The notes beneath the pieces are model-generated. The model was not told where the DNA came from, searched no databases, and was given only the letters and a program-made list of their open reading frames with translations. Positions 1-64,000 of a stretch of DNA of 64,000 nt are shown one piece after another (positions within the stretch are counted from its first letter, which is position 1; every line of letters begins with the position of its first letter). Source of the stretch: Nereocystis luetkeana. Its lineage: Eukaryota; Sar; Phaeophyceae; Laminariales; Laminariaceae. The stretch lies in assembly GCA_031213475.1 (NCBI GenBank), contig JARUPZ010000004.1, forward strand, positions 1,785,501 to 1,849,500. Reading direction: 5' to 3'. The position numbers and the translations under genes were made by a program.

Positions 1-984
1 ATCGATGACCCAAGTTGGTTTTTATATTTTTCAAGTGTCTCTGTTCTGCTCTTCGTGTGCTCTGGATGCCTATTAGTCTTATTGGCGTTCGTGGCTGCGG
101 CTTTCGACATGGTTCCGCTTCCTGTTTTGCCTGTCAAATTCTAAATGTTTGCTTTAGTTGATGTTTTGTAGCCCCAAAATCACCAAAAAACAACCACAAT
201 CGAAACCGAGCCCAACCAGACCACATGTTTTACAGATAGGCGATTAGGGTCCGTACCAGCTCGAATCGGGTGTGTACGTTTAGACTCGATTACCGATGAT
301 ACACGGTCTATTGATTGAGGCAAGCGTCAAGTCACGGCAAGGTGAGCATGTACGAGAGGCTTCAATTTGATGAAAAGACGACGAGATGGTGTGGTGACGC
401 CGAGCCACGATGTTGACCATCAGCCAATAATGTCTATGGGAGCGCCCGTAGTTGTTGCAAAAGAGGTGACGAAGGGAAGGACGAGGGGATCGGAGGCGTG
501 AGCTAGAAGGACTCGTGTTCTCGCACGTCAGAAGATGAGGCCTGACCCCAAAATGAAATCCAAAGGATATCACCCCAAACATCCGTGACGGCCCTAGGCT
601 ATCTCCTGGAACACTCCACAGAGATTCCAGGGACAGGGTATGTGGTGTTCCAGGGTATTTATTTCGACCGAATCTAACGGTCCCGTTTAAGTATTCCAGG
701 GTACGTTCTTCGTAGATAGTTCCATGATGCTCATGACATATATATCTTAGGCTACTGCACAACCTGTGGTCTGTTTCTGTTTCTACGAGTAGCTATGCTG
801 TGCTATGTTGCTCTCTAACTATGATGTGCGTACTGTAGATCGTTTATGCTACCACAAAATACTCGATATGTATGTTGTGTAAGATGTGCTGTTGCATACT
901 GGTACTGTACTGGTACTGTATCACATTACTTGCAACAGTCGTGATAGGGAACAGATATCTTCTCCTAGACTGATACCGCCGACG
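1..984. other. No supported gene
   Basis: A 160-codon frame on the minus strand (762-280) starts with TTG rather than ATG and matches nothing I know. GTACTG-rich short repeats occur at 899-920. Confidence 0.5.
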
Positions 985-989
985 TATAG

Positions 990-1424
990 TTGCTCTACGG
1001 TTGCGTTACTTGGAGCCCGAGCAAGACTGATTACGGTAGGCTACGGGAGGTCCACCACAAGATGCTCCTCCGATGCATCGGGTGGCGAAAACGAAAGCGC
1101 GAAGACCACATTCTATCCTATGCTAGCGCGCTTCTCAGGACAACATCTGAAAGCGTTGAGACGACGGTACGCAGACGTAGGCTCTTGTTTGCGGGCTTTG
1201 TGACACGAATGGGAGAGGAGCGTCTGCCGAGGAGGGTAATGTTTGGGGAGATGGTTGGGGGTAAGGGTTACTCCGGAGGACAGGAGTGGGACTGGATGAG
1301 GTACCTTGAGGAGGACCTCAAGGAGTTCGGCATCAAGCTCGAAGGGTGGCGCGAGACAGCACAGAAAGCCGGCAGATGGTTCCAACGGGTCGAGGAAGGG
1401 GCGGAGGTCTTCATGCGGAAATAA
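990..1424 (+). mobile_element. LINE (non-LTR retrotransposon) reverse transcriptase, C-terminal fragment
   Basis: The translation begins LLYGCVTWSPSKTDYGRL, continues with HHKMLLRCIGW, and later reads RRRRLLFAGFVTRM, RLPRRVMFGEM and a W-x-x-x-L-E-E-D-L-K-E-F-G-I segment, ending with TAA at 1422-1424. This order is the typical end of the ORF2 protein of LINE elements, after the polymerase fingers and palm. The catalytic part and the endonuclease are missing: only about the last 145 residues remain, as expected for a 5'-truncated insertion. Upstream of 985 the similarity stops. Clade not assigned. Confidence 0.75.
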
Positions 1425-2110
1425 ATGGCATACAGATGAGAAGGAGGCATCGGCAGAACGGCAAAGAATAGCTGCAACCACGACCACAGCCGTTGACGCC
1501 AACGCGAGTGTGCAGAATGGCAGGGAAGAGGGGGGGGGCGAAAGGGGGACGAGGGGGAATGGCGGGGGGGGGGAGGGGAGGCGGTCTGCCCAACAGACTG
1601 AAGCCTGGTTATGGCCATCATCGTCATGATGCACTCCTTTCTTTGGGACCCAAGTAACTAGCATGGTGCCATCTGGGCAACTTTGCGTGTCTGTATGCTC
1701 CAGTGCCTGCCTTTGGTATTTTCTTTCCCCCCCGCCCGTGATTATCGCTTTTTTGTCCCTTCTTTTTTTTCATTTTTCTTTCATTCCCGTTTGTACCTCT
1801 TTGTGTCTTTGTTAGTATGGTCCGTTTTGCCTTTTTTTTTGCGTTTTGCTATCTGCGTCTGTTTTAGTTTGGTTTTTGTTTTTGTTTTGCTTAGCTTCAT
1901 CTTCTTTTTTTAGGTTTTTGTCTGCTATTAATAGTCTCCTTTTTGCTTCCCTGGTGTCCGCAGTGGTGGAGTGCGTATGCTTGTTTTTTGTTTTTTTTGC
2001 CTTTGTTTTTACTTGAGGTATTTCTTCCACTCCAGAGTTATTGGAGCCTGTCCTGCGACCACGGACTGCATTGAATTGTGCGTGAAAGTGAGAACAACAA
2101 CAAACAACGA
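1425..2110 (+). mobile_element. Probable 3' untranslated region of the LINE
   Basis: It follows the ORF2 stop directly. It contains a G-run tract (about 1529-1582), a long T-rich stretch (1700-2010) and ends near AACAACAACAAACAACGA at 2094-2111, a simple-repeat end of the kind many LINEs carry. The end point is inferred. Confidence 0.4.
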
Positions 2111-4636
2111 AAAGTACGAGCTACGTACGTTGTATCAAGTGTTATAAAAAATCGACTATTTATAGAGGATACTGACTACTGCTGCAATAGCCACCTCTAA
2201 TCCACTAGATTATCAGGCTCCATTTGGGCAATTAGGCCTATGAAGAGAAGTATATATTCCTCCTTCGAAGTATATGATGTTCGCTTTCGTTGTCTTCCTC
2301 AAAATTCCCCGCTTGCTTGGGCAGGCCCTGAACAAGAACCAGAAATGCATACACGGAGAGCAGGTGGTATTCCAGAGGATCTAACACTCCCTATATATGC
2401 ACACGACAACCCCCTTTACACACACTGGTCTTAATAGTAACTAGTGGCTTGTGGCCGTATCTCGTCCACGGATTATCGATAGTTGTAGCCGGAAGACAAC
2501 AGGGTACTTGTCAAGGTAGTGTAAGAACCTGGAGTCTATTGGCTGAAATGTATTCCCTGTCATCATTGTGATACAACAATTCTTCCCTTTCCTGTAGTAC
2601 TGAAAGCGCGTGCCAGCCCTATTATTTTATTGCAGAACAGTTCGCCCACTTGGCAGGGTGTTATCACGACTACACATGTTTCCTATCTTCGTGATCGAAC
2701 CCGTTTCTACTTCTTGTGCAGAAATATTTCCCTCCTGTCGAGCCGGGAAAGCGTTCCGCGCCCCCACATGTTTACAGTAAGTATGACACAGCCACAGCGG
2801 TAACCTTAGTGCCAACGGTTACAGTATTCGGACCACGAGTACAACAAGCATACACTACTGTAAGTAGTAAAGACGAAAGGCTGATGTCTCGAGGGACGCT
2901 AACTAGATTAGGTTCACAAAGTGTGTTCAGGGGCGAGCGCTGCGCTAAACCCTAACTCCTACCGCGGGTATAAAATGGTCCAGTATCATTGTGGAACGCG
3001 GATAACTTTTTTTTACCCTTTTTCTGCTGCAGTTCCGTTTTGGGGACAAACCGCTGGAATTTCAAGTGCTTTGTTTCCGGAACAGGACTGGGGTCCTCAA
3101 ACGGTTAATACGACCTTGAGCCTTCTCAGATTACGATACCTCGTGGGAGTTTGTTTGCTGGTGGGCCCCCACAGACTTTGCTTGCCGGGATGACCTCCGT
3201 GTGACGACAATATACCACCAAGCTTTGACTCCGGTGGCTACTACTACACGAAGTGCTACGACAGTGTGGTATCACAAGTTGTAGACGCTCATCGTGTCTG
3301 CTGTATCTAGTATCGGGGTTCGTCGGGGAGGGTGCAGATAGTTCCGAGGATAAACTCAGCAGCTTTCACTACTATACCCATATCTGGTCGAGAATCGTTT
3401 GGTGTCAAGGGGCGAACCTAGTGGTTCGTAAAGCAATCAAGGTGGGGAACCATTCACGGCGGCTGGATCGAAGGTGGTATTCATAGAGCGACCGAAGATT
3501 GCCACGCGGTGTACGGTGGGATGGCGCCCCTCTTTTACAAGAGTTTCTGATAGAAGAGCAGGAATCGCAGATCGGGCGTAAACTAAAGGCGTTCTAGGCA
3601 CCTTCTGGACAGTTAAATAACACGCGAGTTTCGCGGATCGTTGGTCGATTCAAAAGACAGGCCGCCTAAGCGTCGGTGATAAGGTACACCAGGACGCTAA
3701 GTCCAAGCCAAGTCCACGTAGCCCAGTCCACGTAGCCCAGTGAAAAGCGCACCTTGTGTGGTTTAGGACGTCCCCACAGGTGCATATATCGCCCGCCGTT
3801 TTGCACACGTTTCACCAGGGCCTCGAACGAAACGGGTGTCCCGTCCGCCAGTGTGACAACAGGTATCTAGCCTGATATTGTCTCTACATTCGCTTGTTGA
3901 TGGGGTTGGGGCGAGTGTCCCCTGTGACTCACGCGCAAGGTATCTTGTACCTGGTACTCGTTTGTAGATTCGTTCTTGAACGGTGTGAACGAGACTCTTA
4001 AAAAAAGTCACAAATTGCCAAATATACGTACGACAACGAAGGGCCACGTACACAGGTCGCCGCTCAACAATCGGATCAGACAGACTACCTATGTGTGATA
4101 TCCAGAATGCTCTTCTTCTAGAGCAAACACCCCGCGAAGGAATGGTAGTACAGACGGCTATTATGTCGTACAAAACGATTTCTAGGTCCTCACAATTGAG
4201 TTTTTTTTTAACCCTAAACACCCGTTTTACTCGGCTCGACGGTCAACCGTAGACGTGATCTCCTCAGGATACCCCACAGAGATTTTCGCGAGAGCTTTCC
4301 GAGGTAGGATACTTCTCCGTTCCCACAGAGGCGTTGTGTGACTGTGTCCTTGTCGGCAGTTAGGAGGAGAGGGTTATTTTGGTATTTGTTTGACAAAGTT
4401 CCCATAATTGTTTCTTACATCTATCTGGCGTCAGTTCTGACGAACAAGATCCTCCGTACAAAGCAGATTGGTTGCGATAAAAAGAAACTTTCGGGTCCTT
4501 AGAAAAGAGAAAACTGCAACAAACAGAAATATTTTGGAATGCTAAAGGGTGGATCGCGTGAGGAACGAAACGATGTCGGTGTTTCAGCCGCCCGGCCGAA
4601 TAAAGCGCTTTTTTACAGCAGGATAAACTTCGTTCT
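2111..4636. other. No supported gene
   Basis: Contains a TATA-like GGGTATAAAATGG (2966-2978) with no gene after it, and a small tandem repeat TCCACGTAGCCCAG (two units near 3713-3741). The 152-codon minus frame at 4221-3763 lacks an ATG start and known motifs. Confidence 0.5.
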
Positions 4637-5170
4637 GAGGCCACTTCTTTGCAGTCGGATTTGCAGTCAGTAACTTGGAAATAAATGGTGCTATCAATCA
4701 GCACGTACGTTCGCTCGAGCTTTTGCCCCGAGAATGTGCGAAACTGCTGTTTCTCGCCTCAGAATGAATTGGCATTTTCTCCGAAACCTATGTAGAGCTG
4801 TTTCCCGCTTCTCCAGGTAGGTGCCCAGTTGTTGCAGGAATTCACCTTCCGTACTTTCACCATCCATCTGGGTCAAATACGATTCCGATCGGGGATCGGA
4901 TCGGAAAAAAAAAACTTTTTTCAGACCCAATCGGGCGCTGTAATCGTATTTGACCCAGTTGGATCGGGAACGTACTGGAGGTTATTTCCGGCAACCGGGC
5001 ACCTGAAGAAGAAGCGGGAAACCGCTCTAGATAGGTCTGGGAGAAAGGTCCAATTTATTCGGAGGCGAAAAACCGCAGTTTCGCACATTCTCGGGGCAAA
5101 AGCTCGTGCGAACGTGCTGATAGCACCATTTCCAACTGACCGCAAATCCGACTGCTTAAGAAGTGGCCTG
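4637..5170. repeat. Large imperfect inverted repeat
   Basis: Arms about 4637-4886 and 4940-5170 with a ~53-bp centre. Both arms share, in opposite orientation, TTCGCACATTCTCGGGGCAA, GGGCACCT...GAAGCGGGAAAC and CGTATTTGACCCAG. Several small deletions lie in the arms. It is probably a foldback-type DNA element or a head-to-head duplication. Frames inside it are mirror shadows. Confidence 0.7.
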
Positions 5171-6007
5171 ATGAATACGGCATTCCAATTTTCGGAAAAG
5201 TTTGTGTTTGCGCGCACCACTCATGCGGCTTGAACAGGAGAAATATTTTCATCCTTTTTGCCGGAGTTTTCCATTGTCGTTGACAGTTTTTTACGGGGTC
5301 TGGTTTCGAAGGCCTAACAACGGGGAACCAATATTTTAGGAACTTCCTAAGACCTGTGCCAATGGAAACGCGAAGTTCGACAGTTTATCTTCACACATAT
5401 TGCTTTCGAAGAACAGCCGAAATTTTTCTCGCACCGCCGCTATTTGAAAGAAGAAGAAAAAACATGTGTCAGATTTTTTTTTCACCCCCCACGGCTGCAG
5501 GCGGCGCAATTTGTTTTTCCTGGTTCAAATGGTCAACTCGTTGATAATATCTGGCCCGTGCGACGATCGACGCTCGACTCCAACATAGACTCTGCCCACG
5601 GCCAACCCGCTCCGTGTCCGGCAAGGCCAACGAATATAGATGACGGCCTCGAAGATATCAGGTGGATCTATGGTCTAGGGGGCGAGAGCTTGCCAGCGGC
5701 ATCATACGGTATCCTCCCAAACCTGAAACAAGTCTATTTTTTGCCCTTCGGGACGGATGGAGAAGTTTTCTCTTCTGTTTTGAGCACACCAGCGGCCAAT
5801 TGTTTTTTATCATTCGCCTGCTCAGCTCCCGCCACATGACACCGGCCATGGTGTGAAGACGGTGACCCTAGGGTGGGTCGGAACCCCTAACGAGCGCACT
5901 CCGTTCAGAATTCATGACGCAGTTGTTGTTGGTTTCTTCGATCGATGTCTGTCAGGGACTCTGAATCTCGCCGCTTCGAACCGAAAATCGGCCTAAGTTT
6001 TTCTTAA

Positions 6008-6030
6008 GCCGATGTTGGCACAACATCGGC
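6008..6030. repeat. Perfect 10-bp stem, 3-nt loop hairpin
   Basis: GCCGATGTTG, GCA, CAACATCGGC. No tail of T residues follows and no gene is adjacent, so its role is unknown. Confidence 0.7.
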
Positions 6031-6269
6031 CCCAGGTTTGTTTTTTTCGGGCTTTTCCAAAAGTTTGTTTTCTTCTAAACGTGCCCATAGGAAACGTATT
6101 CTAAACAAATTCTCGAAGGTAAATATTTGAAATTCAAACTTTTTATTGATACTTTGCTTTCCCATTGCCATAGATAGGTCTAACGGTGGCAGAGGTTTGG
6201 ACGATACTGGCAGATCAGCGGGTTCTTGGCCAAAGGGTTTAGCAAACTTTGCACAATTTTGCTCTAGTT

Positions 6270-6373
6270 CTATTACGGGAGACCATAGTAAATAGGACCA
6301 TATCCTTTTTTTGGTAAAAATAGCTAAATATATAGGGTTTTGCATGTTGTACGTGCCGGAGGTTCTATTCAAT
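6270..6373 (+). mobile_element. Decayed foldback MITE (copy 7)
   Basis: Starts TATTACGGGAGACCATAGTA with AATAGGACC following and keeps the inner GGTAAAAATAGCTAAATATATAG; the right arm has largely lost its match. Same family as the six better copies. Confidence 0.6.
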
Positions 6374-6394
6374 ATGCTCCCCCGTTGTAGACGG

Positions 6395-6450
6395 TTCAGG
6401 TAGTTTTCTATGTGGTTCTATTTCGAGCTTGAGGTTCGCAGTTTTCAATC
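6395..6450 (+). repeat. Solo terminal-repeat sequence of the TIR element family
   Basis: AGTTTTCTATGTGGTTCTAT and TTTCGAGCTTGAG match the terminal repeat of the elements at 7065 and 47323. No partner end was found. Confidence 0.4.
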
Positions 6451-7064
6451 TGATCTTCAAAATCAAAGCATCTGCTTAGGTTCCGATAATATAATATATA
6501 TGGAAGATCTGACAGCGCTTTTTTCTATTAGAACATCATCTCATGACCAAAGGTATTTCCGGCAACAAAGCCTGGGGCAACAACTTCAAAACGATCTTCT
6601 ATAACATCCTTGTAATAAATGTATACCTGGTAGCTCACTATGAGTGTAGGGAGAACCATGTGGTTCGGACATGACATGTCATCCAAAAACCGTGTCCTAC
6701 TGAAAAACGAAAACGACAATTCGAACGAGGCGCACCCGCGTGTTTCTTGCGTTGTATCTGGCCCGTTTTGAGTATGAGTTGGGATTAGGGGTAGAGCTCG
6801 AAACTGGCGACAAGATCGAAGAATATGATGATTTTTTTTACGCTTGACATTGTGACGATAGTATTCAAAAAAGGCCTTTTTCCCGTTATTTTTCACAGAA
6901 AAATCATGTTCATGTTGAACTTCATTTTATCTATCTGCAGCAATTGATAATCATTATAGGAAGGTTGCTTCCTATTCCGTTCTTCTTCGATATTTATGTC
7001 TGTTTTTTTTTATCCTAAGAGGAATTATCTGCTCTTATCTTGCAGTTCGAATATGCAAAATCTG

Positions 7065-7808
7065 AGGCTGTTTCCTCAACGGTTAGATTTCGAGCTTCAG
7101 ATTGTTACTTTTCTATGACGAAAACAACCCCCCCCGTTTATGCAGTCCGAAGATGCAAATTCCGACCGGATTTTTTCGATATTATTAGAGTCTGATGGTC
7201 TAAGTAGTAAGAGTTTAGGCCCAAATCCGGGGACTTGGGTCATGAGATTTCCTAATCGAAAAACAGTATGGTACCTAAATTCAAGATGTTATCCGAAACA
7301 GCAGGCAACAGTAGAACGATCGATGAGTTGGAGGTTCATACAGCCGTATAGCGACTTTGCTTCCGCCCCGACGCGCAGTCGGGCCGCGCGTCTCTCCGTG
7401 GCCAGACTGCAGTCGGCTGGCACGGGCTCGGGCCTAGAGCCTATTAGAAGCCCACTCGGGTCGCACCTCTCCATGGATACGTACTCGTAGACTTGCAACA
7501 GCTGTCAGTCACATCGTGAAATACAAAGTATCGTGACACACGGGATCTAGAAGCGCACTCGGCACGTCTCTTTTCCGGCAGTTCTAAGGCCGTTAGCGTA
7601 GGCTCCGACACTTTGGTCATGTTCGTAGTGCAACGCACCCAGTGCGTGGCTTCGCTGTGCCAGACCAGCAAACAGCAGTCGGTCTCGGCGTTTGCCCAAT
7701 TTTGGCACGCACTACGATCCCTATTTTTCGCTTGGCACAGTCCACAACTAGATGCAATCAGACCAGAAACTGAAGCTCAGAATAACAACCGCGTAGAAAA
7801 TAGGACTT
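7065..7808 (+). mobile_element. TIR DNA element, copy 1 (about 744 bp)
   Basis: The left end (AGGCTGTTTCCTCAACGG, then TTCGAGCTTCAG) is repeated in inverted form at the right end (reverse complement AAGTCCTATTTTCTACGCGG, then CTGAGCTTCAG). The interior is collinear with the copy at 47323-48242, including a GC-rich stretch with GTGGCCAGACTGCAGTCGGC. It carries an ATG-started 116-codon frame (7140-7490) whose C-terminal half aligns with the frame of copy 2. It encodes no recognisable transposase, so is presumably non-autonomous. Target duplication not clear. Confidence 0.65.
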
Positions 7809-8939
7809 AGCAAGACCATGCTTGCGCCGTATCACCCTTAACGTCAGACAATTAATGACCCAACACCCAAACTGCGCTCGAAAAAAATACGAAATAATCA
7901 TACTCCGGATACTTGAAGATCTTGACACTTACTTCCCATCTTTTGGACATCGAGAACTTTCACTTTTCGCCCGATTCGCGATTGTTCATTATTTTGACAA
8001 CAAAGTATGGACACCAGCAATTAATTCCGTCGCCTGAACCACGGCTTGCCTCGCGACCGGAATTATTTCACATATACACTAGTAAACCATAGGTTACGAC
8101 CTGAAGGTTCAACTCCCTGGTCGGTTTTTAGTATCATACCCGTGCGCGTGGCAGGTGATCGACTTGGGTCGGGATAGTCGGCGCGGGATCAGAGTTTTTG
8201 GCCGGCCATGCCGGCGGCAATTCGAATACTGAGGGTGAGGTCGTCAGCCTTTGTTCTTGCCACTGCGGTGGTTTGTGCTCGTCTTCGAAATATGGGGTTT
8301 CCCCTTTGGCGTACCACGCATTGTTCATCCAGGTATCCCTTGGATGTCTGCTGGGCATGAGCTACTCCAGTCAGTGCTGGGTGGGGGGTAGAGTTGTATT
8401 CCACGGGGAACTCTGTCGCGATGGATACCTGGGCGTATTCATGCATATTAGCCATACTGACTCGTGGTCGAGTATTCGTTTTTTGAATCACACATACCAG
8501 GGGAATGCAGGTACCCGGACAATTACAGCACGGTTTACGGACAGCATAGCAGGGATGCACGCACTCAAAGGCCCTAGAAAAATAAAACTAAATAAACGGT
8601 AGGGATCTTGTGACGATGACAAGACGATCTTCGTGTGTGTTTTGTGTTCGCTTTCTCGTCTGCTCCCAGGAATCAAGGGTTAATTTCCAAACATTTGCCG
8701 TAATTTATTAGGTCCTCTTCCGTGGGCGTATGATACGTTAAGTACGATATGAAACACCCATAAGAAAACAGGAATTCTGACCTAGGCTACGTTTCGTTTT
8801 CGGGTATAGATGCGTTGCGCACTAGCTTCAGTATAACGACTCTCGAATATATTATTTCTAGCAAATCTTAGCCTGCTTTCCCATTTTTTGTTCTGTTACT
8901 AAGTGTGCCGTACTGCATCCCGTAAGACACATGAAGTTA

Positions 8940-9372
8940 CCCGCCCGGGTACACGGACCCGTATAATAATAAATGTGTCCGTGGTGCGACATCCCTGTAG
9001 TATTATATTGTTGAGCCCGTGTGTAATATATCAGAAGCAATATGCTAGGGCCTCAAACACACACGGCGCATCCGGAATCGGGTACCCGGGTACCCGGTTA
9101 TTTAATTGTCTACACTGTGATATCCCTCACCAACGCCCCCACAGGTGTGTTTGCGGGGAATACCGACAGACCTCCTTGAGATCGTCTAAAGGGATTCCGG
9201 GAGGTATGGTGCGACACATCACGCCGGGGATCACGGGGTGTCCGTACACCCGCTCAGGTCCGGGTACCCAGGTAACAGGCTACCCAGATCCAAGCGCGGG
9301 AAACACTTCCTACCGTACCCGAACGGGTAGTCACAGGTCTGAGTAGTACCCGTCGGGTATCCGGGTGGAACG
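8940..9372. repeat. Stretch rich in GGGTACCCG-type palindromes
   Basis: Repeated CCCGGGTA, GGGTACCCGGGTACCCGG (9079-9098), CCGGGTACCCAGGTA, ACCCGAACGGGT and TACCCGTCGGGTA. No coding or RNA signature. A TATA-like GGGTATAAATATAG follows at 9379-9392 without a recognisable gene. Confidence 0.5.
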
Positions 9373-10705
9373 TGAACGGGGTATAAATATAGTGTGTGGA
9401 GCCTGGGACAATGGTTTCCAGTTTCTATGTTATACCTTCTTCGATTTCGCTACGTCACAGCGGACCGCATGGGAAAAGATAAGTTCGACATCAGGGCATA
9501 CAAAAACAATGCTCGAGTTTGGGTGGGATGAGATCTCTGGCCCTGGTTGGGATCAGGGCGCAAAGCGGGGGCACAGGGGATTGAGAGAAGAACCTCAAAA
9601 CTCCAGAAGTGTATAGTGAGAGTATTCCAAGAAACGCTCACGGTAATGCTGAGGCGCGCGATCCCGAAAGAGTCCGGAGTGCAGATGAGATTTGAGCTCA
9701 AGGTCAGTATTTCGCGCCATTGATTGCGAGACGTGCAACTATTAAACCAGCTAGGTATACGATCGACTTCTTTGCGAAAGTGAGACTGGACGAGGTGCCG
9801 ATACATGTGTTAGTGCCCTCCCTCACGACTGGCCCGTCTGGGTTCTTTCCGGTTTCTCGCTGCCGTGCGAGCTGGTCTCGTAAGAGCAACGTCTAGACTC
9901 ATGAAGAGATTCAAATATTGTCGGCTTTTCAATACGGGCATTTTTTACCCCCCCCGTACGTTTTCGTTGCTATTGCTTGAAATCGCATCCACTCTCACAC
10001 AACCGGGACCTTCCCGTATTCAGGGCACGCACGAAGACATATAAAAGGAAGTTACCTCCGGTAATTGAGCTTGTCCGACCTGTGGGGGTTCGGCGGATTG
10101 CACGACACACCTACAGTATAGATGCGTTGTTTGGTTTCGGATCATTTTACGGCAAAAATATTGCCCCGAGTTTTCCGCGGAGTTGCTTGGTAGCTCTTGA
10201 TCTTGGGTTTGGCTAGGAGGTTTCGTCCTCAAAAGGAACCGTGAGAGGCGACGAAAACGAAACCAACCGTTTGCCGTACCCATGGCTCTACCGCGCCGAC
10301 CTGACATATAATCGAGACAGACAAATGCCACGCTTCAACGCCCTGATTTCCAGGCTTGAAAGTGACACGCGACATGTCCTCGTGCATGTTGTTTTGAACC
10401 TATTAGTTACTTAGCAATCCGATATTCTACTACACACAGAAACACACGTATTAACAACCGCCGGGTACATTTCTCATGCAGGTTGTACATCAACGGAAAT
10501 AGTTGGTCCGCCATGGCCCCTATTCTCCGTTTTTATTCTACGTGCTTTGTGGCTGCAGAGCTGGTTTCGCAGGGTTGTGCTCATGCCACATACATGTAGA
10601 TAAGATTCGAGGACCTTAACAATCTGGGAGAAGGGATCTTTAGGTTGGTAGGCTGTTCGGATGTTTTGATCCCTGTCGGGATCAAGGCACGGGCGAAGAC
10701 CCAAC
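9373..10705. other. No supported gene
   Basis: Ordinary unique sequence. A short palindrome TGATCCC-TGTC-GGGATCA lies at about 10667-10684, next to the telomere-like tract. Confidence 0.45.
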
Positions 10706-10750
10706 CCAACCCTTGACTCTAACCCTAACTCTAACCCTAACCCTGACCCC
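10706..10750 (-). repeat. Telomere-like CCCTAA tract
   Basis: Degenerate repeats of CTAACCCTAA, five to six units with single-base variation (CTCTAACCCTAACC). Internal, not a chromosome end, because unique sequence continues on both sides. Confidence 0.7.
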
Positions 10751-10829
10751 AAAAAAGATTCTACCGTAAAAGGCTGTTATATTGTTGCTGGTGGGGTAAG
10801 GTGCGATTGCCCGTGTACTGATTCATTAT

Positions 10830-10915
10830 TACTGCTGTTGTTGTGGTTGTAGTTGTTGTAGTTGTTGTTGTTGTTGGTGTTGATGTTGTTGTTGTTGTTG
10901 TTTTTGTTTGTGCTG
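10830..10915. repeat. (TTG)n microsatellite
   Basis: GTTGTT-rich run with interruptions; on the other strand it reads as poly-Thr codons, which explains a threonine-rich open frame there. Not a gene. Confidence 0.85.
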
Positions 10916-13209
10916 CGCATTGAGTACTGCTTGTGTTGATCGTCAATCGAATATTGTACGTACTTGACCGCGAATCAAGTTTAAATTAGACAGCTGGTCA
11001 GATATTTCAAATTGGTTCACATCTCCGCATCTCCACAAAACCGATAGGCCCTGTGTTCACAAAACGGCGCGATCGTCATAGATACTAACAATTTTACGCC
11101 CTCACAAGCAAGCTCAACGATAGTCGATGGCGACCCATTAATGCTTATTATGCTGTAAACCCTGACACGTTTGGTGCTCTGCGTCGTCCTCGCACAAGAT
11201 GTGCCTTTCCACACCAAATCCTAGGCAGCACCCATTCCAAAATCGGACAACATCCTAGGAAACTAGAGTAGAGTACCATAGACGTCATGGCACATGGCAC
11301 TTGCCGCAATATTTTGTCGTCAGCCTGTACACCACGTACGGGGTAGTTGATTTTGTGCGCTAAATATGAAACCTTCTTTTTTTTTGTGGGGCACGCACGT
11401 CTCTGTCGGGCAAAGAGGCGTTCTACGATAGAGGTTCACCCGGGATTTTCCGAGGCTCCGCACTTAAGGAGCTCCATACCTCACCTTGAAACTGACTTCA
11501 CTGAAAATCGAATCTCATCCGAGGAATAATCCAATGGCCCAAGCATACTAAAGCGTCAGGTTTCGCAACAAGATCGTCATTCCGACGATTTCGGGCTAAG
11601 GAACCCCGTCATGCGGGAAATATTTTAGCGGAAAGTGCCACCTCTATCGTAAAACCGTTCCTATTATGAGCGCTGCTGCGGCAAGGGTTGTACTTTTGGC
11701 GCCCAACCATTGGCCACTGAGACCTAACTCCCCATCCGTGGGGCTACTCAACCGTTATATCTTTTGTACCGATTTGTAATTCACCATTTTGTTCACCATT
11801 TATTTTCGATAAAATCTGCGTCGAGCTTACTAATAAGGTGTTTTACTTTTCCCGAAGGCTGTTGTTGCTTTCTGAGATGAGGACCTTGAAAAAATGCAGG
11901 TGCTTGCAGAACGCTGACGTGTGCTCGAGAAGAGATGGCACGTTATTTCCTAAATCTCCTCACTTGAGAAACTCTCTATCTCTCCTATTATGCTGCTTGA
12001 TTACAACCGGACACGTAAGCTTGGCCTACCGTTAGTCTGAATATTTTACAGATAGACGGTACTGGGAAGTTCGTCACTTGAGAAACCTCGTTCAATCAGA
12101 AATAAAATCGGGCCACAAAATACTACCTTAATGCCACGATCCTCAACCAACGGGCATCTACTGGCGTCCAACGGCAAGTGGTAGCGCGTGACGCAACTTG
12201 TGTCTGATCGACGTGCTCAGCATGTTCCAGGGGTTACAAAACCATGAAGCATGTGGTACCGATAGGTTAGGTGTGGGTAGTGTTCCAGATAGATGTCCGT
12301 GTCCGTATCCCCTCAATTGTCTCACTCGTCTTCCTTTCGGAAAACCCGTCATGCCTAGGATGGACTGTGGCAATAGTTGCGGATTGAATGTCGGAAGTAG
12401 CGGAAAGACAGCAGGGCACGTAACATATAAAATCAAGGTTCGCTTCTTCTGTGTGTAGGTAGCACACCGCCCATTTGAGTTGTTGTGGTGTAATGCTCTC
12501 CTCGAGCTGTCAGAGTGCGCACCCTGAAGCTCGACATATATATATGGCAAAATCTTCGTCGGGCTATATAAAGCCTGCATGATGACCAGACTACACCGAG
12601 CATGAGCTCAGTGTACCACTATGGTTAGAGTGGCGTAGCACCTTGTGGAGGCTCGTTCTACCGGCATTCTTGAGGGCATGAATACAGACAGATTACTCTC
12701 CAGGTCTACAATATCTGAAAGAGTGTTTTGTTGCCGAAGTTTAAGCATCAAAAGGCGAAGTGGGTTCAACGAAACAGCGTAGACATCTATTCACGGAGGC
12801 CTGGAACAAGTGGTTCCATCCAAGAAGCTGTTTCACAAGTTGTCAGCCAGTGTTCCGCCTGAGTCTTTGGTGAGCGGCATCTATCTGCTATTATAGACCA
12901 TAGGCAGGGTTGCCTTTATTTTGCACGCGCTAACTATTGCTATAGGTAACTATTGTTAACACGTCTGCTAAATCGGCGAATACCAGGGTGGCATAAGACC
13001 ATGAAATTGATGAAAACATTGTACGGTCACGATTGGGCATATGTTTCGAAGTACACTCCCGCTGAGTGAGTGGAATTGGTCGACTGTATCCATCCGACTC
13101 GTTTCGTTACTCAGCAAACGCGTCAAACTAGTATATGTTGGCAGCGCCCAACCCTCAAAAGGATATATCACGGCTCACCGTGTTCATTCCTGTCCAGGGT
13201 TCCACAGTA
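10916..13209. other. No supported gene
   Basis: Apart from the short dispersed repeat at 11412, nothing recognisable. Frames at 12158-12580 on both strands are mutual shadows. Confidence 0.45.
11412..11465. repeat. Short dispersed repeat, first copy
   Basis: GAGGCGTTC and ATAGAGGTTCACCCG are shared with 42119-42172, in the same orientation. Nature unknown. Confidence 0.5.
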
Positions 13210-13563
13210 TGTGAATATCGAGTGGCATGACCATGGTAACAACCATGGCATACCATGGCCTCCCGACGGCATCCCATGGTCGGGCTTAGGACTTCATGGC
13301 ACGCCGTCGGGGGTGCCGTGGCATGCCACGGGTGGTGCCATGGCAACCCCCGCGGCAACGGCCACGGCACTCTATGGTATCCCCACGGAATGCCATGGCA
13401 ACCCTCTCGGCACCGAATGTTCACGGCACCTAGGTTTGGGTTAGGGTAAGGGTTGGGGTTAGGGTTCCATGGTATGCCGTGGAGGTCCGTGGAAGGTTCG
13501 GTGGTATACCGTGGAAGATGCCGTGGAAGGTGTTGCCGCAGGTGGTGCCACGGCATGTCGTGA
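13210..13563. repeat. Cluster of CCATGG / CCACGG palindromes around telomere-like DNA
   Basis: At least six CCATGG cores plus many CCGTGG/CCACGG variants, e.g. CCGTGGCATGCCACGG at 13316-13331. The cluster is interrupted at 13432-13468 by GGGTTAGGGTAAGGGTTGGG. The two halves are partly inverted copies of each other. It can form extensive secondary structure. Frames in it are not believable genes. Confidence 0.75.
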
Positions 13564-16117
13564 AAAAAACATTAAGGTGATGCCCTGATGCTGTTGTGAT
13601 TGCCTGCGCATTTGGACAGCATATGGTGTGCTGCGGAGGTAGAAACTATTCAGTGCCTTGGTTTAGTACGAAATATTTTCGATCACACTACTGCAGTTCG
13701 AGGCATGAATACGAAACTCATCTCTTGGGACGCATGTAAAGTGGCCTCGAAAATGAGACGACTCGTGTTGTACTGTGGCTATTCTATCGCCCAGATAGGA
13801 CGCGTCGCATACGCCAGCAAGCCATGCTACCCGGGGTGTGGTACATGGTGCAGTCGATTACCCTGGTCGCGGCCCCTCTACGACGTTCCCACCGGGCTAA
13901 TCAATGCTTCATCGTAGTCGAGTCAGTGGTCATTCGAGGTGTCACGACCTCCCGGACTAGTGCTCCGAGGAATCAATCGTCTAGTTGTAAGACGAGGGGG
14001 CAGCCTGCACAGCTCATCGTCGTGACTCTCAGGGGCAAAAAAAGGTTGTCGCGGTTGGATACGGCCTCCGATTCGCGTGAAAAACAGATTGAACAATCGC
14101 AAACATGGCCAGTGTCTCACGGTATCACTCAAACACCGAAATATATGTAAGACGAACGACCTTTACACTTGTCGCTTGCCACATACTGCGAAAGTCATTT
14201 TTGAACCACCCTGCAGGAATCTTGATATTGGATACTGGAGGAGTTTTATATTCAGTGGAGCTGGTTTACTGGACATGATTCGATCGAAACCTCTCAACGA
14301 GATATATATCCAACCACAGGTATAAAGACTGTGAACTACAGTATCGCCTCAGGGCTGAAGCTCATTGACAGTTTCTATGTGCAATAATAAACTGCCAGCA
14401 TACCTGGAGATATTTTCAATAGCGTCGCTTGTAGCTTGTATATCTCTCACGCATTGGTATTTTCTGTTTCAGATTGCGAGCCATCGGCGCGAGGGGAAAC
14501 ACGTCGGTTGTACTGTGAGTGGTGCTGCAGGGAGCGAGGACATCAAGGGGACAGACATGGAAATCCATCTCGGATATCATCAAGTGGTCGCCGCTCCCCG
14601 TCGCATTGTATGGGATTAAACAAACACTTGTGAGATCATCGAACAACGATGTGCCCGGGTAGGCGTATCGAATTGAGGGTCGGTCGACACCGATTATATA
14701 TTGGGGGTGTGTTACAGTACGTTGTTCAATGCCTCCACAAGGATCACTGTACGCCCAATTTGTGCGGGGCTTGGGTCCCGGCAACCTCCGAGGTGCTTCA
14801 GCTGGTGATATACCTAAGCAACACGTTCTTGATTTGAACCAAGAATAACGTTTCCCTGCTACGTGGTTCTTGTACCATCGGTTGTGTTGCTCGACAGCGC
14901 TAAATGGCTGCTCTGCTCTGCGCCTAGCCCTGGAATGCCTCACCCCACCTGCCCAGTCTGCAGTTTTTTTCCTGTTATATTATATCTGGTATAGGGCAAC
15001 TTAGATACTCGGCACAAACTTCACAGCGACGCACTCACTTGCTAAGTGGGCGGTTATCGAGAGCGAAGACGCCACGTAGGAACCTCGTATACCCACGGCC
15101 TTCACCGTACGGATCATTCGTGATGATATCTAGACACAAGGTCTGCGATTGGTTTAGGAAACACCTCTCTGGGTACTCCATCTTTAGTCATTGACAACCA
15201 GTGCATGTCCACACCCGTTCGCCAATGTCAACGTCACACACATCGTTGTGATGCGTTGCTGCATCGGCACGCAGGCGTAATTTCTTCTTTCAAAAACTTT
15301 GACTCGACTTGACTTCTGAAACGTACACCAAACGCCGTTGTCTCGAGAAATCGAATGCAATGATATCCCGGCGCAATATTACTGATCCAGCAGGCGAGCC
15401 CCCCCCAACAGAAATTGTGCGGCGCAACCTCACGACCATACTAACGACTCAGTATAAATTAAAGTACGTGCTGATTTTAAATAAAGGTGATGGTGTTGGT
15501 CTTGCAATATTGTCGGGCAGCTGAATCATAGGATGCCCATCCAAAGCAAAGGCGAGGTGCGTGCCTTGCTCCTCAGCACAGAAATCACTTATGATGGTAC
15601 AAATTTGCCCCTCCCCGCGACGCTACCCTCTTCACTGCTACATACATCGAATTGAACAAGCTGACAAGCTCACGGCAATACGTGCCTGGGACGGTTCTCC
15701 CCTTAGGGCCAGGGGAATCGGACACATCTCAATACTCGTGGAAAGTTGAAAACAAATACAAGTAAACTACCGTACTGTAGTATGACCACACTATCAACGA
15801 AATGGTCGAAACGGTTGAACATCCCCGTCTCTTCCACGCCGGTTTATGGAAGCGCTGATACGACCTACGCCCCTACTGGTCACCGCGTAATTCGTCCGGT
15901 AAGGTTTAACCAAGCAAACCGGACTGAATGGCATCTAGCTACAGCCTTAGATGCCCGCTTGAACAGTTTCGGTACTTGGCGGCCAATCGTGGCCTCGGTA
16001 GCTCACAAAGGGTTCGAACACACGTAGCAAAATATTACCATGAACAGGTCAAACGTACAGTTACTGTTGTGTGGGGCGTTGACTACGGAAGAGTTCTTGG
16101 TGCAGTGCATCGTTTTA
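13564..16117. other. Downstream flank of gene A; no supported gene
   Basis: The first ~90 bp beyond the stop of gene A (to about 16030) align with the 3' flank of gene B (shared CACACAACAGTAAC), marking the end of the duplicated unit. The 175-codon minus frame at 14943-14416 starts at GTG, has no ATG until residue ~124, and shows no motif. Confidence 0.5.
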
Positions 16118-19100
16118 TCAGTAGCCCCACTTGTCGGATTTGTAGATGCTCATGCAGCCGACGCCTCCGCACGCCCTGGAGCGGTCTCCAGCGCACTCGT
16201 AGTCGCAGACGCCACCCTTCTTAGTAGGCTTGGAGCTACCGCAGTGGCATTCTGGAAACAAGATCAAATTTCGTCGGGGCCATCGTAGCGGGGGTGGGCT
16301 TGAGTCAAGGTAGGACACAAGTCGAAACGTTGCATTTTTTAATTGTCTGAACCAACCAGGCAGCCCGTGATAGTGGTTGCATGCGACATTGTTGAAAGTA
16401 AATATGGTACATAATTTTATACCGGAGCTCAACATGTTTCGGCCTGTTTTTGCACAGGTCAAAGCTGAAGGAGGGTCATGCCCTCCGTACACTGTAGTCA
16501 ACCATGTGCTGGCGTTTGCTGTTTGTCAGTGGGTACAAGTATCAGCGTGTCATCTTGTTCACCGTCAAGCAACCGTATTACACACTTCAACCAAGCTACT
16601 CGTCGAATTGGGCATGTGGCGATCTGAAAAGCAACTAGTGAGTACCTACTGAGGTACCTCAGACTCACCTGAACCGTATGCCGTAGCGAAGTACTGCCAG
16701 CCGGAAGAATTGCAGCTATCAGCGCACATCTGAGGAAACGGCGCGTCGGCAAGAGGTGCAGCTAAATCGATTAGTATCGTTGCCTTTGTCGTTGGTTGCA
16801 TTTTGCTTAGCTGAGCACCAGTACCCAGTGTTAGTGAATCGACCTAACGCTTGCGTGCACCGCGACGCAGCACCGGAGCTGTGCTATCACACTGGTCATC
16901 TGACTGACAGGCAAGTAATACCTCGGTTGCCCACCTGCGCCGTCATGTCGCTGGAACTAGACGTGGGGCCATTCATTGGCGTGTGATCCGAGTCGTCTAC
17001 GTAGCAGCCGAGGTACTTAGAGTGCTTCGCCTTTCCTTTCTTCAGGCGCTTGCCACGCTTGGGGCGCCTCTTGTTTTTCTTGGTCGGACTGGGAGTAGGT
17101 GCCGGGGTGGGAGCCGGGGTAGGAGCCGGAGTGGGAGCGGGACAGAAGTCGTTGCCGACCACCAAGCCAGTCAGAATGGACAGGTCGGGAGTGTTGCCCT
17201 GATCGTCCGTGTAGTCGGTGGATACGACGACGCTGCCACCGGGGACCTCGCTGCACACGTCGAGCAGGACATCGAACTCCGTCGGAGTGGACTCAAGGTC
17301 GGCCGCTGAAAATGTGACCGTGTTTCCGGAGATGGATCCCGACGAGGTAGAGTCGACCGGCACGCTGAACTCGATGGTCACCGTTGCGCCTGTCGATGGG
17401 CACGGTATGACGATGCCTCCGCTTGACGAGAGGATGCTTTCCAACGCCGCTGAGAATCGTGCATGGTGGAAAGGTGAGGAGGCGTAGAGTCTAACGGATG
17501 TTAGACCGTCTAATGTCTGTATCGTTTATTCAATGCTGGTGATGTTGTCACCGTACGGAGTTGATTACTTCCGGCGTTTTTTTTCTTTCAGAAGAACGAG
17601 GGTACGAGACATGTGTATCACCCCCCTGCGAATATAACGGAGTGTATGTGTCGTAGCGACAGCTGCTTAAGAAAGGGAAGTTGTGGCACAATCGAGACCA
17701 CTCGAGCTCCTTCGGATCGCCTGGGAGTCGTATGTTAAGGCCGAAAGAAAGGTGTACACGAGTAGCGGTGCCACAAAGTAGAGATATCTCAAACTGGGTT
17801 ATGTTCAAGCCAGGGCGGCATTGGCTAGAGCACACTTTTAAACGGACAAAACCTCGTCGAGTCGAGCGACGATTTCCCAAACCTGGTACATTAAACGCGC
17901 TTCGACCGGTGTAAGACGCAGAAAAACTCATAAATATATAATGGACGTAGCACCCAGACTACGAGGGGAGAGGCCTAGCGAATGCACACCAGTAAGAAGT
18001 AGCCATAAGTAGCTATTTCGTGCACTGCGTACATGAACTTATCTCCGACGAGTACGGTCGAAACCCATTTTAGCTCCGGCTTTCCAAAGTAAAACCACTT
18101 CAGAAGTCTCCGTCATTGGACCGGCTTTCACGCTTTCTTACGATAAGTGTGTCTGTTTTCGGCGTATAGTTTTTGAATAGCAGGGCTTCTTAATTCAAAA
18201 TCGTGAAATATCAACGGTGGTTTCCATGATTGTTCGTGATACACCTATTCAGACTACAGCCTTTGGCATGGTTCATCGTGCTGCGCCTTTAGGTCCTCTG
18301 AAAAAGCTCGGTTTTGGGTTCTAGCGGAGAGTTTCTTAAGCGTTAGGCCTCAGAACCGCATTTGTGCCCCCCTACAGCAGTATGCCACCTTACCATCGAG
18401 CAGGTCGAATTCTGCGACTTCGAAGACGTTGTCTGCGTCCCCTCCGATCGCGAGCAGTTCAGCGGCACCAGTTCCAGTTCCTTCAGAGGGAGAAAACATG
18501 GTACGTTCAAGGCACCGGAGAAAGTTTAAAACATATGAGGTGTAGCGGTCAGAGACATTTCATTCCGGTGTGCGCTCGTCACGCCAGCGTATGGTGGAGG
18601 CGAGGTGTTCACTGCTTCGCCAGAGGTTGATACCTGTGTGTCGTGTTCCTCACTAGGTACTTGAGCTTGCCCAATTGCCATGTGCACGGTTCAATGACAC
18701 CGGTAAATAGTGCTCGCCAGTGGGAGAAAGCGATCGCGACAACTCTGAATACTTGATCGACCGCTCTGTACGGCCTTGTGATGGCGTCCACTCACCTACG
18801 CCCACAGCAAACACGATTATGCCCTCAGCCCTCGCTGCGTTTGCTGCTGCTGTGGTGGCGGCGAGGCTGTTGCTTTGGCCGTCGGTGATCACGATCATGA
18901 ACGATGCGCTTGCAGGGTTAATGCCTAGCAGTCGGGTGCCTTCGTTAATACCGACGGACGTAACCGTGCTTTGCCCAGATTGGACGTCGGCATCGGAGAA
19001 GTCGTTAAAGTCTTGGGCGTTGTCGAACATATCGGACGAGACCAAAGAGCTCGAGTACTGCACATAGGATGCGGTTCCTCCATTGTCGAACAAGTTTCTA

Positions 19101-20156
19101 TCGGCAAAGGCGTTGACGGCATCCATAGCAAAGTCCTGCTCCAGCTCGAAATCGGGCGCGCTGATGCTGCCAGACCCATCGAGGACGACGGCGAGGTTCA
19201 CCTTTCAGGGTAGAAGCAAACGTGCATATTATGTTGCAATCAGTGGCCTGCTGGTTTTAGTAGGTGTACTGTAGAGCGATATTATATGTATATATATATA
19301 TTGGACCACCATGCTCTGTGAATCACAAGGAGGTTGACGACATGTATATCACCGGAGTTGTGAATAGCAACTACCGTAACAAACTACCAGGTACAGTAGT
19401 AGTAGGTCGTCCACGCTCTGTTCAAAAATTGTGTTCAAGGGTGATGATAAGCATGAATTGAAGGGTTTGTGAAAAAATGTACTATTACGGGGGACCATAG
19501 TTAACAGGACCTACGGTATACATAAAAACCTATATGTTTAACAATTTTTACTAACAATATTTGGTCCTGTTAACTATGGCCCCCCGTAATAGTGTGAAGG
19601 TCTGGAGTATTAACATTACGGAGGGACATGTAGTCATGACCAAATATGCGCAGTAGAAATATCCTACTACATAGTTAGGCTGGAAAGTAAAAGTGATGTT
19701 TAAAAAAAATAATAAAGAATAATATATATATACGGTCTTCGTGTATATGATGGGCCCTGATTGCTGATGCCCGCGGTCATAGTATATCAGTGTTGACAGT
19801 AGTAGCGTGGTGGTCGCCTCGTATTAATAGTATTGAATTGAGCATTTTGGAACATTAAATAATATACAAGAACAAAAAGTTGGTCCGATTAGAGCAGGAA
19901 TCGCTTCATGGACCGTAACGCGGGCTTGGCCTGTAACAACTGCTACTAGCCAGGCCAGAGCCTACACCGACCCACTCACCGTATTGGCCACGATCGACGT
20001 CTCTCCTTCTAGAGTGAACGTCAAGGTGGCATCATCGCACGGACACGACGAAAGCATCGTAGAGTTGATCTGAACGCATGATGCTGATTGGCCCATTACA
20101 TCGGCAACGGCCAGAACGCTCAGCGCACCCACCAGCTTAAGCTTGGGCATCGCCAT
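16118..20156 (-). CDS. Gene A: secreted vWA - PT-linker - WSC protein, six exons, 459 aa
   Basis: Coding exons on the minus strand: 20156-19980, 19201-18796, 18480-18394, 17449-16935, 16729-16669, 16251-16118 (TGA stop). All junctions are GT-AG, phases 0,1,1,0,1, and the joined frame stays open. Residues 1-26 look like a signal peptide; a Cys-rich stretch with an N-S-T sequon follows. A vWA domain (about 60-223) has a complete metal site: DGSGS, the Thr of NEGTRLL and the Asp of VITDG. Next come a beta-rich region (224-326, three Cys), five PAPT-type units, a Lys/Arg-rich stretch and a WSC domain (YLGCYVDD to [10 protein letters not shown]) spread over exons 4-6. vWA domains bind protein ligands through a metal; WSC domains are usually carbohydrate-binding. 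Role inferred: extracellular-matrix or wall adhesion protein. An upstream in-frame TTG is not used; the ATG at 20156 aligns with gene C. vWA about 90% identical to gene B. Confidence 0.88.
16252..16668 (-). other. Intron 5 of gene A
   Basis: 417 nt between the two C-terminal WSC exons, donor AG|GTGAGTC and acceptor TTTCCAG. No repeat or RNA gene seen. Open frames across it are not supported because they ignore the splice sites shared with B and C. Confidence 0.7.
17450..18393 (-). other. Intron 3 of gene A
   Basis: 944 nt, donor GATG|GTAAGG, acceptor TTCTCAG. Nothing recognisable inside; frames on either strand have no family resemblance. Confidence 0.65.
19202..19979 (-). other. Intron 1 of gene A, carrying a MITE
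   Basis: 778 nt, donor ACG|GTGAGTGG. The acceptor is AAAG just before GTGAAC. It contains a complete foldback MITE (19483-19592) and, at 19613-19650, a sequence resembling half of a second one (TTACGGAGGGACATG). Confidence 0.65.
19483..19592 (-). mobile_element. Foldback MITE copy 1 (in gene A intron 1)
   Basis: Terminal palindromic arms TATTACGGGGGACCATAG and CTATGGCCCCCCGTAATA, with the AGGACC/GGTCC inner extension. Bounded by TA on both sides. Opposite orientation to the other copies, judged by its asymmetric core (TTTTTACTAACAATATTTGG). Confidence 0.85.
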
Positions 20157-20814
20157 CGCAATGAACAACAGCCGGTTGCTCGCCTACGCGAGCAATTGTT
20201 CGTTTCGGGGGGAAATTAGCGATGGTCGGATATAGTTTAGCATAGTTTGCTATGGTTGTATGTGTGCGAGCTTCGTAAAAAAAACTAACAGTATACACGT
20301 GACGTGCAAATCTGCGCACCACCAGCATTACCGTATGCACATGCGGCACATACATGTCGGTTACGATTACTACCTATAGACCTGCACATGATTCACCTGT
20401 GTATGGTTCCTCTTGTATAATGTCGTGACTGGCCACCCCATAAGGTGATCCAAACTTTCCCTTGGCCCCTAACAATACTTTGATCGAAACGATGCTTCTA
20501 TTTGACTAAAGGTAAGATGCTTGAGTCTAAGCAGAAGCACACACTTCAGATCGGGTTCGCAATCCCTTTACTTGCAGTAGTAGTGGTAACCACTGCTGCC
20601 TTCAAGACGGCAACATACCTCACAGGTTCGAGCTTGGTAAACACGATAGTGATCTCTCTCTATATATATGTCTCTTCTGGAGGCCGTCTTCTCTCGGCAG
20701 TACCCCTTGACATATCTACCCACAGTAATAGAGTGTAAGGATGCACACGTACCTGGTGCATGATACCGAGAATCAAGGCTAGACCAGCCTATTCATCAAA
20801 ACAGCTCAGATCTC

Positions 20815-21055
20815 TCAATATTTCCCTTTGGCTCACCTGGGGGTAGTGGGCTGAGGGGAAGCTGGCTAGGGGTGGCAGGGGAGAAGACGGAAGTGAGAGA
20901 GTAGGGACGTGATGAGGTTCCAACAAAAAGAGCTTACTGAGCTCGTCAACGTAAAATCAATTCGCCAAACGGTCTTTGGAGAAACTTCCAAGAAGCGGAA
21001 AAGCCGGACGTTGGAGGATATGGGCGTACCGTGGGCCGGCGGAGAGATCGAAGAG
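20815..21055 (-). promoter_or_regulatory. Conserved upstream block of gene A (promoter plus probable non-coding exon 1)
   Basis: Read on the minus strand it holds, in order, CACGGTACGCCCATATCC (about 21036-21019), CTTCTTGGAAG, a pyrimidine-rich CCCTACTCTCTCACTT (20906-20891), a Pro-codon-like C-rich stretch and a donor CCCAG|GTGAGCC after 20837. Equivalent blocks precede B, C and D. A matching acceptor (GCGTAG) lies at 20185-20184, 27 nt above the ATG, so a roughly 650-nt 5' UTR intron is plausible. Transcription start not determined. Confidence 0.55.
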
Positions 21056-24000
21056 GCCTTAACGTCAACCACTTTCCTCTCATGTTTATGGCCAGCCCGA
21101 ACGTCAGGGACTTCAGTATGGACGCTAATCCGAGCCGATTAATCCGATACAGTCGCTGCACACCACGATTCAGTGTGTGTTTAGTCCGTCCGAGCGTTAA
21201 AAATGTTTGATACGTGGGACTGTGAATCTGGGACGATTCATCCGATACAACAACAGCAAATTTCAACATACCTCGGAATGGGAATAATTAATTGCTAAAC
21301 ACATCCTGCTTCGTCGTTTTTTGCGCTTTGTTCATCACGCCCTTTCCCGGCCACGTTGGACTTGGTTTCGCTCGCGATTAAGGCGATCCAGTTTATTTTG
21401 AGAATTCGATTCAGCGGTTGCCGAACCCGACGTAACTGTTGCACTACACTCGTGCCAACAATGCTCCTACAGTATACCCCAGCATTGGAGCTCGTCCTCA
21501 AATACGCGGGTGCAGCTCCAAAGAGGTCAAACAACTTCAAACTGCCACTCAGATAAACCTGGCCGTCTTGTAGTTCTTTACGACAATTACATTCAAGATT
21601 GCTCGCAGTTGCAAGCAGCCTAGGAGCTGATTGTAGATTGCATGCACGTGGGTGCACACAAACGTGAATGAAACATGAACGCTGGGTCTAAACAAACAAA
21701 ACGTGCACGCATGAACCCTGCTTTAAGCTCCACGAGTATGATTGCCAAGTGCCAGGTATATAAACTACTTACAGCAGTAGTACTGAATATTATTTTAGTA
21801 CGTAGGATATCACACGGCGATATATATGAATGATATAATATGATACATCGCCGGTATCATTGTGTCAACTGTTGCAGAAAATTCGTTGGAGCACTTGGTA
21901 TTCACGGAGTATTCATGATCGATTACACGGACGTACGACGCACTACTCATTGCACCTGATCCGGCTGAGACGGTTGCCACGCATTCTGCTGTTTTTGTGT
22001 TGGATGATCTTCCACCGTAGTAGGTGGAGGCTTTCTACTGCTGCTGCTGGGGATACGGGCCATAATTTTGACACGGCAAGATAGTCTTGTCACGCACGGC
22101 GAACCTTCGTTTCGCCCCAATTACGACTGACGACGTGACGTACATCCCTGCTCCAGGGTAGGCCGCTCTTAGACGCAAGACTCAATGTCGCTGTGACCGG
22201 CGATGCAAACATGCGACCACGAGCCTGGCATGCACTTGCCTGGACTACCGTGTCAGTTTCATGCACTCGTATGCAGCCGCCAATATCAACTTATTCTGGA
22301 TTTGTAAATGTATACCAGGTACATAAGCTTGTATCTACGATTCATTCATAGATAGAGCAACTTGATTCTGGGAGTTTCCTGTGGTACCGAGTCGATACTG
22401 CGACCGACAATAGATAGGCTGAAATTCGCGGGTGGTGGTTGGATCGGCGGCAGTCGAAGGATTGTTCTGGCTCCGCGGTTTTTACGGACACCGACTCGTT
22501 TCGGTATTATAATTTAGTATGTCGTTTCTTGGTTCTGGTTCGATACCAGCTATGCGAGTTCGTTCCGTTTTTTTTTCAGTTTTTTCGGGACTATGGACGG
22601 CAGCTCCTGTCTACATGGAATCAGGGTTGGTCGGTGGTTGCCTGTGGGTGGGAATACGGTAGCTGGTGGGTCTCCGGCGGCTCCTGCGGTGGGCTAGTTT
22701 CAGTTCAGCACTTTGTGGATTGGAGCAAAACGCACTCAATGGGATGAAATCCCGATGGGATCAGGGGGCGGCTGAGATCAGGATGGAAAAAGGCCCGAAG
22801 GATCGCACCACCTACTCTATTGAAATTTCCCATCGTGTATTTTTCGCCATAATAATAGGTGGTTCATATACTGGTATATGTGTCTGTTGTAGTGTGATTG
22901 TGCTCGTTCCCGCACAATTCGTGTTATATGCCTAGCCCCGTTACAGCTTTGTTCGGACCATGTTGTTGTCGGTATACCCCGATTATCCCATCAAGTCGTC
23001 GCTATACCAGTGCGAACAACAGCGCACGTGACCACAATACAGGTGAAAAAACAACAATATGGACGGAAACCTTCACAGAAAAGAGAGAAACAGGAAACAT
23101 GCTGTACATACACAACAACAGGCTTCACACACCACACACACAAGTATACCACATAAAACTTTACACCAGGTGGTGGACAGTATTGTGTAGAAAGGCACCT
23201 GGTATATTTTACCCGTGTAACATTTCCCCAAAGGTTCGAACTTCTAGCAAACAATTACAGCAGCAGGGTGGCCGTGGCCACTCCTAGAGCCCCGCAAGGT
23301 ATCTTATTCCAGTCTGTCTGTTAAAAGAGCGACCCCTTTCATTTGCCCTCAGAGTAGTGTATCAGTACGTATACATACGGCATACACACGTACGTTACAT
23401 GAACTCTACCTGGTTCCAGCAAAGGTACTACTACTGATGTTATGGGGGGGTATAATTTACCCAGGTTCAGTACTGATACCGTATAATACTGGTGTACAAT
23501 ATACACCAATAATACACGTTCGTTTAGGGCACAATACGGCAACGCGTGGTTGGTCTACCCCAAGGGGGGAGTAAATATACTGACTAGTAGTTGGATATAT
23601 ATGTATACTGGTACCAGGTACTATTATTGTACTTGGCAAAGTACCCGGTCCTTTTCAGGAGGGCTATTCCTGTGCATCGGAGAGAAATATCCACTTTAGA
23701 ACACACCGGTTTCGACGAAGAAGCCCGTTCTCTCATTTGAACACATAATTAAGTGGGGCTGCTTGAATCGGGACTACAATCGCACGAGCGAAGGGAGAGG
23801 CTCTCGGTCACCCGTCAGAACTGAGGAGATCAACAGCATATATATATATACTCTGTAGGACGCTACGAATGAATCGCTATCCAGCCGCAAGTTCGCGCCT
23901 CATATAATAATTATTATTAGTGAAACAGAGCCTTTCTAAACAAACAAGCGTACACATCGGAGACGGGAGCATGAACAATATACAATATCGACCACATTCC

Positions 24001-24492
24001 CCGCGGGGACAAATCCCTTCGCATTTATTCTTACAATATCAATTCATATTAAGAGCACAGCGAAACCATATTTTTACTCACAAATATCTATCAAATACCA
24101 TAGCATCAAGGACGGCAACGCGGTCTGGCCTAGATTCGAACTGACTAACAACCTTTCTTCATTGATTGGTCATGCGCCCCATTGAACCACTTTCTTGTGT
24201 CGTTAAATTGTCAGAGGTTATCGTAAAAAAAGCCAAGGAATGGCGATGTTGTGCCGGTAAAAGTATCTACGAGATGTACAAGGCGTGGGGTATTCACCCC
24301 GGAAATTAAGGACGAGACTACATAAATACAGTAGTAGTTCAAGGTGGCCATGTACGTACGTGGTCTATTAATATGTGCGAAAGGCCTGTGTACAACTCAA
24401 TCCATAGAATATTGTTCTCGAGTTCAAACATTGAAGGTATCTCTTTATTGTCGCCAACATATGGAACCTTGTGAACTGACCATTAACGGGGG
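21056..24492. other. Head-to-head spacer between genes A and B, left part
   Basis: No gene recognised. A 120-codon minus frame at 21657-21295 contains LATASNLECNCRKELQDGQV but no domain. The spacer is rich in short GGTACC/ACCTGGTA palindromes around 23280-23650. Confidence 0.45.
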
Positions 24493-24935
24493 TTAAGGAT
24501 GTGCCCCGAGTTTGATGAATTCTCGTACATATATTTCATGGCGAGGAGTTCGCTCCGGAGATTCCGGACGGAGTTTGGTAGTTCGACGTGACCGCGCACG
24601 CACGCGGTGCAGTGGGCAATCAATGCCTGTGACCAGTAACAAGTGGTTTGCGACTTCGATCCTCGGCGAAAACGCCTTGCCGTCCTTGACGTAGGGGTCG
24701 TTGCGAGCCAAACACTGGTTACGATGGTTGGTGTGTGTTCCTACTGCTGCAGGTTATACAGCAGTAGTATTACGGGGGGCCATAGTTAATAGGACCCAAT
24801 ATTGTCCTTAAAAATGGCTGAATACATAGTTTTTTTATGTATAGCATAGGTCCTATTAACTATGGTCCTCCGTAATAGTTCATGGCGAGGGATTCGGCCC
24901 GGAGATTGCTGACGAGATTAGATGCTTCGATCTTC
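24493..24935 (-). other. Duplicated short sequence flanking a MITE; possible old exon remnants
   Basis: On the minus strand 24600-24535 can be read NSVRNLRSELLAMKY and 24935-24881 NLVSNLRAESLAMNY, so the resemblance holds at the protein level. A 72-codon frame runs 24711-24493. No family is recognised and no splice sites are secure. It could be a decayed repeat-containing gene cut by the MITE at 24768-24877. Confidence 0.3.
24768..24877 (+). mobile_element. Foldback MITE copy 2
   Basis: TATTACGGGGGGCCATAG ... CTATGGTCCTCCGTAATA, core ATTGTCCTTAAAAATGGC. It lies between two diverged copies of a short sequence (24535-24600 and 24881-24935) and beside an AGCAGTAGTA run. Confidence 0.85.
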
Positions 24936-25774
24936 AACGCAGTTTTTTTTTTTTTAGTTGACGGCTCTTTTGTAGCTATTTACCTTCTTTAGCCAAGAAC
25001 ATATTATGCCATTGCTTTGCGAATTATTCATATCGTCGTGTAGAGGTGTCGAGGTCGAGTGGGTACCGCCAGCTCACAGGGGAGTGGCTGAATCGCTCCC
25101 TTTGCTCGAGCGATTATACTCAACATTCAAGCAGCCCCCCTCATTTGTTCATATAATTCTACTCTTAGGTACTGGTACATATTTAGTCCGTTGAATGGCA
25201 CTATCTACCTGTTGAGCAATTTCAGTCACGTTCCTGATACAGCTCAACGCGCAGTCCTTTTATTCCAAAACAAACAAACGGGTATCACATGGAATCATTG
25301 GCCTATTTAATAGTTTATGGTTTTTCCGATGTCTCCCACAAACAATTCAATTGACACTTCTTATGTACGATTTCAACATTTTGTGTGTGTCTGTGCGTTT
25401 CGCCAAATTCTTGTTTTTTTCCACTACAACAGCAGTACCTTTCAAAGTATCCCTCGATAAACAACGTGTCTGATCTGGATTATTCCCGTAGGCCATTCGG
25501 AAAGGTTAACACTAAATTAAAATACTTTCAATAATACGATACAAACACCAACACGCTCCGCACAATAGTACCACCGATGGTAGACTTTGGGAGTAAGTAA
25601 GAGACAGAACATATTCAGCAAGATAGAGGGGAGAACGTATAGCCTACACCACAAAACAGTATACGCGATACATAAACACATACACACCTGGTGCATTGTG
25701 TGCCGTGATGTCCTTAACGTTCAGATCTGCCATAAAAACGAAAGGACTGGCATGGACTTCATCCGTTCGTCGTT
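24936..25774. other. Head-to-head spacer between genes A and B, right part
   Basis: A poly-T run at 24942-24957, otherwise nothing recognisable up to the gene B upstream block. Confidence 0.45.
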
Positions 25775-25990
25775 GCCTCCGCGCGGCATACCGTACGCTC
25801 ATATATTTCAAAACCCGATTTTCTTCCGCTTCTTGGAAGCTTCTTAGGTACCCTTTGGCACGTCGTTTCCAAGTCGACGAGCTGAGCGAGTGCGTTTGAC
25901 GGAGCAACACAACACGCCCCTACTCTCTCACTTGCATCTTCTGCCCTCCTCTCCCTGACCAGCTTACCCCTCAGCTTGCCTCCCAGGTAA
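25775..25990 (+). promoter_or_regulatory. Conserved upstream block of gene B (promoter plus probable non-coding exon 1)
   Basis: Contains CATACCGTACGCTCATAT (25788-25805), CTTCTTGGAAG, CGCCCCTACTCTCTCACTT (25915-25933) and the donor CCCAG|GTAAGCC after 25986. The first bases of the presumed intron (GTAAGCC, then GGAAAAATTGAGAG) match those in A and C. A CAG acceptor ends at 26691, 75 nt above the chosen ATG. The orientation relative to the coding gene is the same in all copies. Confidence 0.55.
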
Positions 25991-26766
25991 GCCGACAGGA
26001 AAAATTGAGAGCCCTGCACTGTCGTTATAGAGACCCGGCGTCCCACCCTCGGTGTATACCCGGTATCACGTACCAGTAGTATTTATTTATCGTAAAGCTC
26101 TGTCACAGCTGTGTGTACGTAGAGAGCCTCCGGGTCGTACTGCAGAGAAAGAGCGCCATAATTATATGAGCTCTACCGAAACCTATGTCAACATTGTGTA
26201 GAGTGTGATGCCTGAGGTTCGAGTTGTCTGAGCAACAGTATTCGTGTCTGTTTATGTCTGTAGACCAACAATAGCTTCAACTATAGTACGTAGAGGAGTA
26301 GCAGATTAAAGACACTTACTTACAGAGCCGGGTCTAATGTTTTTTTGTCCTCGTTTTGTCTCAGGCGTCGTACGATAGCTCCGGACGAACAGACGCACGG
26401 CATTGGCCCAAGTGTGTTCATTAGCCCAAATAAATGTGGTTCGAGATCACCTGAACATCGTGGAGGGTAGCCAACCACGAAATGGGGGAAGAGAAACGGT
26501 ACACAGGCAGCCTATATGTCATGCGTACATCGGTCTATGGGGACTAACACCTGCCTGTGTTGTATGTGCATAGGAATAACTAGATATACTGATTGGTGGT
26601 ACGCACATCAATGTGTGCATTGCACTTGAGGTTCTGCCAACCAAGCGCAACTAACCATTGACACACTGTCAACTACTCCCAAAACTTGCAGAAACAACCG
26701 TGGTTTCCTTCCAAAACGAACAGGGACCGCGCGTGGACAAAAGCCAAGGGGCTGCTGTGCATCTCG

Positions 26767-29700
26767 ATGACGATGATCAAGACTTGGCTGGCGTATGCAC
26801 TGAGTGCGCTCGCCGCGGCCGTCGTGAGGGGTCAAGAATCATGCGTTCAGGTCAACATGACGGAGCTCTCGTCATGTCCGTGTGTCGATGCTACTTTGAC
26901 GTTTACTCTAGAAGGGCAGACGTCGGTAGCGGCCAATACGGTGAGTGAGCGGGTGTAGGCTTTTAAGCTTGATTGAGCAGTGGTACTTGCCGGCGACGCC
27001 CACCTACTCCTTCATAGATATATTCCTGACCAACCAGAACAACTTGGGTTCGGATGACGATGTACAAAAAAAACACAAATCTAATGGGTGACGGTCGAGA
27101 ATTCCAAGGTTGGCTGTGTCCTATACTGTACGTACAGCACCGTACCGGGGTGGTTCTCTGGGTGTTACCCGTACCGGGAACGCCTACTTGTTTTTTACGA
27201 CATGCGTACCCCTAACTGGAGGTTCTGTAGGTTATGTCAGACTATATGTTGCACTATCTATAATACCCGGTGTACGGGTATGATTTTGTAAAATAAGCGT
27301 TCGCCCAGTTACTGTACGTATTCGTAGTAAAGCCCAGTAGTGCCCGGGTATGTTACGCATTATGACGTCAAGCCTCACAGTAACACACACGTAACACAAA
27401 AAATACAGATAGAGATATAGACAACCAAGAAAAATGAAACCCCTCTCACACAAATAGGCAGTCTGCAGAAGAACCTGGTTTACTGCGAATCAGTATTCGT
27501 ACGTACGTATGTTTGGTTGGTGGGACTCGACAATCTGCGACTTGGTTGTGCCGTACCCGATAAAAAATGAAATTGCTGTAGTTTGAAATTTCAACTATAG
27601 CGTTCGGTTGCCTCTTCTTGTGGCTCTTGGTATTTTATTTATACAAATAAATCTACAAATTTTGATACCAGGTATTTGTTTTGTTGTGATCGGCACCGCC
27701 TTCTTTTTTGTTTTCCGTGGCTGCTTCGCTATCATCGCGGTTGAAGGGCTCTTCGCGAGCCTGCGAAATAAAATTAGTATAATTGATACGGAGTACCCTT
27801 GCAAGGCTTCGTTCTTGTACAACAAGAGCAATGCCTTCGTTCCGGCGTTAAACCAGTGACCGCGGAAGTCGTTTCCAGGATTTTGAACGGGTTCTTACCG
27901 TGGCAACTGTGTGGAAAGCATCAACAACAACAGAATTCTGAAGCAAACACAACAAAAAATGAGCGACAATGGAATTTATGGAGCATGTAATGTGTTTTAG
28001 AATGATGGGGTGCTCAGTTCTTAGAGTATACCAACCCCATTACACCAAAAATTGTTTTCTGTATTTTTTCACCAGTTAATTTGTCGATTGTTCGCCCCAT
28101 TGAGGCGTGCATTAACCTGGTTTCTACCCGCACCTGGAATTCATCTGAGCTGTACATCACCCAGACTCGCACCGGCGTTTCCTAACCCTAACCTTGACCC
28201 TGGGAAAGTTTGGGGTGACTCTTCGATCAAAGCGTGCTATTTGTTCGGGGTGTGTAGGTTTTCGTTTTAGATTGGTCTACACATTCGAATGTTTCTGTAC
28301 TCAACGGATTCGCTACAAAACCTTGCAGCTACTATGTACTATGTCATAGCGAGCAAACTGGCTACAAGCGTCCTGCTGTAGTTGTTGCGGTATACTCCCT
28401 GAAGGTGTTGCAGTAGGGTCAACAAAGGTCCAGCGCCAGACATGGTGCTCGGATTCGTGCTAGTCAGGTGACCCACCGTTCTACGACATAATTAATTATC
28501 AGAACAGTACCACAGCAGTAGTAGTACACAACATATATATGAACAGATCGAGGGTGACTTACTCCATCTACTAGTCAACTACAGTAGTGTTGCGATCCAC
28601 CACCGCGGTGATCCTCACGTCACGGATGTCCGTGTGATCCACTTGGTATGGCGACCCAGTCTATTCAAATGCATATCGATCGAAGGTACACCTACCAAAA
28701 CTGGCAGCCCAATGATTGCAACATGACCGTTTGCTTCTACCCTGGAAGGTGAACCTCGCCGTCGTCCTCGATGGGTCCGGCAGCATCAATGCGGCCGATT
28801 TCGAGCTGGAGCAGGACTTCGCTATGGATGCCGTCAACGCCTTTGCTGACAGAAACTTGTTCGAAAACGGGGGAACAGCATCCTACGTGCAGTTCTCAAG
28901 CTCTTTGATCTCGTCCGGCATGTTCGACAACGCCCAAGACTTTAACGACTTCTCCGATTCCGACGTCCAATCTGGGCTAGGCACGACCACGTCCATCGGT
29001 ATTAACGAAGGCACCCGGTTGCTAGGCATTAACCCTGCAAGCGCCTCGTTCATGATCGTGATCACCGACGGCCAAAGCAGCAGCCTCGCCGCCACCACAG
29101 CAGCAGCAGACGCAGCAAGGGCTGAGGGCATAATCGTGTTCGCGGTAGGAGTAGGTGAGTGTACGGTATCACAAGGCCGCACATAGGTGTTGATCAAGTA
29201 TATATATATATATATACGTGGTTGTCGCGATCGCTTTTCTTCACCGGCCCGTACTAAATCTCGATTTCGTTAACCATGCACTCGGCAACTGTGCAAGTCA
29301 ATGAATCAACTTGACCAGCGCATATCACACAAGAATCGAAATCTTGAAAAACAATCCCAAGGGAACCGCTTTCCTCGTTTCATATCCCTGCTATAATTCA
29401 TATCGAGCCTACATAGAGCAGACCTACAATTGTTCCTGCACCACTGGCAGAAGCAGCCACTGATTTCCGAAATTTCTTTGATGCCTTCAATACTTTCCTT
29501 TTACCCCCGTCTGCAGGCAGTGGAATTGGCGCTGCTGAACTTCTCGCGATCGGAGGTGACGCTGTCAATGTCTTCCAAGTCGCAGAATTCGACCTGCTCG
29601 ACGGTAAGCCGACTTTTCAAACAAACGGTGACCAGCCGCATCGTTCTTCAAATTCCGGACAAGAATCTCCAGTAATTTTGATTGTACGTCTTGGATGAAA

Positions 29701-32666
29701 GATGCCGTACTATATAGGCGCGTATTCTATGACACAACTGCAGCACAAGCTACAGTATGGAGTGGCCACTTCCTACTACTACTGTGCATGTTTTATGTCC
29801 CTTCACTCGCAGGTGTGGGTACCTGGCATACAGACGTACGTGTTAAACGATACCTGATGATCAGCGATGTCAGGAGACGCGTCAGGCCACGAAACAATGT
29901 GCGCTGTCAAGGGTGTAGGGTCGAGTGTTCCACATCAAACCCTAGCAGTTCGGTCGCAGTCAAGGCATGCCAAGGCGGAATTACTGTCTGTCAAGGGGTG
30001 AAAGTGCTGTCTCCTGACATATTTGCTGATGACAGACTCTGCTGGATGGTGTACCTGTATGAACGCGCTTGTTTGGCCGCTCCGGGAAAAACGTGTAAAC
30101 ATAATGCGCATGGGTAGCTTCTGCGACTGTTCTTAGCCGCGGGCTGAACTAGCTTTCGGCCGCGATCGTTGTGGGGTTTTGATGCCGTACCGTTACGGTA
30201 CGTACGCGCTGCACTTGGTGCCAGTTTAAGCCGCAGATTCTCAGGCTGTTCGGGTAGGTCCGGGTTGCGCTGATGCTCATAGGTGAAGCTGCCTGGCTGG
30301 AGCTTAAGAGGTAGACCGGGATGATAGGCGTTTAGAACGCCGAAGGTCTATTCTATAATGGCAAACATTGAAAGGGTCGAAGTAGACACGAGATCAAGAT
30401 ATTACCACACTCCCTTGGCGATACGGCTAGATACAGCATACGGGATGGCTGTACCGAGCCACCCACAGCTACGTCGACGACCAACCGAATGCCCCCTGTT
30501 CGTAGCGTAACTCGATCATCCGGACGACGCGCGGTACCGAGCAGCAACTACATTATTCTACCGACCTGGCAATTGTACCACGATCTTCGTACGTGTACAT
30601 ATTGCATAGTGTAGATTGGAATGTTGTTGTACTGCAGTGCCTGCTGTACAAGTACTCAAGCATCACCTCAATCATCCCTCCTTGCCTTTGTCTGTAAACG
30701 TTGGCCTCGACGGTTGTCCGTCCGCTGAAGAATGACCTCTACGCTCTCTGGTTCGTCGTATGTTTGGGCCCATGTTTCGTCGTACAGTCGCTACTACTGT
30801 AGACTCGTCATCAGCCCTAAGCTACTGTTTGTAACCGATGCATGAAATATTAGGTCCAATCTGCACGTCGTGTCACGATGTATTCCCAGTCATGTGGAGT
30901 CAGCGTATCTGGCTACCGTATACCTGGCACGGGATACATCGTTTACTCGCCCAAGATCTGTATTTATCGAGGCATCCAGTCATGAGCATTAGCGGGGAGT
31001 GCAGTGTAGCGTGGGAGTCAACACCCACCGCATGGCTACGGAACATTACTCCACACTATGCAATTTGTGCATAGCTACAACTACCTGCACATGTATCCGC
31101 GTTTCCCAATCGCTACGATGAGAGCATGCATGCAAGAAGGGACAAAATCTGGCAACTCCCCATTAGGATAAAGTACTCTGTACTTGAGTATTCTTACATG
31201 CAGATGAAAACGATCCCGTGGTCATAGTCCAGATTTTCCCCTCCTCCCCATGCCTGCACCATTCCTACCATTCACCATATTCAGCGGCCTTGGAAAGCAT
31301 CCTCTCGTCAAGCGGAGGCATAGTCATACCTTGCCCGTCAACCGGCGCCACGGTGACCATCGAGTTCAGCGTACTGGTCGACTCTACCTCCTCCGGGTCC
31401 ATTTCAGGAAGCACCGTCACTTTTTCCGCGGCTGACCTTGAGTCCACCCCCACGGAGTTCGATGTCCTGCTAGACGTCTGCGGCGAGGTCCCCGGTGGCA
31501 GCGTGGTTGTATCTGCGGACTACACCGACGACCAGGGCAACACTCCCGACCTGTCCGCTCTGACCGGCTTGGTGGTCGGCAACGACTTCTGTCCCGCTCC
31601 TACCCCGGCGCCCACCCCGGCGCCCACTTCGGCGCCCACCCTGGCGCCAACCCCGGCTCCCACTCCAGCCCCAACACAGGCCCCCACCCCAGCTCCCACC
31701 CTAGCTCCCACCCCAGCTCCCACCCCAGCCCCCACACTGTCGCCCACCCCAGCACCTACTCCCAGCCCGACCAAGAAGAACAAGAGGCGCCCCAAGCGTG
31801 GCAAGCGCCTGAAGAAAGGAAAGGCAAAGCACTCCACGTACCTCGGTTGCTACGTAGACGACTCGCAGCACACACCTATGAATGGTCCCATGTCTAGTTC
31901 CGGCGACATGACGACGCAGGTGAGAAATCAAAGTACACTTTGACTGTCAGTCAGTGTGGCCGCACAGCGTTGGTGCTGCGTCACGGTGAACGTGAGCGTG
32001 AGACCAATCCAAAACAACGGACACAGATGTGGCGAAGAAAGAGCAGACAACGACAGGTGTAACACCGCTGTGATTCAACTGCACCTCTTGCCTACGCCAT
32101 TTTTCCTCAGATGTGCGCCGACAGCTGCAATTCATCGGGCTGGGAGTACTTCGCCACGGCATACGGTTCAGGTGCTTTATGTAGTTTGGAACCGCTGCCC
32201 TCCAGTCGATCGTATATTGGACTACACGAGTGGATGAGAAATACCGTCGGAACATACATGATAAAACTACGATAAGCTGCACTAGTCTGTGCTTAGTTGA
32301 AAATTGTGAAGGGTGCCCTCGGTCCTCCTTGGAATGCGACAAGTGATAAAGGGGTCAGAGTAGGACGGACGTTGCTGAAACAAATATCTCCGCGCGAGTC
32401 ATTAGCAAGAAGAATGTATTTATTAGGAGATCGACCGACTCTGTTCAGACGCACGTCTATCTGCTCCGTTGCTGCTTGACCCAAACACACCTCTGCTACG
32501 ATGGCCCCGATGGTACTTGATCTCGTTTCCAGAATGCCACTGCGGTAGCTCCGAGCCTACTAAGAAGGGCGGCGTGTGCGACTACAAGTGCGCTGGGAAA
32601 CGTTCCAGGGCGTGCGGAGGAGTCGGCTGCATGAGCATCTACAGATACGACAAATACAGGGGCTAG
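26767..32666 (+). CDS. Gene B: secreted vWA - long PT-linker - WSC protein, six exons, 498 aa
   Basis: Exons 26767-26940, 28749-29154, 29517-29603, 31285-31919, 32111-32171, 32533-32666 (TAG stop); total 1497 nt, in frame throughout. The start gives [20 protein letters not shown], a good signal peptide; the ATG at 26773 is an alternative. vWA about residues 59-222 with MIDAS D66-x-S68-x-S70, Thr in NEGTRLL and Asp in VITDG; exon 3 supplies the last strand and helix ([20 protein letters not shown]). Beta-rich domain 223-325, then fifteen 4-residue PT units (326-385), a basic stretch, and WSC from about 407. The WSC Cys pattern is canonical plus one extra Cys in [10 protein letters not shown]. 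Exon 4 is 120 nt longer than in A and C, which equals ten extra PT units relative to A. Introns 4 and the 3' flank (CACACAACAGTAAC) still align with gene A, so A and B are a fairly recent inverted duplication. Confidence 0.9.
26941..28748 (+). other. Intron 1 of gene B
   Basis: 1808 nt. It holds a short CCTAACCCTAACC telomere-like tract at 28181-28195 and several GGTACC/CCCGGGTA-type short palindromes (27130-27350). No supported gene. Confidence 0.65.
29604..31284 (+). other. Intron 3 of gene B
   Basis: 1681 nt, donor ACG|GTAAGCC, acceptor ATTCAG. It has a 140-codon open frame at 29695-30117 with no recognisable domain; I treat it as non-coding. The preceding intron 2 holds a (TA)n run at 29199-29217. 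Confidence 0.6.
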
Positions 32667-34817
32667 TGAGAGCCCAGCGCATTTCGCCAGCGACTGTTAA
32701 ACTCTCCCGGAATCAACGCTTCACACAACAGTAACAGTATGGCCTGCTGTGGTATATTTCTGGTTTTATCCGACGGTGGTAGCGAACGTGCGATCGGCGA
32801 CTAGGTCCATTGGCAACAAGAAGACCCATCTTTGCGGTCAGAGTCACCTAGGCTACAAGTAGCCATCAGGTGCCAAAAATGTTTCGACGGGCATATCGTT
32901 TACCTCTGTGGTTAGATGTCATGGTTGTGTTCCCGGGTCACGCCATTCGAACGAACACGCGCAGGGGCGTAGGATCAATCAACGTTTTCCATTTGAACAG
33001 TGTAGAAAGCACGCGGTGAACGCCAACTGGTTCGAGCTTCAGGCGAGCTTCGTAGTCGTACATGACGAAAGCAGTGGACATGAAATATAAGGCATTCTTT
33101 TTTTACTATTCGTCTGCGGACTGCACAGACGACAGCTTGTGGGGTGTATTTGGAATGCCTACCATCACGGTTTCATATCCCTTGGCCGTGTACATCGTAT
33201 CATTTGGGAGAGGAGCGGCCCGGAGGGGGAGTGGGGGTGCTGTAAAGAAGGCGCGTTATGTGCGGCCGAGCAGAGCTAGCATCTTGCGTTTGCTTGAGGT
33301 AAGCATCCGAAGTTACCTCCAGCTGGAAAAAAATCCCGTGAAAACAGCATTATATGTTCTAATGAACAGTATGTGGTACCCGGTAAATATATGTGCCCGG
33401 CTATGACGGCTCCGCCGTTTTTTTAGGCACCAGTAGTCGGAGGACCACATTGATATATCTTGTGTGAGGCGGGCCTCGCGGACTCAATAACTCCATGACA
33501 TGGCATCCAGATGATGATGACTCTTTTACACGTGCCACGGCTCGAGATGACGCCGTTCGAAATTAGTTCCAGATGATAAGACCAGCCCAGCGTATCCCTG
33601 TTTCGAGAGAAAACATTAAGCGCACCGGCGTCTTGATGTGTACCAGGTCTAAAGCAGAGAACCATGCTGTCGTCTTCTATGTAGCGACTTTATATATATA
33701 CAATTAAATGAGGTTAGTCATGCACGGCTACTAGCGACGCAAGTGTGTGGAGTGCCTACAACAAAATATGTAACTTGCCCCACGATGGCATGCCCTATGG
33801 ACGGGGGAGGCTCGATAAATCAGAGGCTCCAATGTCATGTGTCCGCACCGAGAAAACCGACTGGCGAGTGACTGCAGTGCCGCCGAAGTACCTTCGAGCA
33901 TTCAATGAAACCGATACATGAGAGTTTAAAGAAAGATGACTGGTCGAGTGTGGTCTTCCAGGGCAAACCGGGAGTAGAGCCACCGTCACGAAATAAATGC
34001 TGTGTGCGGACAATGCAGGCACGACACGACAAGCTATCGTGAGAATCGGCGTTATTCGAGCAAAACCTTGTTCAGTAAATCAAAGGTTCACCAAGCGTTA
34101 TTATTGTGTCCGAGGGATCATACGTTACTTGTCTATTAATAGGATAAACCACGGGCTGTCTTCGCTCCCTATATAACCATTACTGGTATCATGCAGACAA
34201 TGGAAATGTGGGAGAACGATAAAAGCTACACCAGACTCTCATCAAACCCTCTTCAGGTACACGGATACTCATTTAAATTTTGACGATATATATACCAGTC
34301 TATATTATGGGTCTCGCAATGGCAGCACCGAAAGAACCAAGACAAACATTCACCGACCGTTATTTGAACGAAGTCCCGAGTGAAAAATCATTACTCGTTG
34401 CACCATTCGGTTTTTGGTTTCGCTTGACTAGAGTGGCATTCTATATACTACGGTTTGAGTGACAATTCAACGAGATATTTTCCAAGACATCTCACAAACT
34501 CGGAAAACAAAACTGTGTACCAGTACGAAGTTCGTTCGAATAATTCTTCAGCGACATTGAAGACGGACATTTTACACCAATCAAGTTGTAATGTGGTTGT
34601 CGTGTCATTAATAGGCTACCTATACCGCCAGATACCTCTTTCGTTTCTGCATTTTTGTTTTTAGTTGTGGTGTTGATGTTATACCAACCAAGCTCTGCAG
34701 TGACGTGATTGTTGCACATAGGCTACACGACGCACGCGCAGTTTGTGTTTCGTGCACATACATATACATAGTTTGATGGCGCTACTGAACAACCATGTTT
34801 CCCCCCCAATAAATCAC
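32667..34817. other. Downstream flank of gene B; no supported gene
   Basis: The first ~100 bp align with the gene A flank. A purine-rich GGAGGGGGAGTGGGGG stretch is at about 33221-33238. Nothing else recognised. Confidence 0.45.
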
Positions 34818-34926
34818 TATTACGGGGGGCCATAGTTAATGGGACTAAATATTGTTAGTAAAAATGGTTAAATATATAGTTTTTTATGTGTACCGTAGGT
34901 CCTATTAACTATGGTCCCCTGTAATA
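34818..34926 (+). mobile_element. Foldback MITE copy 3
   Basis: TATTACGGGGGGCCATAG ... CTATGGTCCCCTGTAATA with core ATTGTTAGTAAAAATGG. TA on both flanks. Confidence 0.85.
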
Positions 34927-35216
34927 GCGGTATATATTGTAGTGCCCCATTTCAACCCAATTTTATATTCGAAACCAACTCGTATCCTGATCCTCGAGTC
35001 CATCCCTACCGTTGTTCTGGGGTGTATTGTACTTTCGAGACCATATTGTTGTTTCGTGAGATTTGTGGGTGTTTCATGCTGAGTTTTTTAGTTCAAATTG
35101 TGGCCGTTTTTTTGTTTTGAGGATACCACTTAGACGAAAACAATTTTTTTTTTTTAAACTGCAGTTTCAACTGTTGCTCCGGGCATCATTGGATCAATAC
35201 CGGTGGTGGAGAATTG

Positions 35217-35476
35217 TCTTAGGGTCATTCTTATCGATCGGAGAGTTTAAAAAAAAAATATTTTCGACATTTTTTTCGCGCAATTTTTCAAACTTCCATA
35301 TTTTCCTGTTTTTTTTTCCCAAATATAGGAATGTTAACGAACTTGATATTTTTGGTTCTGGAGAATTTCACGAATAGTGACAGAACGCCTCCGTATATTG
35401 ATACATATCTCCAATTATTTCCAAAAATTGGAAATTAATTATGGAAAAAACGCTCTCCGATAAGAATGAACCTTAG
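35217..35476. mobile_element. Second foldback/TIR element, about 260 bp
   Basis: Terminal inverted repeats TTAGGGTCATTCTTATCG with GGAGAG (35219-35247) and CTCTCCGATAAGAATGAACC (about 35453-35474). T-rich core. The right half (GAATTTCACGAATAGTGACA to TTTCCAAAAATTGGAAA) recurs at 54283-54362. Confidence 0.6.
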
Positions 35477-36117
35477 TTATCTCAATGCAACAATCAACAG
35501 GTCCTAAAGAAGGCCGATGTCATCCTCAATTAATAATATCTACGCATGGTTTGGGCTGTCACACATGAGCGCGTCAGCGAGCTTCAGATCTAGAACCATA
35601 AACGCAAACCAGGGTCGTTCCTCCTTCAATTTTCCCATCTATCTGTTGTTGTTCTAGTTCGATGGAGTAAGGTCATGTATAAACCGAAACAATTTCCTAA
35701 ACTGTGTTTTCTACGTCAATTCAAGTGTTTTATAGACACAAAGTCCGACCGAGCCGGATTCGGGTTTTTTAGAGTGCCTGTGTCTCTGCTATACTGAGAG
35801 GTATCTCGAAAAAAAACTTTTTCCCTCCAGGGAAGTCGTTCAAGAGTTTGTACGATGCTGTCACTTCCAGACAACAATAATACCTGGAAGAGTTTTTCAC
35901 GTAAACATCGACGTTTTATCGAAATGATTGGCATGTATGTGTGTCGGACAAATTGCGACCGAAACTGATTTGGAGGAAGTTGAGGTATATCGGCCATCAT
36001 ATGACTATACTGGAGAGACGACGAACGGAGTTGGGTGGCTCTCGCAAATACTGATGGGATTATTGAAATGGTGGGACCGATTCCCCTCTTTTTCAGAGGT
36101 CACACACGCCTGGAAAG

Positions 36118-36393
36118 ATGCTAGAAACCCCACGTCCAGATAGATATAGAATCAGGTTGCCGCAAGAAATGGTCCCACAGGCCAGTTTTCAATGTAGAGC
36201 GACGTTTTATGTTCATCGTGATGAACATTTCGGGGACGGGGCAGCGCAGGCGATCAGGGTTTTGAAACGTGAGTGTGTGTTTTTAGACCAACAAGGTTTG
36301 CTCACGTGTGTGTGTGAAATCCATACTTCGACTATATACGGACCGGACCCTCAACCCGGAATAATTCGCACACAAACATATATTATGATATAA
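36118..36393 (+). CDS. Unidentified ATG-started frame, 91 codons
   Basis: Contains CRATFYVHRDEHFGDGAAQA and RECVFLDQQGLLTCVCEI. Composition is protein-like, but there is no recognisable domain, no partner exon and no repeat of it in the window. A TATA-like CTATAAATACACG lies 120 bp downstream (36513-36525), which does not help this frame. Kept only as a candidate. Confidence 0.18.
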   Translation: MLETPRPDRYRIRLPQEMVPQASFQCRATFYVHRDEHFGDGAAQAIRVLKRECVFLDQQGLLTCVCEIHTSTIYGPDPQPGIIRTQTYIMI

Positions 36394-37849
36394 ATGTCGA
36401 TGAACAACGTGCATTGTTTTCGTTTATCTTCGACATGTATGTATGTAGTTTTCCGGCCGCGTGGTTTCTCTCGAGGTCTCGGCTACGGGGCACACCGGTG
36501 TCCTGCCTGTACACTATAAATACACGTGTGGGCTCTTGTCGGGCTCCTTCGCGCGCGCTTTGAGTTATCAAACTCTCCGAGAACTGGCTCTTTACCCGAG
36601 ATCGTGTTTTGCCGCGCCAGAGCCAAGGAATCCCATCCGCTCGTTTTGTATTGTATGACGCCAAGGGGCTGGGCATAGTTGACGAACGCAGGGCGGGGAC
36701 GGCAGTCTGGGTAGCAAGGTACCAGGCGGATTGGCAGGGAGAACCTGGCTATACTACTCGCACCACAAACTGCTGCCGCCACCTGGAGTGTGCTTTGGGC
36801 TTTGGTCTGCCTGTTATTTTCCCTTTGTTTTTTTTTTCCTCGATTCTTTGTCTTACTCTGTTTACAAGCAGTGTTTTTTTTTTTTTTTTTTCAAGCTTGT
36901 TTTTTTTCAAGTGTTGGCCACCTCGCCTGCTGGGGGGGGGCACGACAGATTGTTTCTTCTATTTTTTGCTTTTGATTTTTTTTTTCTCTCTCCATTTGTC
37001 TTTTTTGTTTTTGGTTTCTCTTTGATTTTCGTTTCTCTATTTCGTATAATGTGTATGTCGTGCCCGTCGTATCTATTCATTCATAGTATGATGACATGGC
37101 ATTACATTGCCCACTAAGTGACTGCTGTGCTTACTGCATACTGCACACGTGGTAGTATCTCTGTGGCGTAGCTTTGTTACCACATAACTTGTATCTCTTC
37201 TAGGATTGAAGAATCGGCACGTACACTGGTTGAGCTGGATGTCGGCGGGTAGAAAGAACGGTTTACTGTGAAGAACACACACACATGGAACCCGATACCG
37301 TGTTCTTGGTTTATTATCCCACAAATGTTCCAATAAAGCACTGTTTCTGAAGTAGTACAGGAGCAGCCCTCGACGGCTGGCCAGCCACGGGACAACCACA
37401 GCCGCGCTTCAGACGTCCCCCGTTGTGACGGTCATGAACGGTGCTCAGCGTGTCTGTAGCGCTCGGGAACAGAACACTCTTTCAGATGATCTCGTTGATC
37501 GTTCTTCTGTTTTGGGCTGTCTGCTGCTGCGGTGTACTTGTATCACGACGGAAGCATCTAACGTGATATCAGCCGTTGTGCAACTGCAGCGGTTCCTTAA
37601 GATTTTTTTTTGTAACAACAGCTACAAGTAAGTGGTGTGTCTATGCGCATGCCTTATTCGCCCATGTGTGCAAGTTTGCGCCTTTGCATGTGTTTGGGGT
37701 ATCCCGAATAGACGCTGGAAGGTAACTTTCCAAAACCCCTCTCAATCTCACATGCAATGTTTATCTTCTCTCCGACGCGTAGAATTGAGAACATATCATT
37801 CGCCGCCTTTCAACAACGGCCCCGCTACAGCAACCATCTTTCGGGCCGC
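36394..37849. other. T-rich spacer; no supported gene
   Basis: Long homopolymer-rich T tracts at 36825-37015 produce Phe-rich chance frames. This is where exons 4-6 of pseudogene D would be expected, but no WSC or PT-linker remnant was found. Confidence 0.45.
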
Positions 37850-38978
37850 TTAACGCTGAGAAGGTCGGATTCTTCAATTTTGAAAACAAAAATGTCAGCA
37901 GTGTCACGATTCTACTGCCTGCCGCGGGAGATACCAGGGGTACATCCTAGGCGTTGAAGCTGAGGGTTAACGATGCGGGGCGGCGGCCAGCACGATCTCT
38001 AGATCCTATGAGAGCTCCCAATGCCATTGAGGATCAACCACGGGTTCACTGCTTGTTACCGAGGCAATTAATTTCGCTAGAGATGTTGGTACTTGTATAA
38101 TCGGTTCTCCTTTTTTAACATAGTTGGCTTCGCAGGGTTCAAGGAAGCCACGGTTCTGTACGCGCCGGCGGAAGAAAGCTATTATCCGTACAACGAATCT
38201 ATCCACAGCTACCGCCAGACTACCCTACCCCCACACAAAACACGACGACGCCCTCCGTCCTGGCTGCGTCCGTTGCGGCTGGGGCGACAGACACGCCGCT
38301 GCTTTGGCCACGATCGCGAAGAACGGGAGTCATACCTAGAAGAAGCAGGCGGAACTCCATCAATACCGATGAAAGTGTGCCTGCTCCAGAATAAACGTTG
38401 ACATCGACTTCATATTTACATGCTTAGGCGATTTCTGTTTTTTTACATCATGGTTGGAATAAAACCTACAATATGAGACGATATAGTTTGTGTACGGCAC
38501 GCCCACGGTTCTTCCAGGAAAGGCGTTCACGACGTCCATAGGGAAGTCCCAACACAGCTCCAACTCAGCCGAGTTAGATATAATATATGCCCGATCTCTC
38601 GAGAACGAGAGCGAGGACAAACAGAACATAAGCAAACGCACACATTCCCCAGTTGGATCCCCCGAACTTTGTACGTGTCGTGAATATGTCGGTCTCCTAT
38701 TCATGCAATGCTTTGTCAGCTTGCATTGTAGATTAATATACTAAAACTCACAACAAGAAGTTTGTTAGGTAGATGTTAATAGAGGAGAAAAAGTAAGAGT
38801 AGTATTGCTGTCGAAATAGTGCAGAACTAGTGGTCGTATACAGTCGTGCTAGTGAAAATGCCAGTCGTATTCGCGTTTATGGAAATATACTGTGGAGTTA
38901 ATAATTGCAGCAGCGTCAGCAGTAGTAGAAGTAGTAGTAGTTGTTGTAGTATTAATATTTAATAGTAGTAAATGCCAG

Positions 38979-39092
38979 TATTACGGGGGACCATAGTTAA
39001 TAGGACCAAATATTGTTAGTAAAAATGGTTAAATATATTTTGGTTTTTATGTATACCATAATAGGCCCTATTAATTATGGTCCCCCGTAATA
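38979..39092 (+). mobile_element. Foldback MITE copy 4
   Basis: TATTACGGGGGACCATAG ... TTATGGTCCCCCGTAATA; inserted at the end of a (AGT)n-rich tract (38930-38972). Slightly longer core than the others. Confidence 0.85.
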
Positions 39093-39313
39093 GTAGGAGT
39101 AAATGTCTGTTAGTGCTTCAAGTAAAGAACATTTGAACACATACACATATATATACGCGTAGTGGTTGGGTCAAGAGTAGCTATCGAATTGAAACACATT
39201 GCACGGCCAAAGTCGATGCCGTTTGTTTGATATCCCGAAACACGGTGGCTTTATGGTTACTTCCATGGAGGAAGTTCCCATGCGACTAAAAATTACGAGT
39301 TCTTACTTTCTTA

Positions 39314-40285
39314 GAGGTAGGATTTACTGCCATGGAAGTTAAAACACATTCCTTAATACGTTCAAGCAACTTCCATGGAAGTTTTCATTAACCTCCATGG
39401 AAGTATATGTACTTCAATGTAAAGTGAAGAAGCTTCCATTCAATTTGCTTCTATGGGATACCAAATAATCTGTCCTACTGTCCCGCTCCCATTTAACACC
39501 CTTTTCTCGCCCATCCGGTGCAGAAACCTCCTACGAGCCCTCTGTATTTTGCTTCCGTGAGAGTGTCCCAGCATTGAAAATCGGCATTTTTTTTTATTCG
39601 CCTGGAAGTAGGACTCACCGCTATAGAAGTCAATAACAGATTCCATGGGACGTTCCACGACTCCCGTGGAAGATTTCATCAACTTCCGTGGAAGTCGATA
39701 TACTTTTTTGGAAGACAATAAAGCTTCCCTATAATCTTCTTCCATGGGGTACTCGGCAATTTATCCTACTGCTCTGCTTCCATTTGGCACCCTGTTGTCA
39801 CCCATCAGGCACAACAGTACTCCTAGCCCTCGGCAGACGCAGCTTGAGGCCAGTCGCCCTGATCCCAAGAATTATGGAAGAAATTTTGTTCCACGAGGCT
39901 GTACAACTCCCATGGAAGAAAATTAGACTTCTTGGAAATGAACAATCGTCCGACGACGTAAAACAATTAATTACCAAAATCGAAGAAAAAATGTGTTGCA
40001 CATTTACGTGCACGGAAGTGAGAACTAACTTCGGCGGAGTCTTACGCAATTTATAGAACGCTCCCAATAAACGTGGTTGTGCAAACTTCAGTCGCTGAAG
40101 GTTAGAGAAAGGATCCCCTTCCACCGACAGCGGAAGTTCCAAGTGCTGTACCAACTACTGTCGTGAAAAGACGGAACATGCAAGAAACAACCTTCCAAGG
40201 CAGCCCTTAATACTTCCGTGAAAGTAACATTGATGGAATTTTTAACCGATTGAACAACGAGGTAACTTCCATGGAAAGTGTTAAG
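39314..40285. repeat. Diverged tandem repeat, 291-bp period, with CTTCCATGGAAG palindromes
   Basis: Units at about 39314-39604 and 39605-39895 align at a constant 291-bp offset (TAGGA at 39318/39609, GCTTCC at 39432/39723, TCCTACT at 39473/39764). A third, more diverged part runs to about 40285. The palindrome and variants (CTTCCGTGGAAG, CTCCCATGGAAG) recur more than ten times, and a few lie just upstream (39262-39300). Long frames here follow the repeat and are not accepted as genes. Confidence 0.75.
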
Positions 40286-40944
40286 TGTACAAAAAAAAAA
40301 ACTCGGGGACCCCCTTTGTCGGGTCCGACACTTGAACTATCCAAACGTCTTCCCAGAGCCCTTGCCAAAGTTTCCAAATAAATGACGAATCAAATGGAGG
40401 AGGAAAAAACACACTGTTGAAGTAAAATTAAAAAAGACAAACATATATTTTAAAAACTTGTGCAAAATTCAGGATATCTCAATGACTTCTTGAGGAATTA
40501 TTGCCAAAGGTTTCACCGCCAATCGTAGAGGACCTGAAACCGGCTGGCCCAGAAAACCATATGCCAGGTGCTTCTTAGATAATTGACGAACGTTTTGGTC
40601 CTACAGAAGCGCCTGGCCAGTGCTTACCTTTTGGGGGCCGATGGATGGACCGGACACGATTTCGCCTCTGCCACCATCCCTAGTTCCTCAACGCAATCAG
40701 ATGGCGATGTATGTTGCCGCCTTCCACTGTGTGGGGGTGAATATTACACTAAACACGCGACATTCGAGTAAATAACCCAGGCGGCGCGTGTTCATAATTG
40801 GCGACGGAGACGCTTACCGGGGTTCAGCTTGAACCAAGTCGTACGAAAGGACGTTCCTTCGGTTGAACGGGTGTCTATGCAGCGCGAGGGGGACTTCGCT
40901 CGTAAGGCAGCCAAGCCAGTGCCTACACCTTCCTACTCACTCAC
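40286..40944. other. No supported gene
   Basis: Lies between the tandem array and the exon 1 remnant of pseudogene D (in the position of its intron 1). Nothing recognised. Confidence 0.4.
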
Positions 40945-41649
40945 CGTACTGCCTGATACCGCCGTCTCTTTGTCTAAGGTGAACGTCGAGGTAATATCGT
41001 CGCGCAGGGGCAGTATAGACTATTGTGCCTCGGAGATGCAAACTATAGTGTGTAAGTAAGGTCTTGAAGCGTAAAAGTACCTCAAAGTAAAGGACACGGT
41101 ATTAATAACTCAAGTCAACACGTCACTTCATTCGCCAACGGATTCCCAGATATTTAATCCATGCGGTACCTACCAGCAAATGAGCATGCACCTGTCTTCT
41201 TATAGTTTGTCGTAGCGGGCTACCCCCCTCGTCATTGAGACATCTTCGACCCTCAACCATACTCCAACGAAAGAGGTGAGTTTGATTTGATCAAACCCAT
41301 GTCGATTGAGCCTATATCAAGAACGAACCAACCTACCCGACTCTGCGATCGTTTCATCAGCATACTATAATAATAGTCGAAACCACAAATTTTCACCAGA
41401 CCGCAGCAGAACCAACATCCTGCTTACGGCTTGATCTACAATTTGTTGAGGTACGTAGAAACAAGATATCTATATACTTTGTAGAGATCACGTAGCTGTA
41501 GTGGTTGCTTACAGCCGAACAACCGTGTTCGAAGCTGGACACATCGCACAACGGTTTACTACGAATACGCTTGGTGTATGGTATAGAGTCTTCCCAGGAT
41601 CGTCGATACTCTCGATCAACAAGACATACCTCTTAGTCATATATTTATA

Positions 41650-41865
41650 CTTTCCTGGTGGATCATTAGGGGGAGGCTGGCCAGGGACTGTGGGTAAGAC
41701 GTTCGGGAAGATGTCAAGTAGAGGCATGGTGTAGTCCCAACGAGATACGTCAGTTTAGCTCTACCACCGAAACACAATCTACCATAGCCAAACTTAACTG
41801 AAGAGGTTTGGTACGAGTCGAACATTGGGGGTTATGGGCGTACCGTGTGCCGACAGAGAGATCAA
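41650..41865 (-). promoter_or_regulatory. Decayed upstream block of pseudogene D
   Basis: On the minus strand it keeps CACGGTACGCCCATAACC (around 41850-41830) and a weakened pyrimidine motif. The donor GT is lost (CCACCAG followed by GA, near 41655). It stands about 0.6-0.7 kb upstream of the exon 1 remnant, the same layout as in A, B and C, and supports D as a duplicate of the whole unit including its promoter. Confidence 0.5.
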
Positions 41866-44800
41866 CAGACTGACATTAAATCCAAGGCAAGTCACCAACT
41901 TTGTGGCCGGTTTAAACGCTAGGGTGATTCGTTGTGAAACCTGTATATAGAGGACTGGTGGGGGGGGCGACAGCGGCAGTACTGACACTTGATACCACTA
42001 TTGAAGAGATATGGCAGAAATTAACAGAGGGTGTGGCAAGGTCCACGGGTAGGCCTTGTAGCATAGACAATATCCCATGATACCGTCACCGCCTCGAGTG
42101 TATTTTCGGCTATTTTCTCTGAGGCGTTCGACCATAGAGGTTCACCCGACACCTTTCAGGGGTTCCGATGCCCCCCCAAGGTATAACGGGGAAATTTACG
42201 TGACAAACATATGAATACGAAGCTACACAAATCTTGTGCGTGTAGGCGCGCAATGTGTTCCATATCGTAGAGCACGAGTTACATACTCATCCTTCAACTG
42301 TCGCCCGGTAAGGACGTCGTGGTCGCTCAGGAGGAGGTTTCCCACAAAATGATATACCTCCATCGTACAACGCCTCGTTTAGTTTTTCTGCATTTGCCGT
42401 GTGTCTCTCTTGGTTTCCTTTCCGCCCACGCCGTCCGTATGGCAGTATCTTCATTTTGTCCGTGTGGTTTCGTCCGTGCAGAGGTGTTATGTTGCTCTTC
42501 AGCTCGTCTGCCTTTCTTCTTGAATCCTGTCTGACCTTTTTGCATCGATGATATTTTGCATCATTTCCTCAATTTATGGTGTATTGTACTTTTGCTCCTG
42601 TCTCTCGACCGGTCTATGTCTTGGTGTTACTTCGAATGTATGCCCGGTTTGTTGACAGTATAATTGTTTTAGCTTGAGTTGTTCACACGATGTTTATTTC
42701 TCCTCAAGCTTGGTATGTGGCAATATCATCGATATATCTCTCTACAATATAAATCAGGAGGGAGACTGGGTGTACTCATGATGTTTTACGAGGAACTAGT
42801 TATTTATGTGCTCTGGTTATTATGTCGTATGTGGTGGGGATTAGTTTGTTATTGATCTTATATTGGGCATACGATGAAGTTTTAATGAATCGTGTGAGGT
42901 GTGAAGCAGTCTGTTTGTTTTCATCTACCTCGTTTTATAGTGCCCCTTGTAGCTTACGCCAAAAATCCGGGGCCCGTTCAACAAGTTTTGCTGTATATCG
43001 TTGCCACAGCCTACTGCCGTCGATACTGCCATATAACCGTGTGGCAAGATTGCTCGTCTTCGTAAGACGGGTCAGACACATCGTTGCCAAAACGGAACCT
43101 TTGAAAGCCGAAACAAATAACGCAGTAAAACACAATTTAATACTAACCGATACACAAAATAAATGTAAAATTCGTCCGAAGTGTCAACGGGAACAGAAAC
43201 GAGACACCGGTGAGACAAGTCGTACGTTACAGACACGATGGATTGCGACTACGTCGCGGTACGACGTATAATGATATCTTGGTGTATCTACTGGAGTATG
43301 TCACCCCCCTACGAGTAGGTCAAGGGGGTCATGCAGACTCGATTCGCTCTTGCGAATATATTTCAAATTTCACAGGAGTTCTTGTTTACTATGCTCCATT
43401 AATGGGTTCCGTCGATATCAAACTATTTCAATCTTGCTTTCCCTTCGATTCCCATGCCCTTTTATGTTCATTACACAAATTCCTGACCCGAGAGTCGGAT
43501 AACCACTACCAGTTAATTGGATAACCACTACCAGTTAAAAACAAGCCCCCCGATTCACCCTGAGGCCTGGCGGAAGCATGAAGACGCGTTGAATTATGCA
43601 ACACACAGTCGACATAAACGACTTGTATTCCCAGTATCTAGAATATGGTACACATGAGTCTATATATATATGTTGGTCATAGTGGATGCTGCTGCACGCG
43701 GCTGGAAATATCGCCCACAACACTCACTCTATGATTTAGTCCGGGTCCGGTCGGTTCTTCCCGTTTAAGTAATATTAAATCACGTATTTTTCTTCTACTC
43801 GTGTCAGCGAAGGTGTTGTCTTCTCGCTCAGGCGCGTCAGCAGAGTGCTGGCCTTGGGGCGACCGTAACCACCCCGACTGTCGTTGAAAGCAACACATGT
43901 AGTACGTACGCATAGATAGGTGAAAATGGAGAGGATATTTTAGGTATCTCCAACATCTGTAGCAGCACATTCAGCACGTGCTTAGTGGTAAAGGATGGAG
44001 AAGATACGCTCAGTATCCCTCCGGGAACGGTACCAGAGTACAGGCTATGGTTGAAGAAACAATATAGGCTACGGAAGATCAAGCGTTCGTACTCAGAAAA
44101 AGCATAAAACTAGGGATGCCCCCTAATGGTGTTTGCGCTGAGTACAAGGGTCCTTGCCTGTTTTGTCATGTTTCGAACAGAGAACCCAAGGGTCTTCTTT
44201 TGTGTTTCCGAAGTATGAGCGCACACGAGCACCGCTCGTCTACGAGCTCCCTCTACGTTTACTCACCATCAGCCTTCATCGCCTGAGCCAACCAATCACT
44301 CATCATAGGCCTGGGGCCACGACGATTTTCGTCGTCTCTTCTCTTGAAGCTTCTCGTACAAGTCGCTTCACCGCGACGTCGTGTTTGCCTCAAACACCGC
44401 CCAGCTATTCCCTTCTGGTGTTTGTCGCGGCAGGACATACATGCCGTCTTGGTACATGCATCGCATTGTCGACTGGATCTTAGATTCTTCCATGCCCGTC
44501 TTAGTTCTCGGTACGCAATTAGTTTCATCGCCCTATAGTCCGTCCACGTTGATCTCCTTGAAACGTCGATCCGAGAAATATTCACCCTTTTACTGCACTT
44601 TTCCACTCAACAGAAGATGGCACGAAGACGATTGTCGCCCGGGTCTTGTCCGTCTCTCGTGCTAGAACCGTTAGGTTCGCGGTTTTAGAAAGGATTTTAT
44701 CGTCCGTAACGTCCAGGTATGTGTTCGACAGCTTGAGCAGCATTGCTTCCTGTCCGAGGCTCCGACTTTCGCTTATTGCCCAATGCTTGCGCCTGAAAAA

Positions 44801-47322
44801 CTGCGGGTTCCTTCGGCACCCTGCGCAAGATCGCGTTCAAAACTTCATTCGTTTTATCGTGCTCCGCCCACGTCCGGATAAGGGCTGCAGCTGCACTTCT
44901 TCCAGTCACTCCCGCAGTGGGCGAGGTCCGCCCTTCCATCACTACGACTTTGCCGGACGAGTTTGACTGATCACGGTGAACCTTTGCTCGTTGACATTAT
45001 TGTTGCCATTGGGGTCCGCCGTCGCTGCAGCTTGCACTGGATTGATCAACTCGGTCCAGTTCGAAGCCTCCGAACAGCAGCGAAGCGCGCACGGGTCACT
45101 CGACGAGATTCTTCTTGCCCCACGGCACTCCAATGTTCAGTCTAATAGGTGTTAACGTACTCGTGGTGTATCAGGTCAAATACACGGAACGCATGCGCTG
45201 GAGCAAGCCGTGCACGGCTCGCCTGGTTTGGCTCTTGAAATACTTGTTTCTCTAGCACTCAGTATGTTTTGGTTTAGTCGCTTTCTGGATGTGTTGTGAT
45301 AAAGGTCCAGTTCTATGGAGTCCTGTGGTCGAAAATGGCTCGATCTGACGTTCCAGGGACTCCTGACGTTGTGGACCAACGCACACGAGACGCTATAATG
45401 GCCTATAGAAGCTCGTTGGTCCTATGCCCTCTGATGATGACGATGATGATTTTGATTGAGGCGACCGTCCATCGCAGGTTACTCTGATCTTGGTAGAGCG
45501 TTGAAAACTGCTGGATCAGTGGGTGGTTGTTGACGTAGAAACGGCACCTACCTCTCTAGGCAAGAGACGGCTTAGTACGATAAGATGTTGGAAGTTCAGA
45601 TGCTAGTGTGAATGGAGAAGTAAACAATCGAGTTGCACTTATCTTCATGACCTGGTACACCAAGATTTCTTGTACGACGTGTCCCTAAGTATCTACCGTG
45701 TGCTTGGACTATCGAACGCTGACGTTATTAAAAAATGTGGTGGAATTACTTGGCACGCAGATATATGCGGATTTTCTGGATACGCTTGGTATATACTATC
45801 GCACGTCTAGTGACAAGAGTCATTTCCTTGTCTCATACCATTAAATACACTTCTCTATCACACGACTGTGCTTCAGAGCATCCATATGTTAGAGTCTACA
45901 TATACCATTTTTCAGATATCACCCATATCTAGTTAGATAGTCGCCGCCGTAGTCCTAGTAGTACTAGTCGTCTTAGTAGTAGCAGCAGTAGTAGCACTTT
46001 GTAGTAAAACCCAATTAGCGCTACTACTACTGTAGTTGGAGGAGGAAGGGGTATAATCTTGACCGTGCACACAGCTGAACAGTTTTACCTCCGGTTTCGC
46101 ATCATCAGCTGCTGATCATGTGCGCCTCCTATAACATGAAAATTGTTGTATACTGCCAAACCGAAGCATGCATTGCTGGGAATAGCGCGCAGAGCTACAT
46201 ACCTGCCGGCAATCTCCGTACGATCTCAGAAGTATATTCGGTGACTCATGAATGAACATACCTGCTCGAGAACGATCAAAACACCACTTACGTACCTGGT
46301 ATCCCGTACGATTACTTACTGTTCTTATCCCGCCGATAGCTTCCAAAGATGTGCACTTTGAAGACCAGCTTGAAACAGAGCGCCGCGAAGGAGGCAAAAC
46401 TGCTTGGCATACCTACGAAATATAACTACTTGGAGCCGTCAGCCAGCGAAGACAGTTTACCTGAAATTAACGCAATGAAGGGAAAACAACCGGACGCGTA
46501 GTCTACGTATCGAACATAGCACGCCCCCAACCGTTAGTATATGAACGTAGCGTTGAAGTGAAGCTCATTGCGTGGCCGTGAAAAGAGCGCAACCGTAAGA
46601 ACACAAACCAATCGACTGAATTCAATGCAGTCGGAGACTAACGAACCGTCAGCTAGCTGTGATACCAAATGTTCACACCTCAGACAACGTAACACTCGGA
46701 TAACACTCATACCTGTACACGTTATGGGGCCTATCCAACGGCATGGCAATACCCTACTGTGGCATAGTGTTAGCATTGGGGGGCTATTAGCGTCGCGCGG
46801 AAACAGAGGGTCAGATGCAAATCAGCGAACATTACAACGCTTTAAAGCTACTTTCTTATCTATCTCATCGGCTCTCTTACGGTGACATAGTGTTGCGCAG
46901 TGATTAGTACTGGTACTATTTCGTGAAACAATGAAAAAAATCATGCAGACTCCTACGGTCTCCTACGGTCTTATTCCATAAGATGCACTGCTATCACGAT
47001 TATCCAACAGTTAATTAACTTGCTCACAAAATGTCACAAAATGTCGTGATGTAGTAAGCTCACAAGGCAGAATAACACAGCAACAATGTGTTAAGATTCA
47101 GTGCAGTGTTTGGTATAACGCCCTAACCCAACGTGGACAGCGAGGGCCGTGAATTCCACAATACTAGCCTTAAGCCATTCAAGCGTTCTCCTTGCCGCAC
47201 GTTTCCTCAAGCTCGGATGAAGTTCATTTAACATGCGTTAGGTATGTTATCTTCGGAGCTGGTAGCGATGTAACACTATGTTAAGGGTCACAATAAAGTT
47301 CGGAGGAGTGTGTAAAACATTC
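41866..47322. other. Spacer between pseudogene D and gene C, first part
   Basis: Holds a perfect 20-bp direct repeat (43496-43515 and 43519-43538), a GTAGTA-rich tract (45950-46010), two short duplications (TCCTACGGTC near 46955, TCACAAAATG near 47025) and the dispersed repeat at 42119. The minus frames at 44259-45133 contain Cys-x-x-Cys patterns but are split across frames with no family match. Confidence 0.4.
42119..42172. repeat. Short dispersed repeat, second copy
   Basis: Counterpart of 11412-11465, sharing GAGGCGTTC and ATAGAGGTTCACCCG, then diverging. Confidence 0.5.
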
Positions 47323-48242
47323 AGGCTGTTTCCTATGCAGTTCTATTTCGAGATTCACATTAATTAGTTTTTTCTTGGCACAAAAACGTATGAACCTGCA
47401 TATTCAAATCAAATATGCAAACTTCGACCAGAAACTGTTTGATTTGAGAATCCGATTGCCCAAGTCGTCGAAGTGTGGGCCAAAATCCGACAACTTGGGT
47501 CATCAGATTCTCAAATAAATCGAGAAATGGCATGCCCTCTAAGTTCAAGATGCCCACGACAGCAAGAGTAGCAGAACGACCACTGAGTTGGATAGTGAGG
47601 CAGCTGTATAGCGACCTTGCTTCGCGCCTGACGCGCGGGCGGCGGGCGGGCGGCGGTCAGCGGGTGGCGCATCCCTCCGTGGCCAGACGACAGTCGGCTG
47701 GCGCGGTCTCAGGTCTAGAGACCAAGAGAAGCGCACTCGTCACGCACCTCTCCGTGAATACGAACTCGTAGACTACACTGCTGTACAGCAGGAGCAGCAT
47801 CAGTCACCAAAATATTCACAAAATACCAACACCGGTTGACTCTGGCGCACTCGCCACGTCTCTTCGCCCCCAGACCAGAGGCAGTCAGCGTTGGCTCGGA
47901 CGATTGGGTCCTACGCGCAGGGCAGCGAACCCAGCGCGTATCTTCGCCGCGTCAATCTTATTACGGGGGGCCATAGTTAACAGGACCAAATATTGTTAGT
48001 AAAAATGGTTAAACATATAGGTTTTTATGTATACCACAGGTCCTGTCAACTATGGTTCCCCGTAATAGTAACAGCAGTAACTGTTGGTCTCAGCGTTTGC
48101 TCGAATATCTAGTTGCACTATACATCTGATTTTTCTGCATAGATAGGAAGACTGTTTCGATTTATTTGCCAAGTTCACATCGGAAAATGCGATCGGGTCA
48201 AAATCCGAAAACAAACAATCGAACCGAATGGGAAACTGCCTT
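47323..48242 (+). mobile_element. TIR DNA element, copy 2, with nested MITE
   Basis: Left end AGGCTGTTTCCTATGCAGTT; the right end, reverse complemented, reads AAGGCAGTTTCCCATTCGGT. Homologous to 7065-7808 along nearly all its length. The foldback MITE 47959-48067 sits inside it and breaks the collinearity exactly there, so the MITE inserted later. The frame at 47475-47771 shares TWVxRFxN, YSDxAS and HLSxNTxS-like segments and the same stop position with copy 1. Confidence 0.65.
47959..48067 (+). mobile_element. Foldback MITE copy 5, nested in a TIR element
   Basis: TATTACGGGGGGCCATAG ... CTATGGTTCCCCGTAATA, core ATTGTTAGTAAAAATGG. It interrupts the element 47323-48242. Confidence 0.85.
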
Positions 48243-50262
48243 AGAATCTTAAATCGCGTTGACGATCTGACTGCGTCGTGACGTTTCCACGTTGCCATAA
48301 ATAAATGACCACTGGGCTGAAATGATACTATGTTTCTGTGTTCGCTGCGTGTGACACGTATGAAACGCTCCTCCACAGCTCTTCTTCCGATCGATGTCGA
48401 ATAATAACTCATGGAATACCTGATCCAGAATAATTCACGAATTCCTGGCCCAGCGAGCGACCGCTGTCTAGGTGCAAGCCACGGGCCCTGTATGTTCGCG
48501 TGTCCTACCAGTCTGCCTGCACCGTTCCGTGCGGTATCCACCTCGACCTGGTACTCCCACAAGCGCGAGTAACCAAACAGCGCCCGCTGCTGCTGTCGAA
48601 GTGACTACGTACTACTGATACGTACCCAGCCAAAGGATATGAACCATTACGCCTAATAATTCGGTCTACAACAACAACAACAACAGTTAAACAACAAACT
48701 ACAGATAATTATCATATCGGTTCCCGATCTGTAATATTATCTTCCTATGTTTCTGTTTTTTTGCCGTTAGAGCTGAAATAGCTGCAACGTGTTGCTACTA
48801 CAATAATACCGTTTGCCTCTATTACTAGGATACGTACATATTTTACTAGCGTAACGGTTGGTCCTGCCATTGCTTTAATCATAAAATGTGTCTGTTGTTC
48901 TGGACTCTGGGGTCCATAACTGGTAACTGGTGTTGAACTTTAACGGGAGTGGCGGAGTAGCAATATACGAAGCTTTTACCGTTGTTCCGATTCCGGAGAG
49001 ACCCCCAAGCAGTTTACGATGGTTATCAAATGGGGGCATTAACACGCCAAGGAATTAATAATACGCTGAAAGGTGCGACACACCCTTCACCAGGACCCAC
49101 CCCGCTCAGGGCCACATAGATAGGCTTGCACCCCCTGAGACCAGGGACAATTTTAGGACGGAAACGATCGACGGAAAAAATCGACTTTCCGTCAAAATCC
49201 ATAGTCCACCACATCCAGCACGCCTTGGTTGTGACCACGGGGGGATGGTGGAAGATCACACAAATCATGCCCGGTATGGTGCTGGTACCTAGTATGGTAA
49301 CGGTACCTTACCTGTCTTCCTTTTGGCCTAATATGGCCTGATATCGATACCTCGCACCAGTCCTCGTCGTTGTTTTCATTGTTAACCCCTACATTGATAT
49401 TGAAATATGGTGCTTGTTTTGTGTGTTTACTATTAATATATGTTTCGTTATGCTACTAACATGTATATGTCATGCTGCTTACCGAAACCATTCGACCTGA
49501 TGATTGAATGAGTATCACTACAGTACAGTACTGCGTTACATATTACGTTGCACCTTTTTTGTGTGCGTGCCAGCCAACACAGGATTATTACTGGGTAAAG
49601 CCTTTATCGTGCATGTACATTTTCTGCGAAAACATCTAGGAATTCCGCTGATAATATAACGTAGCTTTACTCGCTAGAGGCTGTGCCGACACTGTTGCCC
49701 AGCGTAACTTTGTACACTACATCTACATTTAGTTTGCGAAAGACCTCTGAACAATAGAGTAACATACTGTTCACGATACATTCGGCATGTACTTTGACCC
49801 CATAACGTGTGTCACGACAACATACTATCGTCCAGCGAAAATCGAAACTTTACATCACGCGCAATGGGCTGCCGATTCAACACACACTGCCGCCAATATT
49901 GATACTCCACAACACGCTAACTTTTGGTTAGACGATCGACGAACGATATCATCACGTGCTAACACGATGTCATCACATCACCTACAAATAAATGCCATCA
50001 CGTTGTAACGTAATGTTGCGATCTTATTTCGTTGATGCCTATCGTTAACATCAAATAAATGTAAAGGAAGTTACGTTGTCCAAGGTGTGAAAAAATCATC
50101 AAACCTCGTCCTCGCAAGGTTGGTGTTATGTTTGATCGTGCGTTCTACGGGGCGTGTAGGTTCCAGAGTAACCTACAGTTACGTTCTAGAGCGGTCTACA
50201 AAATGGGTCGGTTATATTCCAGTATGTCATCAGAGATTGAAGCTAGGCACCCGATGAATGAA
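48243..50262. other. No supported gene
   Basis: Unique sequence with a small (AAC)n run at 48669-48690. Part of a 170-codon minus frame (48562-48050) runs into the TIR element and the MITE, so it is not a gene. Confidence 0.45.
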
Positions 50263-50605
50263 TGTTATAAGGATTACCTTGAGCTGGGTAATCGATCGAT
50301 CTTTTACCCCTATAGCTCAGTAGGTAACACCTTCACATTTGACGACGTCCAGGTCACGGGTTCGAACCTCACTTCGAACGTTTCTTTTACAGAAACGCTT
50401 GCGCGTGCACACCAAAAAAACACATCTCCCTGGTTCCCCAGGTAATGAAACGAAGCGGGTAGGTCAGCGTACGGACGTATGTATACGGTTCCGACGCCCC
50501 AAAGATCCCGCCGTTCTGAGGGGGGGAGAGTGTTATAAGGATTACCTTGGGCTGGGTAATCGATCGATCTTTTACCCCTATAGCTCAGTAGGTAACACCT
50601 TCACA
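50263..50605 (+). mobile_element. Miniature LTR element (TRIM/SMART type), looks whole
   Basis: Two 75-bp direct terminal repeats, 50263-50337 and 50531-50605, almost identical, each starting TGTTATAAGG and ending TTCACA (TG...CA). A purine tract (GAGGGGGGGAGAG) lies directly before the second repeat, as expected for a plus-strand primer. Flanking bases TGAA occur on both sides (50259-50262 and 50606-50609), a 4-bp target duplication. The ~190-bp interior has no coding capacity. Near-identical ends suggest a young insertion. The parent autonomous element is not in the window. Confidence 0.72.
50307..50400 (+). other. tRNA-like Pol III box motifs inside the TRIM
   Basis: TATAGCTCAGTAGGTAACAC resembles an A box and, 40-odd bases on, GGTTCGAACC a B box. 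The D-arm and T-arm do not pair properly, so this is not a functional tRNA gene. It may be chance, a tRNA-derived part, or linked to the primer-binding site. Confidence 0.35.
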
Positions 50606-50609
50606 TGAA

Positions 50610-52504
50610 TTTGAAGGCGATAGACTGAGGGCAAGGATTCTTGTTGAATCAGGCGGCGTGCGCGTCGACATACAGTTATCGATTGCATGTATGTACGTGA
50701 AGGTTCCACCGTAGGCGTTCGATATATCTCCTTTGGGCTACTCCAAAAACGTTCACAAATCTCCTACCCAGACAAACCAACCCTCATAGCACTCGACTCT
50801 GGCCCCATGGAAAGTTGGACCTTCAGGTGCGGTCCAGAAGTAGCGATCAAGGTGGTAACAACTCTCGGTTCGAATTTCCCTGGACGCGAGGAGAGGTTAT
50901 CAATTTTGTACCGACGGAGCCATTCGTTCAGCTTTTATATACTACTGTGGCCTCTGGACTACTACTGGTAAACTGCCATGGATGAGGTAATGGGGGGGGT
51001 TCACGTTCGAGTTTGAAACGCCGGGGACCACCCTATTATTTTGCAATCTGAAGCGAGTATTCTTTCTGGCTTCGGGACATGAACCACTCTGGGCTTATAT
51101 ACTGAGCTGAACCATTTTCTTTAAGGAAGTCAAACGTCTGCGCGAAGTAAGTACAGAGCCATTCGCTCGAGTGGCATGGGCACTCAGGTTGGTCTAAATA
51201 AGAAAGCCCACTTACTTGAATGTTTGGAAATACACCAAATGGTCTGTTTTTTAACTTTTTTTTGTACAGCAGCGATCCTATTTAATTTATGGTACGATGC
51301 CGCCATATATATATCATGACTCCGAGCATAACTTCAGTTTTAGTATTCAGACCATCTCCCGACCGATGTATAGCTTGTTAGTTATGGCTTCTAAGAGTCG
51401 TTGGGAGCCTTGGATAGATATGAATGAGAAGAGGCGGGCGTTGCAATATTTCCATCAAGAAACAAAATTGTCCTTCCGCAAATATTTAGGCAATCCCAGA
51501 GCTTCTGTTTTGGGTATTTATTTTGACTCGGCTGTGACCGCTCAGGGCACTACGGACGGTCAAACTAGAGACCCCAGTCGGTTCGCCTAGCGGTTACCGT
51601 CGCCGTCGGAAGTCTGAATTGAACCGATATCACCAGCCTGGGAAACTCCGATTGTTATTACCTCGATCACGAGTGACACGTCGTGTGAGGCGTCGGTTTT
51701 CAGTAAGAATAAATCTGCGTGATTAAAAAGGCGTCGGGTCGATCCGACATCCCACACAAGTATGTTACCCATGACCGATAGTAGTGTCGAAAGCTGACGT
51801 AAGAGATGGTCGCAAGAGATGGTCGGAGGTCCATGGTGTGGTGGGAAGTAATGAGAAGTCGAAATAGACCAGAAAGGGTAGTGCGACTGGCAAAAACACG
51901 GTGGTTTTGGGTTTGCGAAAGACGGCAGTTGTCCCATATGTTTCGCCGAAGGGGCCCCTGAAACGGTGTGGTGAAAGGATGGCCGCCCTACTGTACTACC
52001 AGCCAACAGGGCAAACATATATATGCCGAATCAATATAGGTATCCTTCAAACAACGAACAACAGTGATAGCGAGCCTGATTAGTGTTTCGTGAGATCGAA
52101 CGAGTGAAGCGAGTCGGGCATCCAGTAACCGGACATACATTTGAGTACGTAGAACCAAAGTCGCAACTGGGTTTCTTCGCTTTCGATGTCGATCACACTG
52201 TGCGACTGGCTCTGATCAGTTTGGAAAGACACTGAAAAAGTGAAGCGAACAGACCAACCGGTAAAGGGCGTTCTGAACACACCCCAGAAATATTTGCGAC
52301 TCAAGTTCTTCGATTCCGATGTCGATAATATCGCGCGATGGAATTTGGTAGATCAGTTGTGACCTCACAGCCCAATATATATGATAAGTCCTGCTACGCA
52401 GCTATTGAATCGAGGTAGTCGGCCGAGATCGACAGGTATACGAATGCCCCCAACACTTGGAACAGCCATGAGAACGTGAGGGGACGTTCGTGGACGCGTT
52501 AAGT
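50610..52504. other. Spacer upstream of gene C
   Basis: Apart from the candidate frame at 51297 there is an ATG-started 143-codon minus frame (52018-51587) without known motifs, and a short open stretch near 52084-52233 reading RVGHPVTGHTFEYVEPK. A weak internal duplication (TTCTTCG...CGATGTCGAT) occurs at about 52170 and 52310. Confidence 0.4.
51297..51590 (+). CDS. Unidentified ATG-started frame, 97 codons
   Basis: The translation (for example WEPWIDMNEKRRALQYF and YLGNPRASVLGIYF) has a balanced composition without low complexity, unlike most chance frames here. No signal peptide, no membrane segment, no known motif. No paralog elsewhere in the window. It may be an exon of an unrecognised gene or chance; I lean towards chance. 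Confidence 0.18.
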   Translation: MPPYIYHDSEHNFSFSIQTISRPMYSLLVMASKSRWEPWIDMNEKRRALQYFHQETKLSFRKYLGNPRASVLGIYFDSAVTAQGTTDGQTRDPSRFA

Positions 52505-52735
52505 CCGCCGATCCCTCCGTACGCGTATACCCCCTAACGTCCGACTCTTAAGAGTGCCACACTTACGCTTATTATGGGGCATTTCTTAGTAAGTAGGCAG
52601 CATGATAAATTGTTTTTCCGTGAACAAGCTAAGCGAGCGCATCTAGCAGGAAACAACCCACGCCCCTACTCTCTCACTTCCCTACCTTCTTCTCTGCCCC
52701 CCGTGGCCAGCCGCCCTTCATTTTCCAGCCAGGTA
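52505..52735 (+). promoter_or_regulatory. Conserved upstream block of gene C (promoter plus probable non-coding exon 1)
   Basis: Contains CCGTACGCGTATACCCCC with AACGTCCGACT following (about 52517-52547, matching A closely), CGCCCCTACTCTCTCACTT (52661-52679), and a donor AGCCAG|GTAAGCCC after 52732. A CTGCAG acceptor ends at 53428, 12 nt above the ATG at 53441. Spacing to the start codon matches A and B. Confidence 0.55.
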
Positions 52736-53440
52736 AGCCCATGGGAAAAATGAGTGATCTGTTGCATAGTAGGTCCGACGTTCTGCTCATGATACGAACC
52801 GGGTACCATACACCTTGGGCATTTATCGATGAACTCATTGCTGTGTGTAGGGCTTGGGACGTACGTTGAAAAGTGAGCTCTGGAGCTGCGCGAGCGGCTC
52901 TACCGAAGACGTATATATCTGCACATATTTAGCCCAACAATTCGTGGATCGAGCTGCAATCAATAGGGTTTGCTGTTGTCTGTTGACGAGTAACGGTCGT
53001 CTCGGCTGTGGTGTCTAAAGGAAAGGACTGTAGAGGCGGGTCCAGGTTCTGTGTGAATCGCCCTCGCTGAAAGACAAACAGATGCACCGCTGTTGTGGCA
53101 GTCCGCTCGAGGGTCAAGGAAAACTCGATACCAGGAGAAGTCCTTGTAGCCCGTCACGAAACGTCAAAACACCGAAAGGGCACAGGTAACGCGTAGTCCA
53201 CTAAAAAACACGTCATACGTACCATATACGAGGGTCCACATTGTCATGTAAAAAAGGAGCATGTAAGAGAGGTGCATAATTACCACAATGATATTGATGG
53301 TGCACAGATTATGCGAGTTGAATTTCTGCTCGTGCACAGAGCTCACCGAAACGGAGAGTCAACTACTTGCTTTTATCGAGTACATAAAAACCGTTGGTTT
53401 CCTTTGATGTCGAACAGGACAACTGCAGCTAGGAATCGCA

Positions 53441-56400
53441 ATGGTGGTGTCTCAGATCAAGCTGGTGGGTATGCTGAGCGTGCTCACTGTCACCAGTGTG
53501 ATGGTCCAATCATCATGTGTTCAGCTCAACGCGACGGAGCTCTCATCGTGCCCTTGCGACGGTGCCACCTTGACCTTCACTCTAGAAGGAAAGACGACTC
53601 TAGCGGCCCATACGGTGAGAGAGTTGGTGTATACGTGTGCTCGGCCAGCAGCAACTACTTACAGGCGAGGTCCATCGTACTCTATAAACAGACACATGTT
53701 CAACCCGAACAAAGGTTTTGCGTAAGAAGAGAGGGTTCAAGCTGAACGCCCGAGATCGTATAGGTCACGAATACAAGTCGCCTGCGAAAACCCTCGAATG
53801 TCGCGTATTCGGTGTGATACTCACCCCCGTGAAAGTGGCACACGATGGAATGGGCATTTTGTCACGCGAAGGAAGCAGCCTGATAGAACTGGCACCGCAT
53901 GCTGCTTTGTGTCCCGGCGAACAACACATCTTGAAAAAAATAAAAATTGCCAGGCGTGCCATTTGGAAAAAAACGACTGATTTCTCATACTTGTTCGTAC
54001 AGGCAGGCCGGCTCCAGTTGGTACTTTTAACTGCTGCTTGGTGCTATTACCTGCAGTAGTATATATATACTACTGAGAATGCTCCTATTATTACGGGGGA
54101 CCATAGTGAATAGGACCAAATAGTTTGAGTAAAAAAAGGTAAATATATACTGGTAGAGTTTTTTGTAGACCATAGGTCCTATAAACTCTAGGTCCCCCGT
54201 CATACTTTTATTACTCTCAATATTAATGTTGCTTCTATCATTACTAGTAAAAGTAGTACTACGATTAATGATCGTTTTTTTGTGCTTCTGGAGAATTTCA
54301 TGAATAGTGACAGAACGCCCCCGTATCTTGATACGCATCTCCAATTACTTCCAAACCTTGGAAACTCCCCGATAATATAAATGACCGTAACACCTCTTGT
54401 CTACTGGTACAGTTCTAGTCGTACTATTGCTATTATAGACGTATTAAAGACTCGAGAACATGAGATACAGTGGGTCTAAATGCTTCGCCCAGGCTTGGAT
54501 ATACAGTAGTGTTTTTTTTTATATATTTTGCGATACAGAACTCGATAAATGCCTTTGGTGAACGATCACCCTATCGAACCGAAATTTTACCGTTTTGAGC
54601 AACACGCGGCTTAGGCGTACGGTAGTTCAAATTGTTGAAGCCAAACGACTGGTCGGAAGCATGCACATGAGAGCATTCTCCGCCAACACGCCTGAAGGCG
54701 AAATCTTCGAGGCTCTGACGGAGAATGCTGAGGATACTGGCTGGGTACGACCGCTGGCTGGGGCAGGAGGTCTCCACGAGTCCAACATATACTTCGATGG
54801 AGGTGCCGCAGAATATTACAGTATTTCATGGAAACTTAAAACATCGACAGGGTGCCGTGTGGACCACCACAGATTCCACGTGAAGTTTAAATACCTACCT
54901 GGTGCATGCAGTGCTGGCCCCTCTGCAATGCCTGTATGCGCCATTCTACATGACCGGAGCAATGGCACCAGCGCTACGCCGTACACAGCCATGCACGTGC
55001 TGACTAGTTAATCCCATCTGTGACAGTCGATTCCACATACACTATTATTGCGCCCAGCCGGCACTACTCAACCGGCACTTTCGCGGGGCCATTGTTGTAC
55101 CTGGTATGCACCTGCTACTGCGGTACCCAGTGCACATAGGTATCGGTACACGCAACGGCAGTAGTTAACTTATGAATAAAAAACAGGGCCTGTCCCGGGG
55201 TTGACCGCGCGGATCGAGGAATGGTGGTGATTGTGGAGTAAACAATGACAAAGCGCCATACGAGTTACAAACTCAAGGCGAATCGAATGAGGGTGGTATT
55301 TTTCCATTTTCCGGAGTGGAAAGGGCGGCAGGACGACGAGAGTTTTACCGTAGGACTTCGAAAAGTCTTACAATAGCGACGCAGGCACTAAAGCGTCCCC
55401 TGGTTACCGCGTTTCCAGTCGGTGATATATCAAGATGTTTTATCGGAACGGAAAAACGCATCGCCAGTTTTAAAACGCTGCGTTTGCAACTTCGGCTCGT
55501 TTGTGAGTACCAGAAAGCGACGGTGACTCGAAAGAAGTCCGTCACAGCAGCTTGTGTTTCCCTCGAGATTGATGTCCTACCTGTTCGTAAGAGACACCCA
55601 CATACATCTGAACTTAGAGGTGCTGAAGTGGTCGAAATAGGTCGGGATTTGTGGTGCCCAGTATGAGGCAAAACCCAACACCCGACTGAACGTTTGCACC
55701 TCACTTGCGGATGTCTACAGCTCCTCACAGGGTACGACAGACCGCTAAATAGAGGGATGCTCTTGGTGGGAGGCGTGAGGGTGACGGGAGCACCAGAAGG
55801 CAGTTATAGTCACCCAGAAGCGACTGACGAGGTGTTTTCGTGTACTCGAAGTTGGAAGCGAGTAACACCAAAAGCTCCCTAAAACAGTAATTTTTCATTT
55901 TGCGCAAGGAAGGGGGCATAGCACAACGGTTACATCACCGATAAATCTATGGTTTTCACTATAATAATGTTTCTGTTACCCAAGGTGGATGGCGTATCTC
56001 GTAGAGAGTCGTCGTCGAGAACAGGGCGGGAGGGAAAACTTCGTTATCATGATCGATAGTAATTTCTTGGGCCCAAACAACGGCAAACAAGGGCTAAAAG
56101 ATGTTTTAATTTCGCATAAACTATTCCACATCCACGAACACGGAACTTGGACGCAAAATCGCGTGATATTTTTCCACGTTTATGAATATGCTCCCGAAAC
56201 GCCTACGCGCGGGTACTTGATGATGCATTCCTGAAGGTAACGGCGTCCCTTTAAGGACAAACCTTGATTCCAAAATACGAACCAGGTATGATGCTACTAT
56301 GCTATTTAGTATTATTCCTACTGTCACGGTGACCTACCCCCGTTCCCGCGTTGTTTAAATTCCTGGGGGGCGAGGGAGACGGTTTTGACGGGATCTACGA

Positions 56401-59400
56401 TCAAGCCATTCTATGAAAGTCAAGTTTGAATAAATTCGAACACGCGTCCGAAATGACGCCAATTGCGAAGGCGCTACCTAAAGAGCAATAGGGGCAAAAC
56501 CTGTACTAGCCATGGGGGAATACTCACAACACTCTTCCCCCTTTCTGAACGACGGGATCTTTGGGTCGACGACTACTCCTGGAACAATATCAGTACAACA
56601 ACAGTACCATTTGTTTCGCTGCTACTATACTACCACGAACATTGCTGTACTACTGTACTATTGCGTACACTACTAGATATATGTATGCTCATCTACTGCA
56701 AATATCACAACGACAGTATTGCAGAGTAAACATACCCTTGCAGAGCCCACACTCGTGGGATACGTACATAAACGAAACAACTTTTTTACATACTACAACA
56801 GCCATTTAATAGAGATGCCCCCGTTTGCTCCTCCTCTCGAAGGTGAACCTGGTCCTCGTTCTTGACGGATCAAGCAGCGTCCTGCCGAGTGATTTTGCTC
56901 TAGAGCAAGGCTTTGCTATGGACGCCGTCGCTGCCTTTGCCGACAGAAACTTGTTCGACAACGGAGGCATGGCATCGTACGTGCAGTACGCAAAACATCT
57001 GGCTTCCTCCGCTTCGTTTGACTCTCCCCAAGACTTTAACGAGTTTGTCGGTACCGACATGCAAGCTCGAGGAGGCACGACCACGTCTATCGGTATTAAG
57101 GAAGGCACCCGGCTCCTTGGCGATAATCCTGCTAGCGCGTCGTTTATGATTGTGATCACCGACGGTAAAAGCGGCGTCATCCCCGCCACCAAAAGTGCAG
57201 CAGACGCAGCCAGGGCTGAAGGAACAACCGTGTTTGCTGTGGGAGTAGGTGGGTCGGCATCACATGGCAGTAGTAGTAGCTGTCGATTTAGGCAGAGTGC
57301 AGAATTGTCGCGATCATCGCGTTTCACCGACGCGTACAACTTGACGAAGCCGTTATACCCTGCGCCTAGAATATGTACAAGTGGAGATCTGTTTCGACCC
57401 AGGACGAATCGAAGAAGGATGAAAACCAACAAAAGGAGCAGTGAACGGGGATACAACAGAGGTAGCGCCATTTCGGTCAAACAAACTTTTGACTGAATGT
57501 GTTCCGTGCAACTGTAAAACTACCCGACACCGTTGCGATTCCATTTATTTGTGTTATCCACTCCAGCTCAACAAAGCCGACGTGAGGGAATTTCAAACGC
57601 GACGCACTACACAGATCGCGCTGAAGGCTAGACGACTGCGACCGGACGGCCTACAAGAGACGGCCCCTTTAGAATGCCGCCTGAACTCGCGCATACACAT
57701 CGGATATTCGGAAGAAAGCAACAATGAAACAATCATTATTACACACATTACATACTTGGGGCATGGGTTACTTCGGGTAGGGTAGGCGTACATTGTGTCG
57801 CTTCTTGGATGATCTATCCGTTTTAAAAATCTTGAAGGGAGTAGGAGCCTGCACTCTTAGGATCTACCCCTACCGTACGTCAGTGAAGACATATTTGCGG
57901 TTCTTAGTTCTCTGTGTTAGCGTACCCACGGCCTAGAGGTTGTGGTGTCAGCCGTAACAGACGTTATGCTGACACCGTGAACGCTTGAAATGCACGCCTT
58001 TGACCGCCCGTCGCAGGCAGCGAGACTGACGCTGTTGAACTTTTGGCAATCGGAGGCGACCAAGCCAACGTCTTCGAAGTCGAAGAGTTTGACCTGCTCA
58101 ATGGTAAGTCCCGGGCAAAAAAAGGCAAAACTGCAGTATCAGCATCGTTTTTCAAAGTCGGTGAAATGCATGTTGTCAATTACACTTGTGGAAGACCAGA
58201 TATATACTATATTAATTTACTACTAATAAGGCAACTTCACGCTACGGTCCGCACTTTAGGTCTCTCTCTTCGTGCGTAGGGTGTCATTGACACTGGTATT
58301 GGGCACGCACCTGGTACATGGTGCTGGATAAACACACGTGTTTCATTCTTCCTACAATATTCCGCACCCGTACACACGCGCTTGGTATATTAGTTGGAGA
58401 CAAAATAAGACTTTACTCAGCGTGCGCATATACTCTAGACTTTCACTTCTTTGTGAGATCCGGCCACACGTGTTGTTGAGACCTGATGCCGCGATTGTAC
58501 GGTACGAACTTCCTGCACTTAGTGTGATTTTTAGCCACGATTTCTTAGATGTTTCTCTCCCACAGCTTACGACGTGGAATTGCTTTCATTCGGTGCTAAC
58601 TCTAGTCACGACGTACCCGAATGAAACGCCTTTTCCGAAACAACACCCACGAAATTGCAGCCTTGGAATCCTCGACTAGTCTAGCTTTGTGTCCTACGAA
58701 CGCAAGTACTCGCGCCTCGAAACAGTTTTGGCTCGACGAACGGCTGCTGACTCTTGCTTGTAACCAGTGCATGTGCTCGATCTATACTCACGTGGTCGTC
58801 TCAGAAGTGGATAAGCAGCCATGGTACGATACTGCAGGAGTGTCACGTGTGCGTCCTGACCTGCTGCAGGCCTACACAGGATTGTCGCCACTTGCGACTG
58901 TTCAAAAGCTACTAGTACTGCTGTGCACTTAGTTTGTTTTCGCTGCAGCGTATGGTGAAATACCATACGCCGGTTTAAGAATTTGTTCAAGTAAAATTGC
59001 AACCGCCAATCACCAACCTTGGGTGGCGATAAGGTAATGAGGTAACATTGCCCCCAGTATAAAAGACAATACCATATATATGCGCACGACCGAAACTCTG
59101 CTCCTCATTCTGTTCCTGTACAACGTATGTACTGCACGATAATCAGCGGCCTTGGACAGCATCCTCTCCTCGAACGGAGGCATCGTCATACCCTGCGAAT
59201 CAACGGGAGCCACGGTCACGATTGAGTTCGGCGTGACTGTTGACTCGGCCACATTCGGAACCATCAAGAAAAAGACGGTCACGTTTTCCGTGGCTGATCT
59301 TGAGTCTACCCTCACGGACTTCGAAGTTATGCTTGACGTGTGCAACGAAGTCCCGGGTGGCAGCATTATCGTATCTGCGGACTATGAAGATGACCAGGAA

Positions 59401-60480
59401 AACACTCCCGACCTGTCGCTTCTGGCCAATATGGTCGTCGGCAATGACCTATGTGCCGCTCCTACCCCGGCTCCAATCAAAGTGCCCCCCCCGACGCCTA
59501 CTGCAAAGCCGACCAGGAAACTCAAGGACGCACCCTCGCGTGGCGAGAGCTTCGAGGTTGGAAAGGCAACGGATGCCGAGTACCTTGGCTGCTACGTACC
59601 CGTGGATAAATCGCCACCCATGAATGGTCCCGTGACCACTTGGAACGAAATGACGGCGCAGGTGAGAAACAAATGTAGCCTTGGGCTATCAGTCCATGCC
59701 ACGTAGTGCTCCATCCCGGAGCAAGTGAGCGCCGAACCAATAATATAATACCGGGTTCTGATGTTCCAATGGCAATGCATCCAGCGACGGGCGCATCTGT
59801 AATTTGTTTTTCCGTTGTCTCTCTTTCTCGCTCATCTGCTACTCAGGCGTGCGCCGACAGCTGTTTTTGTCTGGGATGGGAGTACTTCGCAACGGCTAAC
59901 GGTTCTGGTAATGTTTGTGGACGATGGTTGCTCTTCTGTGTGCCGCATACCCCCACTTTAGGATATAGCTTGACTTGATGACTGTACTACTCTAAACCTA
60001 GCTTGTACCATAGTCTCCGCGAATAGAAGTAATATACTCCAAATATTGTTCGACGGTACTAACGCGCGCACGTCTGACTATAGTCGCGAATAAGCTTGGT
60101 GCAGAGTACTTGCGACGTTGTTTATTATCATAACGAACGTACGTCGCATCAGAGTACAGGGGGCAAGCTCCCCAGTTGGCTGAAGTTACCTCACTTACAG
60201 TAGCTGCAGGTGTGTCTGTCTTCTCCGTTGCAAATCCACTGAAACAAAAATACTTCCGCGATGGCTCCGTCTCAACGTGACCTCATCTCCAGAATGCCAC
60301 TGCGGTAGTTCCGAGCCTACCAAGAAAAAGAAGAAGGGCGTGTGCGACTACCAGTGCGCCGGAGACGGTACCACTGAGTGCGGAGGAGCCGGCAGCATCA
60401 GCGTCTACAAAAGCAACAAGGACGACGACGACGACGATGATTTGAGCGACTGCGAACAACATGGCAGACTGCGCAAGTAA
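53441..60480 (+). CDS. Gene C: secreted vWA - short linker - WSC protein with acidic tail, six exons, 476 aa
   Basis: Exons 53441-53614, 56843-57248, 58017-58103, 59147-59661, 59847-59907, 60293-60480 (TAA stop); 1431 nt, open throughout, same phases as genes A and B. The signal peptide is MVVSQIKLVGMLSVLTVTSV, followed by a Cys-rich stretch with an N-A-T sequon. The vWA domain keeps DGSSS, the Thr of KEGTRLL and the Asp of VITDG, so metal binding should be preserved, but it is clearly more diverged than A and B. The linker is short and irregular (APTPAPIKVPPPTPTAKPT) with a less regular basic stretch. The WSC domain (YLGCYVPVD, ACADSC, ECHCGS, VCDYQCAG, CGGAGSISVY) lacks the extra Cys of A and B. 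The tail continues with seven Asp from a GAC/GAT run, absent in the paralogs. Intron 1 is 3.2 kb and holds two element insertions. Likely a matrix protein with a changed charge profile; function inferred. Confidence 0.88.
54089..54204 (+). mobile_element. Foldback MITE copy 6 (in gene C intron 1)
   Basis: TATTACGGGGGACCATAG ... CTAGGTCCCCCGTCATA. More diverged than copies 1-5: the core reads TTTGAGTAAAAAAAGG and the right arm has an inserted base and a changed end. Confidence 0.8.
54262..54385. mobile_element. 5'-truncated copy of the second foldback element
   Basis: Matches the right half of 35217-35476: GAATTTCATGAATAGTGACA, CGCATCTCCAATTACTTCCA, and the end CTCCCCGATAATATAAATGA. The left terminal repeat is absent. 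Confidence 0.6.
57249..59146 (+). other. Introns 2 and 3 of gene C
   Basis: Intron 2 is 57249-58016 and intron 3 is 58104-59146, flanking the 87-nt exon 58017-58103. The vWA reading frame runs open for about 250 nt past the true donor at 57248, which makes exon 2 look longer than it is. The donor position is fixed by exact length agreement (406 nt) with A and B. Confidence 0.6.
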
Positions 60481-60719
60481 CTGTCGGAGTTCCTCTTGGG
60501 GCAACCCTCCAGCAGTACACCGACTGGATGACCTACGCGTGTTTCCTTTGGTGGTGGATAGCAGCCGTGGTAGATAAGTTGCAATCGGCGGCAATGGCCA
60601 ATCGGCAGCAGTAGTTGGCAAGGCCAAGTTTATCATCATTGTGACCTACGGCGTCTGTGATTGGCAGCGAAGTGTCAGCCCCTTGAGGTGGGCAGATATC
60701 CTTCTACTGTGGGTATGTG

Positions 60720-61870
60720 ACACGCATGAATGTTTTTCGGGTCGTACCCTTGGGGCAAATGACTGAAACCTGAAGGCGTAGGTACCTTCGGAGCCTCCCA
60801 ACTATACAGTTTGGACGACACGGTTGCCGTGAATTGTTCTGACTCCTTGACGGGTGCTGGTGTAGACGTCGTATAGTATGAAGGCTACTGATATATGTGT
60901 TGGTTTCGCTGACGCTGTCTGCGTCAGAGCGAGGCCTGTCCGGAATTCGTTGCATCGGGGCTATATCGTATTAGTATGGAACGGGGTGTCACGAGGGGTT
61001 TGGCGGACGGTTTAGATACTGTGTGATGGGGAGCGCAGTGAGAACTTCACATTTGCTACAAGTGTACATCCGGTGAAAACGCCACCCGAACCTTCTCCGG
61101 GTCCTACCCAGGGGGCGAAGCACTCTATGCGGAGTGGAAGCGTCTTCGGTATCAGCGTTCCCCAAGTTAGACAATGTTGACAATACGGTTGCCGAGAACT
61201 GTGGTCAATCCTTGGCGGATGCTCCTGTGCTTGCGTAATGACGTGTTTTGATTATATGGATTCTCGGCGGGTGCTGGTTTTGCTGGTTCCGTCTGCTTTA
61301 AAAGGAGGCCTATCCGCGAGAAGGACCGTCAGCATCGTGTCCGCGGGGAATGTGCATTTTCAGGGCTACAGAGTTGGCATCGCTGATCGTATCAGTAAAG
61401 GACGAGATGTTACGGAGATGCATCGTGTACGCTACATGCATTGCGTGATGCCGAGAGGAACGAGGACCTCGCGTTCGATTCAAGCGTATGCCTGATAATA
61501 ACGCCACGTGATACTCTGGCGAGTCCTATCCCGGGGGCGAAGGACTCTATACCGAGCGGAGGCGTCGTCGGCATCAGCGTCCGTCAAGCAGACGTTGTTG
61601 ACATTACGCTCGATCTGAATTGTGGTAAATCCTTAGCGGATACTGTTGTAGGTGTGTTTTTGTCTTATTGATTGCCCTGATAAAGTTTGGTTGCTCTAAC
61701 CCCGCCGGCGCTAAAAAGAAGGCTGTTTGCAGAAAGTTTTGATAGCACCCTGTCGGCATGGAATTCGTATAATATGCGCTATAATCGGCTTGGTAGTGCA
61801 TATCGGGTCAGTACAGAACGGGATGTTGCGGGGGGGCATAGTGCAGGATGTTCGAATCTAGTACTGATGA
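60720..61870. repeat. Three diverged tandem units of about 360-420 bp
   Basis: Units begin near 60723, 61079 and 61501. Shared segments: GGGTCCTACCCAGGGGGCGA type, ACGGTTGCCG/AACTGTGG, a CTTGGCGGATGCT type, GGAGGCCTATCCG type, and a GTATCAGTA...GGACGAGATGT type. They start about 240 bp beyond the stop of gene C. One unit has an open frame (61441-61671) ending SLADTVVGVFLSY, but it is not kept in the other units. Confidence 0.65.
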
Positions 61871-64000
61871 ACACAACGAGCACTTAGCGCTTGTTCCAAG
61901 CATGCACTCGATAATACCAAACATTTCTTCATGGTGTACACTGACGGATACCAGTAATCTCACAATAGCGTTCGTTAGGCAAGTCTCACTCTCACTCTGA
62001 GCCTGCCATGAAATAGGGCGCACCACAGGTTGCTTGCCCACGTCCACATGTCTACGTGAGGTAGGTCCAGCGTTCTGAGAAGTTCACCGAGAGGTCACCT
62101 GGATGCCTTTGACCGCGGGTCCTCTATACACTAGCGCCTAGCGCTCGCTGAATTTAGAGCTCCCCTACCTCACGCCCTGGCTAGCTACGGCGATGAAGCG
62201 CGTTTTCAATCTTTCGAGCTCGTAGTTTAGTCCAGATAATCGACACCTGTGAGGTATCTGAGGTGCAGTTGAAAGAGCCAACTGGGTGTGCGGTGGCCAT
62301 GATAAGAAACGCGGCACCACGAACGGCTTACATTGTGTTGCGAGCTGTCAGCAGTAGTGTTGCAAACTATCCGGGCAACCTCTGTTGAAATTAGTGGCTT
62401 CTCCTTTGTCGGGTTCAGTTAAGTTTGATTCCAGACACAAAACTGGGTTATCATGACAAAGGTTTGCCCTGGTGCGGTGGATTAGGTCACATAGGATACC
62501 CCCACCGCAACCGTTCCTACCATTGAACCTGTGCGATAAACGTCGTGGACCCGAGCGCTATCGCACGGGTTTTAAACAACCGGCTCGTGCGCAAGCGATG
62601 TTTCACAGATCACCCACAATCTGGGCCGGACTGAGTATCGACGAACTTGTGCAGGAATGCAAAGTGTCCCGACCGCTGAAATTAACTGCAGTGATCAAAC
62701 ATATATATTTCAATGTTTTCTGTCGCTGAAAACTACAACTGTTGTACAGCAGGATGTATGTCTGTAATAATAGGAGTCATCCGAGCTTTGCTTGTTCTAA
62801 ACACTTACCAGGGTACCAGGTACGTCATATTCAACACGCTCTACTATCAGTAGCACCAGTCCTACAACTACTGCTGTGCAAGTAGGCTATTGACAGTGAA
62901 CGAGTACGAGATGATTTCATTCTGCCGAAAATCAACAAAACATTTATCCGGTTCTGCCGGTTTAAACCGTTTTCCAGTGTTTGTTTTGGGTGTTATCCGG
63001 TTTCAATCGGCATCCCGTAAACAGGTTTCAACCGGCAAAAAAAAAACGTTTTGTTTTTCAAAACCGACGTTTCGAGCAAGCCTTCTGGATTTCCAAAAGC
63101 GTTTTCTTTTCGGGGGGGGGGGGGTTCCCACCTCTACTGTAGTACCAACTTTCAACCACGAGAGGCACACTCCTCTGGGACGTCGTTGCTTTCTCGGTTG
63201 AAAGGTCAATGCAACACCTAAACCTACCGTTATACCAGTCACAGACTCTATTCCTACCCTCCCGTGAACAAATGACAAAAAAACAGAAGTGGAAACGACA
63301 AGCAGAGCACGGAACGGCAGTAACCATGTTTGGCGCATGCAGCTGGATACGGAGCGTCACTAAACCGCACGTGAGTGAGTATGGTTGGATGCACGGGCAT
63401 CAGATTCTAAAGTTTGTGCGGCGTTTCCTGGTTGTGCGTGAGCGCGCCATGCGGGTTAGAATATGAAGGCACGGTTAAGAATGGCACTCCGCAGCGCGCA
63501 TACCTACAGTGTAGACGGATCTGGTTGCTGCGTCCCTTCAGCACTTAGACACCTATAATTCTCCGCATAGGACACGACTCCCCCTATCAGGCCCACGTCC
63601 CGCCGAAAAGGACAGGTCTGGATGTCCCAGGTTGCTGTATCCCTCCGGCTTGGAAGGCAGCTACAACGGTCCCAACATGTACACACCTTCCATTCTGGGC
63701 GTACACTAGGATGCCCCGAAAACAAGAACAATCCTCGTGGAACCCCAGTCTAGCTTCGCAGGTCAACACAACAACAACTTCGCTTCCCCAGGGCACAACC
63801 CCTTTATAAAACATAAATACACCTTTTTAATACCAGGTATGCTCCGGTTTGTCAAGAGGAAATCCCGGGCAGATGTATACGCCGCGCGTAAAAATACAAG
63901 CCTGGGGGGGCTTGCTCTCCTTTTAGCATAGGAGACAGCAACAACTCTAACGTTTGGCACAGGCACGTCCACTCCAAGCATCCACACACATAGGACCGTG
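61871..64000. other. Right end of the window; no supported gene
   Basis: A segment at 62946-63070 repeats the motif ACCGGTTT/AAACCGG several times (GCCGGTTTAAACCG, CCGGTTTCAATCGG, GTTTCAACCGGC), perhaps a small foldback element; a G13-14 run follows at 63114-63127. At 63504-63814 two minus-strand frames show a similar pattern (YAENYRCLSAEGTQQP versus YAQNGRC...AGGIQQPG), a possible decayed protein repeat. Confidence 0.4.

Follow-up and report, generated by a model that had tools for sequence, protein, structure and literature searches.

Among solved structures the proteins described here come closest to mussel proximal thread matrix protein 1 (PDB 4cn8, E 7.9e-18), which is likewise an extracellular matrix protein with a metal-site vWA domain, but belongs to an animal, carries a pair of vWA domains in the chain that matched and showed no WSC match. 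Further PDB matches were obtained with integrin alpha-E (E 2.6e-7), collagen VI, von Willebrand factor and the WSC domain of Kremen. With the integrin alpha I-domain and integrin beta our proteins have in common a vWA domain of the metal-site pattern, whereas they lack the propeller, the EGF modules and the tail of integrins and, as judged by hydropathy, the transmembrane segment. Chimeric arabinogalactan-protein cores of brown algae, which Herve reportedly described in 2016 (cited in PMC8307928), join a stretch rich in AP, TP and SP to folded domains, and this is also the arrangement seen here, where glycosylation is putative.

With the yeast Wsc1-type wall sensors, as described in the available text of PMC9024836, the algal proteins share an extracellular WSC domain and a flexible linker, but they carry no transmembrane or cytoplasmic part (hydropathy) and have a vWA domain added. 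The fungal WSC lectins of the SiWsc3 type are likewise soluble secreted matrix proteins, with three WSC domains where ours have one WSC and an added vWA domain (available portions of PMC9024836 and PMC9252488), and such lectins bind beta-1,3-glucan (same portion of PMC9024836). In brown algae, WSC proteins are counted among the wall proteins in the accessible part of PMC8307928. A literature search, mostly of papers outside subscription, did not find vWA and WSC combined in brown algae, and we regard the pair as a new domain combination within known kinds of protein, namely secreted vWA matrix proteins and WSC wall proteins, whose function here we infer from its parts.

Three genes and a decayed copy in the window

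The window, meaning the whole stretch of 64,000 nucleotides that was analysed, lies at C4:1785501-1849500 of the Nereocystis luetkeana assembly (465 Mb, 1987 contigs; C4 is contig JARUPZ010000004.1). The original prediction had placed here three genes, A, B and C, each encoding a signal peptide, a vWA domain with a full MIDAS, a Pro/Thr linker, a basic stretch and a WSC domain, together with a decayed fourth copy, D. Coordinates, strands and exon lengths of the three genes proved to be as claimed, and all three splice at GT-AG introns into open frames with no internal stop. Gene A (16118..20156, minus strand, 459 aa) has coding exons 20156-19980, 19201-18796, 18480-18394, 17449-16935, 16729-16669 and 16251-16118; gene B (26767..32666, plus strand, 498 aa) has 26767-26940, 28749-29154, 29517-29603, 31285-31919, 32111-32171 and 32533-32666; and gene C (53441..60480, plus strand, 476 aa) has 53441-53614, 56843-57248, 58017-58103, 59147-59661, 59847-59907 and 60293-60480. 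These exons measure 177/406/87/515/61/134 nt in A, 174/406/87/635/61/134 nt (including the stop) in B and 174/406/87/515/61/188 nt in C.

Profile searches placed both domains above the curated Pfam cut-offs in all three proteins, and no other Pfam family exceeded its cut-off in them. For VWA (PF00092, cut-off 23.8 bits) the scores were 62.9 bits in A (E 5.7e-17, residues 61-223), 56.8 in B (E 4.3e-15, residues 60-222) and 72.4 in C (E 7e-20, residues 60-222), while for WSC (PF01822, cut-off 27.8 bits), where the profile was covered over its full length (1-82), they were 57.6 in A (E 1.5e-15, residues 369-445), 54.6 in B (E 1.3e-14, residues 408-484) and 48.2 in C (E 1.3e-12, residues 368-446). 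The claimed Pro/Thr linker was also found in each of the three; in B it is encoded by a coding tandem repeat of period 12/36 (31602..31768, plus strand), which follows a beta-type domain in exon 4 (31287..31595, plus strand) for which no Pfam or PDB relative was found. Pairwise BLAST identity was 78% for A and B, 67% for A and C and 60% for B and C, the first of these being reduced because the linker of B is longer; A and B are close sisters, with 87-88% identity over the alignment and tree support of 81/79.

The fourth copy was correctly recognised as decayed. A remnant of its vWA exon lies on the minus strand in two pieces with a broken frame (38575-38504 and 38405-38223), which were detected by tblastn without composition correction (E 1.8e-12, the two pieces combined) and by DNA comparison with A (74% over 86 nt, E 5.9e-10). 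A remnant of exon 1 with its donor region (40909..41003, minus strand) matches A 19948-20038 (73% over 95 nt, E 7e-9), so that the pieces stand in the correct order on the minus strand with their frames broken. Since a stricter tblastn with 12 whole proteins against 33-48 kb of the window did not detect D at E 0.01, its identification rests on the DNA matches and the uncorrected tblastn. Neither a beta-domain remnant nor a WSC remnant of D was found.

The window also holds a MITE-like dispersed repeat of ~110 nt with self-complementary halves, at 19483, 24768, 34818, 38979, 47959 and 54089, which lies in intron 1 of A and of C and between genes. At least 40 near-complete copies of it occur over many contigs (40 of 1106 candidates scored), and this wide dispersal rules it out as part of the gene family. 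A direct repeat of 79 nt (50260-50338 and 50528-50606) is 97% identical between its copies, which are 268 nt apart. The window gave no Rfam match and no tRNA, and 10 of its 103 open frames of at least 100 aa, compared with Pfam, had no match at E 0.01. A viral origin was considered and rejected, as comparison of the A/B/C alignment with viral contigs yielded 70 pattern stretches but nothing related at E 1e-3.

A single array of vWA exons on contig C4

When the whole genome was searched with protein B, family exons were found on C4 between 1.690 and 2.249 Mb and on small contigs, with 14 family vWA exons lying within one 0.56-Mb stretch of C4. The vWA exon of the first array member, g01, gave 15 matches as query, 14 on C4 and one on contig C1272, where a stretch 100% identical to g14 is the sole other family vWA copy found outside the array. 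The Pfam VWA profile had 16 matches in the genome, comprising the 14 array copies, the C1272 copy and a partial hit on C16. These counts are lower bounds, since the searches were run exon by exon and vWA genes with small exons may escape them. The partial PF00092 match (L059, C16:10015357-10015533) reads THG where TDG is expected, with H for the metal-site D, and belongs to a different gene. The related VWA_2 profile had two matches in the genome, both on C21.

The order along C4 is g01 (plus), g02 (minus), A (minus), B (plus), the remnant D (minus), C (plus) and then g06-g14, so that the nine rightmost members all share the plus direction. This bears on the arrangement that had been predicted: A, B, C and the remnant D are indeed present, but as an incomplete view of a 14-copy array, and the two head-to-head pairs are not the unit of the cluster, since pairing is a local arrangement next to the uniform run g06-g14. 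In particular, D is too far decayed to be placed, and its pairing with C was not borne out.

The predicted local amplification, on the other hand, was borne out by this single-locus array and its recent near-identical blocks. The blocks g06+g07 and g08+g09 repeat at a distance of 104-105 kb with ~99% DNA identity including introns (g06/g08 99.07%, g07/g09 98.98%), and an intergenic probe recurs at 99% across them. These two-gene blocks make up the newest unit of amplification, which is larger than the head-to-head pairs. The pair g10+g11 repeats at ~90-93 kb, with g10 ~98-99% like g06/g08 and g11 ~93% like g07, and the intergenic probe matched this unit at 78% over its first two thirds only. 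A dispersed tandem-like repeat lies between g07 and g08.

Two members at the left end fall outside the set of open six-exon genes described below. In g02 the last exon shifts frame, and the third metal-site loop reads TGG, with the final metal-site D lost. The most distant member of the array, g01 (C4:1690001-1701500; L038, L051), has exons 1 and 2 together with a beta-domain exon in which a Pro-rich stretch is followed by a stop, and no WSC was found up to C4 position 1701500; with a vWA and a beta domain and no WSC found, it is perhaps an older form of the family.

Elsewhere on C4, another WSC cluster was seen at 824363-829017, where four WSC matches follow one another. The EsV-1-7 domain, a brown-algal expansion, had at least 150 matches in the genome and none in 14 control genomes.

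Conservation and variation among twelve open copies

Twelve copies (A, B, C and g06-g14, leaving aside g01, g02 and D) model as open six-exon genes. Exon 2, which encodes the vWA domain, measures 406 nt and exon 3 measures 87 nt in all 12, and exon 5 measures 61 nt in 11 of them and 55 nt in g13, while exon 1 ranges over 171-177 nt, exon 4 over 500-710 nt and exon 6 over 128-188 nt. GT-AG borders were present at 60/60 introns, partly by construction, since outside A, B and C each splice site was moved to the closest in-frame GT or AG, at most 15 nt from where the homology ended, and in g13 two exons (3 and 5) were placed by eye. For this reason stronger evidence comes from the uniform exon lengths and the low dN/dS. 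Over 28 pairs of 8 representatives, with the near-identical g08, g09, g10 and g11 left out, median dN/dS was 0.35 for the whole protein, 0.35 for the N-terminus, 0.30 for vWA, 0.26 for the beta domain and 0.47 for WSC, which is the loosest of the domains; the highest values for a single pair were 0.42 (whole) and 0.87 (WSC). These low ratios mean that the frames of the array have been kept as proteins by purifying selection and are not pseudogenes. With 12 open paralogs built to one exon plan and a median of 0.35, the vWA-linker-WSC gene is confirmed as more than a chance arrangement.

The claimed full MIDAS was also confirmed beyond the window. All five metal-site positions (DxSxS...T...D), which we assigned by what we take to be the integrin MIDAS pattern, are invariant in 12/12 open models; they are D67, S69, S71, T138 and D166 in A (exon 2, 18796..19201, minus strand) and D66, S68, S70, T137 and D165 in B. 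Equally invariant (12/12) are three cysteines on either side of the vWA, which itself is free of cysteine, suggesting that the N-terminal stretch may be tied to the beta domain with the vWA between them. Around the metal site, adjacent vWA residues differ about twice as often as those in the remaining vWA (0.48 vs 0.23), a contrast reached by 2 of 164 circular shifts, one of which is the unshifted case. Here dN was 0.40 against 0.16 in the rest of the vWA at an equal dS of 0.67, giving a rim omega of 0.60. This rim was hand-picked after the variable columns had been inspected. In any protein, loops are more variable than cores, and with omega below 1 the rim can be explained equally well by relaxed constraint and by selection for new partners, so we treat its variation as a lead only.

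The beta domain had no PDB sequence match at E 1, and against Pfam it matched five families, each in 1-2 of 16 members, the best being Big_3_5 at E 0.0035 in one member; these matches were too weak to name it. Related beta domains were found at four places on C34 (L054-L057, 5.617-5.658 Mb) and one on C13 (L058, 2.496 Mb), where they join a Cys-rich stretch like YDNGGKxIVCDPTCLDGVSDPTHCNCE and no family vWA. These genes form a second family sharing the beta domain, which, given its different Cys-rich neighbour there and the lack of the family vWA, is a shuffled module. AlphaFold gave a mean pLDDT of 38.1 for the beta domain and 37.6 for the vWA exon, each from a three-row alignment; since a plain vWA scored equally low at this depth, the low value is uninformative on the fold, including an insertion of the vWA into a beta-sandwich (hybrid) domain as in integrin beta.

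The linker had been called arabinogalactan-like, a label which holds for an AP/TP/SP-rich backbone and is based on such dipeptides alone: AP, SP, TP and VP dipeptides number 3 to 24 per linker in 11 of the 12 models, the pattern having missed g13, whose linker is visibly PT-rich. The basic stretch that had been claimed was found in A (net charge +14 before WSC) and in B (+13), but C has a net charge of 0 over the 22 residues before WSC. In the other copies the charge is near zero in g06-g11, as in C, and it is +4 in g12, +6 in g13 and -2 in g14; a strongly basic stretch is confined to A, B and the broken g02. The long last exon of C with its acidic tail is common to g06, g08 and g10, all ending in DCEQHGRLRK, and is therefore not the product of a lost stop.

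A hydrophobic start of the secreted type, as predicted, was present in 12/12 open models in a hydropathy scan. The same scan found no strongly hydrophobic C-terminal segment, the best 15-residue mean being at most 1.13 against 1.67-2.24 at the N terminus. The chain stops at or shortly after the WSC domain and, on hydropathy, has neither a transmembrane segment nor a cytoplasmic tail.

A candidate wall linker and its alternatives

We favour, with somewhat better than even confidence, the reading of these genes as one expanding array that encodes a family of secreted, non-membrane wall linkers, with WSC on glycan and vWA on a partner protein. Such bridging is what the domains most sensibly suggest, and the likeness to a mussel thread matrix protein and the occurrence of WSC proteins in brown-algal walls would fit a soluble wall linker. 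The signal peptide, predicted from hydrophobicity, would export the chain, and the C-terminal WSC would hold it to a glycan of the wall or matrix, probably aided by the Pro/Thr-rich linker, strongly basic in some copies, which would also serve as a spacer. At the other end the vWA, with its complete metal site, would grip a partner protein via an acidic residue of the partner, in the manner of the vWA domains found in animal matrix proteins. The three cysteines on each side may join the N-terminal stretch to the beta domain as a single module from which the vWA loops out. Because the linkers of the copies vary in length and charge, and their WSC domains and metal-site loops vary too, the array would then supply linker proteins that work alike but bind different partners.

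Part of the copy number could instead come from the assembly, if two haplotypes had been laid end to end and the repeated blocks were an artefact. The ~99% likeness of g06 to g08, of g07 to g09 and of the intergenic probe would fit such an error, as would the small contigs with 100% identical copies of g14 exons, but g11 is just ~93% like g07, and A, B, C, g12, g13 and g14 average 67% identity with the representatives, so that at least nine open genes stay distinct; we consider this explanation unlikely. The 14-copy array with its recent blocks might also represent a diversifying recognition repertoire, in which secreted proteins that recognise patterns or parasites wait in the wall and vary among tandem copies in the vWA rim and WSC. 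These two regions do change faster than the remainder, and red-algal C-lectins with vWA are classed as potentially microbe-sensing in the available text of PMC8307928. However, the dN/dS median stays below 0.5 in every domain and the rim value below 1. Nonsynonymous differences among the newest copies amount to 0 to 0.6% of sites, so that these copies add more to dosage than to diversity, and such a repertoire seems to us rather unlikely.

Adhesion or recognition between gametes or spores, by sex- or stage-specific surface proteins that bind each other or a substrate, would be suited by vWA together with WSC and by a nearest solved relative from a mussel attachment thread, and one WSC-domain gene, not known as a member of this family, is up 5.36-fold in the Saccharina japonica sorus (available text of PMC11333212); we nevertheless judge this role quite improbable. 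The proteins could finally be integrin-beta-like wall receptors, as claimed for Ectocarpus integrin-like proteins, because their Cys-rich stretch, metal-site vWA and beta domain are ordered as in an integrin beta head. The Ectocarpus protein CBJ33612.1 (348 residues) is possibly a relative; the available text of PMC3192720 reports a match between it and integrin beta-3 in which the MIDAS segment is excellent. That reading is weakened by the missing membrane segment (hydropathy), with WSC in the place of EGF modules and tail, and we hold it to be very improbable.

Brown algae are multicellular independently of animals and plants. A bolder extension of the wall-linker reading, which we offer as tentative and on balance doubtful, is that brown algae have their own integrin-style wall adhesion, in which a metal-site vWA is fused to WSC, run in this species from a single and still amplifying locus that holds nearly all its PF00092 vWA exons, with loops tuned copy by copy to different partners. 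If true, this would be an integrin-style adhesion built by brown algae themselves. The vWA-WSC family provides concrete and testable candidates for joining proteins to the alginate and fucan wall, the single array offers one locus to delete or silence, and its recent blocks would make it possible to follow changes in the dosage and diversity of wall proteins.
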